DNA of 64,000 nt from Stutzerimonas stutzeri. Its GTDB lineage: Bacteria > Pseudomonadota > Gammaproteobacteria > Pseudomonadales > Pseudomonadaceae. The notes below the pieces were generated by a model, which saw nothing but the letters and a program-made list of their open reading frames with translations, did not search any database and was not told the origin of the DNA. The translations under genes were made by a program, and so were the position numbers. This document shows, piece after piece, positions 1-64,000 of the stretch. Position 1 is the first letter of the stretch. Each line of letters opens with the position of its first letter. The stretch spans positions 434,001-498,000 of the forward strand of contig NZ_JAMOHZ010000004.1 in the NCBI RefSeq assembly GCF_024448715.1. The letters are read 5' to 3'.

Positions 1-1
1 C

Positions 2-2362
2 GAGGTGTTCAAGCACTACCGCAAGGGCATCTCCAAGGGCCTGCTTAAGATCATCTCGAAGATGGGTATTTCGACCATCACCTCGTACCGTGGCGCCCAG
101 CTGTTCGAAGCCGTGGGCCTGGCCGATGAGGTTGTCGATGTCAGCTTCCGTGGTGTTGCCAGCCGTATCAAGGGCGCGCGCTACGCTGACCTAGAAGCCG
201 AACAGAAAGCGCTCGCGGCAGATGCCTGGAGCGCTCGCAAGCCGATCCAGCAGGGTGGCCTGTTGAAGTTCGTCTACGGCGGTGAGTATCACGCCTACAA
301 CCCCGACGTGGTGGCTGCACTGCAGGTCGCTGTGCAGCAGGGCGATTACAACCGCTTCAAGGAATACACCACGCTGGTCGATCAGCGTCCCGCAGCGATG
401 CTGCGAGACTTGCTCAAGCTCAAGGTTTCGGATCAGCCGTTGGCACTCGAAGAGGTCGAGCCGCTCGAGCAGATCCTCAAGCGCTTCGATTCGGCAGGTA
501 TCTCGCTCGGTGCGCTGTCGCCGGAAGCTCATGAGGCCATTGCTGCTGCGATGAATCGCATCGGCGCGCGCTCCAACTCGGGTGAGGGTGGCGAAGATCC
601 TGCGCGTTATCGCACCGAGCGCAGCTCGAAGATCAAGCAGGTCGCGACGGGTCGCTTCGGTGTCACCCCGGAATATCTGGTCAACGCCGAAGTGCTGCAG
701 ATCAAGGTTGCCCAGGGTGCGAAGCCCGGCGAAGGTGGCCAACTGCCCGGCGGCAAGGTCAACGGTTTGATCGCCAAGCTGCGCTACGCGGTGCCGGGCG
801 TCACGCTGATTTCGCCGCCGCCGCACCATGACATCTATTCGATCGAAGACCTGGCCCAGCTGATCTTTGACCTCAAGCAGGTCAACCCGAAGGCGCTGGT
901 GTCGGTCAAGCTGGTCGCTGAGCCTGGTGTCGGCACCATTGCCGCTGGCGTCGCCAAGGCCTACGCGGATTTGATCACCATTTCCGGCTATGACGGCGGT
1001 ACGGGCGCTTCGCCGCTGACCTCCATCCGTTACGCCGGCTCGCCCTGGGAGCTTGGCCTGGCCGAGACCCATCAGACCCTGCGCGGCAACGACCTGCGTG
1101 GCAAGGTCCGTGTGCAAACCGACGGCGGCCTGAAGACCGGTCTGGACGTGGTCAAGGCCGCCATCCTCGGCGCGGAGAGCTTCGGCTTCGGTACTGCGCC
1201 GATGATCGCGCTGGGTTGTAAGTACCTGCGTATCTGCCATTTGAACAACTGCGCCACCGGTGTCGCCACGCAGAACGATCAGCTGCGCAAGGATCATTTC
1301 ATCGGCACTGTCGACATGGTGGTCAACTTCTTCACATTCGTCGCTGAGGAAACGCGCGAGTGGCTAGCGAGGCTGGGCGTACGCAGCCTGCAGGACCTGA
1401 TCGGCCGCACCGATCTTCTTGAGTTGCTACCGGGTGAAACCGCCAAGCAGAACCACCTCGACCTGGCCCCCTTGCTCGGCAGCGATCACATCTCTGCCGA
1501 CAAGCCGCAGTTCTGTCAGGTGGAGAAGAATCCACCGTTCGACCAGGGCCTGCTGGCTGAGGAAATGGTCAAGCTCGCCCGCACGGCAATCGACGCCAAG
1601 AGTGGCGACGAATTCGAGCTGGATATCTGCAACTGTGACCGGTCCATCGGTGCGCGTGTTTCCGGTGAGATCGCTCAGGTGCACGGCAACCAGGGCATGA
1701 AGGATGCGCCCATCACTTTCCGCTTCAAGGGCACGGCAGGCCAAAGCTTCGGCGTTTGGAACGCCGGTGGTTTGCATCTCTATCTGGAAGGCGACGCCAA
1801 CGACTACGTCGGCAAGGGCATGACCGGTGGCAAACTGGTCGTCACCCAGCCGAAGAACAGCGGGTTCGAATCGCAGAACTCGGCCATCATCGGCAATACC
1901 TGTCTGTATGGCGCAACCGGCGGCAAGTTGTTCGCTGCTGGTACCGCCGGTGAGCGTTTCGCCGTGCGTAACTCCGGGGCTCATGCAGTCGTTGAAGGAA
2001 CCGGCGATCACTGCTGCGAATACATGACTGGCGGCTTCGTCTGCGTTCTCGGCAAGACCGGGTACAACTTTGGCTCTGGCATGACCGGTGGTTTCGCCTA
2101 CGTACTCGACATGGATAACAGCTTCGTCGATCGCGTAAATAACGAACTGGTAAACCTGCAGCGCATCACGGGCGAGGCGATGGAAGCCCACCGTAGTCAT
2201 CTGCAAGAGGTGTTGCGCGAGTATGTCGCCGAAACCGGCAGCGCATGGGGTACGAAGCTTCTCGAAAACCTTGACGACTACTTGCGTCGCTTCTGGCTAG
2301 TCAAGCCAAAGGCGGCGAACCTGGCATTGCTGTTGTCGAGCACTCGGGCGAACCCCCAATAA
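2..2362 (+). CDS. gltB: Glutamate synthase large subunit, C-terminal part (cut by window start)
   Basis: This is the second half of the NADPH-dependent glutamate synthase alpha subunit, which makes two glutamates from glutamine and 2-oxoglutarate. About 786 codons are visible of a protein that usually has about 1480 residues. The reading frame is already open at base 2, so the gene starts before the window. The FMN/synthase domain comes first. A Cys-x5-Cys-x4-Cys set that binds the 3Fe-4S cluster has its cysteine codons at 1217, 1235 and 1250. The C-terminal glycine-rich GXGXG beta-helix domain occupies roughly 1630-2200. The partner subunit gltD follows 110 bases downstream. Confidence 0.97.
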
Positions 2363-2376
2363 AAAGCAGATTCAGC

Positions 2377-3891
<1,515 letters not shown>

Positions 3892-3893
3892 TT

Positions 3894-3966
3894 CGTAGGT
3901 GGGCCCCCGCTTGTCCGACCCAACGAGCGGGGCAAGGTGGATGTTAAAAGCGACATCCACCCTACG
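3894..3966. repeat. REP/MITE-like intergenic element with terminal inverted repeats
   Basis: The element starts 3 bases after the gltD stop. Its ends are near-perfect inverted copies (CGTAGG-TGG at 3894, CCACCCTACG ending at 3966). Inside are two further hairpins: CCCCGCT/AGCGGGG (3905-3911 with 3926-3932) and GGTGGATGT/ACATCCACC (3936-3944 with 3953-3961). This architecture resembles short repeats scattered between genes in pseudomonad genomes. No transposase is present. Confidence 0.55.
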
Positions 3967-4012
3967 CTTGCTTTACGGCACCAAGCCCGTCTGACCTGAA
4001 TCAGGCCTATAG

Positions 4013-4046
4013 ACAAAAGGCACGGCACTCGCCGTGCCTTTTGTTT
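4013..4046. terminator. Bidirectional-looking intrinsic terminator before hemE
   Basis: A 14-bp stem (4013-4026 with 4031-4044), GC-rich in its core, with loop ACTC. The A-run on the left and T-run on the right make it read as a terminator on both strands. It closes the gltBD unit but sits only 44 bases before the hemE start. Confidence 0.85.
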
Positions 4047-4090
4047 TCCGCTTTGCGACAATGCCGCCACTTTTTTGCTGGAACCCAGAC

Positions 4091-5155
4091 ATGACTGCCT
4101 TGAAGAACGATCGCTTCCTTCGCGCCCTGCTCAAGCAACCTGTCGACGTCACCCCGGTGTGGATGATGCGCCAGGCCGGACGCTACCTCCCCGAGTATCG
4201 GGCCAGCCGTAGCAAGGCGGGCGACTTCATGAGCCTGTGCATGAATCCCGAGTTGGCCTGCGAGGTCACGCTGCAGCCACTGGACCGCTATCCGCTGGAC
4301 GCCGCGATCCTCTTCTCCGATATCCTCACCGTGCCGGACGCCATGGGCCTGGGCCTGTACTTCGAAACCGGTGAGGGCCCGCGCTTCAAAAAGACCGTCA
4401 GCAGCATGGCCGACATCGAGGCGCTGCCGATTCCCGATCCTGAGCAGGATTTGGGCTACGTCATGAATGCCGTGCGGACCATTCGCCGTGAACTGAACGG
4501 CCGGGTCCCGCTGATCGGCTTTTCCGGCAGTCCTTGGACGCTGGCGACATACATGGTTGAAGGCGGTTCATCGAAGGACTTCCGCAAGTCCAAGGCCATG
4601 CTTTACGAAAACCCCCAGGCCATGCACGCGCTGCTCGGCAAGTTGGCGCAATCGGTCACCAGCTACCTCAACGGTCAGATTCTCGCCGGGGCGCAAGCGG
4701 TGCAAATCTTCGATTCCTGGGGTGGCAGCCTCTCCGCAGCGGCCTATCAGGAATTCTCTCTGGCCTATATGCAGAAAATTGTCGACGGGCTCATCCGTGA
4801 GCACGACGGGCGTCGTGTGCCGGTGATCTTGTTCACCAAGGGAGGCGGGTTATGGCTGGAGTCGATGGCCGATTCCGGTGCCGAGGCGCTGGGCCTCGAC
4901 TGGACCTGCGACATCGGCAGTGCACGGGCACGCGTCGGCAGCAAAGTTGCCCTGCAGGGCAATATGGACCCTAGTGTTCTGTTCGCCAAACCGGAAGCAA
5001 TCCGTGCAGAGGTCGGGCGTATTCTGGCCAGCTTCGGTCATGGCAACGGTCATGTGTTCAACCTTGGCCACGGCATCACGCCTGAAGTTGACCCGGCCCA
5101 TGCCGGCGCCTTCATCGAGTCGGTGCATGAGCTGTCGGCCCGGTATCACGGCTGA
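4091..5155 (+). CDS. hemE: Uroporphyrinogen decarboxylase
   Basis: HemE removes four carboxyl groups from uroporphyrinogen III to give coproporphyrinogen III in heme synthesis in the cytoplasm. Start ATG 4091 gives 354 residues, the usual family length. The first family signature with its Arg-rich patch ([16 protein letters not shown]) is at residues 22-37. A likely catalytic Asp is at 77. The second signature, around [17 protein letters not shown], follows. It directly follows gltBD, the same neighbours as in P. aeruginosa. Any promoter must lie in the 44 bases after the upstream terminator, or else transcription reads through it. Confidence 0.97.
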
Positions 5156-5173
5156 AAGAAAGCCGCCGGAAAA

Positions 5174-5197
5174 AAGAGCCGCTTACTGCGGCTCTCT
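5174..5197. terminator. Intrinsic terminator between convergent hemE and the small ORF
   Basis: An 8-bp stem AGAGCCGC/GCGGCTCT (5175-5182 with 5188-5195) has a 5-base loop. An A-run lies on its left, reading as T for minus-strand transcripts, and a T-rich stretch (TCTTCGTTT) lies on its right. Confidence 0.75.
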
Positions 5198-5201
5198 TCG
5201 T

Positions 5202-5495
5202 TTATGGCTGTTGATAGTGGCCCGGTGTGGTGCCGGGCTTATGCTCGTGAATCAGCTTCGTTACGCGGATATCGGTGATTCCCATCACCTCGGCCTGCTC
5301 CAGCAACTTGCCCTCATCGGCGTCTGCATCGGGCATCACCAGGCTGTTTTCTGCATCGCCGTTGTGCAGTTCAATCAGGTGCCGCGCGGCCCTGCCCTGC
5401 GACATGCGATCCTCTCCCGACTCGATGATTTGAACGCGGGGGTCGTTCTGGAAGATGTAATTGACTTCGAATTTGTGCGACGGTTTGTCGAACAT
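5202..5495 (-). CDS. Conserved hypothetical protein, 97 aa
   Basis: A small acidic cytoplasmic protein with no signal peptide or membrane segment. Start ATG at 5495 is preceded by GAGGAG, so I prefer it over the longer open frame that reaches 5621. The protein runs from MFDKPSHKF to GHYQQP and holds an acidic stretch (PDADADEG). It is convergent with hemE, as is a small hypothetical gene at the same place in P. aeruginosa (recalled from memory). I do not recognise a domain and assign no function. Confidence 0.75.
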   Translation of the reverse strand: MFDKPSHKFEVNYIFQNDPRVQIIESGEDRMSQGRAARHLIELHNGDAENSLVMPDADADEGKLLEQAEVMGITDIRVTKLIHEHKPGTTPGHYQQP

Positions 5496-5621
5496 GAGCT
5501 GCTCCTCAAGATAGTAACGGGTCTGCTCTGTTGACTCGCGGGTCCACTTATTCGTTCGGTCGGGTACAGTTCTCGACTGACAATCGGAGGAGAGAAAAGC
5601 GAGAGATCGAAACGTCAGCAC

Positions 5622-5652
5622 GCGCCCGGCACTGCACGAAGGGGCCGGGCGC
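5622..5652 (-). terminator. Possible hairpin terminator after the exported small protein
   Basis: A 9-bp GC stem (GCGCCCGGC at 5622-5630 with GCCGGGCGC at 5644-5652) just past the minus-strand stop at 5660. The loop is 13 bases and no clear T-run follows, so it may act only as an mRNA end stabiliser. Confidence 0.4.
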
Positions 5653-5659
5653 AGCAGGC

Positions 5660-6100
5660 TTATTTGACCTTGGCCAGATTACCCTTGATCGCGACACCAG
5701 CCATGATAGCGCCGGCATGGCACTCGTACTTCTGGCTGTCCTTGTATTCGACGTGCTTGTAGTTGCTTGTAATGTCCACCACGGCGTTGGCGTTGGCAGC
5801 TTTAGCTGCCTGTTGCATGCTGATCAACGCCGATTGCAGGGCCCAGCTGCAGGCGCCTTCGTCGGTCTTGTTGAAGGCGTTTGTCTTCTTGCTGGTCGAC
5901 ACATCTCGGCGGATGACCTGCGCGCTGCCAGGCGTCTTGCCGGCCAGGTAGAACTTGACACTGCCGTCGAGTTTGCCCGAGGCGGTGGCTTCAGCGACTA
6001 CCTGATCGAATGGCAGGTAATGGGTGGTATCACGGGCCTGGCTGATACCGGGCAATGCACAAAGCACGAGTGCGGCGCCGATCCATGTGGTTTTCTTCAT
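5660..6100 (-). CDS. Exported hypothetical protein ('excinuclease ATPase subunit'-like misannotation family)
   Basis: A 146-residue protein with a clear Sec signal peptide (MKKTTWIGAALVLCALPGISQA, cleavage near residue 22), so it is probably periplasmic. Start ATG 6100 has AAGGAAA upstream. The longer frame to 6142 adds a segment unlike a signal peptide. Two cysteines in the mature part could form a disulfide. Similar small exported pseudomonad proteins are often labelled excinuclease ATPase subunit in databases, but nothing here resembles UvrA: there is no Walker motif. It lies 38 bases downstream of the last aryl polyene gene in the same direction, so read-through transcription is possible. 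Function unknown. Confidence 0.8.
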   Translation of the reverse strand: MKKTTWIGAALVLCALPGISQARDTTHYLPFDQVVAEATASGKLDGSVKFYLAGKTPGSAQVIRRDVSTSKKTNAFNKTDEGACSWALQSALISMQQAAKAANANAVVDITSNYKHVEYKDSQKYECHAGAIMAGVAIKGNLAKVK

Positions 6101-6138
6101 TGCATTTTCCTTGCGGTGTTTTGGACGGGGGTAAACGC

Positions 6139-7365
6139 TCAAGCCCAGCGGCGGAAAATCAATGAGGTATTGATGCCGCCGAAGGCGAAATTGTTGTTCA
6201 TCACGTATTCATGCTGCATCGATCGCGGTGTGCCGGTCAGATAGTCCAGTTCGCCACAGCGCGGATCGATGCTGTCGAGATTCAGCGTGTGGATATAGCG
6301 ATCCTGGTTCATCATCTCGATGCTGAACCAGGATTCTAGCGCTCCGCAGGCGCCTAGCGTATGGCCGAGAAAGCTCTTCTGCGAGCTGATCGGCATGCGT
6401 GAGCCGAACAGTGCCTGAGTCGCCAGCGTCTCGGCGATGTCGCCCTGTTCGGTGGCCGTGCCGTGGCCATTGACGTAGCCGATTGCCTCGGCTGGAATCC
6501 CCGCATCCTCGAGCGCCAGTTCCATCGCACGACGCATGGTCAGCTGCTCGGGTTTAGTGGCGTGCAAGCCATCGGCATTGCTGCCGAAGCCGATCAGTTC
6601 GGCATGGATAGTGGCACCGCGAGCCAGGGCATGCTCCAACTCTTCCAGCACCAGCATGCCCGCACCTTCGCCTATCACAAGGCCGTCGCGATCGGCGTCG
6701 TAGGGGCGCGGCGATGTCTGAGGGGCGTCATTCTTCAGGCTGGTGGCATAGAGCGCGTCGAACACCATCGCTTCGGTGGCGCAGAGCTCTTCGGCACCGC
6801 CCGCCAGCATCATCGGCAAACGACCGAATTTGATCGCCTCGTAGGCATAACCGATGCCCTGGCTGCCGCTGGTGCACGCGCTCGAGGTGGGGATCACACG
6901 GCCGGTCAAGCCGAAGAAGATGCTGATATTCGCCGCCGTGGTGTGCGGCATCATGCGGATGTAGGAGTTGGCATTCAGCCCATCGGCCACGGAGTTCAGC
7001 AGCATATTGCCGAACGCCTTGATCTCCTCGGTGCTGCCGGTGGACGAGCCACAGGCGACACCCATGCGGCCGTCGCGAATCGACCCGTCGCCGAGCAAAC
7101 CGGCATGCTCCAATGCTTGCTCGGCAGCCTTCACCGACAGCTTCGAAACTCGACCCATGCTGCGCAGCTGCTTGCGCGTCCAGTGGCCGGGCACGGCGAA
7201 ATCGTCCACCGGGCCTGCCAGCCGCGTATTGAGCTCGGTAAAGCGATCCCACTCGTGCATGCGGCGGATACCGCTGCGATTGGCGCTAAAGTTATCCTCG
7301 ATGGAAGCCCAATCGCTGCCCAGCGAAGTGATCCCAGCCATGCCGGTGACGACGACACGTTTCAT
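6139..7365 (-). CDS. apeR: Beta-ketoacyl-ACP synthase, aryl polyene cluster (ApeR type)
   Basis: A FabF-like condensing enzyme of 408 residues with an intact Cys-His-His triad: C164 in SACTSG, H301 in NGHGTAT and H335 in LGHTLGA. Start ATG 7365 overlaps the ketoreductase stop; a longer open frame upstream is a shadow. In characterised aryl polyene systems the last gene encodes a separate ketosynthase that extends or primes the chain. It is the most distal gene of the 16.5-kb minus-strand operon. Family assignment is firm; the exact role (initiation or elongation) is inferred from position. Confidence 0.9.
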   Translation of the reverse strand: MKRVVVTGMAGITSLGSDWASIEDNFSANRSGIRRMHEWDRFTELNTRLAGPVDDFAVPGHWTRKQLRSMGRVSKLSVKAAEQALEHAGLLGDGSIRDGRMGVACGSSTGSTEEIKAFGNMLLNSVADGLNANSYIRMMPHTTAANISIFFGLTGRVIPTSSACTSGSQGIGYAYEAIKFGRLPMMLAGGAEELCATEAMVFDALYATSLKNDAPQTSPRPYDADRDGLVIGEGAGMLVLEELEHALARGATIHAELIGFGSNADGLHATKPEQLTMRRAMELALEDAGIPAEAIGYVNGHGTATEQGDIAETLATQALFGSRMPISSQKSFLGHTLGACGALESWFSIEMMNQDRYIHTLNLDSIDPRCGELDYLTGTPRSMQHEYVMNNNFAFGGINTSLIFRRWA

Positions 7366-8093
7366 CAGCACAGCCCGCCGTTGACCGCTAATACTTGGCG
7401 CGTGATGTAGCCGGCCTCGTCCGACATCAGGAAATTCACCGCACCGGCGACTTCCCCGGGCGCGCCCATGCGCTGGGCTGGAATCATCTTGAGCATCTCC
7501 TCGATGGGCAGGTTTTCGTCCAGCATGTCCGTCTCGATCAGTCCCGGCGCAACGCAGTTGACCGTGATACGGCGCTTGCCCAGTTCGACGGCGAGGGCTT
7601 TGGCTGCGCCTATTACGCCGGCCTTGGAGGCACTGTAGTTGACCTGGCCGCGGTTGCCGATCAGTCCCGATACCGACGTGATGCAGACGATGCGCCCAGG
7701 CTGGCGGCGGCGAATCATTGGCATGGTCAGCGGCTGCAGCACATTGTAAAAGCCATCGAGATTGGTGCGCATCACCAGGTCCCAGTCGTCCTCGGTCAAC
7801 GCGGGGAAGGCGCCGTCGCGGGTGAGACCAGCATTGCAGACCACCCCGTAGTAAGCGCCATGTGCTTCGATATCGGCTTCCAGTTGCATGCGGCATTGAG
7901 CGCGGTCGGCAACGTCGAATTGAAGAATCCGTGCCTGACGCCCCATCGCCTGAATCTGCGCTTGTACGGTTTCGGCCTCGTCGCGTCGCGCACGGCAATG
8001 CAGGACGATGTCGTAGCCGCTTTTGGCCAGGCGTAGGGCGATGGCGCGACCGATGCCACGGCTGGAGCCAGTGACAAGAATGCTTTCAGTCAT
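7365..8093 (-). CDS. apeQ: 3-ketoacyl-ACP reductase, aryl polyene cluster (ApeQ)
   Basis: A short-chain dehydrogenase/reductase of 242 residues, related to FabG. The NADP-binding TGSSRGIG is at 8-15. The catalytic set is N111, S140, Y153 and K157 (NYSASKAG). It would reduce the beta-keto group of the growing ACP-bound polyene. Start ATG 8093 overlaps the upstream dehydratase stop as ATGA, and its own stop overlaps the next ketosynthase start, which suggests translational coupling. Confidence 0.93.
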   Translation of the reverse strand: MTESILVTGSSRGIGRAIALRLAKSGYDIVLHCRARRDEAETVQAQIQAMGRQARILQFDVADRAQCRMQLEADIEAHGAYYGVVCNAGLTRDGAFPALTEDDWDLVMRTNLDGFYNVLQPLTMPMIRRRQPGRIVCITSVSGLIGNRGQVNYSASKAGVIGAAKALAVELGKRRITVNCVAPGLIETDMLDENLPIEEMLKMIPAQRMGAPGEVAGAVNFLMSDEAGYITRQVLAVNGGLC

Positions 8094-8542
8094 GGAGTGG
8101 GCTCTTGTAGATAGCTCGCCACCTCGGGCGGGCGGAACACATTGAGACGCGCCTCGGCATGGATGCCGGGCCCGTCGAGATGACACTCGAACACACCCAT
8201 GCCGTTGTCATCCTGCAACGAGCGAAGCGCCTGAACACGCAGCTGACAACCGACGGGGAAGTATTCTGCATTGCATTGAAATTTACGGGTGCCGAGCAGG
8301 AAGCCCAACTCCACCGGCTGGCCGGCCAACCTCGCTTGGCAACCGGCGAACGCAGCAACCGTCTGGGCCATTATTTCGATGCCGACCCAGGCTGGCAGAC
8401 TGCCGTCGGCCAAGTTGAACAGACCGCCAGAACGAACCTGCAAATGGGCAACGATGCTCTCTGCGTCGAATGCCTCGATCGCATCCAGCAGAATCATGTC
8501 GCCTGCGTGAGGCAGCAGCTCGGATACCGGCCAGTTGATCAC
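8090..8542 (-). CDS. apeP: Hotdog-fold 3-hydroxyacyl-ACP dehydratase (ApeP)
   Basis: A 150-residue FabZ/FabA-like protein. The expected catalytic pair is visible: H12 in LPHAGDM and E56 in WVGIEIMAQ. It would remove water to form the conjugated double bond after each reduction step. A second dehydratase domain is fused to the ligase at 18311-19990, so the cluster has two, as described for other aryl polyene systems. It overlaps the neighbouring ketosynthase by ATGA. Confidence 0.9.
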   Translation of the reverse strand: MINWPVSELLPHAGDMILLDAIEAFDAESIVAHLQVRSGGLFNLADGSLPAWVGIEIMAQTVAAFAGCQARLAGQPVELGFLLGTRKFQCNAEYFPVGCQLRVQALRSLQDDNGMGVFECHLDGPGIHAEARLNVFRPPEVASYLQEPTP

Positions 8543-9726
8543 GGCGCGTCCCCCACGATCAGGCTGATGTTGTTGCCACCGAAGGCAAAGGAGTTGCTCA
8601 TCATCCGCCGCGCGCCGGTAGCTGGCATCGACGTGCCGGCTGCGACTAGGTTCAGGCGCGGCAATTCAGGGTCTTGCTGGCCGTCCCAGCAGTGCGGTGG
8701 GAGCAACCGCGTAGGGTTGTGCTCGGATAAGGCCAGCCAGCAGAACGCGGCTTCCAGCGCGCCAGCGGCACCCAGCGTGTGTCCGGTGAGGGGCTTGCTC
8801 GATGAGCAGGGCACTCCGGCCGGAAACACCGCGGCGACCGCGACGCTTTCCATTGCGTCGTTGTGGCGGGTGGCGGTGCCATGAAGGTTCAGATAGTTGA
8901 TGTGCTCCGCCTGAGTCGACGCGCTGGCCAGCGCTTTGTGCATTGCCTCGATGGCGCCCTGGCCTTGCGGGTCGGGCGCGGAAATATGATGCGCATCGGA
9001 ACTAGCGCCGCCGCCGAGCAGGGCGATAGGGGCTGCGTCCCGGGTCATCAGGAACAACGCCGCCGCTTCGCCGATGTTGATGCCGTCGCGGGAGACGGAG
9101 AACGGATTGCAGATCCGCTCGCTGGTGGCCTCCAAAGCGCTAAAGCCCTGCAGTGTCAGGTCGCAGAGCGTATCGACTCCGCCGCAGAGCACCGCATCGC
9201 AGATGCCAGCATCCAGCAGACGCTTGGCGCTGAGCAATGCCCGTGCGCCGGATGTGCAAGCCGTCGAGATGGAATAGCTAGGACCGCTGAGCTGAAACAG
9301 ATCGGTGAGAAAGCTCGCTGGCGCGCTCAGCTCTTGATGACCGTAGTGGTAACTGGAAGGCAGCTGTCCGTCGCGGAAAAGCCCTGCGACGCCTTGGGTC
9401 GCTTCCTGAATGCCGCTCGTGCTGGTGCCGATGACCACGCCGATCCGGGCCGCGCCGAAGCGAGCGATCGCCGCGCTGATTTCGGCGCGGATTTCTTCTG
9501 CCGCGGCCAACAGCAGCTGATTGTTGCGCGTGGCATCGTGCAACTCGGCGCCCGCCAGCGAAGGCAATTCAGCAGTCACCGCGCCGACTGGCAGCGTGCG
9601 CCCGGCGACCCTCTTTGGACAGTTCTTCATGCCGGAGCCGTCTCCGGCCAGCAGTCGGCGCGCCACCTCGGCCTTGCCACGACCCAGCGCGCAGATCACC
9701 CCAAGGGCGTTCAGATAAGCGGTCAT
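8539..9726 (-). CDS. apeO: Beta-ketoacyl-ACP synthase, main elongating ketosynthase (ApeO)
   Basis: A condensing enzyme of 395 residues with C157 (STACTSG), H282 (LHGTATR) and H316 (TGHTLGA) as a complete catalytic triad. In E. coli and Xenorhabdus aryl polyene systems the matching ketosynthase works with the chain-length-factor-like ApeC; the ApeC counterpart here is at the 5-prime end of the operon. The start overlaps the stop of the lipoprotein gene. Confidence 0.92.
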   Translation of the reverse strand: MTAYLNALGVICALGRGKAEVARRLLAGDGSGMKNCPKRVAGRTLPVGAVTAELPSLAGAELHDATRNNQLLLAAAEEIRAEISAAIARFGAARIGVVIGTSTSGIQEATQGVAGLFRDGQLPSSYHYGHQELSAPASFLTDLFQLSGPSYSISTACTSGARALLSAKRLLDAGICDAVLCGGVDTLCDLTLQGFSALEATSERICNPFSVSRDGINIGEAAALFLMTRDAAPIALLGGGASSDAHHISAPDPQGQGAIEAMHKALASASTQAEHINYLNLHGTATRHNDAMESVAVAAVFPAGVPCSSSKPLTGHTLGAAGALEAAFCWLALSEHNPTRLLPPHCWDGQQDPELPRLNLVAAGTSMPATGARRMMSNSFAFGGNNISLIVGDAP

Positions 9727-10256
9727 CAGTGGCGGGTTCCGGCGGCTGCAGCAATGGGGGCGACACGATAGGTGAGTGCCGGCCCGACGTCGAGTTCGAA
9801 GCGGTCATTCTGTCGATAACGCACACGCCAGGGCGACGAAGCGTCATGCCGCATCGTTCGTTCATTTTCTTGCTGGCTCCACTGCGTATTCGCATACAGC
9901 GTGCTCAACTGCTCCGCCGGCGTCAGCGCAAACAGCAATGCGGCAAACAACTCGCGCGCCTCAGGGTTGGGCGGAAGCAAACCATCGGCCTGCCATTCGC
10001 CGTCGCTCAGAAGCTGACGTGCCAGCGGAATGCCCAAAGGATCGAGCAGTGACCAGCGTAGTGCGGCGCCGTCCTGCTGAATGACCAGCAGCCAGTCCTG
10101 GCTTTCGCCGAAACCGTGGCGCTGAATATGCAGCTGTAAGGGCAGCTGCAGCTCTGGTGTCTGCGTTGGCAGCGGCAAGCGCTGGGCGCAAGCGGCGAGT
10201 GACAACAGCAGCGGCAGCCATATCAGCGCTCGCATGCGTACAACGAGCATGTTCAT
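9726..10256 (-). CDS. apeN: DUF3261 lipoprotein (ApeN)
   Basis: A 176-residue predicted lipoprotein. The N-terminus has a hydrophobic segment ending in a lipobox (LSLAAC), so it should be anchored in the outer membrane by the cysteine. Start ATG 10256 is chosen as it lies just after the previous stop; later ATGs at 10250 and 10235 are possible and no strong ribosome site decides between them. DUF3261 lipoproteins accompany the LolA-like and MMPL proteins in aryl polyene clusters and probably help carry the lipid-linked pigment to the outer membrane. Confidence 0.82.
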   Translation of the reverse strand: MNMLVVRMRALIWLPLLLSLAACAQRLPLPTQTPELQLPLQLHIQRHGFGESQDWLLVIQQDGAALRWSLLDPLGIPLARQLLSDGEWQADGLLPPNPEARELFAALLFALTPAEQLSTLYANTQWSQQENERTMRHDASSPWRVRYRQNDRFELDVGPALTYRVAPIAAAAGTRH

Positions 10257-10266
10257 GCCGACAGGC

Positions 10267-11523
10267 TCATGCTGGTGTGTCCGCCGCGCAGAGCTCGGCC
10301 AGTACACGCAGGCGGCGTTTGGATTCGGCGACATAGGGGTTCTTGAGGTCCCAGGCATAGCCGGCGAGGATCGAGCTGATCATTCGACGTATCTCCGGCT
10401 GGGCGTGTTCGTAATAAATCACGTCCTGGAAGCTGCAGTCGTACCAACCCTCTACGTAGGTCCGGAATGTATCCACGCCACGCTTGAGCGGCGCGGCGAA
10501 CTCGCTTTCCCAGTCCACCGTCTCGCCCGACAGCTGGCGGTGCAGAACGGCGGCGGCCATGCTCGCGGAACGCATCGCGATGGTCACGCCTGAAGAGAAC
10601 ACCGGGTCAAGGAATTCCGCCGCATTGCCCAACAGGGCGAAGCCCGGACCGTACAACGTTTTGACGTTGGCCGAATAGCCGCCGATCAAGCGTGCCGGCG
10701 TATCCCACTCGGCGTTTTTCAGTATGCCGCTGAGGTTCGGCGCCTCCTTGACGAACGCCTTGAGGCAGGCATCCAGGTCGAGAGGCCGCCCTTCGTAGCG
10801 TTCGGCACTGGTGACTACGCCAAGCGAGCAGCGGCCGTTGCTGAACGGGATGGTCCAATACCAGACGTCGCGAAGCTCGGGATGAGTAGTGATGAGGATC
10901 TTGTCGCGATCGAAGCGCGGGTCGTCGATGTTGTCCTTGATATGGGTGAACACGGCGCGGCGCACCGGGAAATTCGACGGCGCCTCAAGGTCGAGCAGGC
11001 GCGGCAACACCCGGCCGTAACCGCTGGCGTCGAGGATGAAGTCCGCCTCGATCGCATATTCGCTGCCATCAAGACGACGTGCCTGGAGCAACGGGCGCAG
11101 GCCTTCGAAGTCAACCGAAATGATTTCTTCCTCGTAGCGGATCTCCACGCCCTGCAACTCGGCCTGGTCAGCCAGCAGTTTGTCGAAATCGGCGCGCTGA
11201 ACCTGATAGGTGCTGCCATGGCCTTCGGTGAATTTGTCCCTGAAATCAAAATCGGTGTAGCGCTCGCCCCAGCCAAATGCCGCGCCATGCTTGGTCTGGA
11301 AACCAGCGGCCCGGACCGCTTCGAGCATCCCGGCCTCTTCGACGAAATCCAGGCAATGCGACAGCAGGCTCTCGCCAATGGAGAAGCGAGGGAAGCGCTG
11401 CCGCTCGACGATCAGCACGTCGTGGCCCTTGCGCTTGAGCAGGGCGGCGGCGATGGCGCCAGCAGGGCCCGCTCCGATTACGACGACGCTACGTTGTTCA
11501 GGATTCACGAATGCCTTGGTCAT
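10267..11523 (-). CDS. FAD-dependent halogenase-like oxidoreductase in aryl polyene cluster
   Basis: A flavoprotein of 418 residues. It shows the FAD motif GAGPAG (17-22), the flavin-dependent halogenase tryptophan motif WxWxIP (W221-P226), the FxxPxxSxG motif (F304-G312) and a Lys at 78 in a GFxxKxGxxF context, which matches the catalytic Lys region of phenolic halogenases. This points to chlorination or bromination of an aromatic ring, as in brominated xanthomonadins, although hydroxylation by a related monooxygenase cannot be ruled out. The start is uncertain: ATG 11523 gives the natural flavoprotein N-terminus but has no clear ribosome site, and the frame stays open to an ATG at 11676 that overlaps the exporter gene. 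Confidence 0.78.
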   Translation of the reverse strand: MTKAFVNPEQRSVVVIGAGPAGAIAAALLKRKGHDVLIVERQRFPRFSIGESLLSHCLDFVEEAGMLEAVRAAGFQTKHGAAFGWGERYTDFDFRDKFTEGHGSTYQVQRADFDKLLADQAELQGVEIRYEEEIISVDFEGLRPLLQARRLDGSEYAIEADFILDASGYGRVLPRLLDLEAPSNFPVRRAVFTHIKDNIDDPRFDRDKILITTHPELRDVWYWTIPFSNGRCSLGVVTSAERYEGRPLDLDACLKAFVKEAPNLSGILKNAEWDTPARLIGGYSANVKTLYGPGFALLGNAAEFLDPVFSSGVTIAMRSASMAAAVLHRQLSGETVDWESEFAAPLKRGVDTFRTYVEGWYDCSFQDVIYYEHAQPEIRRMISSILAGYAWDLKNPYVAESKRRLRVLAELCAADTPA

Positions 11524-11665
11524 TGCTTGACTCGACAAAAGGGGATGGTTGATGTCTGGCGGATGCCCAGCGCGTCCGGCAGCAGGGTGGAAGCAGCCCA
11601 GCAGGCTGAGGGAATTAGTTTCAGTTGAAGGGTCCGTGCAAACAGCGCGGCCGCTTGCTTCGAGC

Positions 11666-14005
11666 TCAGCATGCATCTTCCTGGTCCGGTTCGGCGGCCC
11701 ACGGCGCCAGGGCGAAGGCGAACACCAGACCGAGTCCTACCGCCAGGCCGAAGTTGCTCACCGCCGGTGTACTCGACAAGGCCAGGAGGCCGAAGGACAA
11801 CCAAGTAGTGACGGCCGCCAACAAGGTCCCGACCAAACTCACGGCGGCGCCGCCAATTCGCTCGCGCATGAGGATGGCGTAATCGACACCGATTGCGCTG
11901 ACTAGCAGCAAGCCGAACAGACCGAACAGGGTCAGCGGCTGACCCAGCCAGCCCAGGCAGGCCAAGCTCCCGAGGGCCGACAGCAGCGGCACAGAAATGC
12001 AGCGCAGGGCACCACGCCAGCCGAACGGTAGGCACAGCAAAGCGAGAATCAACGCGGCGGCCAGCAGTTTGAGGAGGGCGGCCTGGACTTGGGTATCGGC
12101 AAACAGGCGGTTCAGTTCGGCCAGCCGGTCAATCAGACTGACACCATCGATATCGGTGGCCAGGCCGTGAAGCGCCGCGCTGTCGCGAAGCCCTTGCAGA
12201 CTCACCAACCCAGCGACCGAGCCATCATTTTGGACGCCCAACCACAACGGCCGCCATGGCTCTGCCAGCGGCCCGGCAAGCACATCTGTCAGGGTCGTCG
12301 GAGGTTGTGCCAGAAGGCCGGCTACCTCCGCGTCGAGCATTTCGGGCGTCACGCCAAGCTCCAGTAGGGGCTGACTGGCTTCCAGCAAGTGCGGCAGCAC
12401 GAGATGTAGGCTTTCCTGAGCCGACGTTGGTGCGACCAGTTGGCTCAGCGCCAGATAACCGTGAAGTTTCTGCTCCGCAACCAGCGCATCGAGGCGAACG
12501 CCGAGCGCTTCCTGCCGCGTCAGCAGCTCATCGGGATTCGCCGCGCGGACCAGAAAATACTGGCTGGTCGGTTCGAAGCCGGTGATTTCGCCGATGCGTT
12601 CGGCCTGCTGCTGGAGCACTGGCGCACGGCTGACCCACTGGCGCAAATCGTCCTTGAAGGAAACTTGGCTGACGCCGGCAATACAGAACAGCACAAATCC
12701 GGCGAGCAGCCACGGCGTGGAGAGCCGGCGAAGCAAGGCATTGCGCAGCGTCAAACAGTGCCCGGCCCAACCCAGTGGGGCGGGCCATGGCTGCAGCGGC
12801 GCGGTCAGCAGCGATGGCAACAAACACGTGGCGCAGGCGAAGGCGCCGAGCAGGCCCGCGGCGGAAAACACCGCCACCTGGCTCAGCGCCGGGAACGGGG
12901 TGAACGCCATGGCCAGATAGCCGATGACGTTGGTCGCCAATGCCAGCGCCAGTCCTGGAAGCGTCAGGCGCAACGCCCGGTAGCTCTGCCACGGCTGCAA
13001 GGTCCAGCTCTTGGACAGATAGTGCAGCGGGAAATCGATACTGACGCCGACCAGGCTGGCGCCGAGCACCAGTGTCAGCACATGGATCTGGCCGAACAGT
13101 GCGATGCAGGCGGCGGCACCGCTGAGCGCGCCGACCAGGACCGGTAGCGCAACCAGCAGGACGCGCGGTGTACGAAACAGTGCATGCAACAAGGCGAGCG
13201 TCGCTACCAGCGAAATGCTGCCGATCAGGCTGGCCTCCTCGCGCGCCTGTCGCTGCCCATAAGCGGCATGCAGCAACCCGCCCGCGGTCAGCAGCTCGCC
13301 CTGATTTGCCTCGACGCGACGGCGGGCGTCGCTGACCTGATCCTCCACCAGCATGGGCAGGCGATCTTCGAACGCATCGCCATGGGTTTGCGCATGGATG
13401 ACCGCCCAGCGCTGCCCGCCATGTTCAGCGATCAGCATGCCATCGAGGCGCGGATGGATATTGCCCGGTTGCGGCAGCTGCCGTTGCGCCAGATCGGCGA
13501 GGCCGAACCAGTCCTGTTCAATCGGCACGATGCCAGCACTGTCGAACGGGTTGTACAGGCGTTGCAGTCGGTGTTGAACGAAGTCTTCCGGCGATGCGAT
13601 TAAGGCTTCGCGGCTCACCGGCCCGAGCAGCGCCAGTCGTTGGTCCAGTAGCTGCTGACGCACCGCTGGCAAGTCGGCCTGCACCGAGCGGCGAACCTGC
13701 GCGAACAGCCCGCTGGCGCGGAGGCTGTCGGCAATCTCTTCGGCCAGCCCAACGGCCACTTCTTCATCGCTGTGGTGAATCAGCAGCATCAGGTCGCGGT
13801 TCAGCGGCTCCTGCATACGCTGCTCGGCGAGTTGCTCCAGTGCGCCCGGAGTGCCGCTGGGCAATAGCTGCAGCAGGTTGGCGCTGACCGGCGAGCCGTT
13901 GCGCCATTGCCAGGCGGTCAGCCCCACCAGCCCGAGAAGTGCCAGAAGAAACAGCGAGGAAAGCCAGGACGGCAGCCTGAGCGCTTTGTCAGTCGGCGAA
14001 GTCAT
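11666..14005 (-). CDS. apeM: MMPL/RND-family exporter (ApeM)
   Basis: A 779-residue inner-membrane transporter with the two-fold RND/MMPL layout. One transmembrane helix is near residues 15-33, followed by a periplasmic loop and a bundle of helices from about 255 to 425. A second loop and a second bundle (about 645-775) complete it. It probably moves the lipid-linked aryl polyene from the inner membrane to the LolA-like and lipoprotein partners encoded beside it. The start overlaps the LolA-like gene by 17 bases. The 142 bases after its stop hold no convincing gene of their own. Confidence 0.9.
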   Translation of the reverse strand: MTSPTDKALRLPSWLSSLFLLALLGLVGLTAWQWRNGSPVSANLLQLLPSGTPGALEQLAEQRMQEPLNRDLMLLIHHSDEEVAVGLAEEIADSLRASGLFAQVRRSVQADLPAVRQQLLDQRLALLGPVSREALIASPEDFVQHRLQRLYNPFDSAGIVPIEQDWFGLADLAQRQLPQPGNIHPRLDGMLIAEHGGQRWAVIHAQTHGDAFEDRLPMLVEDQVSDARRRVEANQGELLTAGGLLHAAYGQRQAREEASLIGSISLVATLALLHALFRTPRVLLVALPVLVGALSGAAACIALFGQIHVLTLVLGASLVGVSIDFPLHYLSKSWTLQPWQSYRALRLTLPGLALALATNVIGYLAMAFTPFPALSQVAVFSAAGLLGAFACATCLLPSLLTAPLQPWPAPLGWAGHCLTLRNALLRRLSTPWLLAGFVLFCIAGVSQVSFKDDLRQWVSRAPVLQQQAERIGEITGFEPTSQYFLVRAANPDELLTRQEALGVRLDALVAEQKLHGYLALSQLVAPTSAQESLHLVLPHLLEASQPLLELGVTPEMLDAEVAGLLAQPPTTLTDVLAGPLAEPWRPLWLGVQNDGSVAGLVSLQGLRDSAALHGLATDIDGVSLIDRLAELNRLFADTQVQAALLKLLAAALILALLCLPFGWRGALRCISVPLLSALGSLACLGWLGQPLTLFGLFGLLLVSAIGVDYAILMRERIGGAAVSLVGTLLAAVTTWLSFGLLALSSTPAVSNFGLAVGLGLVFAFALAPWAAEPDQEDAC

Positions 14006-14606
14006 GAAGTTCGGTGGGGCTCAACTGATCGTCGATCTGGTTGTCGTTCAGTAGCAGCACGGTGCTGTCGTTCTGGGTTTCGAGAAGTTCGATTCGCTCG
14101 ACCGTTGCGCCGCCGCGAATGAGAATGGCGCTGAATATCTGCCCAAGCAAATGCGAGCGTGGTGTCAGCATCAGCTGCCAGGCCTCCGCTGTTCCGCTCA
14201 GTTCCAGCTCGAAATCGCGCTGCAATGCGGTTGTGTCGCCTTGCAGTACGGCGAGGAACAAGTCGTTCTGGCGAGCGGCGGCGCCCTGTTGGTCGGTTTT
14301 TTGCCAGCCGCTGGGTCCGCGCCGGGCGATGCCCGAGTCGCTGATTCGATAATCCTGCTGCAACGGCTCCTGCAGGAACCACAGCAGGCCGCGATCACGA
14401 GCCAGCACGAAAGTGCCGCGGCTGGTAAGCGGCAAGGGCAGCGCGCGCAGGTACTTTTCCTGGATGAAATTGCCGCGGACCACGGCAGGCTCGTTCAATT
14501 GACGACTGAGTTGCGCCAGATCAAAGGCGTGGGCGTTGCCTGCCATTAGCAGGAGGCTCAGTACCAACAGGATGTGTCCGACGGGACGGTCGAGCAGCCG
14601 CATCAC
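13989..14606 (-). CDS. apeL: LolA-like outer membrane carrier protein (ApeL)
   Basis: A 205-residue exported protein. The N-terminal signal peptide ends around MAGNAHA, and the mature part resembles the periplasmic lipoprotein chaperone LolA. In the aryl polyene setting it would shuttle the hydrophobic product across the periplasm. It overlaps the thioesterase gene by an ATGA, and its stop overlaps the start of the exporter. Confidence 0.85.
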   Translation of the reverse strand: MMRLLDRPVGHILLVLSLLLMAGNAHAFDLAQLSRQLNEPAVVRGNFIQEKYLRALPLPLTSRGTFVLARDRGLLWFLQEPLQQDYRISDSGIARRGPSGWQKTDQQGAAARQNDLFLAVLQGDTTALQRDFELELSGTAEAWQLMLTPRSHLLGQIFSAILIRGGATVERIELLETQNDSTVLLLNDNQIDDQLSPTELHDFAD

Positions 14607-15028
14607 GATAGTGCCCGCTCGACGGCTTCGACGAATACCTTGGGCGACGCCAGCAGCATTTCGCGACTGGCGATCTCCACGGCCACCTGCACGGTGCTGC
14701 CGCGGGTCATGCGCTCACCCGAGTCGGCGTCGCTGATCAAATAGTTGATCTTCAGTCGGTTCTCCCATTCGACCAGATCGGCACGGACGACGATACGCTG
14801 ATTGAAACGCGCGCCCCGCATATAGCGCAGTTGGACGTCGATGATCGGCCAGGCATAGCCGGCGTCGCGCATCTGAGTGTAGTTGTGGCCGATGTGATCG
14901 AGCAGGGCGCAACGTGCCACCTCGAAGTACTTCACGTAATGGCCGTGCCAGACCACATCCATGGAGTCGACGTCGAAGAACGGCACCTGCACCTCGACTT
15001 CTGCCTGCAGAACGCCCCCCTTACGCAT
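14603..15028 (-). CDS. apeK: Acyl-ACP/CoA thioesterase, 4HBT family (ApeK)
   Basis: A hotdog thioesterase of 141 residues like YbgC. The active-site signature DVDSMDVVWHGHYVKYFE (from residue 19) carries the Asp and His typical of the 4-hydroxybenzoyl-CoA thioesterase group. It could release finished or stalled chains from the ACP. The start overlaps the end of the ammonia-lyase gene by 8 bases. Confidence 0.88.
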   Translation of the reverse strand: MRKGGVLQAEVEVQVPFFDVDSMDVVWHGHYVKYFEVARCALLDHIGHNYTQMRDAGYAWPIIDVQLRYMRGARFNQRIVVRADLVEWENRLKINYLISDADSGERMTRGSTVQVAVEIASREMLLASPKVFVEAVERALS

Positions 15029-16565
15029 AAAGCCCCCAGTGTTGCGCGCGGATGCGTTGCAAACACAGGCGCAGCTCGCTCTCCAATGCGCGATCCTCGA
15101 TCAGCGGCGGGAAATCCTCGCCTAGTTCAACGTGCATCGCTTGTAACGGAGTCGGCAACGGGCGTGCGCCCTCGCTCCGCTGGCGCAGCCAGACGCCCTG
15201 GTTGGCCGCTATCAGCGTGGCGGCCGCGACCTGTTCAGTCAGTTCCAGGCTGCGCAGCGCATCGCGCGCGGCAATGGTACCCATGCTCACTTTGTCCTGG
15301 TTGTGACATTCGGTGGAGCGGGAGAAAACGCTGGCCGGCATGCTGTTTTTCAACGCCTCGGCGGCCCAGGCGCTGGTGCCGATCTGCACGGCCTTGAAGC
15401 CGTGGTTGATCATCGCCGTGGCAGCCGGTGCGCCGGATAGATTGCTCGGCAGGCCGTGGTTGTAGCGCGTATCGACCAGCAGCGCGAGCTGGCGGTCGAG
15501 CAGGTCGGCGATGTTGGCGACGAGGTTCTTCAGGCTGTCCATGGCGAAGGCGATATGGCCGCCGTAGAAATGCCCGCCGTGCAGTACGCGCTCGTTTTCC
15601 GCGTCGATGATCGGGTTGTCGTTGGCGCTGTTGAGTTCGGTCTCGATGAACTGGCGCAGCAGGCCCAGGCTATCAGCGAGCACGCCGAGAACGTGTGGCG
15701 CACAGCGCAGCGAGTAACGGTCCTGCAGGCGGTGCAACGGTGCGGTTGGTGCCTCGATGGCCAGGTCCTGGCGAATCCAGGCGGCGACCTGCATCTGACC
15801 GGGATGCGGCTTGGCGGCGAACAGGCGCTCGTCGAAATGTTCGGGATTGCCTTCCAGCGCAACCACGTTGAGCGCGGTGATGCGGGTGGCGAGTTTCAGC
15901 AAGTAATCGGCGCGAGCAAAGGCCAGGCAGGCCAGCCCGGTCATTACTGCGGTGCCGTTCATCAGTGCCAAGGCTTCCTTGGGCCGTAGCGTCAGCGGTG
16001 TCCAGCCGAGCTGACGATGTACTTCGGCGGAGCTGCGACGCTCCCCGCGGAAGATGACTTCGCGCTCCCCCGCCAGCGCCGCGGCTACATATGAAAGCGG
16101 AGTCAGGTCCCCGCTGGCGCCCACCGAACCTTCCTCTGGAATCAGCGGGAGAATGTCGTGCTCAAGAAAAGCCTGCATACGATCGAGCAGTTCGATGCGC
16201 ACGCCCGACATGCCATGGGTCAGCGAGCGTAAGCGGGCGGCTAATACCGCTCGGGTCGCTTCGGCGTCGAGCAGCTTGCCGAGGCCGCAGCCATGAAAGG
16301 TGAACAGGTGCTGTGGCAGCGCCTCGACTTGATGCAGCGGCACCGCCACCACGCAGGAATCGCCATAGCCGGTGGTCACGCCGTAAATCACGCCTTCGCG
16401 ATCCAGCAGCGTGTCGAGAAACTGCGCGCCGCGAGCGATGCGCTCGCGGAAGGCGCTGTCATTTTGCAGTCGAGCGGCCGCACGGCCTTGGGCGACGGTC
16501 AGCACATGCTCGATGCGTAGGTGGTTTTCGCCAAAGATTACGGGCTCAGTTGCGGCGTTGTTCAT
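15021..16565 (-). CDS. MIO-type aromatic amino acid ammonia-lyase
   Basis: A 514-residue HAL/PAL/TAL-family enzyme. The Ala-Ser-Gly that cyclises to the MIO cofactor is at 150-152 (GSVGASGDLTPLSY), and an N-terminal YGVTTGYGD loop holds the catalytic Tyr. At the substrate-selecting pair, typically Ser-His in histidine lyases and His-Leu in tyrosine lyases, this protein appears to have Phe-His (90-91), so substrate is not certain. No other hut gene lies nearby. Its place inside the aryl polyene operon suggests it makes cinnamate or coumarate as starter. It overlaps the acyltransferase gene by 20 bases. Confidence 0.85.
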   Translation of the reverse strand: MNNAATEPVIFGENHLRIEHVLTVAQGRAAARLQNDSAFRERIARGAQFLDTLLDREGVIYGVTTGYGDSCVVAVPLHQVEALPQHLFTFHGCGLGKLLDAEATRAVLAARLRSLTHGMSGVRIELLDRMQAFLEHDILPLIPEEGSVGASGDLTPLSYVAAALAGEREVIFRGERRSSAEVHRQLGWTPLTLRPKEALALMNGTAVMTGLACLAFARADYLLKLATRITALNVVALEGNPEHFDERLFAAKPHPGQMQVAAWIRQDLAIEAPTAPLHRLQDRYSLRCAPHVLGVLADSLGLLRQFIETELNSANDNPIIDAENERVLHGGHFYGGHIAFAMDSLKNLVANIADLLDRQLALLVDTRYNHGLPSNLSGAPAATAMINHGFKAVQIGTSAWAAEALKNSMPASVFSRSTECHNQDKVSMGTIAARDALRSLELTEQVAAATLIAANQGVWLRQRSEGARPLPTPLQAMHVELGEDFPPLIEDRALESELRLCLQRIRAQHWGLYA

Positions 16566-17493
16566 GGGTATTCCAGAAAGGGTAGAAATTGAACCATTGC
16601 ATCGGTGCGTCCAGACAGCGCGCCGCCAGGCGATCGGCGTAACGTTGTATCCACTGCTGTATCACCACGTCGCGCTCGCTGCGCCGCCACTGGATGCGCT
16701 CGGCGAACGGCTCTAGATAGACGTGAAAACGTTCGCCTTGTTTCAGGCAAAACAGCAGGTTGGCCGGGCACTGCAGCAGGCCGGCCAGCAACCATGGGCC
16801 CTGCGGAAAGGCTGCCGGCTGGCCGAGGAAATCAGCGTTGGCGATTCGCCCGCCATGCAGCGGTACGCGATCGCCGGCGATGGCCAGCCATTCGCCTGCG
16901 TCCAAGCGCTGGGACAACATAAGCATGGTTGCCGGGTCCAGTTCGCTGACTTGGATCAGGCGCAGATTGTTCGCGCCGGATTCGTCCAGCAGACGATTGA
17001 AGCGCTCGGCGTGGCGGGTGTGGACCAGCACATTCATGGTCACCCGGCGGCCCATCTCCGCCAGGGCCCGGCAGATTTCCAGATTGCCCAGGTGAGAGCC
17101 GACCAGCAGCTGGCCACGCGGCGCCTGTAGAACGGCGTGCAGATTGTCGTTGTCGTGTAATACCAGTCGATCCAGATCGAGGCGGCCGCCCCAGGCGTCG
17201 AGCTTGTCCAGTAGGGCGTCGGCGAAGGCCATGAACTGGCGATAGACCGACCGCGCGCTGGGCGCCAGCTCGCGCCGGCCGCTCCAGCTGGCGAGGTTGC
17301 GTTGATAGTCCCAGGCGCTCTGTCTGGCGCTGCGGCCGAACAGATAGAAATACAGAACGATCACATACAGCAGCGGCGTCATCGCACGCCGGCCAAGCAC
17401 ACGCACGGCCTGCGCTGTAAGTTTCATCAGCGCAAAGCTGCCGCGCTCGCGACGCCCGGCCCAATGCGAACTGGGTGCGGTGTGTTCCTTCAT
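16546..17493 (-). CDS. LpxL/HtrB-like acyltransferase of aryl polyene cluster
   Basis: A 315-residue membrane-associated lysophospholipid acyltransferase-like protein. A hydrophobic segment near residues 39-52 anchors it, and the HxxxxE form of the acyltransferase active site (SHLGNLE) is visible. It probably joins the aryl polyene to a lipid or sugar anchor. ATG 17493 overlaps the glycosyltransferase stop as ATGA. In E. coli, as I recall, the glycosyl- and acyltransferase parts are one protein (ApeJ); here they are two coupled genes. Confidence 0.85.
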   Translation of the reverse strand: MKEHTAPSSHWAGRRERGSFALMKLTAQAVRVLGRRAMTPLLYVIVLYFYLFGRSARQSAWDYQRNLASWSGRRELAPSARSVYRQFMAFADALLDKLDAWGGRLDLDRLVLHDNDNLHAVLQAPRGQLLVGSHLGNLEICRALAEMGRRVTMNVLVHTRHAERFNRLLDESGANNLRLIQVSELDPATMLMLSQRLDAGEWLAIAGDRVPLHGGRIANADFLGQPAAFPQGPWLLAGLLQCPANLLFCLKQGERFHVYLEPFAERIQWRRSERDVVIQQWIQRYADRLAARCLDAPMQWFNFYPFWNTHEQRRN

Positions 17494-18314
17494 CCGAGCC
17501 ACCGGCGCCAAAGTAGTTTGGGGGCACGCAGGAGCATTCCGCCAAACAGCCGCGCATGCATGGAGGAGATCAACAGGTTGTCGCGCCACAGGCGGAAATG
17601 GGAAACGCCATCCACCGGATAGTGAACGCGGGTCGGCAGCCATACCATCGGCTGCTCGCGCCAATGCAGACGCACCAGAATTTCGGTGTCGAAATCCATC
17701 CGTTTGCCCAGCTCGGTCGAGTCCAGCAGCGCTAGCGTCGGCTGTAGCGGGTAGACGCGAAAGCCGCACATCGAATCGCGAATCGACAGCGAGAGCGTGT
17801 TGATCCAGACCCACACATGGGTCAGATAACGCGCATAAAGGCGGCCTTTGGGAACGCTCGAATCGTACTGCGGATAACCGCAGATCAGCGCATCGGGCGC
17901 TTGGCTGGCACGGTCGAGAAACAGCGACAGACAGCCAAGGTCGTGCTGACCATCGGCGTCGATCTGCAGTGCATGGCTGAAGCCCAGGCGAGACGCTTCG
18001 CGCAGGCCGTTGGCGACCGCGGCCCCCTTTCCTTGGTTATGGCGGTGCCGCACCAGGTGTACCGATGGATGTTGCGCCAGTTCGTCGATAACCGCGGCGG
18101 CGACAGGGCTAGACGCGTCATCAACCAGGACGCAAGGCAGGTCTTCGGCGAGCAATGCCTGGACCACGGAGGGAAGGCTGCGCTCGTGGTTGTAGACCGG
18201 CACGACGACGCAGGGCTTGAACCAGTCGTCGTCGATGGCCAGCGCCAACTGTTGGTTTAGAACCGCCTCGCGCGGCTCGTTGATGACCGGCGCGGCCGGA
18301 GTGAGAGTGGTCAT
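17490..18314 (-). CDS. Family 2 glycosyltransferase of aryl polyene cluster
   Basis: A GT-A fold enzyme of 274 residues with the typical N-terminal VVPVYNHERSL nucleotide-sugar region, VLVDDASS, and the metal-binding DADGQHD motif. It likely adds a sugar to the polyene or its lipid anchor. It overlaps both neighbours by 4 bases. It corresponds to the first half of ApeJ if the E. coli protein is a fusion, as I recall. Confidence 0.87.
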   Translation of the reverse strand: MTTLTPAAPVINEPREAVLNQQLALAIDDDWFKPCVVVPVYNHERSLPSVVQALLAEDLPCVLVDDASSPVAAAVIDELAQHPSVHLVRHRHNQGKGAAVANGLREASRLGFSHALQIDADGQHDLGCLSLFLDRASQAPDALICGYPQYDSSVPKGRLYARYLTHVWVWINTLSLSIRDSMCGFRVYPLQPTLALLDSTELGKRMDFDTEILVRLHWREQPMVWLPTRVHYPVDGVSHFRLWRDNLLISSMHARLFGGMLLRAPKLLWRRWLG

Positions 18315-19990
18315 GCGGGATCTCCCAGCAGAATGCGCCCGGACGAGCAGGGCGCTTCACCGTTGCGATAGGCGAAATGCAGTTTGCCGCGCTCACGATC
18401 GAAGCGAAGGGTGAGCTGCAACTGGTCGCCGGGACGGGCCAGTTGCTGGAACTTGAGCACTTCCATGCCTTGGAAGCGCGGCGGAAGATCCTCGATCAGC
18501 TCGCGGGCCAGGGCCATGGCCCAATCGATCTGTACGACGCCAGGCAAGACCGGCGTCTGCGGAAAGTGCCCGGTGAAATGCGCCAGGTCCGGCGGAATGC
18601 CTAGTTCCAACTGCCAATGCTCATCGCTCTGGCTTGCGCTCAGGCGCTCCGGCTGCTTCGTACGGGGCGCCTGTAATAGCGCATCGAGTTGCGCTTGCGG
18701 CAGTTTGCCCTGCGCGTTGTACGGGAGCTGTCGGACCAGGCGCCAGCGCCGCGGCAACGCCAGTGCCTCGCAATGCGCCGTTAGATGTGCGCGCAGTGCC
18801 TCGGTCAATGCACGCCGGCCGCTATTGCGTAACGCATGCAGACCGGCGCCGCTGAGCGCGACCAGCGCCCCGAGGTAGGCACGGTTGTCACTGATCACTC
18901 CGAGCCGCGCTTCGTTGACGTAAGGATGGTTGGCCAGTGCGCTTTCCAGCATCGGCAGCGAGATGCGTTTTTCTTCCAGCTTGACGATGCGATCCAGGCG
19001 GCCGAGCAGTTCGAAGCGGCCATCAGCCTCGATGCGGGCGGCGTCGGCGGTCTGTTCGATATGCCCCTCCGGCAGGCAGGGCGAAGCCACCTGCAGTGCG
19101 CCCTGCTCGTCCTGGCTCAGTTGGACGGCGGCGAAGGGTTGCCACAGTCTGCCGCCCTGACGCCAGGCGATACCGCCGGTTTCCGAGCTGCCATAGATTT
19201 CCGTTGGGGCCTGGCCGAGGCGCTGTTGCAGCCGCACCGCTGCGTCGGCGTCGAGCGGGCCGCCGGAAGAAAATACCCGGCGCACGCTGCGCAATCCCGG
19301 CCAATCGAGGTTGTCACCCATACGTTTGAGCAATGCCGGGCTGGCCACCCAGCAGAAGCTAGCCTGCTCACGGCTGGCCAACTGCAGATCTTCGGGGAAG
19401 GGCAGCGCCCTGCGTAGAAAGATGCGCCCGGCACAGAGCGGCCAAAGCACGCGGAACAGCAGCCCATAGATGTGCTGCGCTGCGACGCTGCCGATGATGC
19501 AGGCGCTACCGAGATCGGCGCCCCAGCATTCCTCGAGCGTCGTCACTTCATTGGCCAGCTGTCGCAGGCGTTTTTCGATCAGTTTGGGCTCGCCGCTGGA
19601 GCCGGAAGTGCAGAGCAGCAGCTGGCATTGATCGAGATCCAGCGGTGCGCCGGCGAGCGGTTCGGCAAAAAGATCGGCGAGCCCGACGTCGCCGTTCTGG
19701 TCCGTTAGCCAGAGCTCGACTTGATCCTCAAGACGCGCACGATTGGCCGGCTGCAGATCCGCCGGTAGCAGCACGGTTACGCCGGCGCGCCAGGCGCCCA
19801 GCAGGGCGATGGCCAGCTCGGCGGCATCCTCCAGATGAACCGCGATCCGGCGAACGCCGCGGTCACGTAAACCACCCGCCAGACGCAACGCCTGCTCGCG
19901 CAGCTCGGCATGCTGGAGCGTAGGTTGGAGCGCTACCGTGCGGTTGTTCGGGGCCTGATCGAGCAGATGCTCCAGGGCAATCCAGTTCAT
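18311..19990 (-). CDS. apeH: Aryl-ACP/CoA ligase fused to a C-terminal dehydratase (ApeH-ApeI)
   Basis: A 559-residue two-part protein. Residues 1 to about 435 form an AMP-binding ligase with the phosphate loop (CTSGSSGEPK), the EIYGSSETGG motif and a C-terminal catalytic-Lys region (YNAQGKLP). Residues about 450-559 form a hotdog dehydratase with HFTGHFPQTPVLPG, whose likely catalytic His is 475. In other aryl polyene systems the two are usually separate proteins, ApeH and ApeI. It would activate the aromatic starter and also help dehydrate the growing chain. It overlaps both neighbours by 4 bases. Confidence 0.9.
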   Translation of the reverse strand: MNWIALEHLLDQAPNNRTVALQPTLQHAELREQALRLAGGLRDRGVRRIAVHLEDAAELAIALLGAWRAGVTVLLPADLQPANRARLEDQVELWLTDQNGDVGLADLFAEPLAGAPLDLDQCQLLLCTSGSSGEPKLIEKRLRQLANEVTTLEECWGADLGSACIIGSVAAQHIYGLLFRVLWPLCAGRIFLRRALPFPEDLQLASREQASFCWVASPALLKRMGDNLDWPGLRSVRRVFSSGGPLDADAAVRLQQRLGQAPTEIYGSSETGGIAWRQGGRLWQPFAAVQLSQDEQGALQVASPCLPEGHIEQTADAARIEADGRFELLGRLDRIVKLEEKRISLPMLESALANHPYVNEARLGVISDNRAYLGALVALSGAGLHALRNSGRRALTEALRAHLTAHCEALALPRRWRLVRQLPYNAQGKLPQAQLDALLQAPRTKQPERLSASQSDEHWQLELGIPPDLAHFTGHFPQTPVLPGVVQIDWAMALARELIEDLPPRFQGMEVLKFQQLARPGDQLQLTLRFDRERGKLHFAYRNGEAPCSSGRILLGDPA

Positions 19991-20565
19991 TTAGCGTTCC
20001 TGACCCGCTGGCGCACCAGCCATTCTCCGGCGAACAGTAGACCCATCAGCAGATACGCGATCAGCCCGGTGTACAAGGTCCACCAGCTAAGCGGCCCCCA
20101 GAGCGCGAGGCCTGTGGCAATGCTGGCGTTAATTATGAAGAATGCCACCCACAGCCAAGTCACTTGGCGCGTATATCGGACGGCGGCGGGCGGCAGCTCG
20201 GGTTCGCTCAAGCGTGCCAGGCGCTCGATGACTGGCATGCCGGAATAAAGACTGCCGGCGAACAGACCGAGCAGCGCTAGATTGATCAGCACCGGATACC
20301 ACAGCAGCAGCGCATTGCTGTCAGCCAATCCCAGCAGCAAGCAGAACAACAAGGCCGCGGTAGCCATCGCACGGGTCAGCGGGGTCTGTTTGCCGCTCAG
20401 TATTCGTGCCAGCCAGAGCGCGCCGAGCAGCAGTGCGAACAATCGCGGCGACAGGTGCTCCTTGCCCAAGTACACCGCGAATGGATAGGCGAGGCCGACC
20501 AGTACCAGGCCAAAACCAATCAGCCGGCCGGCAGTTGCCTTGCCTGTTTGAGCGGGAGCTTGCAT
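19987..20565 (-). CDS. apeG: Integral membrane protein (ApeG)
   Basis: A very hydrophobic 192-residue protein with about six membrane segments, of the COG4648 type found in aryl polyene clusters. It has no known enzymatic motif; a scaffold or transport role has been proposed but is not shown. It is followed by the ligase with an ATGA overlap. A 99-base gap separates it from the second ACP gene, the largest gap in the 5-prime half of the operon. Confidence 0.82.
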   Translation of the reverse strand: MQAPAQTGKATAGRLIGFGLVLVGLAYPFAVYLGKEHLSPRLFALLLGALWLARILSGKQTPLTRAMATAALLFCLLLGLADSNALLLWYPVLINLALLGLFAGSLYSGMPVIERLARLSEPELPPAAVRYTRQVTWLWVAFFIINASIATGLALWGPLSWWTLYTGLIAYLLMGLLFAGEWLVRQRVRNAK

Positions 20566-20664
20566 CGCGTACGTTCCGGTGACCCGTTTGGTTGCGCAGC
20601 CACAGCCGTCACCCGCTTTGCAAACCGAACCGGGCGAGACTGGCTTCGTTCGTTAATGTCCGGC

Positions 20665-20922
20665 TCAGACCGTTTCTTGATTCACCAGACGGTGCACGGC
20701 CTCGACCACATCACCCACGGTGCGTACGGATTTGAATTCTTCAGCGGCGATTTTTTTGCCGGTCTGGCGCTTGATGTGATCGATCAGATCCACAGCGTCA
20801 ATGCTGTCGATTTCCAGGTCCTGATACAGATTGGATTCCAGGCTGATGCGCTCGGGTTCGAGCTCGAACAGTTCAACCAGCGCATCGCGCAGAGTCAGGA
20901 AGATCTCGTTACGGCTGTTCAC
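20665..20922 (-). CDS. apeF: Acyl carrier protein (ApeF)
   Basis: An 85-residue acidic helical carrier protein with the phosphopantetheine serine at residue 40 (LEIDSIDAVDL). The start is GTG 20922, preceded by a strong GAGGAG ribosome site; the longer frame upstream is not used. It would hold the aromatic starter or the growing polyene as a thioester. It stands 13 bases after the first ACP gene. Confidence 0.92.
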   Translation of the reverse strand: MNSRNEIFLTLRDALVELFELEPERISLESNLYQDLEIDSIDAVDLIDHIKRQTGKKIAAEEFKSVRTVGDVVEAVHRLVNQETV

Positions 20923-20935
20923 GTTGGGCTCCTCC

Positions 20936-21199
20936 TCAGGCGACGGCGCGATTGGCGCGGACGTAGGCGGCCAGGCTGTCGACACTGGCGAAATGCTTGC
21001 GGGTGTCCTTGGCGTCGGCATCGATCTTGATGCCGAAACGCTTTTGAATTGCCAGGCCCAATTCCAAGGCGTCGACCGAGTCGAGCCCGAGCCCTTCACC
21101 GAAGAGTGGCTGATCAACCGCGATATCGTCCGGTCCGAGGTCTTCCAGACCCAGGGCGTCGATGATCAGTTGCTTGATTTCAAGCTGTAGTTGGCTCAT
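20936..21199 (-). CDS. apeE: Acyl carrier protein (ApeE)
   Basis: An 87-residue carrier protein with the attachment serine at residue 41 (GLGLDSVDALEL). It differs clearly from the second ACP, which fits the two-ACP scheme of aryl polyene pathways, where one carries the starter and the other the extending chain. The gene overlaps the upstream acyltransferase by 20 bases. Confidence 0.93.
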   Translation of the reverse strand: MSQLQLEIKQLIIDALGLEDLGPDDIAVDQPLFGEGLGLDSVDALELGLAIQKRFGIKIDADAKDTRKHFASVDSLAAYVRANRAVA

Positions 21200-21989
21200 C
21201 GAGTGCGAGCTCCTTTATAAAGTGTTGATGCAGATAATCGTTGAGTCGCCGTGACGCAATGGGCGCCGCTCCCCGTGCGGCGAACACCTGCGGGTCGATA
21301 TCCTCGCCGACCCGCAGATGAAAATGAAAACGTCGTGCTGGAATGCGGTACCAGGGCTCGGCCTTGGTCAAGGTGGTTGGAGTCACGCTGATAACTACCG
21401 GCGTGACCAGACGCGCTCCGCGCAAGGCGATGGCGGCGGCACCGCGGTGAAACTGTGGCGCCTGGCCGGGTGTGGTGCGAGTACCTTCGGGGAAGATGAT
21501 CAGCGTCTGGCCTTGTTGCAGTGCGTCGGCGGCTTCGTCGAGCATCTCGGCGCTGCCATTGTTACTGATGTACTGCGCCGCGCGGATCGGCCCGCGAGTG
21601 AACGGATTGTCCCACAGGCCTTGCTTGACCACGCAATTGGCGTCGCGGATCAGCGCGATCAGCACGACTACGTCGATTAGCGAAGGATGGTTGGCGATCA
21701 CCAATTGTCCGGGCCGACCCAGGCGCTCGGCACCCTCGACCTCGTAGGTCAACACGCCGCTGCGGTACATGAACTGGACGAACAGCCAGAACAGCCGGCT
21801 CACAGTCTGACGCGCACGTCGGCGGTGTATGGCGGCATCACCTGGCAACAAGGCGAGCAGGGGGAACACGATCAGTCGCAGGCAAAGCCCACCGAGCCCG
21901 AACAGCGCGAAGGACAGCCCCGTAGCAATCAGGCGCCACAGCCAGGGGGCGTTGGGACGGCTATTCAGTGCGTCTGCTGCCAGTTCCAT
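21180..21989 (-). CDS. apeD: 1-acylglycerol-3-phosphate acyltransferase-like protein (ApeD)
   Basis: A PlsC-type acyltransferase of 269 residues. The HX4D site (ANHPSLIDVVV) and the FPEGTRTTPG substrate motif are present, with a membrane segment near residues 19-45. Start ATG 21989 has GGAAGAGG upstream; the in-frame ATG at 22004 lacks a ribosome site. It probably attaches an acyl or polyene group to a glycerol-type anchor. It overlaps the ketosynthase-like gene by 25 bases. Confidence 0.87.
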   Translation of the reverse strand: MELAADALNSRPNAPWLWRLIATGLSFALFGLGGLCLRLIVFPLLALLPGDAAIHRRRARQTVSRLFWLFVQFMYRSGVLTYEVEGAERLGRPGQLVIANHPSLIDVVVLIALIRDANCVVKQGLWDNPFTRGPIRAAQYISNNGSAEMLDEAADALQQGQTLIIFPEGTRTTPGQAPQFHRGAAAIALRGARLVTPVVISVTPTTLTKAEPWYRIPARRFHFHLRVGEDIDPQVFAARGAAPIASRRLNDYLHQHFIKELALDEPTTA

Positions 21990-22696
21990 CGGCGCCTCTT
22001 CCATTGATGTTGGCAGCGGGACTGGCCGTTGAGCAGCGCGCGGATGAGTTCCAGCGCGTGGGGCCATTGTGTCGAGATGGCTTCTTCGCCAGCGGCTTCG
22101 AGGCTCAGCTGCCAGCCGCGGCCAGGCTTGAGCAGCAGCGCCACGGCGTAAGGAAAACTAACGTCGCTGATCCACGGCTTATAGGCAGCGGGTGGTTGGT
22201 CTTCGGTCACCACGACCAGTACGGCAGGTGCGCCTTCGGCGATCAGCAGGGCGGCTTCCAGCACGGCGTGCTCCAGCCCATCGCCTTCTGCCGCGAGCGC
22301 GGTCATCTCACTGGTGTCGTTCTGCAGGATCGACCAAAGTCCGATAACCGCGTTGTGCACCGAGAGGCTGAACTGGGTCGGCGATAGCGCCTCTTCGCGC
22401 GCGAGGTCGTTGAGGATGGCAAAGGTGCGCGATGTATCGCCGTGACGCGAGGCAAAGACCAACGGCATCGGCGGCAGACCTGCAGCCAGTGGCGTGGCCA
22501 CGGCGAATGCCATACGTGCCAGACGGCTCAAACGACGACGCTGCATGGCCGGCAGAAAGGCAACGTCAGGCTGCCCCTCGCTGCTGTCGAGCCTATGCGG
22601 ATGCCGGGCCCAAATCGCCCAGTCATCAGCGCTCGCCAGACCTGGTGCCCAGGCCCGCCATTGATCGATATCGAATTGAATCACGCTAGAACTCAC
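21965..22696 (-). CDS. apeC: Half-size beta-ketoacyl synthase-like protein, probable chain length factor (ApeC)
   Basis: A 243-residue protein matching only the N-terminal half of a ketosynthase. It lacks the catalytic Cys-His-His set and ends where a normal ketosynthase would continue. In aryl polyene systems ApeC forms a complex with the active ketosynthase ApeO and sets chain length. It is the first gene of the operon. The start is GTG 22696; a second GTG five codons later, with GGTGAG upstream, is equally plausible. Confidence 0.82.
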   Translation of the reverse strand: MSSSVIQFDIDQWRAWAPGLASADDWAIWARHPHRLDSSEGQPDVAFLPAMQRRRLSRLARMAFAVATPLAAGLPPMPLVFASRHGDTSRTFAILNDLAREEALSPTQFSLSVHNAVIGLWSILQNDTSEMTALAAEGDGLEHAVLEAALLIAEGAPAVLVVVTEDQPPAAYKPWISDVSFPYAVALLLKPGRGWQLSLEAAGEEAISTQWPHALELIRALLNGQSRCQHQWKRRRWNWQQTH

Positions 22697-22778
22697 CAGC
22701 TCGTCTGCGAGCCTTGTTATTGGCGTGTCGACGTCCGTGTACAGCGGCTATCGGAAAATTCGCCGTGAAAGTCCGGGC

Positions 22779-22807
22779 ATTATCCAATCGCGATCAGGCT
22801 GAGGCAA
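22779..22807 (-). promoter_or_regulatory. Candidate sigma-70 promoter of the aryl polyene operon
   Basis: TTGCCT (22802-22807) and GATAAT (22779-22784) on the minus strand, spaced by 17 bases. Transcription would begin near 22772, about 75 bases before the first gene. Found by eye; no operator was recognised and no regulator gene is linked. Confidence 0.45.
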
Positions 22808-22955
22808 ACGTTGCTTGAAATATCCGGATAAGAGGTTGCTGTTCTGGATGGAACTGGGACGTAGTGCAGATGTCTACGACTTCCTTTTTTGGGCGGTGCT
22901 TATTTTTACGAGGAGAGCGCTCGCTCCCCAAGCTTAGAGAGCAAACGATCTGCGG

Positions 22956-23387
22956 TTAAACGCCCTGCTGCTTGAGCCATGCCAGCAGCTGAGGCAAAGG
23001 CAGTGCACCGCTTTGGCAAGCAACCTCGCGGCCATTCTTGAACAGGATCAGGCTCGGTATCGATCGAATGCCAAGTTGCGTCGACAGTTGTGGGTTGGCT
23101 TCGCTGTCCAGCTTGGCCAACCGACAGCGCCCCTTTAGTTGAGCCGCGGCCTGTTCGAAGATTGGAGCGAAACTCCGGCACGGCCCGCACCAGCTCGCCC
23201 ACACATCCACCAACAGGGGCAGGTCGCCTTTGACCTGATTGGCAAAACTCGCCTGGCTTAGCTCGAAGGGAGCGCCGATCAATACAGCCGATTTACAACG
23301 GCCGCAGCGAGGTCCGTCAGCTAGTCGATCGGCGGGGATACGATTGAGCCCAGCGCAGTGCGCACAGGGAATGACGAGGGCAGTCAT
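22956..23387 (-). CDS. trxC: Thioredoxin 2
   Basis: A 143-residue cytoplasmic thioredoxin with an extra N-terminal zinc finger. Cysteines 8, 11, 28 and 31 would bind zinc, and the redox-active WCGPC is at 66-70. Start ATG 23387 has GGAG upstream and gives the usual TrxC N-terminus (MTALVIPCAHC). It reduces protein disulfides, often under oxidative stress. It stands alone between the aryl polyene promoter region and the tRNA. Confidence 0.93.
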   Translation of the reverse strand: MTALVIPCAHCAGLNRIPADRLADGPRCGRCKSAVLIGAPFELSQASFANQVKGDLPLLVDVWASWCGPCRSFAPIFEQAAAQLKGRCRLAKLDSEANPQLSTQLGIRSIPSLILFKNGREVACQSGALPLPQLLAWLKQQGV

Positions 23388-23546
23388 GACAGTCTCCACG
23401 GTAGCGTGCTGATTAAGTGGAGGCGGGTGCCTGTATATCAAGGTAGCAATCAATAAAGCATGACAAGCGCTGGGGTAATGGCGCGCTTGGTGCCGAGCGC
23501 AACTCCAGCATTTCTCGGAAAGAGTGCATTAACGGTGAGGCAGGGG

Positions 23547-23571
23547 AAAAAGCCGCGCAGTGCGCGGCTTT
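23547..23571 (-). terminator. Intrinsic terminator of the tRNA gene
   Basis: An 8-bp GC stem (23551-23558 with 23562-23569), loop AGT, followed on the minus strand by TTTTCCCC. It begins 6 bases after the encoded CCA end. Confidence 0.8.
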
Positions 23572-23576
23572 AAAGA

Positions 23577-23653
23577 TGGTGGGCCCACACGGACTCGAAC
23601 CGTGGACCAAAGGATTATGAGTCCTCTGCTCTAACCAACTGAGCTATAGGCCC
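23577..23653 (-). tRNA. tRNA with CAU anticodon (Met or Ile2)
   Basis: A full 77-base cloverleaf including the encoded CCA. The acceptor stem is GGGCCTA paired with TGGGCCC, and the loop CTCATAA gives anticodon CAU. The T-arm is intact (GGTTCGAGTC). The similar tRNA next to rpoD in pseudomonads is generally annotated as tRNA-Met. The AUA-reading tRNA-Ile with a lysidine-modified C shares the same anticodon and cannot be excluded by eye. Confidence 0.9.
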
Positions 23654-23667
23654 TCAGAGGCCGGCGG

Positions 23668-23697
23668 ATTATACCGGTGGTGTAGCGCGTGCGCCAA
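23668..23697 (-). promoter_or_regulatory. Promoter of the tRNA gene
   Basis: TTGGCG (23692-23697), an 18-base spacer and a perfect TATAAT (23668-23673) on the minus strand. The GC-rich stretch just after the -10 box (CCGCCGGCC) is the discriminator type of stringently controlled stable RNA promoters. Confidence 0.75.
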
Positions 23698-23740
23698 GAG
23701 AAGCTGGCCGTACAGTGTTGTTTTGCCTGGCCTTATAAAG

Positions 23741-23767
23741 CAAAACCCCCGGTGTTGGCCGGGGGTT
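23741..23767 (-). terminator. Intrinsic terminator of rpoD
   Basis: A 9-bp stem AACCCCCGG/CCGGGGGTT (23744-23752 with 23759-23767) with loop TGTTGG. On the minus strand it is followed by TTTTGCTTT. It ends 5 bases after the rpoD stop. Confidence 0.85.
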
Positions 23768-23772
23768 CTGGT

Positions 23773-25626
<1,854 letters not shown>

Positions 25627-25693
25627 ATAACCCTATCCACTGACGGTTCTGGCGGGTTGAAAACAAGCTGACCATTATAGCCGAGCAAGGACC

Positions 25694-27625
25694 TCACGCG
25701 CCAGTTGAGGTCGATATAGCGGGTGCTGAGTTTCGATTTAGCAGGTTGCGCAGCTGATCTTTCTCCTCTGCGCTGAGTTCGCCCTGGCGAGCTTTGCGTA
25801 ACAACGTCTCGAGGTTTCGCTCGCGTTGTCTGGTGGCCAGGCTTGTTATGGTGTCGAAAAACTGTTGTTCAAGGTTATCGGCCGATATCAGCCATTCTTT
25901 CTCTGCCAGAGCACGTAAAAGACGCCCTTGGTCGGTTCCATGCCAGCGCGCGATCAGTTGCAGGCTGCGCAGCTTTGGATTTTTCTGGAGCGTGCCGAGG
26001 AGTGCGACGAGTAGTTGCGCATAGGTGTCGTCTTCTGCTGCGAAATGACTGGCATCTTCTACCTTTTGTGCAAGCTCTGGATGGTGCAGTAGCGTTCGCA
26101 GCGTGGTCAGTGCCGGTGGCTCGACTGACGCAGGTGTTCTCGGTACTCGTGATTTAAAGTCTGGACGCTGGCCCGGCTTTTTCCAGTCTTTCTTCCATTC
26201 TTTCTTGCTGTTGCGCTTCGGTTGAGCGGATTCCTGCGGTGCGTAGTAGTCACCCTCGTCATGCCCGGAGCCTGTGTCGTAGTAAGTGTTGTCGTCGTAT
26301 TCCGGGTCTACGCTCGGCGCTGCGGCCGCCATATTTTGAAGTGCATCGCTGTGCAGGCCGGTGATTTCACCGAGGCGTTGGCGCATCAGGGCGCGCAGGT
26401 TGGTGCCAGGTATCTTTTCGATAAGCGGCGCCGCCAGTGTGGCCAGATGGGCTTTGCCTTCCAGTGAGCGCGGGTCGGCTTCTTCGCTGAGTTGCTGGAA
26501 AAAGTAGTCGGCCAATGGCTGGGCCTGTTGCTGTATCCGTGCCATGAAGGCATCGGTGCCTTCGGCGCGCACTAGACTATCCGGATCTTCACCTTCTGGC
26601 AGAAACAGAAAGCGTGCGCGGCGACCATCTTGCAAGTTGGGCAGCGCCGACTCCAAGGCGCGCCAGGCGGCTTTGCGGCCAGCTGCGTCGCCATCGAAAC
26701 AGAACAGCACGCTGGGTACGATGCGGAACAGTCGCTTGAGGTGCTCGTCGCTGGTGGCGGTGCCGAGGGTGGCGACGGCGTTGCGTAAGCCTTGCTGGGC
26801 CAGCGCGATGACATCCATATAGCCTTCAACGACCATTATTTCGTCCAGGTCGCGGTTGGCTTTGCGTGCCTCGTAAAGGCCGTACAGCTCCTGGCCTTTG
26901 TGGAATATCGGTGTTTCCGGCGAATTCAAATACTTCGGCTTGTCATCGCCGAGTACTCGTCCGCCAAAAGCAATGACGCGCCCACGGCTATCGCGTATCG
27001 GAAACATCACGCGATCACGAAAGCGATCGTAGCTTCTTCCGGTTTCGGCGTTTTCAATCAGCAGGCCGGCGTCGATCATTGCCTTCTGCTGCAATGTGTC
27101 GCCGCCCAGATGTTTCATCAGGTTGTCCCAGCCGGGTGGCGCGAAGCCGAGGCCGAAATCCCTGGCGATCATCCCAGATAGGCCGCGGCCCTTGAGGTAT
27201 TCCACTGCGGCCTTGCGAGCCGGATGCCCTTTGAGTGCCTGCCGGTAATATTCAGCGGCAGCGTCGAGCAGTGGGTAAAGTGGCGAGTCAACCGGCTGGC
27301 GTGGCTTGCGGCCCGTTCCGCTTTCTTCGCGCGGGACTTCCATGCCGGCGCGCTTGGCTAGCTCCTCGACGGCCTGGGGAAACTCCAGGCTATCGTGATC
27401 CATGACGAAGCCGAGCGCGTTGCCCCCAGCACCGCAGCCGAAGCAGTAGTAGAACTGTTTATCCGGACTGACGCTGAATGATGGGGTCTTTTCTTTGTGG
27501 AACGGGCAGCAGGCGGTGTAATTCTTGCCGGCTTTTTTCAGCTGAATGCGCGAGCTCACCACTTCGACAATGTCGGAGCGGTTCAGCAGGTCATCAATGA
27601 AGGATTGTGGGATCAGGCCGGCCAT
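25694..27625 (-). CDS. dnaG: DNA primase
   Basis: Makes RNA primers at the replication fork. The 643-residue protein has an N-terminal CHC2 zinc-binding domain (C40, H43, C61, C64). The central Toprim domain includes VVEGYMDVIAL and FDGDAAGRKAA. A charged linker around residues 430-495 precedes the C-terminal DnaB-binding domain. It lies between rpsU and rpoD and is preceded by two hairpins that can limit its expression. Confidence 0.97.
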   Translation of the reverse strand: MAGLIPQSFIDDLLNRSDIVEVVSSRIQLKKAGKNYTACCPFHKEKTPSFSVSPDKQFYYCFGCGAGGNALGFVMDHDSLEFPQAVEELAKRAGMEVPREESGTGRKPRQPVDSPLYPLLDAAAEYYRQALKGHPARKAAVEYLKGRGLSGMIARDFGLGFAPPGWDNLMKHLGGDTLQQKAMIDAGLLIENAETGRSYDRFRDRVMFPIRDSRGRVIAFGGRVLGDDKPKYLNSPETPIFHKGQELYGLYEARKANRDLDEIMVVEGYMDVIALAQQGLRNAVATLGTATSDEHLKRLFRIVPSVLFCFDGDAAGRKAAWRALESALPNLQDGRRARFLFLPEGEDPDSLVRAEGTDAFMARIQQQAQPLADYFFQQLSEEADPRSLEGKAHLATLAAPLIEKIPGTNLRALMRQRLGEITGLHSDALQNMAAAAPSVDPEYDDNTYYDTGSGHDEGDYYAPQESAQPKRNSKKEWKKDWKKPGQRPDFKSRVPRTPASVEPPALTTLRTLLHHPELAQKVEDASHFAAEDDTYAQLLVALLGTLQKNPKLRSLQLIARWHGTDQGRLLRALAEKEWLISADNLEQQFFDTITSLATRQRERNLETLLRKARQGELSAEEKDQLRNLLNRNSAPAISTSTGA

Positions 27626-27665
27626 AGGGGTATGAGAATACGCTCGCAGTGTTCGGGCCGGAATG

Positions 27666-27704
27666 AAAAAAACTCCGACTATTCGCCAGCTGGCGAAGCG
27701 GAGT
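27666..27704 (-). terminator. Terminator between rpsU and dnaG
   Basis: On the minus strand the outer stem ACTCCG/CGGAGT (27699-27704 with 27672-27677) encloses a nested CGCCAGCTGGCG hairpin. It is followed by a run of seven T. It matches in place and role the partial terminator known between rpsU and dnaG in the E. coli operon, which keeps primase low relative to S21. Confidence 0.75.
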
Positions 27705-27718
27705 CCTTTTCAAATGCA

Positions 27719-27740
27719 AAGCCCGGCATTGGCCGGGCTT
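27719..27740 (-). terminator. Second hairpin after rpsU
   Basis: A perfect 9-bp stem AAGCCCGGC/GCCGGGCTT with loop ATTG, followed on the minus strand by TTTGCATTTG. It sits upstream of the stronger terminator at 27666-27704, so rpsU has a tandem pair. Confidence 0.6.
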
Positions 27741-27763
27741 GATGCAGCTTCAGCGGTACTGGA

Positions 27764-27979
27764 TCAGTACAGGCGAACGCTGCGGCGCTGTTCGCGCTGC
27801 ACTTTCTTGGCGTGACGCTTGACTGCGGCAGCAGCTTTACGCTTGCGCTCTGCAGTGGGCTTCTCGTAGAACTCACGGCTGCGGACTTCAGCCAGAACAC
27901 CGGCTTTTTCGCAAGAACGCTTGAAGCGACGCAGAGCTACGTCGAATGGTTCGTTCTCTTTAACTTTAACGTTGGGCAT
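27764..27979 (-). CDS. rpsU: 30S ribosomal protein S21
   Basis: A 71-residue basic protein of the small ribosomal subunit that helps initiation. The sequence is typical from [13 protein letters not shown] to the Arg/Lys-rich C-terminus. It is the first gene of rpsU-dnaG-rpoD and stands divergent to tsaD, with 196 bases between the two starts for both promoters; no strong consensus boxes were recognised there. Confidence 0.98.
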
Positions 27980-28175
27980 CCAGGACGTACCTTCACTTGT
28001 TTACCGGTTACAACGCGCTTCGGCAAATATCGCGAGCACGCTGGTTTTAAGGGTTGCGGATGTTAACGCCTTGCCGCATGGAATGCAAAGCCCCCTGATC
28101 GAAAAGCGCTGGTCGGTCGCCGGCCGCGGCGATTAATATGCACGGCTTAATTTGTTTCTCTGGAAGGTCGTACCC

Positions 28176-29201
28176 ATGCTGGTGCTGGGGCTGGAAACTT
28201 CATGCGACGAGACCGGCGTCGCGCTGTACGACAGCAAGCACGGCCTGTTGGCCGACGCCCTGTTCAGTCAGATCGATCTGCATCGCGTCTATGGCGGTGT
28301 GGTGCCCGAGCTTGCCTCGCGTGACCACGTCAAACGAATGCTGCCACTGATCCGCCAGGTGCTGTCCGAAGCCGGTCGCGAATCGAGCCAGATCAATGCA
28401 GTTGCCTATACCGCTGGCCCTGGCCTGGTTGGCGCTTTGCTGGTCGGGGCCTCCTGCGCGCAAGCGATGGCCTTTGCCTGGGGCGTACCGGCGATCGGCG
28501 TGCATCATATGGAAGGCCATTTACTGGCGCCAATGCTTGAAGAGCAGCCGCCGGCGTTCCCCTTCGTCGCTTTGCTGGTGTCCGGCGGGCATACGCAGTT
28601 GGTGCGGGTCGATGGCATTGGGCGCTACGAGCTTCTTGGCGAGTCGGTGGACGATGCCGCCGGTGAGGCATTCGACAAGACCGCAAAACTGATGGGGCTG
28701 CGTTATCCCGGCGGCCCAGAGATCGCCTTGCTCGCCGAACGCGGCACGCCAGGTCGCTTCGTATTCCCGCGGCCCATGACCGATCGACCGGGCCTGGATT
28801 TCAGTTTTAGCGGACTCAAGACGTCCACGCTCACGACGTGGCAACAATGCCGTGCCGCTGGCGATGATGGCGAGCAAACCCGCTGCGATATCGCGCTGGC
28901 CTTCCAGCAGGCGGTCGTCGAGACGCTGACCATTAAATGCCGACGTGCCTTGAAACAGACCGGCCTTAACAGTTTGGTGATTGCTGGTGGTGTGAGCGCC
29001 AATCTGTCTTTGCGTCAGAGCCTGGAAGCAATGCTCGGTGAGCTTAAAGGACGGGTGTTCTACGCGCGGCCGCGTTTCTGTACAGACAATGGTGCGATGA
29101 TCGCTTACGCCGGCTGTCAACGGCTATTGGCCGGGCAGCACGAAGGGCCGGAGATTTCCGTTCAGGCGCGCTGGCCGATGGAAAAGTTGGCCGCCATATA
29201 A
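28176..29201 (+). CDS. tsaD: tRNA N6-adenosine threonylcarbamoyltransferase
   Basis: TsaD transfers threonylcarbamoyl to A37 of ANN-decoding tRNAs together with TsaB and TsaE. Start ATG 28176 has GGAAGG at 28162-28167 and gives 341 residues. The [11 protein letters not shown] opening and the metal-binding histidines 111 and 115 (HHMEGHL) are present. An upstream in-frame ATG at 28152 is unlikely. It is divergent to rpsU and convergent with plsY. Confidence 0.97.
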
Positions 29202-29212
29202 CGGATTACGGT

Positions 29213-29782
29213 TCAGAAGTGTCGCTCCTTGCCGGCAAACAGGTCGCGAAGGTTACTGCGGTGGCGCCAGACGATCAGGCTCGCCAGCAACGTCATCGGC
29301 CAGAGCGCGCCGGGTTGCTGCCAGGCCAGCAACGGTAGGCAGAGCGGCAACGCGGCGAGCGCGGCAAGTGAGCTGGTGCGGGTTATTTTGAACACCAGCA
29401 GCCAAATACTCAGTGCGAGCAGCGCGGCAGGAGGGTAGAGGCCGAACAGGGCGCCTGCTGCAGTGGCAACGCCCTTGCCGCCGCTAAAGCGGAAGTACAA
29501 CGGATACAAATGGCCGAGCACTGCTGCCAAGGCGATCCAGGCTTGCTGCTGAATCGCCAAGCCCAGCGCTTCGGCGAGCAGAACCGGTAGTAAGCCCTTG
29601 AGCAGATCGCCGAACAGCGTGCAGATCGCCAGACGTTTGCCGGCCAGCCGCAGCATGTTGGTGGCGCCGGGATTGCCGGAGCCGCTGGCTCGCGGATCGG
29701 GCGCGCCGGCCAGGCGGCTGAGTAGAATGGCGAATGACAGTGAACCGATCAGATAAGCGAGCAGTGTCAATTGCCAGAACAT
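29213..29782 (-). CDS. plsY: Glycerol-3-phosphate acyltransferase PlsY
   Basis: Acylates glycerol-3-phosphate from acyl phosphate in the inner membrane, the first step of phospholipid synthesis. The 189-residue protein has about five membrane segments and the conserved loops [12 protein letters not shown] and [13 protein letters not shown]. Start ATG 29782 ([13 protein letters not shown]) fits the P. aeruginosa protein as I recall it; ATG 29791 would add three residues. The gene is divergent to folB. Confidence 0.93.
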
Positions 29783-29857
29783 GGCATCCATCCGGGGCAG
29801 GGAGCTCCTGAGTCTAACGGCGAGCATTGAACTTGTCGTGTCGTGGGAGAGAGTTGC

Positions 29858-30211
29858 GTGGATACAGTGTTCATCGAAGGGCTGGAAGTGGATACGCTGA
29901 TTGGCGCCTATGATTGGGAGCGCGGCATTCGGCAGTGCCTGCGTCTGGATCTGACACTGGGCTGGGATATTCGTCCCGCCGCGGTGAACGACGAGCTGGA
30001 CAAGGCCCTGGACTATGCTGAGGTGACCGCTGCCATCGATCGTTTCGCCCAGTCATCACGCTTCGAGTTGGTCGAAACCTTCGCTGAACGCCTGGCTGCG
30101 GATCTGATGAGCCAATTCGGCATCGTCTGGCTACGGCTGCGGGTTACCAAGCCGGGCGTCAATACCCGAGCTTCGGCTCTAGGCGTGGAGATCGAACGCG
30201 GATGCCGCTGA
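29858..30211 (+). CDS. folB: Dihydroneopterin aldolase
   Basis: Cleaves dihydroneopterin in folate synthesis. A 117-residue protein beginning at GTG 29858, with GGGAGAGAG at 29845-29853. The conserved opening ([20 protein letters not shown]) and the Lys in RVTKPG near residue 99 are seen. It overlaps folK, the next enzyme of the same pathway, by 10 bases. Confidence 0.94.
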
Positions 30212-30738
30212 TTCCCGTACTGCTTGGGCTCGGCAGTAACGTCCGGCGCGAACAGAATCTGGTTGCCGGTCTCGATGCACTAGAGCAACTGCTCGGTGAC
30301 ATGCGCTGTTCGCCGGTTTTTGAAAGCCTGGCAGTGGGTTACAAGGGCGATAACTTCTACAATCTGGTGGTCGCCGGATTCACGAAATTACCCTTGATGG
30401 AGTTGGACCGCCGCCTGAAATTCATCGAGGCGGACAACGGCCGTTACGCACCGGAGCGCAAGGGTTTGCCGCTGGATATAGATGTGCTGATGTATGACGA
30501 TCTGGTCGGTAATTTCCACGGGCTGGAGCTGCCTCGTCCAGAAACGCTGAAGAACGCATTCGTGCTTTGGCCGCTGGCGCTGCTGGCGCCCGACGTCCGG
30601 CATCCGAGCGCGGGGCGAAGTTTCGCCGATTTGTGGCAGGGTTCGACGATCAATCAACAGCTCTGGCCTGTGCCGTTTCGGTGGAACGGCGCGGAATTGA
30701 CGCCGGCTGCTCTGATGCAATCCTATCCGGCGTCGTAG
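30202..30738 (+). CDS. folK: 2-amino-4-hydroxy-6-hydroxymethyldihydropteridine pyrophosphokinase
   Basis: Transfers pyrophosphate from ATP to hydroxymethyl-dihydropterin, the step after FolB. The 178-residue protein opens LLGLGSNV and carries the metal- and substrate-binding stretch GLPLDIDVLMYDD. It forms a two-gene folate unit with folB. It is convergent with cca; the 144 bases between them show no clear terminator. Confidence 0.94.
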   Translation: MPLIPVLLGLGSNVRREQNLVAGLDALEQLLGDMRCSPVFESLAVGYKGDNFYNLVVAGFTKLPLMELDRRLKFIEADNGRYAPERKGLPLDIDVLMYDDLVGNFHGLELPRPETLKNAFVLWPLALLAPDVRHPSAGRSFADLWQGSTINQQLWPVPFRWNGAELTPAALMQSYPAS

Positions 30739-30882
30739 TCCGGTTGCTTCGAGTCTGTTGGTTCTGCAACCGCATTGACAGGTTACGCAGCGGATCGGGC
30801 TGCGCGGGACCGGAGTTTCGGTGTTCTGCCGCTTCACCCATTTACGTACTATAGGCGGCTTCGCTACTACCCCCACCTGTGA

Positions 30883-32130
30883 TTAGTCGGCTGTGCTCTG
30901 GTGAGTTTGTTGATATAGCCGGACCGCCTGCAGGCGGTCGCGTTTGAGTGCGTAGCCCAGTTCTGCACCTTTGTAACCTTGCTCTATCAATGGTTTTACC
31001 GGTACGGCGCGTGCGGATTCTGCGGCGCCACGCAGGTAGCTGGCCTGGGGATAGTCACGCTTCTCATGACCAGGGAAGCCTCGGGCGACCATTTCACAGG
31101 CGGCAATGAAATGTTCGAAGCGTTCGGGGCGGCGGTAGATATCGAAGTGCTGGAGCAGGTCGAAAAGCGTCGAGGCGCTTAGCTCGATTGCTCGATGGCC
31201 CAGGGTGTGAAACTCGCCAACCAGCATGGCGAGCTCCTGACAATCACGCGGCACCTTGTAACGCGCATTGGCGGCCTCGATCAGCTGCACGTCTTTTTTT
31301 TCATGGGCGATTTGCTGCGATCCTTTATCGTCCGGCGTATCGTCCTCACCCTTACCCAGATCGTGCAGTAGGCACGCCCAGCGCACGACCAGCGGTTGCT
31401 CGTGGATCGCGCATCGGCGCAGCACGCTGAGCAGATGTCCGCCCGTATCGGTTTTTTTCGATTGATGTGCGTCCGCTTGCGGGGCGTCGAACAAGGCGTT
31501 GATGTCCGGGAACAGCTCCCTTAATGCGCCGCAGTCACGCAGCACCTTCACGAACACATCGGGGCGAGGTTCCATCAGCGCGCGTGAAATCTCCTTCCAG
31601 CTGCGTTCCGGTGTCAGCGCTTGCAACTCACCCGACTCGGCGAGCTGGCGCATCAGAGCTTGAGTCTCTTCCGCTACGCTGAAGCCAAGTTCGGCATAGC
31701 GCGCAGCAAAACGGGCCACGCGCAACACTCTTAACGGGTCCTCGGCGAAAGCGGGGGATACATGCCTGAGCTTTCGCGCGGCGAGATCAGCCTGGCCGTC
31801 ATAGGGATCGATCAGGTGGCCCTGTTCATCCTCGGCCATGGCATTGATGGTCAGGTCGCGACGTATCAGGTCTTCTTCCAGGGTTACGTCAGGGCTGGCA
31901 TAAAAGGTGAAACCGCCATAACCGCGACCGCTTTTGCGCTCGGTGCGCGCGAGCGCATATTCCTCGCCGGAAGCCGGATGCAGGAAAACCGGGAAATCCG
32001 CACCCACCGGGCGAAAACCTTTGGCCTGCATTTCCTCTGCACTGGAGCCCACAACGACCCAATCCACTTCGGTCACGGGCCGCCCCAGCAACCGATCACG
32101 TACTGCCCCGCCGACTTTGTAGATCTGCAT
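30883..32130 (-). CDS. cca: CCA tRNA nucleotidyltransferase with HD domain
   Basis: Adds or repairs the CCA end of tRNAs. A 415-residue protein with the nucleotidyltransferase head ([22 protein letters not shown], from residue 5) and an [10 protein letters not shown] motif. A C-terminal HD phosphohydrolase domain ([14 protein letters not shown]) is typical of the gammaproteobacterial enzyme. It stands alone between folK and the spoVR end. Confidence 0.97.
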
Positions 32131-32191
32131 GTCTTCCTCCGTTCGGGCGGAGGATAAAGGATAAAGGCGGTGAAGCCGATAAGAGCGCTGT

Positions 32192-32226
32192 AGGCTGGAC
32201 GGAGTAGCAGCAGCAAGCTCCAGCCT
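32192..32226. repeat. Hairpin repeat after spoVR
   Basis: An 8-bp inverted repeat AGGCTGGA/TCCAGCCT (32192-32199 with 32219-32226) enclosing 19 bases with GCAGCAGCAAG. It directly abuts the spoVR stop. It resembles short dispersed hairpins of pseudomonads and may protect or end the mRNA of the prkA-yeaH-spoVR operon. Confidence 0.5.
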
Positions 32227-33777
32227 TCAATGCATTGCTGGCAAATTCATGCCTGGGAATTTGCTTTCGGCTTCTGGCTCGATTCGGGGCGGCATGTGGT
32301 GGGTAGTGACCAACTTGTCGTCCTGCATCGATTGTAGGTGCACGTCGAAGCCCCAGAGTCGGTGCAAATGCTTGAGTACCTCTTCGGTCGAGCCGCCCAG
32401 CGGTTTGCGGTCATGTTGCTGGTGGCGCAGTGTGAGCGAGCGATCACCGCGGCGGTCGACGCTCCAGACCTGCACGTTGGGCTCACGATTACCAAGGTTG
32501 TACTGCGCCGCGAGCAATTCGCGAATGGTGTGGTAGCCGCTCTCGTCGTGGATGGCCGGGACCAGCAGTTCATCCTTGCGGTCATCGTCGAGAATGCTGA
32601 ACAGCTTGAGGTCGCGAATCACTTTCGGCGAGAGGAACTGCAAAATGAAACTCTCGTCCTTGAAGTTGTTCATGGCGAATTTAACGGTGGTCAGCCAATC
32701 GCTGCCGGCAATGTCCGGGAACCAGCGCTTGTCTTCTTCGGTGGGGTGCTCGCAGATCCGGCGAATATCCTGATACATGGCGAACCCCAGCGTGTAGGGG
32801 TTGATGCCGCTGTAGTACGGGCTGTCGAAGCCGGGCTGATAAATGACGCTGGTGTGAGACTGAAAAAATTCGAACATGAATCCGTCGGTTACCAACCCCT
32901 CGTCGTAGAGGTCGTTGATCAGCGTGTAGTGCCAGAACGTGGCCCAACCCTCATTCATTACCTGGGTCTGGCGCTGCGGATAGAAATACTGCGCGATCTT
33001 GCGCACGATGCGCACCACCTCGCGTTGCCAGGGCTCTAGCAGCGGGGCGTGCTTCTCGATGAAGTAGAGAATATTTTCCTGCGGCTCGGCCGGGAACCGT
33101 TGATCCCGCTGACGCTCGTCATCCTTTTCGCCAAATTTGGGTATGGTCCGCCAGAGATCGTTGATCTGCTTTTGCAGATGCTCTTCGCGATCCTTCTGCC
33201 GGCGCCGCTCCTCTTCGGCGGAGATGGGGTAGGGCCGTTTGTAGCGATCGACACCGTAGTTCATCAAGGCGTGGCAGGAGTCCAGCAGATCCTCGACGGC
33301 ATTGATCCCGTGGCGCTCCTCGCACTGCATGATGTACTGCTTGGCAAAAACCAGATAGTCGATGATCGAGCTGGCATCGGTCCAGGTGCGGAACAGGTAG
33401 TTGCCCTTGAAGAAACTGTTGTGCCCGTAGCTGGCATGGGCAATCACCAGCGCCTGCATGGTGATGGTGTTCTCTTCCATCAGATAGGCGATGCAGGGAT
33501 CGGAATTGATCACGATCTCGTAGGCCAGGCCCATCTGGCCGCGGGTGTAGGACTTTTCGGTGCTGAGGAAATGTTTGCCGTAGGACCAATGGTGGTAGCC
33601 GAGCGGCATGCCCACCGAGGCATAGGCATCCATCATCTGCTCGGCCGTGATTACCTCGATCTGGTTGGGGTAGGTATCCAACGCGTAGCGCTCGGCAATG
33701 CGGCCAATCTCGCGGTCGTAGGTCCGGATCAGCTCGAAGGTCCATTCCGAACCGGTGGAAATGGGCTGTCGTTTCAT
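32227..33777 (-). CDS. SpoVR/YcgB family protein
   Basis: A 516-residue cytoplasmic protein of the SpoVR family, known as YcgB in E. coli and tied to stationary phase and general stress. The biochemical function is unknown. The family core with its conserved HWSYGKHF stretch is near residue 62. It lies 10 bases after yeaH and is the third gene of a conserved prkA-yeaH-spoVR unit. Confidence 0.93.
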   Translation of the reverse strand: MKRQPISTGSEWTFELIRTYDREIGRIAERYALDTYPNQIEVITAEQMMDAYASVGMPLGYHHWSYGKHFLSTEKSYTRGQMGLAYEIVINSDPCIAYLMEENTITMQALVIAHASYGHNSFFKGNYLFRTWTDASSIIDYLVFAKQYIMQCEERHGINAVEDLLDSCHALMNYGVDRYKRPYPISAEEERRRQKDREEHLQKQINDLWRTIPKFGEKDDERQRDQRFPAEPQENILYFIEKHAPLLEPWQREVVRIVRKIAQYFYPQRQTQVMNEGWATFWHYTLINDLYDEGLVTDGFMFEFFQSHTSVIYQPGFDSPYYSGINPYTLGFAMYQDIRRICEHPTEEDKRWFPDIAGSDWLTTVKFAMNNFKDESFILQFLSPKVIRDLKLFSILDDDRKDELLVPAIHDESGYHTIRELLAAQYNLGNREPNVQVWSVDRRGDRSLTLRHQQHDRKPLGGSTEEVLKHLHRLWGFDVHLQSMQDDKLVTTHHMPPRIEPEAESKFPGMNLPAMH

Positions 33778-33787
33778 GCTGGATACC

Positions 33788-35059
33788 TCAGCTAGCCATG
33801 CGCCGCTGGAAGAGTTCGCGGAACACCGGATAGATGTCTCCCGCCGTCACCAACTGTTGCTGGGCGAACGATTCGTCAAAGGCCTCGGCCACCTGGTTGT
33901 ATTCGTACCACAGTGCCTGATGCTCGCGCGGCGTGATTTCGACATAGGTGAAGTATTGGACGAACGGCATGATCTGGTTGATCAGAATGTCGCGGCAGAC
34001 TGGTGAGTCGTCGTTCCAGTTGTCGCCGTCCGACGCCTGTGCGGCATAGATGTTCCACTCATTGGCCGGATAACGATCGGCCATGATTTCCTGCATCATT
34101 TTCAACGCACTTGAAACGATAGTGCCGCCCGTTTCGCGTGAGTAGAAGAACTCTTCCTCGTCGACTTCTTTAGCGCTGGTGTGGTGCCGGATGAACACCA
34201 CGTCTATCTTTTCGTAGTTCCGCTTGAGGAACAGATACAGCAGGATAAAGAAGCGCTTGGCGATGTCCTTGGTTGCCTGGGTCATGGAACCGGACACATC
34301 CATCAGGCAGAACATGACTGCCTTGGAACTTGGATTGGGATGCTTGACCAGCAGGTTGTACTTGAGATCGAAGGTGTCGAGAAAAGGGACGCGATGGATG
34401 CGGGCGCTGAGCCGCTGGATTTCCTCCTCGGCGGCCTGGATATCGCTGAAATTGGCTGGTTCCTCGAGCTTGAGGCGTGCCAGTTCTGCCTTCACTTCCC
34501 GCAGCTTGGCGCGGCTGCTGCCTGAGAGAGCGATGCGGCGTGCGTGCGCCGAACGCAGGGTTCGGATGATGTTGATCCGCGAGGGATTGCCCTCATTACT
34601 GATGCCGGCGCGAACCGTTTTGAAGGTGTCGGTACCGGCGAGGTGACGCTTGACCAGGTTCGGCAGTTCGAGGTCTTCGAACATGAAGTCGAGAAATTCT
34701 TCCTGGGTTATCTGGAAGACGAAATCATCCACGCCTTCGCCGGTATTGCTGGCCTTTCCGGCACCTTGGCCACCACCGCCTCCCTGCGGGCGTGGGATGC
34801 GCTCGCCAGCGACGAATTCCTTGTTGCCCGGATGCACGATGGTCTGCTGGCCGCCACGGCCGTGGTGCAGAATCGGCTCGTCAATGTCGCGGCCGGGAAT
34901 GCTGATCTGCTCGCCGTGCTCCATGTCGGTGATGGAGCGACGTCCCACGGCGTCCTCCACAGCCTTCTTGATGTGCCCACGGTATCGCTGCAGGAAGCGC
35001 TGGCGATTGACCGTGCTTTTGTTCTTACCATTCAAACGGCGGTCGATTACGTAACTCAT
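33788..35059 (-). CDS. yeaH: DUF444 / YeaH family protein with von Willebrand-like domain
   Basis: A 423-residue protein of the YeaH/DUF444 family. Start ATG 35059 has GGAGGG upstream; the longer frame adds an unrelated tail. The C-terminal half holds a metal-binding VWA-like motif (DVSGSMTQ), preceded by a glycine-rich stretch (PQGGGGGQG). The E. coli homologue is co-expressed with the kinase YeaG in stationary phase and nitrogen starvation. A role as partner or substrate of PrkA is inferred from the operon. Confidence 0.93.
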
Positions 35060-35139
35060 AAATGCCCTCCGGGCGCTGCAGGCCGCAGGCCACAAGCGGC
35101 AGGTAATTGCTCCGCTTGCGCCTGTAGCTTAGGGCCGCG

Positions 35140-37062
35140 TTACTGCGATTTACGTACCCGCAGATACCATTCCGAAAGCAAGCGCACCTGCTTTTCGGTG
35201 TAGCCGCGTTCGACCATCCGTACGACGAAGTCGTTGTGCTTCTTCTGATCTTCCTTGCTGGCCTTGGCGTTGAAGCTGATAACGGGCAGCAGGTCTTCGG
35301 TGTTGGAGAACATTTTCTTCTCGATCACCACGCGCAGCTTCTCGTAGCTGAGCCAGGAAGGGTTCTTGCCATTGTTGTTGGCGCGGGCACGCAGCACGAA
35401 ATTGACGATCTCGTTGCGGAAATCCTTCGGGTTGCTGATGCCGGCCGGCTTCTCGATTTTCTCCAATTCTTCGTTGAGGGCGGCGCGATTGAGGATCTCG
35501 CCGGTTTCCGGGTCGCGATATTCCTGATCCTGAATCCAGAAGTCTGCGTACAACACGTAACGGTCGAAAATGTTCTGGCCGTACTCGCTGTAGGACTCGA
35601 GATAGGCGGTCTGAATTTCCTTGCCGATGAAGTCGACGTAACGCGGCGCCAGATATTCCTTGATGAAGCGCAGATAGCGTTCGCGTACCTCGGCGGGGAA
35701 CTGCTCTTGCTCGATCTGCTGCTCCAGCACGTAAAGCAGGTGGACCGGGTTGGCTGCGATCTCATGCGGATCGAAGTTGAAGACCTTGGACAGGATCTTG
35801 AAGGCGAAGCGGGTCGAAAGCCCATTCATACCCTCATCGACGCCCGCCGTGTCGCGGTATTCCTGGATCGACTTGGCTTTGGGATCGGTGTCCTTGAGAT
35901 TCTCCCCGTCGTAAACACGCATTTTCGAATAGATATTGGAGTTGTCCGGCTCCTTCAAGCGGCTGAGTACGGAAAACTGCGCCAGCATTTTTAACGTGTC
36001 CGGTGCGCAGTGCGCTTGGGACAGCGAACTGTTGAACAGCAACTTGTCGTAAATCTTGATCTCATCGGTGACGCGCAGGCAGTACGGCACCTTGACGATG
36101 TAGATGCGGTCGATGAACGCCTCGTTGTTCTTGTTGTTTCGGAAGGTATGCCACTCCGATTCGTTGGAGTGGGCCAACAGAATGCCGCTGTACGGAATCG
36201 CGCCGAGGCCTTCGGTACTGTTGTAATTGCCTTCCTGGGTCGCGGTCAGCAAAGGATGGAGCACCTTGATCGGTGCCTTGAACATCTCGACGAATTCCAT
36301 CAGACCCTGGTTGGCGCGGCACAATGCACCCGAATAGCTGTACGCGTCAGGGTCGTTCTGCGGGAATTCCTCTAGCTTGCGGATATCCACCTTGCCCACC
36401 AGCGCCGATATGTCCTGGTTGTTCTCGTCGCCAGGTTCGGTCTTGGCCACGGCGATCTGGTTGAGGATCGAGGGATACAGTTTGACTACGCGGAATTGGC
36501 TGATGTCGCCGCCAAACTCCTGCAGACGCTTGGTTGCCCAGGGAGACATGATCGAATTGAGATAACGGCGTGGGATGCCGTAATCCTCCTCGAGGATCTC
36601 CGCGTCCTCCGCCGGGTTGAATAGGCCCAGTGGCGATTCGAATACCGGCGAGCCCTTGATGGCATAGAAGGGGACTTTCTCGATCAGTTGCTTGAGCTTT
36701 TCGGCCAGCGATGACTTGCCGCCGCCCACCGGACCGAGGAGATACAGGATCTGCTTCTTCTCTTCCAGCCCCTGCGCGGCATGGCGAAAATAAGAGACGA
36801 TCTGGTCGATGCAGTCTTCCATGCCGTGAAAATCTTCGAAGGCGGGATAACGGCGGATAACCTTATTGGAAAAAATCCGCGACAATCGCGGGTCGGTCGA
36901 GGTGTCGACCAGTTGTGGCTCGCCTATGGCCATCAGCAGGCGCTCAGCGGCGGTGGCGTAGGTACCCCGGTCTTCCTTGCACAGGTCGAGGTATTCCTGA
37001 AGCGAATACTCTTCTTGGCGGGTTGCTTCGAATCGTTGCTGGAAATGGCTGAAAATGCTCAT
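35140..37062 (-). CDS. prkA: PrkA family serine protein kinase / AAA+ protein (YeaG)
   Basis: A 640-residue protein with an N-terminal AAA-type ATPase core (Walker A GPVGGGKS at 110-117) and a C-terminal PrkA domain. E. coli YeaG is a kinase linked to adaptation to nitrogen starvation. Start ATG 37062 has GAGGTGA six bases upstream; the GTG at 37071 is less likely. It is the first gene of the prkA-yeaH-spoVR operon, which has a 266-base upstream gap for regulation. Confidence 0.95.
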   Translation of the reverse strand: MSIFSHFQQRFEATRQEEYSLQEYLDLCKEDRGTYATAAERLLMAIGEPQLVDTSTDPRLSRIFSNKVIRRYPAFEDFHGMEDCIDQIVSYFRHAAQGLEEKKQILYLLGPVGGGKSSLAEKLKQLIEKVPFYAIKGSPVFESPLGLFNPAEDAEILEEDYGIPRRYLNSIMSPWATKRLQEFGGDISQFRVVKLYPSILNQIAVAKTEPGDENNQDISALVGKVDIRKLEEFPQNDPDAYSYSGALCRANQGLMEFVEMFKAPIKVLHPLLTATQEGNYNSTEGLGAIPYSGILLAHSNESEWHTFRNNKNNEAFIDRIYIVKVPYCLRVTDEIKIYDKLLFNSSLSQAHCAPDTLKMLAQFSVLSRLKEPDNSNIYSKMRVYDGENLKDTDPKAKSIQEYRDTAGVDEGMNGLSTRFAFKILSKVFNFDPHEIAANPVHLLYVLEQQIEQEQFPAEVRERYLRFIKEYLAPRYVDFIGKEIQTAYLESYSEYGQNIFDRYVLYADFWIQDQEYRDPETGEILNRAALNEELEKIEKPAGISNPKDFRNEIVNFVLRARANNNGKNPSWLSYEKLRVVIEKKMFSNTEDLLPVISFNAKASKEDQKKHNDFVVRMVERGYTEKQVRLLSEWYLRVRKSQ

Positions 37063-37218
37063 TGACTTCACCTCGGACGATGCTCGGAGCCGGTGTTGTC
37101 ATCAGGCATTCAGGTACTGGCCGACATCGGCCTGTGGAGTTCCCCCGAACACCTGATGGTCGAAACCTGAGGCCCGGTGGCCGAAAACGGCTTCACCTGT
37201 TTGGATGGCCTGAACTGA

Positions 37219-37245
37219 AGGATAGTTCGGATTCAACAAATTCAA
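37219..37245 (-). promoter_or_regulatory. Weak candidate stationary-phase promoter of prkA
   Basis: On the minus strand CTATCCT (37219-37225) is one base off the sigma-S -10 form CTATACT. TTGAAT (37240-37245) lies about 15 bases upstream. The spacing is short. It sits 157 bases before the prkA start. Proposed by eye only. Confidence 0.25.
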
Positions 37246-37294
37246 GGGAAGAGAGGTGCATTTACCGCTGCGTTTCGTCGGATGGGGGCGCAAC

Positions 37295-37311
37295 GCCGCG
37301 CAATGCGCGGC
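37295..37311. terminator. Hairpin after glpE
   Basis: A 7-bp GCCGCGC/GCGCGGC stem with loop AAT, 18 bases past the glpE stop. No T-run follows on the minus strand, so it is a weak terminator candidate for the lptD-to-glpE unit. Confidence 0.4.
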
Positions 37312-37328
37312 ATCTGCGAAAATATTAT

Positions 37329-37658
37329 TTATGCAGGATCGCCCTGCTCGACGTCCTGAGGAAAGCTTTGCCGCCAAAGCTCGAAGCCGCCATCGAGACT
37401 ATAGACGTCGGAGAAACCCTGATTGATCAGGTATGCCGCCGCGCTCTGGCTGGAGTGGCCGTGATAACAGGTGACGATAAGTGGATGGTCAAGGTCTGCC
37501 GCGGCGATGAAGTCGGGTAGCGATTGATTGTCGAGATGCGTCGATCCCTTGATATGGCCACTGGCGTAGCTGTGCGCGTCGCGAATATCGACGATCACGC
37601 CGCCTTCGCTGCGCAGCGCCTGTGCCTGCTCCGGAGAGATGCGTTTGAAATCAGTCAT
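37329..37658 (-). CDS. glpE: Thiosulfate sulfurtransferase GlpE
   Basis: A single-domain rhodanese of 109 residues that transfers sulfane sulfur from thiosulfate to cyanide or thioredoxin. The active-site Cys is residue 64 in the TCYHGHSS loop. Start ATG 37658 has GAGG upstream. It overlaps apaH by 8 bases, so it belongs to the end of the lptD-surA-pdxA-rsmA-apaG-apaH run. Confidence 0.94.
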
Positions 37659-38475
37659 GGGTTGCCTCACAGTCACAGCGGTGCAATTCGCCGCTGTCGA
37701 GATTCATCAGGGTCATGGCGTTACCCCACACACAGCCGGTGTCCAGCGCATAGACGTTGGGCTCGTCGCACTGACCTTCCAGTGCGGCCCAATGGCCGAA
37801 GATGATCTTGCAACCTCGGGTCTTGCGGTTGGGGTGGCTGAACCAGGGAGCAAACCCCGGCGGTGCGGAGTCCAGACCTTCCTTGGCTTCCAGGTCGAGC
37901 GTGCCGTCGGCTTTGCAGAAGCGCATGCGTGTGAAGTAATTGGTGATCAGGCGCAGCCGCGGCACGCCATACAGTTCCTTGTTCCACTTGGCCGGCTGGT
38001 TACCGTACATGCCTTCGAGAAACGGCTGCAGCATGGCGTCATCGCGTAATACGGCTTCGACTTCAGCGGAGCGCCGCAATGCCTTAGTCAATGACCATTG
38101 CGGTGGAATACCGGCATGGACCATCGTCGTCTCGCGTTCGGCATCGTAATGGACGAGCTTCTGTTGACGCAGCCAGTCGATCAAGTCCGCACGGTCGGGT
38201 GCATCGAGGATCGGCTTGAGAGTGTCGGCTCTTTTCAGGCGTCCGACGTCGTGTGCAACAGCCAGTAGATGCAGGTCATGGTTGCCCAGCACAGTGATGC
38301 CCGAACTGCCCAGATCACGCACGAAGCGCAGCGCTTCAAGCGACTTTGGGCCTCGGTTGACCAGGTCCCCTGCGAGCCACAGGCAGTCGCGCGAAGGGCT
38401 GAAATCGACCCGCTGCAACAGGCGCTGAAGAGGTTCGAGGCAACCTTGCAGGTCGCCGACAGCATAGGTAGTCAA
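37651..38475 (-). CDS. apaH: Symmetrical bis(5'-nucleosyl)-tetraphosphatase
   Basis: Hydrolyses Ap4A to two ADP. The 274-residue protein is a metallophosphatase with the motifs GDLQG near the start, GDLVNRGP and GNHDLHL. It overlaps apaG by 4 bases and glpE by 8 bases, so the three are probably co-translated. Confidence 0.97.
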
Positions 38476-38855
38476 TGCAGGGCTCCGGGTACGGCCAGCC
38501 GGAAGGGTGCAATCATAGCGTCGAAGCGATGCCCATCTTCGGCGAGCATCTGATAGCTGCCCTGCATAGTGCCAACACGGGAAGCCATCAGCGTGCCGCT
38601 GGTATAGACATGTCGCTGGCCAGGAGCGAGCACTGGCTGCTCGCCGACCACGCCAGCGCCACGAACTTCCTGCACTTGGCCATCGCCGTCGGTGATGATC
38701 CAGTGACGTGAGAGCAGTTGTGCAGTGAGCTGGCCTTTGTTTTCGATCGTTACCGTGTAGGCAAAGGCATAACGGTTTTGTTCCGGCTGTGATTGGTCGG
38801 CCAGGTATGCCGGGCTGATATCGACGTCGATCCTGTAGCGAAGGTCTTCAGGCAT
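38472..38855 (-). CDS. apaG: ApaG protein
   Basis: A 127-residue protein with the fibronectin-like ApaG fold (also called DUF525). Its role is not settled; it is always found near apaH and rsmA. The conserved core ([15 protein letters not shown] and the GAGVVGEQP stretch) is present. It lies 27 bases after rsmA in the same direction. Confidence 0.95.
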
Positions 38856-38882
38856 GAGGTGCTCCTACTCGTGGGTTCGCCG

Positions 38883-39680
38883 TCAGACGCGGGCGGAAAG
38901 TTGGTCGGACAGTCTTACGAACGCTGCCAGATCCAGCTGTTCCGGACGCAGGCTGCCATCAACGTCGGCCGCGGCGATGGCGTCCGCATCCAGCAATCCC
39001 TTAAGCGTATTGCGCAGAGTCTTGCGGCGCTGGTTGAAGGCCTGGCGGACCACGTTTTCGAGCTGACGGTGGTCGCGCGCCGGGTGGGGCAATACTTCGT
39101 GGGGTACCAGGCGAACGATAGCCGACTCCACCTTGGGTGCTGGGTTGAACGCACCGGGGCCGACATTGAACAGGTGCTCGACGCGGCAGTGGTACTGCAC
39201 CATGATCGACAGCCGCCCCCAATCTCCGCCGCCGGGTTGCGCGGCGAGCCGCTCGACCACTTCCTTCTGCAGCATGAAATGCATGTCACGGATCAATCCG
39301 GCATGGTCGAGCAAATGAAAAATCAGTGGTGTGGAAATGTTGTACGGCAGGTTGCCGACGATGCGCAGGCTGCTTGGTTCCGAGCTCAACTGGGTGAAGT
39401 CAAACTTCAGTGCATCCCCCTGATTGAGCGCGAAATTCTCACGTTCGGCAAATTTCTGCCGAAGGATTGGAATGAGGTCCAAATCCAGTTCGACCACGTC
39501 TAGATGTGCGCCGCTGTCCAGCAAACCTTCGGTGAGAGCGCCCTGGCCTGGTCCAATTTCGACGATTCGTTCGCCCTGTTTGGCATGGATGGACCGCAGA
39601 ATGCGGTGTATCACTCCGGCATCATGAAGAAAGTTCTGGCCGAAGCGCTTGCGCGCGCGGTGTTGGTAATTCTCGGACAT
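38883..39680 (-). CDS. rsmA: 16S rRNA dimethyladenosine transferase
   Basis: Also called KsgA. It dimethylates two adjacent adenines near the 3-prime end of 16S rRNA. Start ATG 39680 gives 265 residues opening with MSENYQHRARKRFGQNFL. The SAM site (VEIGPGQGALTEGL) and the NLPYNIS catalytic motif are present. The frame stays open further upstream, but that part is a shadow. Confidence 0.97.
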   Translation of the reverse strand: MSENYQHRARKRFGQNFLHDAGVIHRILRSIHAKQGERIVEIGPGQGALTEGLLDSGAHLDVVELDLDLIPILRQKFAERENFALNQGDALKFDFTQLSSEPSSLRIVGNLPYNISTPLIFHLLDHAGLIRDMHFMLQKEVVERLAAQPGGGDWGRLSIMVQYHCRVEHLFNVGPGAFNPAPKVESAIVRLVPHEVLPHPARDHRQLENVVRQAFNQRRKTLRNTLKGLLDADAIAAADVDGSLRPEQLDLAAFVRLSDQLSARV

Positions 39681-39715
39681 GGACGGCAGCTCCAGGGGAG
39701 CAGCTTGAAGCGGGA

Positions 39716-39852
39716 AGCTTGAAGCTGAAAGCGAAAAGGTGCGCAGTTTAGCAGGCTGTAAGAAAAGGAAGACGATAACGGTGCGGGGGGCGTAAAGCAG
39801 GCCGCAGGAACGGGACTCAAACAAAAGTCTGAGTCGCTTTCAGCTTTCAGCT
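39716..39852. repeat. Long-range inverted repeat between pdxA and rsmA
   Basis: An 18-base arm at 39716-39733 is matched by a nearly perfect inverted arm at 39835-39852, one mismatch region apart, with about 100 bases between. Inside are a GACTCA/TGAGTC hairpin (39814-39819 with 39830-39835) and simple AGCTTGAAGC direct repeats. The second arm touches the pdxA stop. It may be a decayed dispersed repeat. Confidence 0.5.
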
Positions 39853-40838
39853 CAGCTCGGGCTGGTCATTTGATAAGCCGTTTCCAGCGCCACTTGCAGG
39901 CTGCCGGTATCGATTCGGCCGCTGCCCGCTAGGTCCAGCGCGGTGCCGTGGTCAACCGACGTACGCACAATGGGCAAACCCAGCGTGACATTGACCGCCG
40001 CGCCGAAGCCTTTGTATTTGAGGACCGGTAATCCCTGATCGTGATACATCGCCAGCACAGCGTCACAGTGATCGAGGTGCTTTGGCGTAAACAGTGTGTC
40101 GGCCGGCATCGGGCCAACCACATCAAGGCCTTCATCACGAAGAGACTTCAATGCCGGCTCGATGACTTCGATTTCTTCGCGGCCCAGGTGTCCGCCCTCA
40201 CCTGCGTGCGGATTGAGCCCGCACACCAGTATGCGAGGCCGGGAAATACCGAACTTGCCCACCAGATCGGAATGAAGAATACGTGCCACGCGCTGCAGGC
40301 GTTCGGTCGTGATGGCTGAGGAGACATCCTTGAGCGGCAGATGTGTTGTTACCAGTGCGACTCGCAAACCGTGCGTGGCAAGCATCATCACCACCTGCTC
40401 GGTGTTGGTTAGCTCAGCAAGAAACTCGGTATGACCTGAAAACGGGATACCCGCCTGGTTGATCACGCCTTTGTGCACCGGGGCGGTGATCATGCCAGCG
40501 AAGCTTCCATCGAGGCATCCGTGGCCGGCGCGAGTAAGCGTTTCCAGTACGTACCCGGCATTGGACGCATCGAGCTGCCCGGCCACAACCGGTGAACCCA
40601 GCGGCGTGTCCCAAACGTACAGACTGCCTGCTGGAGCGGGTTTATCGGGCCAGTTTTCCGGCGCTACGGTTGTTACGTGAATATCCAAGCCCAGTTCATC
40701 GGCGCGGGTGCTCAATAGGTCGGCACTGGCAATGGCGATCAATGGATGAGGATGACTGTTGCGAGCAAGCAACAGGCACAGGTCGGGACCGATACCGGCG
40801 GGTTCGCCGGGAGTTAGGGCGAAGCGTTTGGCGGTCAT
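39852..40838 (-). CDS. pdxA: 4-hydroxythreonine-4-phosphate dehydrogenase
   Basis: NAD-dependent enzyme of vitamin B6 (pyridoxal phosphate) synthesis. Start ATG 40838 gives 328 residues, the same length as the P. aeruginosa protein as I recall. The opening [13 protein letters not shown] is characteristic, and the metal-binding histidines lie in the GHTEFLA and MYHDQG stretches. A strong terminator sits about 24 bases before the start, so expression may depend on read-through or a very short leader. Confidence 0.96.
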
Positions 40839-40861
40839 GTCTATCAGTCGTCTGGATGGTG

Positions 40862-40895
40862 AAAAAAGAAACGGGCCGGCCGTATGGCCGGCCCG
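40862..40895 (-). terminator. Strong intrinsic terminator between surA and pdxA
   Basis: A perfect 10-bp stem CGGGCCGGCC/GGCCGGCCCG (40872-40881 with 40886-40895), loop GTAT, followed on the minus strand by TTTCTTTTTTC. It lies inside what is otherwise an lptD-surA-pdxA-rsmA operon. Confidence 0.85.
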
Positions 40896-40936
40896 CAGAG
40901 GCGATGCATGGTTTAAGGCCAATTCGGCCGCCGATG

Positions 40937-42247
40937 TCAGATCTTAATTTCGACGTATGCCTCGTCGCGTATCTGGCGCAGCCAGGCTTGCAATTCTTCG
41001 TCGTACTTGCGGTTGCGCAACAGGGTCAGCGCCTGCTGCTCACGGAATTCCTGGCTAGTGTCAGTGGCGCGACGCCCCAGCACTTCAAGGATATGCCAGC
41101 CATATGGAGTTTTGAAGGCTTCGGACAGCTGGCCGCTGGGCGTATTGGCCATGACTTCGCGGAATTCCGGTACCAATGAGCTTGGGTCGATCCAGTCCAG
41201 GTCGCCGCCGTTGAGCGCCGAACCGGGGTCTTCGGAGAAATTCTTTGCCAATTCGGCAAAGCTTTCACCAGCCAGAATACGGTCACGCAGACGCTGGACG
41301 AGTCGGCGGCTTTCTTCTTCGCTGCGGATCTGGCTCGGCTTGATCAGAATGTGGCGAACATGGATCTCGTCGCGCACCTGAGTATTGCCGCCGCGCTTGT
41401 CCAATACCTTGAGCATGATGAATCCTGGAGGGGTACGCACCGGCTGAGTGACGTCGCCTACTGCCATGTCTCGAACTTCAGTGTCGAATGGTGGCGGCAG
41501 CTGAGCCGCCTTGCGCCAACCCATATCGCCACCTTCCAGTGCGTTTTCACTGGCTGAGCGTGACACTGCCAGCCTGGCGAAGTCTGCACCGTCCTGGATC
41601 TGTTTGTAGGTGTCCATTGCGGTCTGTTCTGCCGCTTGAATGGCCGCCGAGTCGGCCGATTCCGGCACCGGAATCAGGATATTCGCCAGACGATACTCTT
41701 CGGACAGCTGCAACTTGCCGAGATCGGAGGCGAGGAAGTTTTCGACTTCCTGGTTCGACACTTGGACGCGCTCGGCGATACGGCGCTGACGCACGCGGCT
41801 GATGACCATTTCGCGGCGTATCTGCTCGCGCGCGGTCTCCAGGCTCAGACCATCGCGCTCCAGTGCACCGCGAAACTGGTCCAAGGTCATATTGTTGCGC
41901 TGGGCGATAGTGCCCATGGCTTGATTGAGTTCTTCGTCAGAGATGCGAATGCCGGAACGCTCACCGATCTGTAGTTGCAGATTTTCAGTGATCAACCGCT
42001 CCAGTACCTGCTGTTGCATCACCTCGGTTGGCGGCATTTCCGCACCGCGTTTCTCAATGGTCTGCTGGACCTCCCGCATACGCTGATCCAACTGGCTCTG
42101 CATGATCACGTCGTTATCAACGATGGCGACGATGCGGTCGAGCTGACGGACTTCGGCCGAAACCGGTGCGGCGAGCGCTGCGCTGCTCACTAGCAGGGCG
42201 CCCAACAGCGGGCGCAGGTAATCAGAAAGCTTGGTCTTCACGTTCAC
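40937..42247 (-). CDS. surA: Periplasmic chaperone / peptidyl-prolyl isomerase SurA
   Basis: Helps fold outer membrane proteins including LptD. The 436-residue protein has a signal peptide (cut near APVSAE), an N-terminal chaperone domain and two parvulin domains of about 95 residues in its second half. The start is GTG 42247 with AAGG upstream; GTG 42241 would give MKTKLSDY and is also possible. It overlaps the end of lptD, its main client, by 26 bases. Confidence 0.95.
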
Positions 42248-44987
42248 GGTAACCTTGTATGCCTTCGTCGAGGAATGTCTCGGTGGAGCTGCCGAACACG
42301 CCGCCGAGTCCCTTGAGGACGATTTGCAGGAAGATGCCATTGTCTGGCTCATCGTTCTGCGATGGGTTGAGACTGGTTTCGTCGTAGTCGATCCAGTAAC
42401 GGTTGATCAGGCGCAGCTTCCAGCAGCAGCTGTCGTACTCGAAGCCGCCGAAGGCTTCCAGTGTACGGTTGCGGCTGTAATCGTGCTGCCAGCGTGCGAT
42501 CAGGCTCCACTGCGGCAGGATCGGCCAGATGGTGGAGATGTCGTGCTGGTTGATTTTGTAGTAATCCTCGATGTACTCGGGAGTGCCCGGCGTGCCGTAG
42601 TCGCCGCCGTAAGTCCACTGGCCGGTCGCCTGATCGAAGCGGACGGTATCGTTGCGATAGCGATAGCCGATGTTGACGATCTTTCTCGGGTTGTCTGCCG
42701 GCTGGTAGTGGAACATCGCACTACCGGAGCGGGTACGGCCTTCATCCGGATCCCAGTTGAAGGTCGAAGTGAAGCGCCAATCGCGGTTGTAGCGGTACAT
42801 ATATTCGAGGGCGTAAGGCGATACGTCCGACGTGGAGCCCGGACGATCTTCGAGATTCGGCAGCTGTACTTCACGATCACGGAAGTAGAAAGCTTGCCCG
42901 ATGCTGAAGCGCTTTCGCTCGAGCCCGTTCGGCTCGATCCAACGATTGGTCACGCCCAGCGACACCTGGTTGGCATCGCCGATACGGTCCTTGCCGGAAA
43001 AACGGTTTTCGCGCCAGAGCGACGAGTAGCTGAAGGTGCTCTCGCCAGTATCGAATATCGGAATGTCGTCCTGATCTTCTTCCGGTACGTAGAGATAGAA
43101 CAGCCGCGGTTCGAGGGTTTGGCGGTAGTCCTTACCGAACCATTGAGTGTCGCGATCGAAATAGAGACCGCTGTCGACGCTGAAGATCGGAACGCTGCGG
43201 TCCGGGGAATCGTTGAAATCGTCGCCGACGCCGCCGGTGCCGAACTTGCCTTGGTTGTCCAGCGTCAGATCGTATTTGGTGTAGGCGTACTTCAATGATG
43301 GTTTGACGAAGCCCCAACTCCAATTCAGCGGCAGGCTGACGCCTGGCTCCAGATGAAGGCGCTCGCCTTCCGCGCGGGTAAGACCCGTCAGGCGGTCGTC
43401 ATACCAGCGCTGGTCGATACCGTCTTCGTTCTGAAAGAATCCGTCACGCAGGCTGCGCTGGAAGCTGACGAACTCGGTGCCGTAGGCAAACCGCAGACCG
43501 CCCGGCTGAAACGGCAGCGCCCCGTTCAGCGTCAGCTGTGGCAGGCGCTCGTAGGGCGTGATATCGGCGATAGTGGCGCGTTCGTAGGCGTGCACGTTCA
43601 ACCGCGCGGTGTAACTGTCGCCGCGATAGCTAAGCGTGCCGCGCTGATCGAGATGGTCTGGCTGATCGATGCCCAGCTGGGTATCCAGATCCTGGAAGTA
43701 GTAAGGGTCGCTGATGTCGGTGTAGTCGGCTTCAGCCAGCAGGCGTGAATCCAGCCCGGTCCGGTGCTGCCAGCTGTACATCCAGCGCTGGTCTTCATAT
43801 TCCGATTGCAGCTCGCGATCGTCGTTGCTGTCGTCAAGGTAGCCCGCGCTGACCTGACCTTCGCTACGCCGGGTCAGGTAACGGAAGTCGCCTTCGAGCA
43901 GCAGGCCGCGATCGGTCATGTAATTCGGGTAGAGCGTGGCGTCGAAATTCGGAGCCAGGTTGAAGTAGTACGGCGTGACCAGCGATAACCCGGTGTCGCT
44001 GGACGAGCTGATGCTGGGCGCAAGGAAGCCGGACTGGCGGCGATCATCAATCGGGAAATGAATATAGGGCGTGTAGAACACCGGAATGTCCTTGACCCGC
44101 AGCGTCACGTTGGTCGCCGAGCCGAAACCGGTAGCGGGATTCAGGGTGACGTTGTTGCCTTTCAGATGCCAGCTGTTCTCGCCCGGCTCGCAGCTGGTGT
44201 ACGTCCCGTCCTTGAGGCGAATGATGGCGTTTTCCGTGCGCTTGGCATACAGCGCGCTGCCGCGGACCTTGCCTTCGTGGATCACGTATTCGGCGTTCTC
44301 GACTTGGGCTTCACCGGTATCGAGGAAGAGTTCGGCGCGATCGCCGACCATCAGCGCGCCGCGATCACGCAGACGGACGTTGCCCTTCAGTTCGCCACGA
44401 TTTTCCAGCTGATACAGACTCGCCTCGTCGGCTTCGGCCTGGATGCTGCCCTGACGCAGCACCACATCGCCCGCCAGCGTGGCGACTTCCTGCTGCTGTT
44501 CGTAGCGGGTGGCTTTTGCCGAAACATAGGTCGGTGCTTCGCTCATCGGCGTATTGTCGAACTGACCCGGACGGCTCGGCTCGACATAGGTGCCGGCACA
44601 ATAGGGACCCGTTTCGGCCAGTTGTGCATTGGTGAGTTGGTTGCGCGGCACCCAATCGAGATGGCTATAGTCAGCGCTGCGCGAGGCGAGGGCACGGCCT
44701 TTGCTCTCGGTAACCAACGTGGTGGTAGCTGCCTGGCGTTCGGCTTTGCTCGCGCGCGGTTTCGCCGAGGTGCTGCCGCTCTCGGCGGCGCTGCCACGGT
44801 GCACCGGACGGGGCAGGGCGGAACTATCGATGTCGGAGGCGCAATCCCAACTGCCACCGGCGCCTGGCTGGCAAGCGAATTGTTCGGCTGCGATAACAAG
44901 AGGAGTCGCTACAGGTTGCAATGCGAGCAAGCCGCCGGTAACCAGTAGGGGGAATTTTTTACGAAACGCGGGATATTTGACTGCCAT
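42222..44987 (-). CDS. lptD: LPS assembly protein LptD
   Basis: An outer membrane beta-barrel that inserts LPS with LptE. The 921-residue protein starts at ATG 44987; the first residues ([18 protein letters not shown]) agree with the P. aeruginosa N-terminus, and longer frames to 45020 and 45080 lack support. A signal peptide ends near VIAAEQ. A periplasmic OstA domain covers about residues 145-290, and the barrel fills the rest. Confidence 0.96.
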
Positions 44988-45117
44988 CTTGTTTTTTGGT
45001 CCGTGCTTGCGGCGAGCCATCGGCCGGGCTGGGCCGCACGCCTCTCGATGGTCTGAAAAAGATGCTGGATAATAAAGCATGACCCGCCTATCGGCTAGCG
45101 CCGTGGAGAGCCCTGAT

Positions 45118-46808
<1,691 letters not shown>

Positions 46809-47579
46809 ATGTTCTGGCCCATTACGCTGTTGGGCGCGCTGGCTGGCTGGTGGCTGGCGAGCATTCCGGGGGCGCTGCTCGGCGCCTTGCTCGGGCAGGT
46901 ACTCGATCGCCGGCTCGGACTCGATTCCTGGGCGAGCCTGCGTCACCGCCTTGGTGGCGGCAAGCCGGCAATACACGGATACGAATTGCTTTTCTTTCTC
47001 CTTGGACGCTTGGCCAAAAGCAGCGGCCGAATCAGCGAAGCGCATATCCAGGCCGCTCGTAGTGAGATGCGTCGACTACAGTTGGCGTCAACGGCCCAGC
47101 GTGCGGCCATCGATGCGTTCTATCGTGGCAAATCCAGTGGCGACGGCTTGCGCGAGCCGCTGCAGCGTTTACGGGGTCGGCACGACGAAGCCAAGGCCGT
47201 ACTTCAGGCCTGTTGGCGAATGGCACGGGCGAAGGGTCAGATCGATGCTCGCGAGCACGAGCTGATCATGCTTTGGGGAAAGTGGATGGGCTGGGATTCG
47301 GCGGCCATCGCGGCGTTGGATCAGAGTGGCGGACAACGTCAAGGCGCGCCGAGCAACCTAGGGGGCGCTTATGAACAGGCGTTGCGTTTGCTAGGTGTGC
47401 GCGCCGACAGCGAGCCGCAGGTAATCAAGCGAGCCTATCGCCGTCTGCTCAGTAAGCATCATCCCGACAAACAGGCCGGCGCCGGGGCAACGCCATTACA
47501 GGTCCGCGAGGCTACCGAGCGCACCCGTGAATTGCACAACGCTTACGCCTTGATTCGTGAGCGCAAGGGCTTTCGTTAG
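46809..47579 (+). CDS. djlA: Co-chaperone DjlA
   Basis: A membrane-anchored DnaJ-like protein of 256 residues. A glycine-containing transmembrane segment lies at about 3-30, a TerB-like helical domain in the middle, and a C-terminal J-domain with the HPD motif (SKHHPDKQ) near residue 221. It stimulates DnaK and in E. coli affects capsule regulation. It begins right after the murU stop. Confidence 0.93.
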   Translation: MFWPITLLGALAGWWLASIPGALLGALLGQVLDRRLGLDSWASLRHRLGGGKPAIHGYELLFFLLGRLAKSSGRISEAHIQAARSEMRRLQLASTAQRAAIDAFYRGKSSGDGLREPLQRLRGRHDEAKAVLQACWRMARAKGQIDAREHELIMLWGKWMGWDSAAIAALDQSGGQRQGAPSNLGGAYEQALRLLGVRADSEPQVIKRAYRRLLSKHHPDKQAGAGATPLQVREATERTRELHNAYALIRERKGFR

Positions 47580-47608
47580 TGCTGTCCCCGAGCGGAGCAG
47601 GCGAAACG

Positions 47609-48628
47609 CTACCGCTTCCTGTCCAGCCAGCCACGTACCCGTCGCACGAGCTGTTCCTGTTCGGCCTTTCGGTTACCGAACAGCGGCTGCAACCCCACCT
47701 GTTCATAAGCCGGATGCTTGATACGACGACTCGCATTCAACCGCTCGCGGGCCGCCGAGAGGTTGCCGGTGTTGTCCTTGTAATAGAAGTCGCCGGTGGC
47801 CAACTTGAGCGCTGTAACCAGATCTGCGAGCGCTTCGTCCTGCCCCTCTGGCTGATGCGGCTGGATCAATAGCAGATGCGCCACATCGTCTGGCGCCAAC
47901 TGCTGGAGATAGCGCGCAGCCCAATAACCGCCTGTGCCTTGTCCGAGAAGGACTATTTTCCTCGGCTGCTTGGAGCGGGCGAAGGTCAGGGCAGCATCGA
48001 GGCGTTCGGCTATCTGGTCGGCATGGCTGAGCTCGGTAACTTCTGGCTCGGGTGAATCTTGCGCCTCGGGTTCATCAAGTGGTGGCTCGCTCGGCGTGGT
48101 GGCCGTTTCTTCCGGCAGGTAGCCCGCCTCGTTGGGTGCGTTTTCTTCCTCCGCCACCTCCGGCACCGTTTCGGGTTGTTCGGGTTCTTCTTTCAACGGC
48201 TCATCTGGGTGTGTGGTGTCAGCAGGCGTGATCTGCGGCGCGTCCGGCAGGCTGAGGCTCAAAGTGTGCCAGCCATGATCGGGCAGACTTCTGCGCAGCG
48301 GGCCGATACCGCGTGGCCAATCCGCACTCTCACCGTTCCCCGGCAGCAAAATCACTAGTCCTTTGGGTGCGCCGACATTCGCTGGCCGCCATAGCGCCAA
48401 AAATTCATCCTCACCTGCCGACAAGCTGACAATTTCGCTGGCTGGCAGCTGCCGCTTCAGATCGGCCGCCATGGCTTCGCTGCGCGACAGTAACTTCGGA
48501 CGTTCGATTGGTGTTGTGGCCGGCGTGGTTTCCGGCGTGACAGGTTCGTCTGCAGCGCTGCTGCCTGACGCCAACACGATCGCGGACACGAAAACTAGAA
48601 GCCGCAGTGGTTCGAGAAAACGAGGCAT
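47609..48628 (-). CDS. DUF3530 family exported alpha/beta hydrolase-like protein
   Basis: A 339-residue exported protein; the signal peptide ends near SGSSAAD. It resembles the DUF3530 alpha/beta hydrolase family. A low-complexity insert rich in Glu and Pro spans about residues 132-200. After it comes GQGTGGYW (229-236), which has the shape of a nucleophile elbow but no serine at the catalytic place, so ordinary esterase activity is doubtful. It is convergent with djlA. No function is assigned. Confidence 0.8.
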   Translation of the reverse strand: MPRFLEPLRLLVFVSAIVLASGSSAADEPVTPETTPATTPIERPKLLSRSEAMAADLKRQLPASEIVSLSAGEDEFLALWRPANVGAPKGLVILLPGNGESADWPRGIGPLRRSLPDHGWHTLSLSLPDAPQITPADTTHPDEPLKEEPEQPETVPEVAEEENAPNEAGYLPEETATTPSEPPLDEPEAQDSPEPEVTELSHADQIAERLDAALTFARSKQPRKIVLLGQGTGGYWAARYLQQLAPDDVAHLLLIQPHQPEGQDEALADLVTALKLATGDFYYKDNTGNLSAARERLNASRRIKHPAYEQVGLQPLFGNRKAEQEQLVRRVRGWLDRKR

Positions 48629-48988
48629 TAGGCTCCCTGTGATATGTCGTGCAACTGGTAACGGACCACGCTGGCACTCATCCGAATACTTTCGGCGTCA
48701 CGGCTGGCTTCGAGAGGCTTATGTTGGCATTTCTAACTGCCTGGTCGCTGTCTGTTAGTGCCTGTTTCATGGCCTCACGCGTTGGCCTTGCCAAAATTGA
48801 CCCGTTAGCTTGCCCGCCACCGGCCCGGATCGGGCAGCATCGCAAATTTGGCGTGCAAAATAATGCACAGAGTTCTACTGTTATCCGAACGCCCGGATGG
48901 TGCGGCAGTCGATCATCGTATGCTGCCGCGCTTGCTCCCTGACGTCCATTCCGACCCGCGCCGACGATGAGCGGCTACTGAGGAGCTT
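48629..48988. other. 360-base gene-free stretch before gabT
   Basis: No convincing gene. A 97-codon open frame at 48649-48942 has no signs of a real protein and no ribosome site. An interrupted palindrome GTGCA-N6-TGCAC lies at 48853-48868 and could be an operator for gabT. In PAO1, as I recall, genes for a GABA/aminovalerate sensor and transporter occupy this position; none is present here. Confidence 0.6.
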
Positions 48989-50269
48989 ATGAGTAAGACC
49001 AACGAATCCCTAATGCAACGCCGTGTCGCCGCCGTTCCCCGTGGCGTCGGTCAGATCCATCCAATCTTTGCCGACCACGCGACGAACTGCAGCGTCGTCG
49101 ACGTCGAAGGTCGCGAATTCATCGACTTCGCCGGTGGCATCGCTGTGCTGAATACTGGCCACCTGCATCCGAAAATCATCAAGGCGGTAGAGACGCAGCT
49201 GCACAAGCTGACCCACACCTGCTTCCAGGTTCTGGCTTACGAACCCTACGTCGAGCTGTGCGAAAAGATCAACTCGCGAGTACCGGGTAATTTTGCAAAG
49301 AAAACGCTGCTGGTCACCACCGGTTCCGAAGCGGTGGAGAACGCGGTGAAGATCGCTCGTGCCGCCACCGGTCGCGCCGGCGTGATCGCCTTCACCGGTG
49401 CTTATCACGGCCGCACCATGATGACGCTCGGCCTCACCGGCAAGGTCGCGCCTTATTCGTCGGGCATGGGCTTGATGCCGGGGGGCATCTTCCGCGCGCT
49501 GTATCCCTGCTCAATTCATGGCGTCGGCGTCGACGAGTCAATCGAGAGCATTGAGCGCATCTTCAAGAACGACGCCGAGCCGCGCGACATCGCGGCGATC
49601 ATCATCGAGCCGGTGCAGGGCGAAGGCGGTTTCAACGTCGCGCCGAAGGAATTCATGGTCCGCCTGCGCGCGCTGTGCGACCAGCACGGCATCCTGCTGA
49701 TTGCCGATGAGGTACAGACGGGGGCAGGGCGCACCGGCACCTTCTTCGCCATGGAGCAGATGGGCGTGGCTGCCGATCTGACTACTTTCGCCAAGTCCGT
49801 CGGCGGTGGGTTCCCGATTGCCGGTGTGTGCGGCAAGGCTGAAGTGATGGACGCCATTGCTCCGGGTGGCCTGGGCGGCACCTATGCGGGTAATCCGCTG
49901 TCCTGTGCCGCTGCGCTGGCGGTCATGGAGATCTTCGAAGAAGAGAGGCTGCTCGATCGCTGCAAGACCGTGGCCCAGAAGCTCACGGCTGGCCTCGAGG
50001 CTATGCAGGCGCGGCACAAGGAAATCGGCGAGGTGCGCGGGCTCGGTGCGATGGTTGCCATCGAACTGTTCGACGAGGGCGATCATGCACGCCCAGCTGC
50101 GGCGTTGACCTCGCAGATCGTTGTACGGGCGCGGGAGAAGGGGCTGATCCTGTTGTCCTGCGGAACCTACTCCAACGTGCTGCGAGTGCTGGTGCCGCTG
50201 ACTGTTGAAGACGACCTGCTCGATCGTGGCCTGGCGATCATCGGCGAGTGCTTCGACGAGCTCACCTGA
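48989..50269 (+). CDS. gabT: 4-aminobutyrate aminotransferase
   Basis: A PLP-dependent class III aminotransferase of 426 residues that converts GABA and 2-oxoglutarate to succinate semialdehyde and glutamate. The PLP lysine is K269 ([11 protein letters not shown]) and the PLP-ring Asp is D240 ([11 protein letters not shown]). GAGG precedes the start. It is not next to gabD here. 5-aminovalerate is a possible second substrate. Confidence 0.92.
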
Positions 50270-50332
50270 TCCGCCCGTGCGCGCCGGCATTCACAGCGGA
50301 TGTCAGACGCGCCGCAATGCTGGCCCCTCGGG

Positions 50333-50338
50333 TACAAT
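50333..50338 (+). promoter_or_regulatory. Candidate -10 box of rpe
   Basis: TACAAT 35 bases before the rpe start. No clear -35 box is seen at the expected distance, so this is a tentative call. Confidence 0.35.
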
Positions 50339-50372
50339 GCGCGGCATTCCGCCCGCGCTACCCGAGGTCGTC

Positions 50373-51047
50373 ATGCAGCCGTTCGCCATCGCCCCCTCCA
50401 TTCTTTCTGCCAATTTCGCCCGTCTGGGTGAGGAAGTGGACAACGTGCTCGCCGCCGGTGCGGACATCGTCCATTTCGATGTGATGGACAACCACTACGT
50501 ACCCAACCTGACTATCGGCCCGATGGTCTGCTCGGCGTTGCGCAAGCACGGCGTCACCGCACCCATCGACGTGCACCTGATGGTCAAGCCGGTGGACCGC
50601 ATGATCGGCGACTTCCTCGAAGCAGGCGCCAGCTACATCACCTTTCACCCAGAAGCCTCCGAGCACATCGACCGCTCGTTGCAGTTGATCAAGGACGGCG
50701 GCGCCAAGGCCGGCCTGGTGTTCAATCCGGCGACGCCGCTGGACGTGCTGAAGTACGTCATGGATAAGGTCGATATGATCCTGCTGATGAGCGTCAACCC
50801 CGGCTTCGGCGGGCAGAAGTTCATCCCCGGCACGCTGGACAAGTTGCGCGAAGCACGTGCGCTGATCAATGCCAGCGGCCGGGAGATTCGTCTGGAGATC
50901 GACGGCGGCGTCAATCCCAAGAACATCCGCGAGATTGCCGCAGCGGGCGCTGATACCTTCGTGGCGGGCTCTGCGATCTTCAACCAGCCGGATTACAAGG
51001 CGGTGATCGACCAGATGCGTGCCGAACTGGCGCTGGCCCGCCCATGA
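50373..51047 (+). CDS. rpe: Ribulose-phosphate 3-epimerase
   Basis: Interconverts ribulose- and xylulose-5-phosphate in the pentose phosphate pathway. Start ATG 50373 gives a 224-residue TIM barrel opening [21 protein letters not shown]. The active-site stretches [12 protein letters not shown] and [11 protein letters not shown] are present. It overlaps gph by 4 bases, and trpE follows: the rpe-gph-trp order common in proteobacteria. Confidence 0.97.
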
Positions 51048-51745
51048 CACGCCTGGAACAACTGTTCGGCGGCCAGCTGCCGCGCCTGGTGATGTTCGAC
51101 CTGGACGGCACCCTGATGGATTCGGTGCCGGATCTGGCCGCTGCGGTGGACAAGACGCTGATGCTGCTGGGTCGCGAGCCCGCCGGTGTGGCACGGGTGC
51201 GTGATTGGGTCGGCAATGGCTCGAAGGTGCTGATGCGTCGTGCGCTGGCCGGTCAGTTGCAGCATGGCGGTGTGGCTGATGAGCTAGCCGACGAGGCGCT
51301 GACGCTGTTCATGCAGGCCTATGCTGGCGGCCATGAGCTGACCGCTGTCTATCCGGGCGTCTTGGAATGTCTCGACTGGCTGCGTGAGCGAGATGTGAAG
51401 CTGGCGATCATCACCAACAAGCCGGCGCAATTTATTGAACCGCTACTGGAAGAGAAGGGGCTCGCTGGTTATTTCCAGTGGCTGGTTGGTGGCGACACGC
51501 TGCCCCAGCAGAAACCCGACCCGGCGGCGCTGTTATGGGTAATGGGCCAGGCAGAGGTCGAACCGTCCGCCTCGTTGTTTATCGGCGACTCGCGCAACGA
51601 CGTCCGCGCCGCAAAGGCTGCGGCTGTCCCCTGCGTCGCGCTCAGCTACGGGTACAACCACGGGGAGCCCATCGCAAACGAGCAGCCTGCTCTGGTGCTC
51701 GATGACCTGCGCGAGCTGGTTGCTTCGGGTTCGGGGCTGCGCTAG
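51044..51745 (+). CDS. gph: Phosphoglycolate phosphatase
   Basis: A HAD hydrolase of 233 residues that removes phosphate from 2-phosphoglycolate. The nucleophile motif DLDGTLMDS starts at residue 19, the ITNKPA motif is mid-protein, and the [13 protein letters not shown] motif is near the C-terminus. The start overlaps rpe as ATGA. Confidence 0.94.
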
Positions 51746-51795
51746 TGTGGCCTCTGTTCCGCACATCCCGAAAATCCCGCAGACGAGATCAGATC

Positions 51796-51864
51796 GTGGT
51801 GGTCACCCGCAAACAATGGATGAATGTCATCAAGGCCCTGGCCCGTTGGCGCTGGCGCGCCTGA
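51796..51864 (+). CDS. trpL: trp operon leader peptide
   Basis: A 22-codon reading frame (GTG start 51796, TGA 51862-51864) with three Trp codons at positions 8, 18 and 20; the last two lie in the cluster RWRWRA just before the stop. It sits 50 bases after gph and 72 bases before trpE. This is what a ribosome-mediated attenuator leader looks like, and attenuation of trpE is documented in P. putida. No strong ribosome site is seen, and the following hairpin (CCGG-N5-CCGG near 51874-51886) lacks a strong T-run, so the terminator part is weak by eye. Confidence 0.65.
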   Translation: MVVTRKQWMNVIKALARWRWRA

Positions 51865-51936
51865 CATCTTCTGCCGGCTTGCCCGGTACGTTTGCTGTGC
51901 CTGACCCAAGTAGCTCCCTCCGACCACGAGGCTGAT

Positions 51937-53421
51937 ATGACCCGCGAAGAATTCCTGCGTTTAGCCGCTGAAGGCTACAACCGCATCCCCTTGTCGTTCG
52001 AGACCCTCGCCGACTTCGACACGCCGCTGACGCTGTATCTCAAGCTGGCCGACGCGCCCAATTCCTATTTGCTCGAGTCCGTACAGGGCGGGGAAAAGTG
52101 GGGGCGCTACTCGATCATCGGCCTTCCGTGCCGCACCGTGCTGCGGGTGCAGGATCATCGCATCAGCGTCACCACCGATGACGTCGAGACTGAAAATTGC
52201 GAGGTCGAGGATCCGCTGGCCTTCGTTGAAGCCTTCCAACAGCGCTACCGCGTGGCGCCGGTTGAGAGGCTGCCGCGCTTCAATGGCGGTCTGGTGGGCT
52301 ACTTCGGCTACGACAGCGTGCGCTATGTTGAGCGCAAGCTGGCGCAGTGTCCCAACCCCGATCCGCTGGGAACGCCCGACATACTATTGATGGTTTCCGA
52401 TGCGGTGGTGGTGTTCGACAACCTCGCTGGTAAGCTGCACTGCATCGTTCTGGTCGACCCGTCCCAGCCAGGCGCCTACGAGGCGGGACAGGCAACGCTG
52501 CAAGCGCTGCGCGAAAAGTTGCGGCAGTCGATTACGCCGCGTCTGGGCCTGGATTTTGAAAGCGGTGGTGGTGCCGAACCGACGTTCCGCTCCAGCTTCA
52601 CCCATGAGGACTACGAGCAGGCCGTCAACCGCATCAAGGATTACATCCTCGCCGGCGATTGCATGCAGGTAGTGATTTCCCAGCGCATGTCGATTCCGTT
52701 CAAGGCCGCGCCGATCGACCTGTACCGCGCACTGCGCTGTTTCAACCCGACGCCTTATATGTACTTCTTCAACTTTGGTGATTTCCACGTGGTGGGATCG
52801 TCGCCGGAAGTGCTGGTGCGTGTCGAGGAAGGCCTGGTCACGGTTCGGCCGATCGCCGGTACCCGCCCGCGTGGCGCCAACGAAGAGGCAGACCTGGCGT
52901 TGGAAAAAGATCTGCTCAGCGACGCCAAAGAGCTGGCCGAGCACCTGATGCTGATCGATCTGGGCCGCAACGACGTTGGCCGCGTCGCCGAGAACGGCTC
53001 GGTGCGGTTGACCGAGAAAATGGTCATTGAGCGCTATTCCAATGTCATGCACATCGTGTCCAACGTCACCGGCCAGCTCAAGGCGCCGTTGACGGCGATG
53101 GATGCCCTGCGCGCGATCCTGCCGGCGGGCACCTTGTCCGGCGCGCCGAAAATTCGCGCCATGGAAATCATCGATGAGCTGGAGCCAGTGAAGCGGGGCG
53201 TCTACGGCGGCGCGGTCGGCTATCTTGCCTGGAACGGCAACATGGACACCGCGATTGCGATTCGCACCGCCGTGATCAAAGACGGCGAACTGCACGTGCA
53301 AGCAGGCGCCGGCATCGTCGCCGATTCGCAGCCGGCGCTGGAATGGGAAGAAACGCTCAACAAGCGCCGCGCCATGTTCCGTGCGGTGGCCCTGGCCGAA
53401 CGCGACCAGCAGGAGAACTGA
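51937..53421 (+). CDS. trpE: Anthranilate synthase component I
   Basis: Makes anthranilate from chorismate with ammonia from TrpG. Start ATG 51937 has ACGAGG upstream and gives 494 residues. The Trp feedback site at the N-terminus contains the LLES motif. The C-terminal chorismate-binding domain shows PIAGTRPRG and the DLGRNDVGR stretch. An earlier in-frame start at 51892 is unlikely. It lies directly upstream of trpG with a 2-base gap. Confidence 0.97.
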
Positions 53422-53423
53422 TC

Positions 53424-54017
53424 ATGTTGCTGATGCTCGATAACTACGATTCCTTTACTTACAACGTCGTACAGTACCTCGGCGAGTTGGGCGCGGACGT
53501 CAAAGTGGTGCGCAACGACGAGCTGAGCGTGGCCGAAATCGAAGCCCTGAACCCCGAGCGAATCGTCGTCTCTCCCGGCCCTTGCACACCGAACGAGGCG
53601 GGCGTTTCGCTGGAATTGATTCGCCATTTCGCCGGCAAGCTGCCGATTCTCGGGGTTTGTCTTGGGCACCAGAGCATTGGCCAGGCCTTTGGCGGTGATG
53701 TGGTTCGCGCGCGCCAAGTCATGCATGGCAAGACCAGCCCGGTGCTGCACGAAAATGCCGGGGTGTTCGCCGGGTTGAACAACCCGCTCATCGTCACTCG
53801 TTATCACTCGCTTGTGGTCAAGCGTGAAACGCTGCCGGACTGCCTGGAAGTGACGGCCTGGACGCGTACGGACGACGGCAGCGCCGACGAGATCATGGGC
53901 CTGCGGCACAAGACATTGAACGTTGAAGGTGTGCAGTTCCACCCCGAATCCATCATGACCGAGCAGGGCCACGAACTTTTCGCCAACTTTTTGAAGCAGA
54001 CCGGAGGCGTGCGCTGA
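53424..54017 (+). CDS. trpG: Anthranilate synthase component II (glutamine amidotransferase)
   Basis: Supplies ammonia from glutamine to TrpE; in some bacteria it also serves PabB. Start ATG 53424 has AGGAGAA inside the trpE end. The 197-residue protein has the catalytic Cys79 ([12 protein letters not shown]) and the His-Glu pair in [10 protein letters not shown]. It overlaps trpD by 1 base. Confidence 0.97.
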
Positions 54018-55063
54018 TGGACATCAAGGAAGCCCTCAACCGCATCGTTGGCCAGTTGGATCTGAGTACCGATGAAATGAAGGCGGTCATGCGCCAGATC
54101 ATGACCGGCCAATGCACCGATGCGCAGATCGGCGCGTTCCTTATGGGGATGCGTATGAAAAGCGAAACCATCGACGAGATCGTCGGGGCCGTGCAGGTGA
54201 TGCGAGAGCTCGCAGAGCCAGTGAATTTCGATACCTATCGTCTAGTGGATACCTGCGGTACCGGTGGCGACGGTATGAACATTTTCAATGTCTCGACTGC
54301 TGCAGCCTTTGTGGTCGCCGCCGCTGGTGGCAAGGTGGCTAAGCACGGTAACCGGGCTGTGTCGGGCAAGAGCGGTAGCGCTGATCTACTTGAAGCGGCC
54401 GGTGTTTACCTCGATCTCACCCCTGAGCAAGTGGCGCGCAGCGTCGATGCGGTAGGAGTGGGCTTCATGTTCGCACCCGCACATCATGGCGCGATGAAGT
54501 TTGCCGCCGGCCCTCGGCGCGAGCTTGGGTTGCGCACGTTGTTCAATATCCTCGGGCCAATGTCCAACCCGGCCGGGGTGAAGCATCAGGTCCTCGGCGT
54601 TTTCAGCAAGGCACTCTGTCGGCCCATGGCTGAGGTACTTGCGCGCCTGGGCAGCCAGCATGTGCTGGTGGTCCATGCGCAGGATGGACTGGACGAGATA
54701 AGCCTGGCGGCACCGACCTATATTGCCGAGCTGAACGGTGGTGAAATCAGCGAATACAGCGTCCAGCCGGAAGATTTCGGCATCAAGAGCCAAAGTCTGA
54801 TCGGGCTGAACGTTAATGATGCCCAAGGTTCGCTGGCGCTGATTCGTGATGCGCTGGGCCGACGCAAGACCGACAACGGCCAGAAGGCGGCCGACATGAT
54901 CGTGCTCAACGCGGGTGCTGCGCTCTACGCGGCCGATGTTGCCAGCAGCCTGAAACAGGGCGTCGAAATGGCGCACGATGCGTTGCACACCGGTCTAGCC
55001 CGGGACAAGCTCGAGGAATTGGTTTCCTTTACCGTGGTGTTCAAGCAGGAGAGTTCGAAATGA
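54017..55063 (+). CDS. trpD: Anthranilate phosphoribosyltransferase
   Basis: Joins anthranilate and PRPP. The 348-residue protein has the PRPP-binding glycine loop DTCGTGGDG and the [19 protein letters not shown] stretch of the active site. It overlaps trpG (TGATG) and trpC (ATGA), which indicates translational coupling. Confidence 0.97.
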
Positions 55064-55893
55064 GCGTGCCGACGGTTCTGGAGAAAATCATTGCGCGCAA
55101 ACGTGAAGAGGTCGCCGAGCGTCGTGGTCGTGTCAGTCTGGCCGAGCTGGAAAGGCTGGCGGCTGCTGCGGACCCGGTCCGTGGTTTTGCCTGGAGCCTG
55201 CAAGAGCAGGTTCGCAATAAACAGCCGGCGGTGATTGCCGAGGTCAAAAGGGCCTCGCCGAGCAAGGGTGTGCTGCGCGAAGATTTCGTGCCCGCGGACA
55301 TCGCTCAAAGCTACGAAGCCGGCGGCGCTACCTGTCTTTCGGTACTGACCGACATCGATTTCTTTCAGGGCGCCGACGCCTATCTGCAGCAGGCGCGCGC
55401 TGCCTGCAAGCTGCCGGTGATCCGCAAGGATTTCATGGTCGATCCCTATCAGGTAATCGAGGCCCGAGCCCTAGGCGCCGACTGCATTTTGCTGATTGTC
55501 GCTGCGCTGGAGGATGCGCGGATGGCCGAGCTTGCAGACGTGGCAAAAGCTCAGGGACTCGATGTGCTGGTGGAAGTCCATGACGGGGCGGAGTTGGAGC
55601 GCGCCCTGCGCCTCGAAACGCCTTTGGTCGGCGTCAATAACCGTAATCTGCACACTTTTGACCTCAGCTTGGAAACCACACTCGATTTGCTGCCGCGCAT
55701 TCCGCGTGACCGCGTCGTAGTCACCGAAAGCGGGATTTTGCATCGCGCCGATGTCGAGTTGATGGAAATAAACGAGGTATACGCATTTCTGGTTGGGGAA
55801 GCCTTCATGCGTGCCGAACAACCCGGCGTCGAGCTACAGCGCTTGTTCTTTCCAGGACGCGCCCGGCCGCGTCTGGGTGGTGATCCGGATTAA
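55060..55893 (+). CDS. trpC: Indole-3-glycerol phosphate synthase
   Basis: Ring-closing decarboxylase of Trp synthesis. The 277-residue TIM barrel shows the conserved [13 protein letters not shown] and [14 protein letters not shown] motifs. It is a single-function enzyme, not fused to TrpF. It ends the trpEGDC operon; the terminator at 55902-55930 follows. Confidence 0.97.
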
Positions 55894-55901
55894 TCTGAAT
55901 T

Positions 55902-55930
55902 GAAAAAGCCGGCAAATTGCCGGCTTTTTC
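55902..55930. terminator. Bidirectional terminator between trpC and vfr
   Basis: An 11-bp stem AAAAAGCCGGC/GCCGGCTTTTT (55903-55913 with 55919-55929) with loop AAATT. Both strands end in a T-run, so it serves both convergent genes. Confidence 0.9.
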
Positions 55931-55948
55931 AATAGTGCTGAGTCGATC

Positions 55949-56593
55949 TCATCGCGTACCGAACACCACCATCGTTTTGCCTTTTACATGTACAAGACCC
56001 TGGGATTCCAGGCTCTTGAGTACACGTCCGACCATTTCCCTCGAACAACCGACGATGCGGCCGATTTCCTGGCGGGTGATCTTGATCTGCATGCCATCCG
56101 GATGAGTCATGGCATCGGGTTGTTTGCACAGGTCGAGCAACGTGCGAGCAACGCGGCCGGTTACGTCGAGGAACGCTAGATCACCGACCTTGCGCGTAGT
56201 GTTGCGTAGACGTTCGGCCATCTGACTGCCGAGAGCGTAAAGAATATCGGGATCCTGCTGCGTCAGTTCGCGGAACTTGGCGTAGCTCAGTTCGGCGACC
56301 TCGCACTCGGTCTTGGCGCGTACCCAGGCGCTACGCTCCTTTTCGGTGCCTTCCTTCTCGAACAGGCCCATCTCTCCGAAGAAATCTCCCGAGTTGAGAT
56401 AGGCGATGATCATCTCCCGACCATCATCGTCCTCGATCAGGATAGTGACCGAGCCTTTAACAATGAAGAAGAGAGTTTCACAGCGATCACCTGCATAAAT
56501 GATGGTGCTCTTGGCGGTATAGCGCCGACGATGGCAATGCGCGAGTAGTTTGTCGATGTTTTTGATCTTGGGCGTGAGTGTAATAGCGACCAT
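55949..56593 (-). CDS. vfr: cAMP-dependent regulator Vfr (CRP family)
   Basis: A 214-residue cAMP-binding transcription factor. The cyclic nucleotide domain is N-terminal ([24 protein letters not shown]) and the helix-turn-helix is near the C-terminus ([21 protein letters not shown]). It is very close to P. aeruginosa Vfr, which controls virulence, quorum sensing and type IV pili there. The gene is in the same place after trpC as in PAO1. The 218-base gap to the divergent OsmC gene holds its promoter; no site was recognised. Confidence 0.97.
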
Positions 56594-56811
56594 GCTGTAG
56601 TCCCGGAAGATGTGTCCAATAGAGGCAGGTTCTTATTATTTATGACTGAGTTCTGTTATCAGGCCAAGGGAGCTTAACAGACCGGTCCGCATCGACAACA
56701 AAACTGCGACACGAATATCAACTTTGAGCCATTCGTTTCGTCGGATTGCTGCCCTCCAGTTGGTGCCGACGGTCATGCTAAGCTTCGCTCCTTTAGTACC
56801 GGAGTCTATTG

Positions 56812-57234
56812 ATGAAAGCGCGCATTCAGTGGGCCGGAGAAGCGATGTTTCTCGGCGAATCGGGCAGCGGTCATGTCGTAGTCATGGATGGTCCGCCGGA
56901 AAACGGCGGGCGTAATCTCGGCGTCCGCCCAATGGAGATGCTGTTGCTCGGGCTTGGTGGCTGCAGCAACTTCGATGTGGTGAGCATCCTGAAGAAGTCT
57001 CGTCAGCCGGTCGAGAGCTGCGAGGCATTCCTGGAGGCGGAGCGCGCCAGTGAAGATCCGAAGGTGTTCACCAAGATTCACCTGCACTTTGTCGTCAAGG
57101 GGCGTGGTCTGAAGGAAGCCCAGGTCAAGCGTGCGGTCGAACTGTCCGCCGAGAAATACTGCTCCGCATCGATCATGCTCGGGCGTGCCGGCGTTGAAAT
57201 TACGCATGACTATGAGATTGTCGAGCTGGGCTGA
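56812..57234 (+). CDS. OsmC family protein
   Basis: A 140-residue OsmC/Ohr-type protein, a thiol peroxidase-like fold. Two cysteines at residues 51 (GGCSNFDV) and 117 (EKYCSAS) correspond to the reactive pair of the family. Start ATG 56812 has GGAG just upstream. The subgroup (YhfA type) has no firm substrate. The position next to vfr is conserved in PAO1 as I recall. Confidence 0.92.
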   Translation: MKARIQWAGEAMFLGESGSGHVVVMDGPPENGGRNLGVRPMEMLLLGLGGCSNFDVVSILKKSRQPVESCEAFLEAERASEDPKVFTKIHLHFVVKGRGLKEAQVKRAVELSAEKYCSASIMLGRAGVEITHDYEIVELG

Positions 57235-57357
57235 CTGCCGGAGCACAGCGAACTCGACGCCTCCCTCAATATGTGCCGAGAACGCTGCAGGCTTCGACTC
57301 ATTAGATTGATATTTTTGAGCACTGGCACCCGCCGCCTTCACTCTGCATAATGCGCG

Positions 57358-57375
57358 CCCCGTTTTTCAACGGGG
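57358..57375. repeat. Hairpin in the speD leader region
   Basis: A 7-bp stem CCCCGTT/AACGGGG with loop TTTC, in the 265-base gap between the OsmC gene and speD. A short T-rich stretch follows. The stretch CATAAT (57347-57352) just upstream could be a -10 box. It could serve as terminator for the OsmC gene or as part of a long speD leader. Confidence 0.4.
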
Positions 57376-57499
57376 CCGTTTCGTTAAAACAGCACAGCAC
57401 AGTCGCTAATGCGAAGAGGTGTATACCGTCCTACGCAGATACCTGGGATCTGACGGGCATGCTCAATCACGCGGTGAGCCGCATCAAAGAGAGTTTCCA

Positions 57500-58297
57500 A
57501 TGGTGAAAAGCAAACTCAAGCTCCACGGGTTCAACAACCTGACGAAGTCCTTGAGCTTCAACATTTACGACATCTGCTATGCCGAAACGCAGGAAGATCA
57601 GCAGGCGTACGTACAGTACATCGACGAAGAGTATGATGCGGAGCGGCTGACGCAGATTCTGACCGATGTTGTGGACATCATTGGTGCAAACATTCTCAAC
57701 ATTGCACGGCAAGACTACGAGCCGCAGGGCGCGAGCGTAACCATCCTTATATCGGAACAGCCGGTTACTCCGACTGACAGCCAGATCGAGGAGTCGCCAG
57801 GTCCGCTGCCAGACACCATCCTGGCGCACCTGGATAAGAGTCACATCACGGTTCATACCTATCCCGAGATTCACCCCGTCGAAGGCATAGCGACCTTCCG
57901 TGTGGATATCGACGTGTCAACCTGCGGTGTTATCTCGCCACTAAAGGCGCTCAATTATCTGATCCATCAATTCGACTCGGATATCGTCACCGTCGACTAT
58001 CGTGTCCGCGGTTTTACTCGTGATGTAGAAGGCAAGAAGCACTTCATCGATCACGAGATCAATTCGATTCAGAACTATCTTTCCGAAGATACGCGCTCGG
58101 CCTATCAGATGACCGACGTCAACGTTTATCAGGAGAATCTTTTCCACACCAAGATGCTGCTGAAGAACTTCGAGCTGGAGAATTACCTGTTCGGTGACGC
58201 TACCAGTAATCTTTCCGCAGAACAGCGTCAGCAGGTTGAAGATCGTCTGCGTCACGAGATGCTGGAAATCTTCTACGCGCGCAACATGCCGGGCTAA
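57500..58297 (+). CDS. speD: S-adenosylmethionine decarboxylase proenzyme
   Basis: Makes decarboxylated SAM for spermidine synthesis. The 265-residue proenzyme cuts itself between K113 and S114 ([13 protein letters not shown]); the Ser becomes the pyruvoyl cofactor. Start ATG 57500 is chosen as the N-terminus then fits the gammaproteobacterial family ([13 protein letters not shown]). The longer frame from 57419 is unlikely. No speE is adjacent. A strong terminator follows. Confidence 0.96.
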
Positions 58298-58307
58298 TTG
58301 TTATTCC

Positions 58308-58342
58308 AACCAAAAAGGGCGCCTATGGCGCCCTTTTTGGTT
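58308..58342. terminator. Bidirectional terminator between speD and coq7
   Basis: A perfect 16-bp stem (58308-58323 with 58327-58342), loop TAT, with A- and T-runs inside the stem on each side. It serves both convergent genes. Confidence 0.92.
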
Positions 58343-58349
58343 GCTGCAA

Positions 58350-58997
58350 TCAGATGCGATAGGTGGTTTTGGTCATCACCTTCGCCATCAGGCTCATGCC
58401 AAATTTAATCGGCGCTGGAAAGCGTAATCCGCCGGCATCGAGGGCAGCGGTTGAGTGCTGCGCCTCGTCCTTGCGCATCTGCTCGAGAATGGCTCGAGAC
58501 TTCTTGTCGGCCTCTGGAATCTGCCCTAGATGCTCATCGAGGTGCTTGCAGACCTGATCCTCGGTGGCGGCCACAAAGCCCAGACTGATCCGGTCGCTGA
58601 TCAGGCCGGCAGAAGCACCGATGCCAAACGACAATCCGTAGAAAAGCGGGTTAAGGACGCTGGTATGACTGCCCAACTGATGGATGCGTTGTTCGCACCA
58701 GGCCAAGTGGTCGACTTCCTCATCGGCGGCACGTTCCATCGCTTGTCGCACTCTCGGTAATCGTGCTGTCAACGCTTGCCCTTGGTACAACGCCTGCGCG
58801 CAAACCTCACCGGTATGATTGATCCGCATCAGTCCGGCAACGTGACGCGCTTCGCTGTCGCTCAGCTCGGTATCGTTCTCCAATACTGCAGGCGTCGGGC
58901 GATTGGGCTGGCCACTGAACGGCAGCAATGTTCTTAACGCGGCATCGGCTTGCAGCAGCAGGCGATCGGCGGGTGAATATTCGCGTCGGTTGGGCAT
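58350..58997 (-). CDS. coq7: 2-nonaprenyl-3-methyl-6-methoxy-1,4-benzoquinol hydroxylase Coq7
   Basis: A di-iron hydroxylase of ubiquinone synthesis, 215 residues, membrane-associated. Start ATG 58997 has GGAGG upstream. The iron ligands are visible in [27 protein letters not shown] and DEAQHSTAA. It replaces UbiF in this lineage. It follows hinT with a 53-base gap. Confidence 0.95.
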
Positions 58998-59050
58998 GTC
59001 GCCTCCAGATGGCTCGGAGCAGTTGTTGGCAGTGGCGCTTGGGTAACTCA

Positions 59051-59392
59051 TCAGCCCGGTGGCCAGTGCATCTGACGCTGGCCGAGCACATGCATGTGTA
59101 TGTGATAGACCGTCTGGCCACCGAGGTCGTTGCAGTTCATGACGACGCGAAAGCCATCGTGGCAGCCTTGTTCCTCGGCGAGACGCTGCGCCGTGAAGAG
59201 GATATGGCCGGCGAGTGCCTTGTCGTCCTTCTCACTCAAGTCGTGGAGGGTGGCTATGTGCTTCTTTGGGATGACGAGAAAATGTACCGGCGCCTGGGGT
59301 GCGATGTCGTTGAAGGCGATGACCTGATCGTCTTCATAAAGCTTGTGCGCGGGGATATCCCCAGCCACGATCTTGCAAAACAGACAATCCAT
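59051..59392 (-). CDS. hinT: HIT family purine nucleoside phosphoramidase HinT
   Basis: A 113-residue HIT protein that hydrolyses adenosine phosphoramidates. The histidine triad is in [12 protein letters not shown], and the N-terminal [15 protein letters not shown] is typical of HinT. It is divergent to the AAA+ gene and precedes coq7. Confidence 0.93.
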
Positions 59393-59471
59393 GGCGCTTC
59401 TCCGGAATTGGACGATTGAACAGTGTAACAGGCCATTTTGAGCCTGGTCAGCCTACACAGGGAGGTAGCAA

Positions 59472-60947
59472 ATGAAGAACGACATCCGTGATTTGGCGCT
59501 GGTGCTCGAGTCACGTCTGCGACTCGTGGTTATCGAGTCGTGGGACGAACGGCGTGTCCTTGAAACGCTGACCGGGTTGGCGGTCAGCCGAGGCCTAACG
59601 CTCCAGGTCTGGTCAGTTACCGAGGGGCTAAGACGCTTTGCGTTCGGTGGAGAAGCGATGGATAACGGCGAAAGCTGTGCCGCTGACATCGCGCTGAAGC
59701 ACGTTAAGCACGACCCGTTGGCGAATCTCTACGTCTTCTGTGACCTGCACCCGTTCCTCGACGAGCCGCGACTGGTGCGGTTACTGAAGGAAATTGCCAT
59801 GGCCGAAGGGGCTTCGGCCCCGACGCTGGTGCTGGTCTCCCATACGTTCAGGCTGCCGGCCGAGGTCCAGCGTTACGCGGCGCGGTTCTCCCTGACCCTG
59901 CCATCCGAGGAGGAACTGCTAAGTATCGTGCGCGACGAGGCGACTCGTTGGAGTGAGCGTAACCGTGGCGCGCGGGTGCGTACCGACAATCGCACCTTGC
60001 AGCAGGTAGTGAAAAATTTGCGTGGCCTCAGCCATGCCGAGGCCCGGAGCCTGGCGCATAGCCTGATCTGCGATGACGGTGCGATTACCCAGGATGACTT
60101 GCCGGAACTCAACCGCAGGAAGTTTGAGCTCCTTGATATGGATGGCGTGCTTGGTTTCGAATACGAAACGGCGCGGTTCGCTGATGTCGGCGGGTTGCAG
60201 AACTTCAAGCATTGGCTAGGGGAGCGTCAGAGCGCCTTTATGGCTGGAAGCAAACGCGACATGCCGCGCGGCGTAATGCTCGTCGGAGTCCAGGGTGGCG
60301 GCAAAAGTATGGCTGCCAAGGCGGTGGCGGGGCTTTGGGGCCTGCCGTTGTTGCGATTGGACTTTGCCTGCCTGTACAACAAATTCTTTGGCGAAACGGA
60401 GCGCAACCTGCGTGAGGCGCTGAAGCTGGCCGAGCAGATGGCGCCCTGCGTGTTGTGGATGGACGAACTAGAAAAGGGGCTCGCCACCGGTGAGATGGAC
60501 GGCGGTGTCAGTCAGCGAGTGCTGGGTACCTTGCTTACCTGGATGGCTGAGCGTGATGCGCCGGTGTTCATGGTGGCGACAGCCAACGCGGTCGATCTCC
60601 TGCCGCCCGAACTGTTACGAAAAGGGCGTTTTGATGAGCTGTTCTTCGTCGACTTGCCTGATCAGTCGACGCGCGCCGAGATATTCCGCATCCATCTGGC
60701 ACGGCGCGAACTGGATGCCGATAGCTTCGATTTGGCTGTACTGGCCAATGCCTGCGATGGGTTTTCCGGGGCGGAAATCGAACAGGTCGTGGTCTCCGCG
60801 GTTTACGCGGGGCAGGCGCAGTCGCGTGAGCCGGATCAGCAAATGCTGCTGGATTGCGTCCGGGCGACCTCGCCACTTTCGGTAGTAATGGCCGAAGCCC
60901 TTGATGATCTGCGCGGCTGGGCTTCGGGGCGTACGGTGCTGGCCTGA
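59472..60947 (+). CDS. AAA+ ATPase of the Ycf46 type
   Basis: A 491-residue ATPase. Residues 1-220 form a helical N-terminal part without a known catalytic motif. The AAA core has Walker A GVQGGGKS (272-279), Walker [10 protein letters not shown] (Asp331), and sensor regions around [22 protein letters not shown]. It resembles Ycf46, a chloroplast/cyanobacterial protein of poorly known function. GGAGG precedes the start. It is divergent to hinT and convergent with the DUF805 gene. Function unknown. Confidence 0.88.
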
Positions 60948-60957
60948 TGACCTGAGG

Positions 60958-61905
60958 TCACAGAGCCGCACGGTTCACATATTGCTGGTAGCTTGGAATT
61001 GCGATCGCGACGAGAACGCCAATAACCGGCATGAGCAGCCAGAGTGCCGCGAGAATCTTTACCGCTCGGCTGTTGGGTGGCTGCGGCGGGCCGAAGCGGT
61101 TCACGCCCTTGTTGCCGGGTACCAACAGCAACGCTAGGGGAAAGACCGTGCCGACTACCGGTACCAAGTTGAGCAACATGAACCAGCCGGTCCAACCGAT
61201 ATCGTGCAAGCGTTGTATGCTGATTTGCACGCTGACGAGCAGAACGCCGATTCCGAGTAATCCGGCGAGAATCGAGCCAAGCACTGGGGAGATGGCGAAG
61301 CCCATGCTGGCAATGATCAGCAACCCAAGCGCGGCGGCCATCAGCGTCATGGACCAGGCAAGGTAGCGTAAGCGTCCTATCCTGCCTTGTATCGTGAACG
61401 CCTTTAGCTCGGCATATTCTGGTGTCGGCTCACCAACCTGAGCGCGCGGCGGGGCATATGGTTGGGCTGCAGCGTCGTGGATGCATTCGTTAATCGCTTG
61501 GGTATTCTGCGCCTGCCTCGCTAGGTACTTCTCGATAACGATGCCGCACCGTTCGCATTGGTTGTTCACCGTTTGGCCATGTCCGCATTTTGGACAGCTC
61601 ATTTGGTCTGCGGCGGCTTGTGTATCGGTCGATCGTTCTGGTGCTTTATCAACGAGAGCCAGGGTAATAGCCTGATCCGGCTCCTTGCGAGCCTTCGCCC
61701 CCGCACGATGTAATGCTTGTAAATATTTATCGGCCTCAGGACCGCTTAGGTCACGCTTGATATTCACCGGGCCATGACCGAACAGTCGCTCGATTTTCCT
61801 GGTGTCGCTATTGAACAGCCGAATCAGATTGCCTTTGACAACGTCGGCTGCCATTCCTGGCACGAGCTCGCCGTCGAAGACGATTTTGTACAGGTCGAAA
61901 GTCAT
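60958..61905 (-). CDS. DUF805 membrane protein with N-terminal domain and zinc ribbon
   Basis: A 315-residue protein in three parts. Residues 1-75 form a small domain with LFNSDTRKIERLFGHGP. A zinc ribbon with cysteines 104, 107, 117 and 120 (CPKCG, CERCG) follows. A DUF805 membrane domain (about 175-300, four helices with RLHDIGWTGWF) ends it. The role is unknown; DUF805 proteins are linked to the inner membrane. It is convergent with the AAA+ gene and separated from it by 10 bases. Confidence 0.85.
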   Translation of the reverse strand: MTFDLYKIVFDGELVPGMAADVVKGNLIRLFNSDTRKIERLFGHGPVNIKRDLSGPEADKYLQALHRAGAKARKEPDQAITLALVDKAPERSTDTQAAADQMSCPKCGHGQTVNNQCERCGIVIEKYLARQAQNTQAINECIHDAAAQPYAPPRAQVGEPTPEYAELKAFTIQGRIGRLRYLAWSMTLMAAALGLLIIASMGFAISPVLGSILAGLLGIGVLLVSVQISIQRLHDIGWTGWFMLLNLVPVVGTVFPLALLLVPGNKGVNRFGPPQPPNSRAVKILAALWLLMPVIGVLVAIAIPSYQQYVNRAAL

Positions 61906-62021
61906 GCAACATCCCTGTTACCTTGATGATTTGCTCAAGCCTAGCGGCACGGCTGTATCGCTAACAAGTTGCAGCGGAGCAGCTGGGCTTGGCTTTATGT
62001 GGAATGCGAGATGCGTCACGA

Positions 62022-62990
62022 TCATCCGAGCCATCGCTGGGAAAGCTGAACCGTTTGGCTATGGGCTGTGCGGTATTCTCGATCCAGACGCGCAATCAGC
62101 TCTTCGGCAGTCGGCAGGTCGCGGATTTCTCCTACGCCTTGGCCTGCAGACCAGACGGTCTTCCACGCCTTGGCCTCATCGCTGACCGGTTTTAGTTTCG
62201 CTGCGTAGTTCATTTCGCCTTTGCCTTGTAGGCGTGCCTCGTCGTAGCCGGCTTGCTGCAAGCTTTGACGTAGGAAGCTCGCCGGTACGCCCGACACTGC
62301 CGCGGTGTGGATGATATCCACGGCCTGCGCTTGCAGGAGCATCTGCTTATAGTCCTCTGAGGCTTGGCTTTCTCTGGTGGCGATGAAGCGCGTTCCCATG
62401 TAGGCAAGATCAGCCCCCAGCAGTTGCGCCGCCAGTATCTCGTGACCGTGGTTGAGGCAACCTGATAGCAGGAGGGTTTTGTCGAAAAACTGACGGATCT
62501 CCGCAATCAAGGCAAAGGGACTCCAAGTGCCGGCGTGACCACCTGCGCCTGCCGCAACGGCAATCAGGCCGTCGACCCCTGCTTCGGCTGCTTTCTCCGC
62601 ATGCCGGCGTGTAGTTACGTCATGAAAGACCAGGCCGCCGTAGCTGTGCACTGCATCTACGACCTCCTTCACAGCGCCGAGACTGGTTATAACGATCGGC
62701 ACGCGTTGCTCCACGCATATGGCAAGGTCCGCCTGCAATCGAGGGTTACTGTGATGGACGATCAGATTCACTGCGAACGGGGCTGCCCCTGGTGTCGCAG
62801 ATAAATGCTCGCTGATTTCCAGCAGCCAGGCGCGGAATCCGCTGCTTTCCCGTTGGTTCAGCGCTGGAAAGCTACCCACCACACCACTCCGGCAACACGC
62901 AGTGACGAGCGCTGGATTGGAAACAAGAAACATTGGCGCGGCTACCAGAGGCAGGCGCAGGCGATCTTCTAGGAAAGCGGGTAGCGACAT
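62022..62990 (-). CDS. Nitronate monooxygenase-like flavoprotein
   Basis: A 322-residue FMN-dependent enzyme of the 2-nitropropane dioxygenase/nitronate monooxygenase family. Start ATG 62990 has AAGGAACC upstream; the frame is open further but not supported. The PLVAAPMFLVSNP opening, the GAGGHAG loop with the likely catalytic His, and AAQLLGADLAYMGTRF are typical. It may detoxify propionate-3-nitronate or another substrate; the gene context does not decide. Confidence 0.87.
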   Translation of the reverse strand: MSLPAFLEDRLRLPLVAAPMFLVSNPALVTACCRSGVVGSFPALNQRESSGFRAWLLEISEHLSATPGAAPFAVNLIVHHSNPRLQADLAICVEQRVPIVITSLGAVKEVVDAVHSYGGLVFHDVTTRRHAEKAAEAGVDGLIAVAAGAGGHAGTWSPFALIAEIRQFFDKTLLLSGCLNHGHEILAAQLLGADLAYMGTRFIATRESQASEDYKQMLLQAQAVDIIHTAAVSGVPASFLRQSLQQAGYDEARLQGKGEMNYAAKLKPVSDEAKAWKTVWSAGQGVGEIRDLPTAEELIARLDREYRTAHSQTVQLSQRWLG

Positions 62991-63012
62991 GGCAGGTTCC
63001 TTAGGTAGCTTT

Positions 63013-63441
63013 TCAGAACGGTTTGACCACAACCAGGATGACAATAGCCAGTAATAGCAGCACCGGGAATTCATTGAACCACCGGTAGAAAACATGGCTA
63101 CGGGTGTTCTCGTTACGTGCAAAACGCTTCAGCTGTACACCGCATAAGTGGTGATAGCCGATCAGCAGGACTACTAGCGCGAGCTTGGCGTGCAGCCATC
63201 CGCCAGTGCTAAAAAGTGCAGGATTCAGCGTGATCATAGCTACCCCGAAAATGAGAGTTGCGATCATTGAGGGCAGCATGATTCCGCGATAGAGCTTGCG
63301 CTCCATTATTTGAAATCGATCCCGGCTTACCTGGTCTTCGCTCATTGCGTGGTAAACGAACAACCTCGGCAGATAGAACAGTCCGGCAAACCAGCAGACG
63401 ATCGCAACGATATGCAGGGCTTTCAGCCATAGATAAAGCAT
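63013..63441 (-). CDS. hemJ: Protoporphyrinogen oxidase HemJ
   Basis: A 142-residue inner-membrane protein with four helices that oxidises protoporphyrinogen IX in heme synthesis in bacteria lacking HemG and HemY. The conserved His and Lys (KALHIVAIVCWFAGLFYLPRLFVYH, residues 8-32) bind heme in homologues. It is divergent to argC and 22 bases upstream of the nitronate monooxygenase gene, as in PAO1. Confidence 0.93.
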   Translation of the reverse strand: MLYLWLKALHIVAIVCWFAGLFYLPRLFVYHAMSEDQVSRDRFQIMERKLYRGIMLPSMIATLIFGVAMITLNPALFSTGGWLHAKLALVVLLIGYHHLCGVQLKRFARNENTRSHVFYRWFNEFPVLLLLAIVILVVVKPF

Positions 63442-63574
63442 TCAGCGGATTCCTTAGGTCGGAGTTGGTCGATAGTAGTGGCTTGAAGCTCCGCGCGTCA
63501 CCTCGGTAGTTGGCCCTGAGCGCAGGCACCTTTATCATCGGTGCTCTTTATCGTTCCACTGTAAGAGGCAGCTC

Positions 63575-64000
63575 ATGGTCAAGGTCGGAATCGTTGGCGG
63601 CACAGGCTACACCGGGGTCGAGTTGCTGCGTCTGCTGGCACAGCATCCCCAGGCCGAAGTGGCCGTGATCACCTCCCGCTCCGAAAATGGCGTCAAGGTG
63701 ACGGATATGTATCCGAACCTGCGTGGCCACTATGATGGGCTGGCTTTCAGCGTGCCGGACACCGCCACACTTGGCGCTTGCGATGTGGTTTTTTTCGCGA
63801 CTCCACACGGTGTCGCCCATGCGCTTGCGGCGGAGCTGCTTGACACGGGCACTAGGGTGATCGACCTCTCTGCGGATTTTCGCCTGCAGGACCCGGACGA
63901 ATGGGCCAAGTGGTACGGCCAGCCGCATGGGGCTCCTGCTTTGCTGCCAGAGGCCGTCTACGGCCTGCCGGAGGTCAATCGCGAGAAAATTAAAGGGGCG
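63575..64000 (+). CDS. argC: N-acetyl-gamma-glutamyl-phosphate reductase, N-terminal part (cut by window end)
   Basis: The first 142 codons of ArgC, which reduces N-acetylglutamyl phosphate in arginine synthesis. Start ATG 63575 has AAGAGG at 63563-63568. The NADP-binding GGTGYTG is at residues 8-14 and [11 protein letters not shown] follows. The family's catalytic Cys lies downstream of the window end. The frame is open to the last base. Confidence 0.95.

Follow-up and report, generated by a model that had tools for sequence, protein, structure and literature searches.

An aryl polyene operon of Stutzerimonas stutzeri carrying an ammonia-lyase gene and a gene for a halogenase-like flavoprotein

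Introduction

Aryl polyenes are common yellow protective pigments of Gram-negative bacteria. The gene content and order of the cluster from Escherichia coli CFT073, apeA to apeR, are given in Table 1 of PMC8253772. According to one report, ape clusters organised like those of E. coli and Vibrio fischeri are found in most of the marine Pseudomonadaceae genomes examined, Stutzerimonas included (PMC10165715). In Pseudomonas donghuensis, ammonia-lyase genes are counted among those similar to the V. fischeri cluster (PMC5851621). An aromatic amino-acid lyase is also described from the flexirubin cluster of Chitinophaga pinensis. This enzyme, FlxA, has a HAL-like motif 1 and a TAL/PAL-like motif 2; it converted Tyr to coumarate and Phe to cinnamate, whereas His gave no product (PMC3992019). 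Halogenase genes within aryl polyene clusters are already in print, for xanthomonadin and arcuflavin (PMC3691225; PMC3949708). Xanthomonas clusters are described as having a halogenase and brominated pigments, and Lysobacter as lacking both (PMC3691225).

Here we describe an ape operon in 64,000 nucleotides of Stutzerimonas stutzeri DNA (the window; contig NZ_JAMOHZ010000004.1, positions 434,001 to 498,000), and compare it with these systems.

Results

The window contains 18 minus-strand genes at 6139-22696, ordered as apeC to apeR of CFT073 (Table 1), which bears out the gene order given in a preliminary description of this DNA. Diagnostic Pfam and NCBIfam matches include ApeP (PF22817), ApeI (PF22818), Ketoacyl-synt_2, two ACPs, DUF3261, LolA_3, Lyase_aromatic and Trp_halogenase. 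The comparison with CFT073 that the preliminary description had called for revealed BLASTP partners in the window for every CFT073 gene from C to R but one (15 of 16), in the same order and with 29-60% identity. CFT073 ApeN had no BLASTP match in the window at 1e-3, and the window apeN is assigned from DUF3261 alone. The fusion of apeH and apeI and the split of apeJ in two, both noted earlier, are seen by domain and CFT073 matches, with CFT073 apeJ matching both window J genes. The ammonia-lyase gene is placed between apeJ and apeK, and the flavoprotein gene, here called X, between apeM and apeN. ApeO-ApeC, ApeR, the ACPs E and F, ApeH, ApeI, ApeP and ApeQ are present together, as expected of an aryl polyene operon, and export genes are represented by apeL, apeM and apeN (the last by DUF3261 only). 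We regard the region as very probably a complete aryl polyene operon of a lyase-plus-flavoprotein subtype.

Most junctions overlap, as had been stated: with the chosen starts, 12 of the 17 do so, by 1-25 bases, and the other five are gaps (E/F 13, F/G 99, J/J 62, M/X 142 and X/N 10 bases). The apeF start is a GTG at 20922. The mechanical open reading frame of X (10267-11676) begins too early, the starts of its relatives lying near 11523, and that of apeR (6139-7998) has its true start at 7365. Promoter and terminator scans gave no more than was found in shuffles. A chance origin of the packed operon is irrelevant because of the family matches and the conserved order. A nineteenth gene, S, begins 38 bases past apeR and extends the earlier set of 18. 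The presence of S follows that of the ape cluster: it was found in 9 of 9 cluster-bearing Stutzerimonas loci mapped, but in none of the 8 mapped sites that have no cluster.

Table 1 Genes of the ape operon and the adjoining gene S (window coordinates).
Gene and proposed product	Position	Strand	Evidence
apeC, ketosynthase chain-length factor	21965..22696	-	PF13723 E 1.6e-76; 30% to CFT073 ApeC
apeD, lysophospholipid acyltransferase	21180..21989	-	PF01553; 42% to CFT073 ApeD; start chosen
apeE, acyl carrier protein	20936..21199	-	NF006617 above cut-off; 56% to CFT073 ApeE
apeF, acyl carrier protein, GTG start	20665..20922	-	NF003757 above cut-off; 54% to CFT073 ApeF
apeG, membrane protein	19987..20565	-	48% to CFT073 ApeG; no Pfam match
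apeH-apeI fusion, acyl-ACP synthetase + dehydratase	18311..19990	-	PF00501 + PF22818 ApeI-like, one ORF
apeJ, glycosyltransferase half	17490..18314	-	PF00535; 54% to part of CFT073 ApeJ
apeJ, acyltransferase half	16546..17427	-	PF03279; 40% to part of CFT073 ApeJ; start chosen
aromatic amino-acid ammonia-lyase, proposed starter supply	15021..16565	-	PF00221 528.6 bits; MIO Ala-Ser-Gly; 28% to genus HutH-like proteins
apeK, thioesterase	14603..15028	-	PF13279; 51% to CFT073 ApeK
apeL, LolA-like chaperone	13989..14603	-	PF19574; NCBIfam LolA2_flexi below its cut-off; 30% to CFT073 ApeL
apeM, RND/MMPL-type exporter	11666..14005	-	29% over 761 columns to CFT073 ApeM
X, flavoprotein, flavin-dependent halogenase superfamily	10267..11523	-	PF04820; 3nix E 2e-109, then halogenases; predicted fold pLDDT 92.7; structure matches
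apeN, DUF3261 LolB-like protein	9726..10256	-	PF11659; no BLASTP match to CFT073 ApeN at 1e-3
apeO, ketosynthase, ACTSG at 156	8539..9726	-	NF006618 above cut-off; 46% to CFT073 ApeO
apeP, dehydratase	8090..8542	-	PF22817 ApeP-like; 35% to CFT073 ApeP
apeQ, ketoreductase	7365..8093	-	60% to CFT073 ApeQ
apeR, ketosynthase, ACTSG at 163	6139..7365	-	NF006587 723.8 bits, above cut-off; 55% to CFT073 ApeR
S, small protein, 19th cassette gene	5660..6100	-	38 bases after apeR; secretion-signal-like N-terminus (by eye)

Within the genus, the cluster is found in 38 of 56 Stutzerimonas genomes. The lyase is present in all 38 of these clusters and X in 36, and the same gene order, lyase and X included, is also seen in named loci of Pseudomonas, Shewanella, Marinobacter and Burkholderiales. 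The two genes had been called non-standard, a label that does not survive their occurrence at the same positions across Stutzerimonas and in members of several further families. A reading of both as strain-specific additions was rejected on the same grounds. The lyase-plus-flavoprotein subtype is usual in Stutzerimonas and Pseudomonas, and the cluster in the window is ordinary. Clusters can retain or lose X irrespective of the lyase that is proposed to supply the starter. The operon is otherwise kept without this lyase in CFT073 and in six loci (L054, L059, L062, L076, L104 and L112), and a search of 10 genomes with X gave, in 6 of them, no more than remote lyase relatives (33-37% identity). 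At one Cupriavidus locus (L079), X lies outside ape clusters, with a reductase and a CoA-transferase nearby and nothing telling.

ApeB, the methyltransferase expected of an E. coli type cluster with ring methylation, had no match among the cluster genes of the window, and CFT073 ApeB had none in the window's genome, in agreement with the earlier statement that no methyltransferase gene is seen in the operon. Among 32 class-level loci, X (at least 43% identity) occurs in 14, ApeB in 4 and both in 0; p is about 0.09, from a hand calculation that takes no account of relatedness or of loci truncated at contig ends. We considered mutual exclusion of X and ApeB and do not propose it. Remote X-like proteins (23-31%) at L021, L022, L027 and L028 were left out of the X count. 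The cluster at L021 is ordered differently and may be of xanthomonadin type. None of 80 named X loci, which do not include V. fischeri, yielded ApeB, although apeC, beyond which apeB would lie, is seen in just 15 of the 80. Against mutual exclusion counts one genus member (G162), which has X in its ape cluster and, on a different contig, a homologue of ApeB (53%); no ape gene was found in the 11.7 kb read around this homologue.

The window lyase shares the GASGD motif, with the Ala-Ser-Gly of the MIO cofactor, with all 23 aligned cluster lyases of which it is one, as expected of an ammonia-lyase. Its selectivity residues differ from those of HutH-like proteins of the genus, to which it is 28% identical: cluster lyases have Q where HutH-like proteins have E, and F/Y-H (F-H in the window) where these have S-H. 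On these grounds a catabolic histidase was rejected. Anabaena-type Phe lyases have F-L at this position, and the Rhodobacter Tyr lyase has H-L; the window residues match neither classical type, which we counted against the proposed reading. The enzyme is nevertheless likely a Tyr/Phe lyase, so that coumarate or cinnamate would be the starter, in the manner of flexirubin. Alternatively, 4-hydroxybenzoate would start the chain, the E. coli situation, with the lyase serving another role or adding no more than a second starter. The lyase-less operons of CFT073 and the six loci are in its favor, and the genomes combining X with remote lyase relatives make this starter possible. However, the lyase gene overlaps both operon neighbours, is the sole PF00221 match in its genome and is present in all 38 Stutzerimonas clusters, so that we consider the 4-hydroxybenzoate reading unlikely and favor the coumarate or cinnamate starter.

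Flavin-dependent halogenases are described as marked by GxGxxG, a lysine and WxWxIP, the last suggested to keep them from monooxygenase activity (PMC5945002). An alignment of 20 sequences shows no variation at any of these three positions of X, in keeping with a halogenase (the Lys assigned by position in alignments with halogenases), and WxWxIP is retained in 23 of 23 X homologues among the matches listed. X, a flavoprotein of the flavin-dependent halogenase superfamily, keeps the recognised motifs of these enzymes. In the region that may correspond to the catalytic Glu (E346 of PrnA), X reads FLDPVFSSG; 3e1t (CndH) likewise has DPVFSSG, without the Glu. In both sequence and structure searches the best match is 3nix, an uncharacterised flavoprotein that leads the structure matches by far (Z 54.6), and halogenases come next. 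In the structure ranking, a re-ranking of Foldseek matches that covers the families in that match list, nine halogenase entries follow directly, ahead of hydroxylases. The ninth, CmlS (Z 35.6), ties with the best hydroxylases (Z 35.3), which we counted, like the uncharacterised state of 3nix, against the halogenase reading. X could quite plausibly be a flavin monooxygenase or oxidoreductase instead, hydroxylating or oxidising the head group or the polyene. Its fold is common to p-hydroxybenzoate hydroxylase (Z about 35), its NCBIfam score for CmlS is 165 of 900 bits, far under the cut-off, and it also matches the monooxygenase QhpG with 130 of 240 bits. Set against this are the retained WxWxIP and the run of halogenases behind 3nix. 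We therefore propose only tentatively that X halogenates the aryl polyene head group. It is similarly possible, if somewhat short of probable, that X acts as a dedicated halogenase on substrates bound to a carrier and is conserved as such in lyase-type ape clusters, from Stutzerimonas and Pseudomonas to Shewanella and Burkholderiales. Even with a halogenase-type gene adjoining aryl polyene genes, as in the Xanthomonas clusters with brominated pigments, a xanthomonadin-type cluster is highly improbable, since the gene order and best matches are of E. coli type and the X-like protein of L021 shares about 30% identity with X, whereas identity within the X family is at least 43%.

Discussion

The pathway that we propose is predicted, in all its chemical steps, from the identity, order and conservation of the genes. 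The lyase would make coumarate or cinnamate by deaminating Tyr and/or Phe, and the ApeH half of the fusion would load this product onto ApeE/ApeF. ApeO-ApeC and ApeR, with ApeQ and ApeP/ApeI, would extend this starter to the polyene. X would modify the aryl head; the change might be a halogenation, of the kind seen in xanthomonadins, and might take place on the carrier-bound head. ApeK, ApeD and ApeJ would release the polyene and attach it to lipid, and ApeM, ApeL and ApeN would carry the product to the outer membrane. A pigment unlike that of E. coli is a fair prediction because no apeB was found, either within this apeC-apeR type operon or elsewhere in the genome. The preliminary description had predicted a difference from the Vibrio type as well; this part is not supported, given the P. 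donghuensis ammonia-lyase genes reported as similar to the V. fischeri cluster (PMC5851621).

A halogenase-like flavoprotein, its activity putative, belongs to the standard gene set of a widespread pigment operon. Since X and the lyase are retained or lost separately, X offers a clean target for learning whether halogenation of aryl polyenes extends beyond Xanthomonas. Among the matches listed from the open-licence literature, none was noticed that describes a halogenated aryl polyene of Pseudomonas or Stutzerimonas. Were X a halogenase, head-group halogenation would extend to a large share of a very common bacterial pigment family, well beyond Xanthomonas, and might replace methylation by ApeB.

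Compared with known systems, the operon shares its core genes and their order from C to R with the E. coli CFT073 cluster, which has apeA and apeB in addition and lacks the lyase and X, whereas the window has H-I fused and J split. The Pseudomonadaceae clusters belong to the same family as that of the window, and the parts of those reports on which we drew mention no halogenase-like gene (PMC10165715, PMC5851621). As in the flexirubin cluster, an aromatic amino-acid lyase would feed an aryl polyene; flexirubin is, however, esterified to a dialkylresorcinol (PMC3992019), and genes for this were not recognised among the Pfam and NCBIfam matches of the window operon. No XanB2-type chorismatase for 3-hydroxybenzoate was recognised in the window cluster. 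Xanthomonadin and arcuflavin clusters, as described, use a chorismate-derived hydroxybenzoate starter (XanB2 type) and have a different gene make-up, but they combine aryl polyene genes with a halogenase gene, as the window does with the halogenase-like X (PMC3691225; PMC3949708).

Layout of the operon

The cluster in the 4.6 Mb window genome (G000) is best read as an ordinary aryl polyene operon, of a subtype that carries genes for an aromatic amino-acid ammonia-lyase (the lyase) and for X, a flavoprotein of the flavin-dependent halogenase superfamily. It is flanked by hemE on the left and by trxC, tRNA-Met, rpoD and dnaG on the right. Between these flanks lie the eighteen minus-strand genes of the preliminary description and a nineteenth small gene, S, past apeR. 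The majority of the cluster genes could be named by Pfam and NCBIfam. BLASTP paired 15 of the 16 E. coli CFT073 genes from C to R with window genes, in the same order and at 29 to 60% identity; apeN, the one gene left unpaired, was assigned via DUF3261. Adjacent genes overlap by 1-25 bases at 12 of the 17 junctions and are spaced by 10 to 142 bases at the other five. The E. coli gene table in PMC8253772 gives the same order and functions. The eighteen-gene aryl polyene operon first described stands, with genes and order matching its list.

Distribution of the lyase and X

ApeP matches were found in 39 of 56 genomes sampled from the genus, most likely Stutzerimonas. In one of these (G379) the match fell below the cut-off and the lyase and X were both absent; it was excluded, leaving 38 clusters. 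Going by coordinates, all 38 clusters have the lyase no more than about 10 kb from apeP; in 36 of them X is present as well, no more than about 4 kb from apeP, and in those of G370 and G382 it is missing. The lyase copy of G415 is broken, and the X copies of G369 and G414 contain an in-frame stop.

In the class-level sample, ApeP was matched in 44 of 369 genomes, the window's own included. From the remaining 43 genomes we fetched the loci of 32, dropping the 11 with the weakest matches; the 32 include one from the window's genus, and several stop at contig edges. By tblastn, these 32 loci contain the lyase in 14 cases, X (at least 43% identity) in 14 and both in seven. Three other families repeat the order J-lyase-K-L-M-X (loci L005; L012; L019 and L023), and two more have lyase-K-L-M-X and carry J at another position (L011; L016). 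Beside the cluster in these last two loci is a gene that, by eye, we take to resemble DarA of dialkylresorcinol synthesis. The lyase and X had been called non-standard, a label that falls given their presence in the genus clusters and the recurrence of the order in other families.

We also compiled named loci, the best 80 of at least 527 confirmed X-profile matches, a set drawn via X and hence uninformative on its frequency. The lyase was seen in 59 of these 80 (51 of the 64 that span at least 20 kb), including loci from Pseudomonas, Shewanella, Marinobacter, Duganella and Comamonas. Closest to the window among this best 80 are five Stutzerimonas loci (L053, L056, L072, L095, L105) and L089 from Pseudomonas songnenensis, with X 87-89% and the lyase 91-93% identical. 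Four Cupriavidus loci (L064, L079, L081, L090) hold an X homologue (58-60%) adjoining a reductase, with the remaining ape cluster absent; neighbours were scanned in L079 only.

No lyase was seen at the other 21 of the best 80. Nine of these were searched genome-wide together with L046, where the lyase sits at the cluster's far end. Of the ten genomes, three contain the whole lyase gene at 63-69%, interrupted by an in-frame stop in one case; one contains part of it (68%), and the other six have relatives at 33-37% only. Such X-bearing loci and genomes without a close lyase, and conversely the lyase-bearing clusters of G370 and G382 that lack X, suggest that the two proteins do different jobs.

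Cluster site, S and a separate ApeB-like gene

The hemE-dnaG site was read in 8 of the 18 genus genomes without a cluster. These eight sites gave no hit for S or for any of the ape genes, and all keep the small neighbouring ORF; the site in G383 (L130) is short and empty. Viewed in the window and L130-L137, the cluster is an all-or-nothing block, placed between hemE and trxC/tRNA-Met/rpoD/dnaG in 38 of the 56 genus genomes. Each of the nine cluster-bearing genus loci mapped has S behind apeR, at 51-94% identity; in some, a weak apeA-like match separates the two. It was detected in 41 of the 80 named loci (best 80 of at least 527) and has no Pfam match. The genus member G162 encodes a protein resembling ApeB, the CFT073 methyltransferase (53%), on another contig, apart from the ape genes.

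Coordinates of features at the cluster site and of the separate methyltransferase gene
Feature	Position	Strand	Placement
S	window 5660-6100	minus	directly 3' of apeR
Small neighbouring ORF	window 5202-5621		
Cluster region considered with L130-L137	window 4034-27625		
ApeB-like methyltransferase (G162)	L127:6993-8033		

Likely substrate of the lyase

The window lyase contains the Ala-Ser-Gly of the MIO cofactor and is the sole PF00221 match in its genome. G394, G405, G407 and G414 each carry two PF00221 matches, the additional one with the higher score. The lyase is 28% identical to two genus proteins labelled HutH-like from PF00221 scores and residues. The glutamate in NQED marks histidases; cluster lyases have Q in place of this glutamate of the HutH-like proteins, and at the first selectivity site they have F-H or Y-H where the HutH-like proteins have S-H. 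FlxA of Chitinophaga pinensis, as described in PMC3992019, deaminates Tyr and Phe and not His, and combines a HAL-like motif 1 with a TAL/PAL-like motif 2, as the cluster lyase appears to do. Because of these residue differences and the FlxA parallel, the lyase is likely to act on Tyr or Phe.

Structural relatedness of X

Searched with 409 of its 418 residues, X has as its best solved sequence match 3nix (E 2e-109), a Cytophaga hutchinsonii flavoprotein with no function stated, followed by halogenases including CndH, FasV, CmlS, Mpy16, Bmp2, ChlB4 and PltA. The predicted structure (mean pLDDT 92.7, with 20 aligned sequences as input) is likewise closest to 3nix (Z 54.6, rmsd 1.8 across 404 residues). 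Next come ChlB4, Mpy16, PltA, Bmp2 (two entries), FasV, RadH, CndH and CmlS at Z 44.1 to 35.6; hydroxylases start at Z 35.3, the best of them tied with CmlS. Several of the halogenases nearest to X use carrier-bound substrates, a property that would fit X as a putative halogenase in a type II polyketide pathway.

GxGxxG, a lysine and WxWxIP are invariant in all 20 aligned X proteins. A wider alignment of 23 rows takes in remote relatives as well as two incomplete entries, L025 and L040; it has the lysine and WxWxIP in 23/23 rows, and GxGxxG can be read in 21/23. These three are described as halogenase marks in PMC5945002. Halogenase genes are recorded in aryl polyene clusters of Xanthomonas and of Azoarcus (PMC3691225 and PMC3949708, respectively); such a gene inside an aryl polyene cluster is already known and is not new in itself.

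Proposed pathway and comparison with E. coli

In the pathway we propose, coumarate or cinnamate would serve as starter, the steps from loading through outer-membrane delivery would proceed as in the E. coli scheme (PMC8253772), and X may alter the head group. A pigment unlike that of E. coli is a fair prediction, and it may or may not differ from the Vibrio type. The E. coli cluster has apeA and apeB, both absent from the window cluster, whereas the latter has an H-I fusion and a divided J, and gains two genes: that of the lyase, flanked by J and K, and that of X, flanked by M and N.
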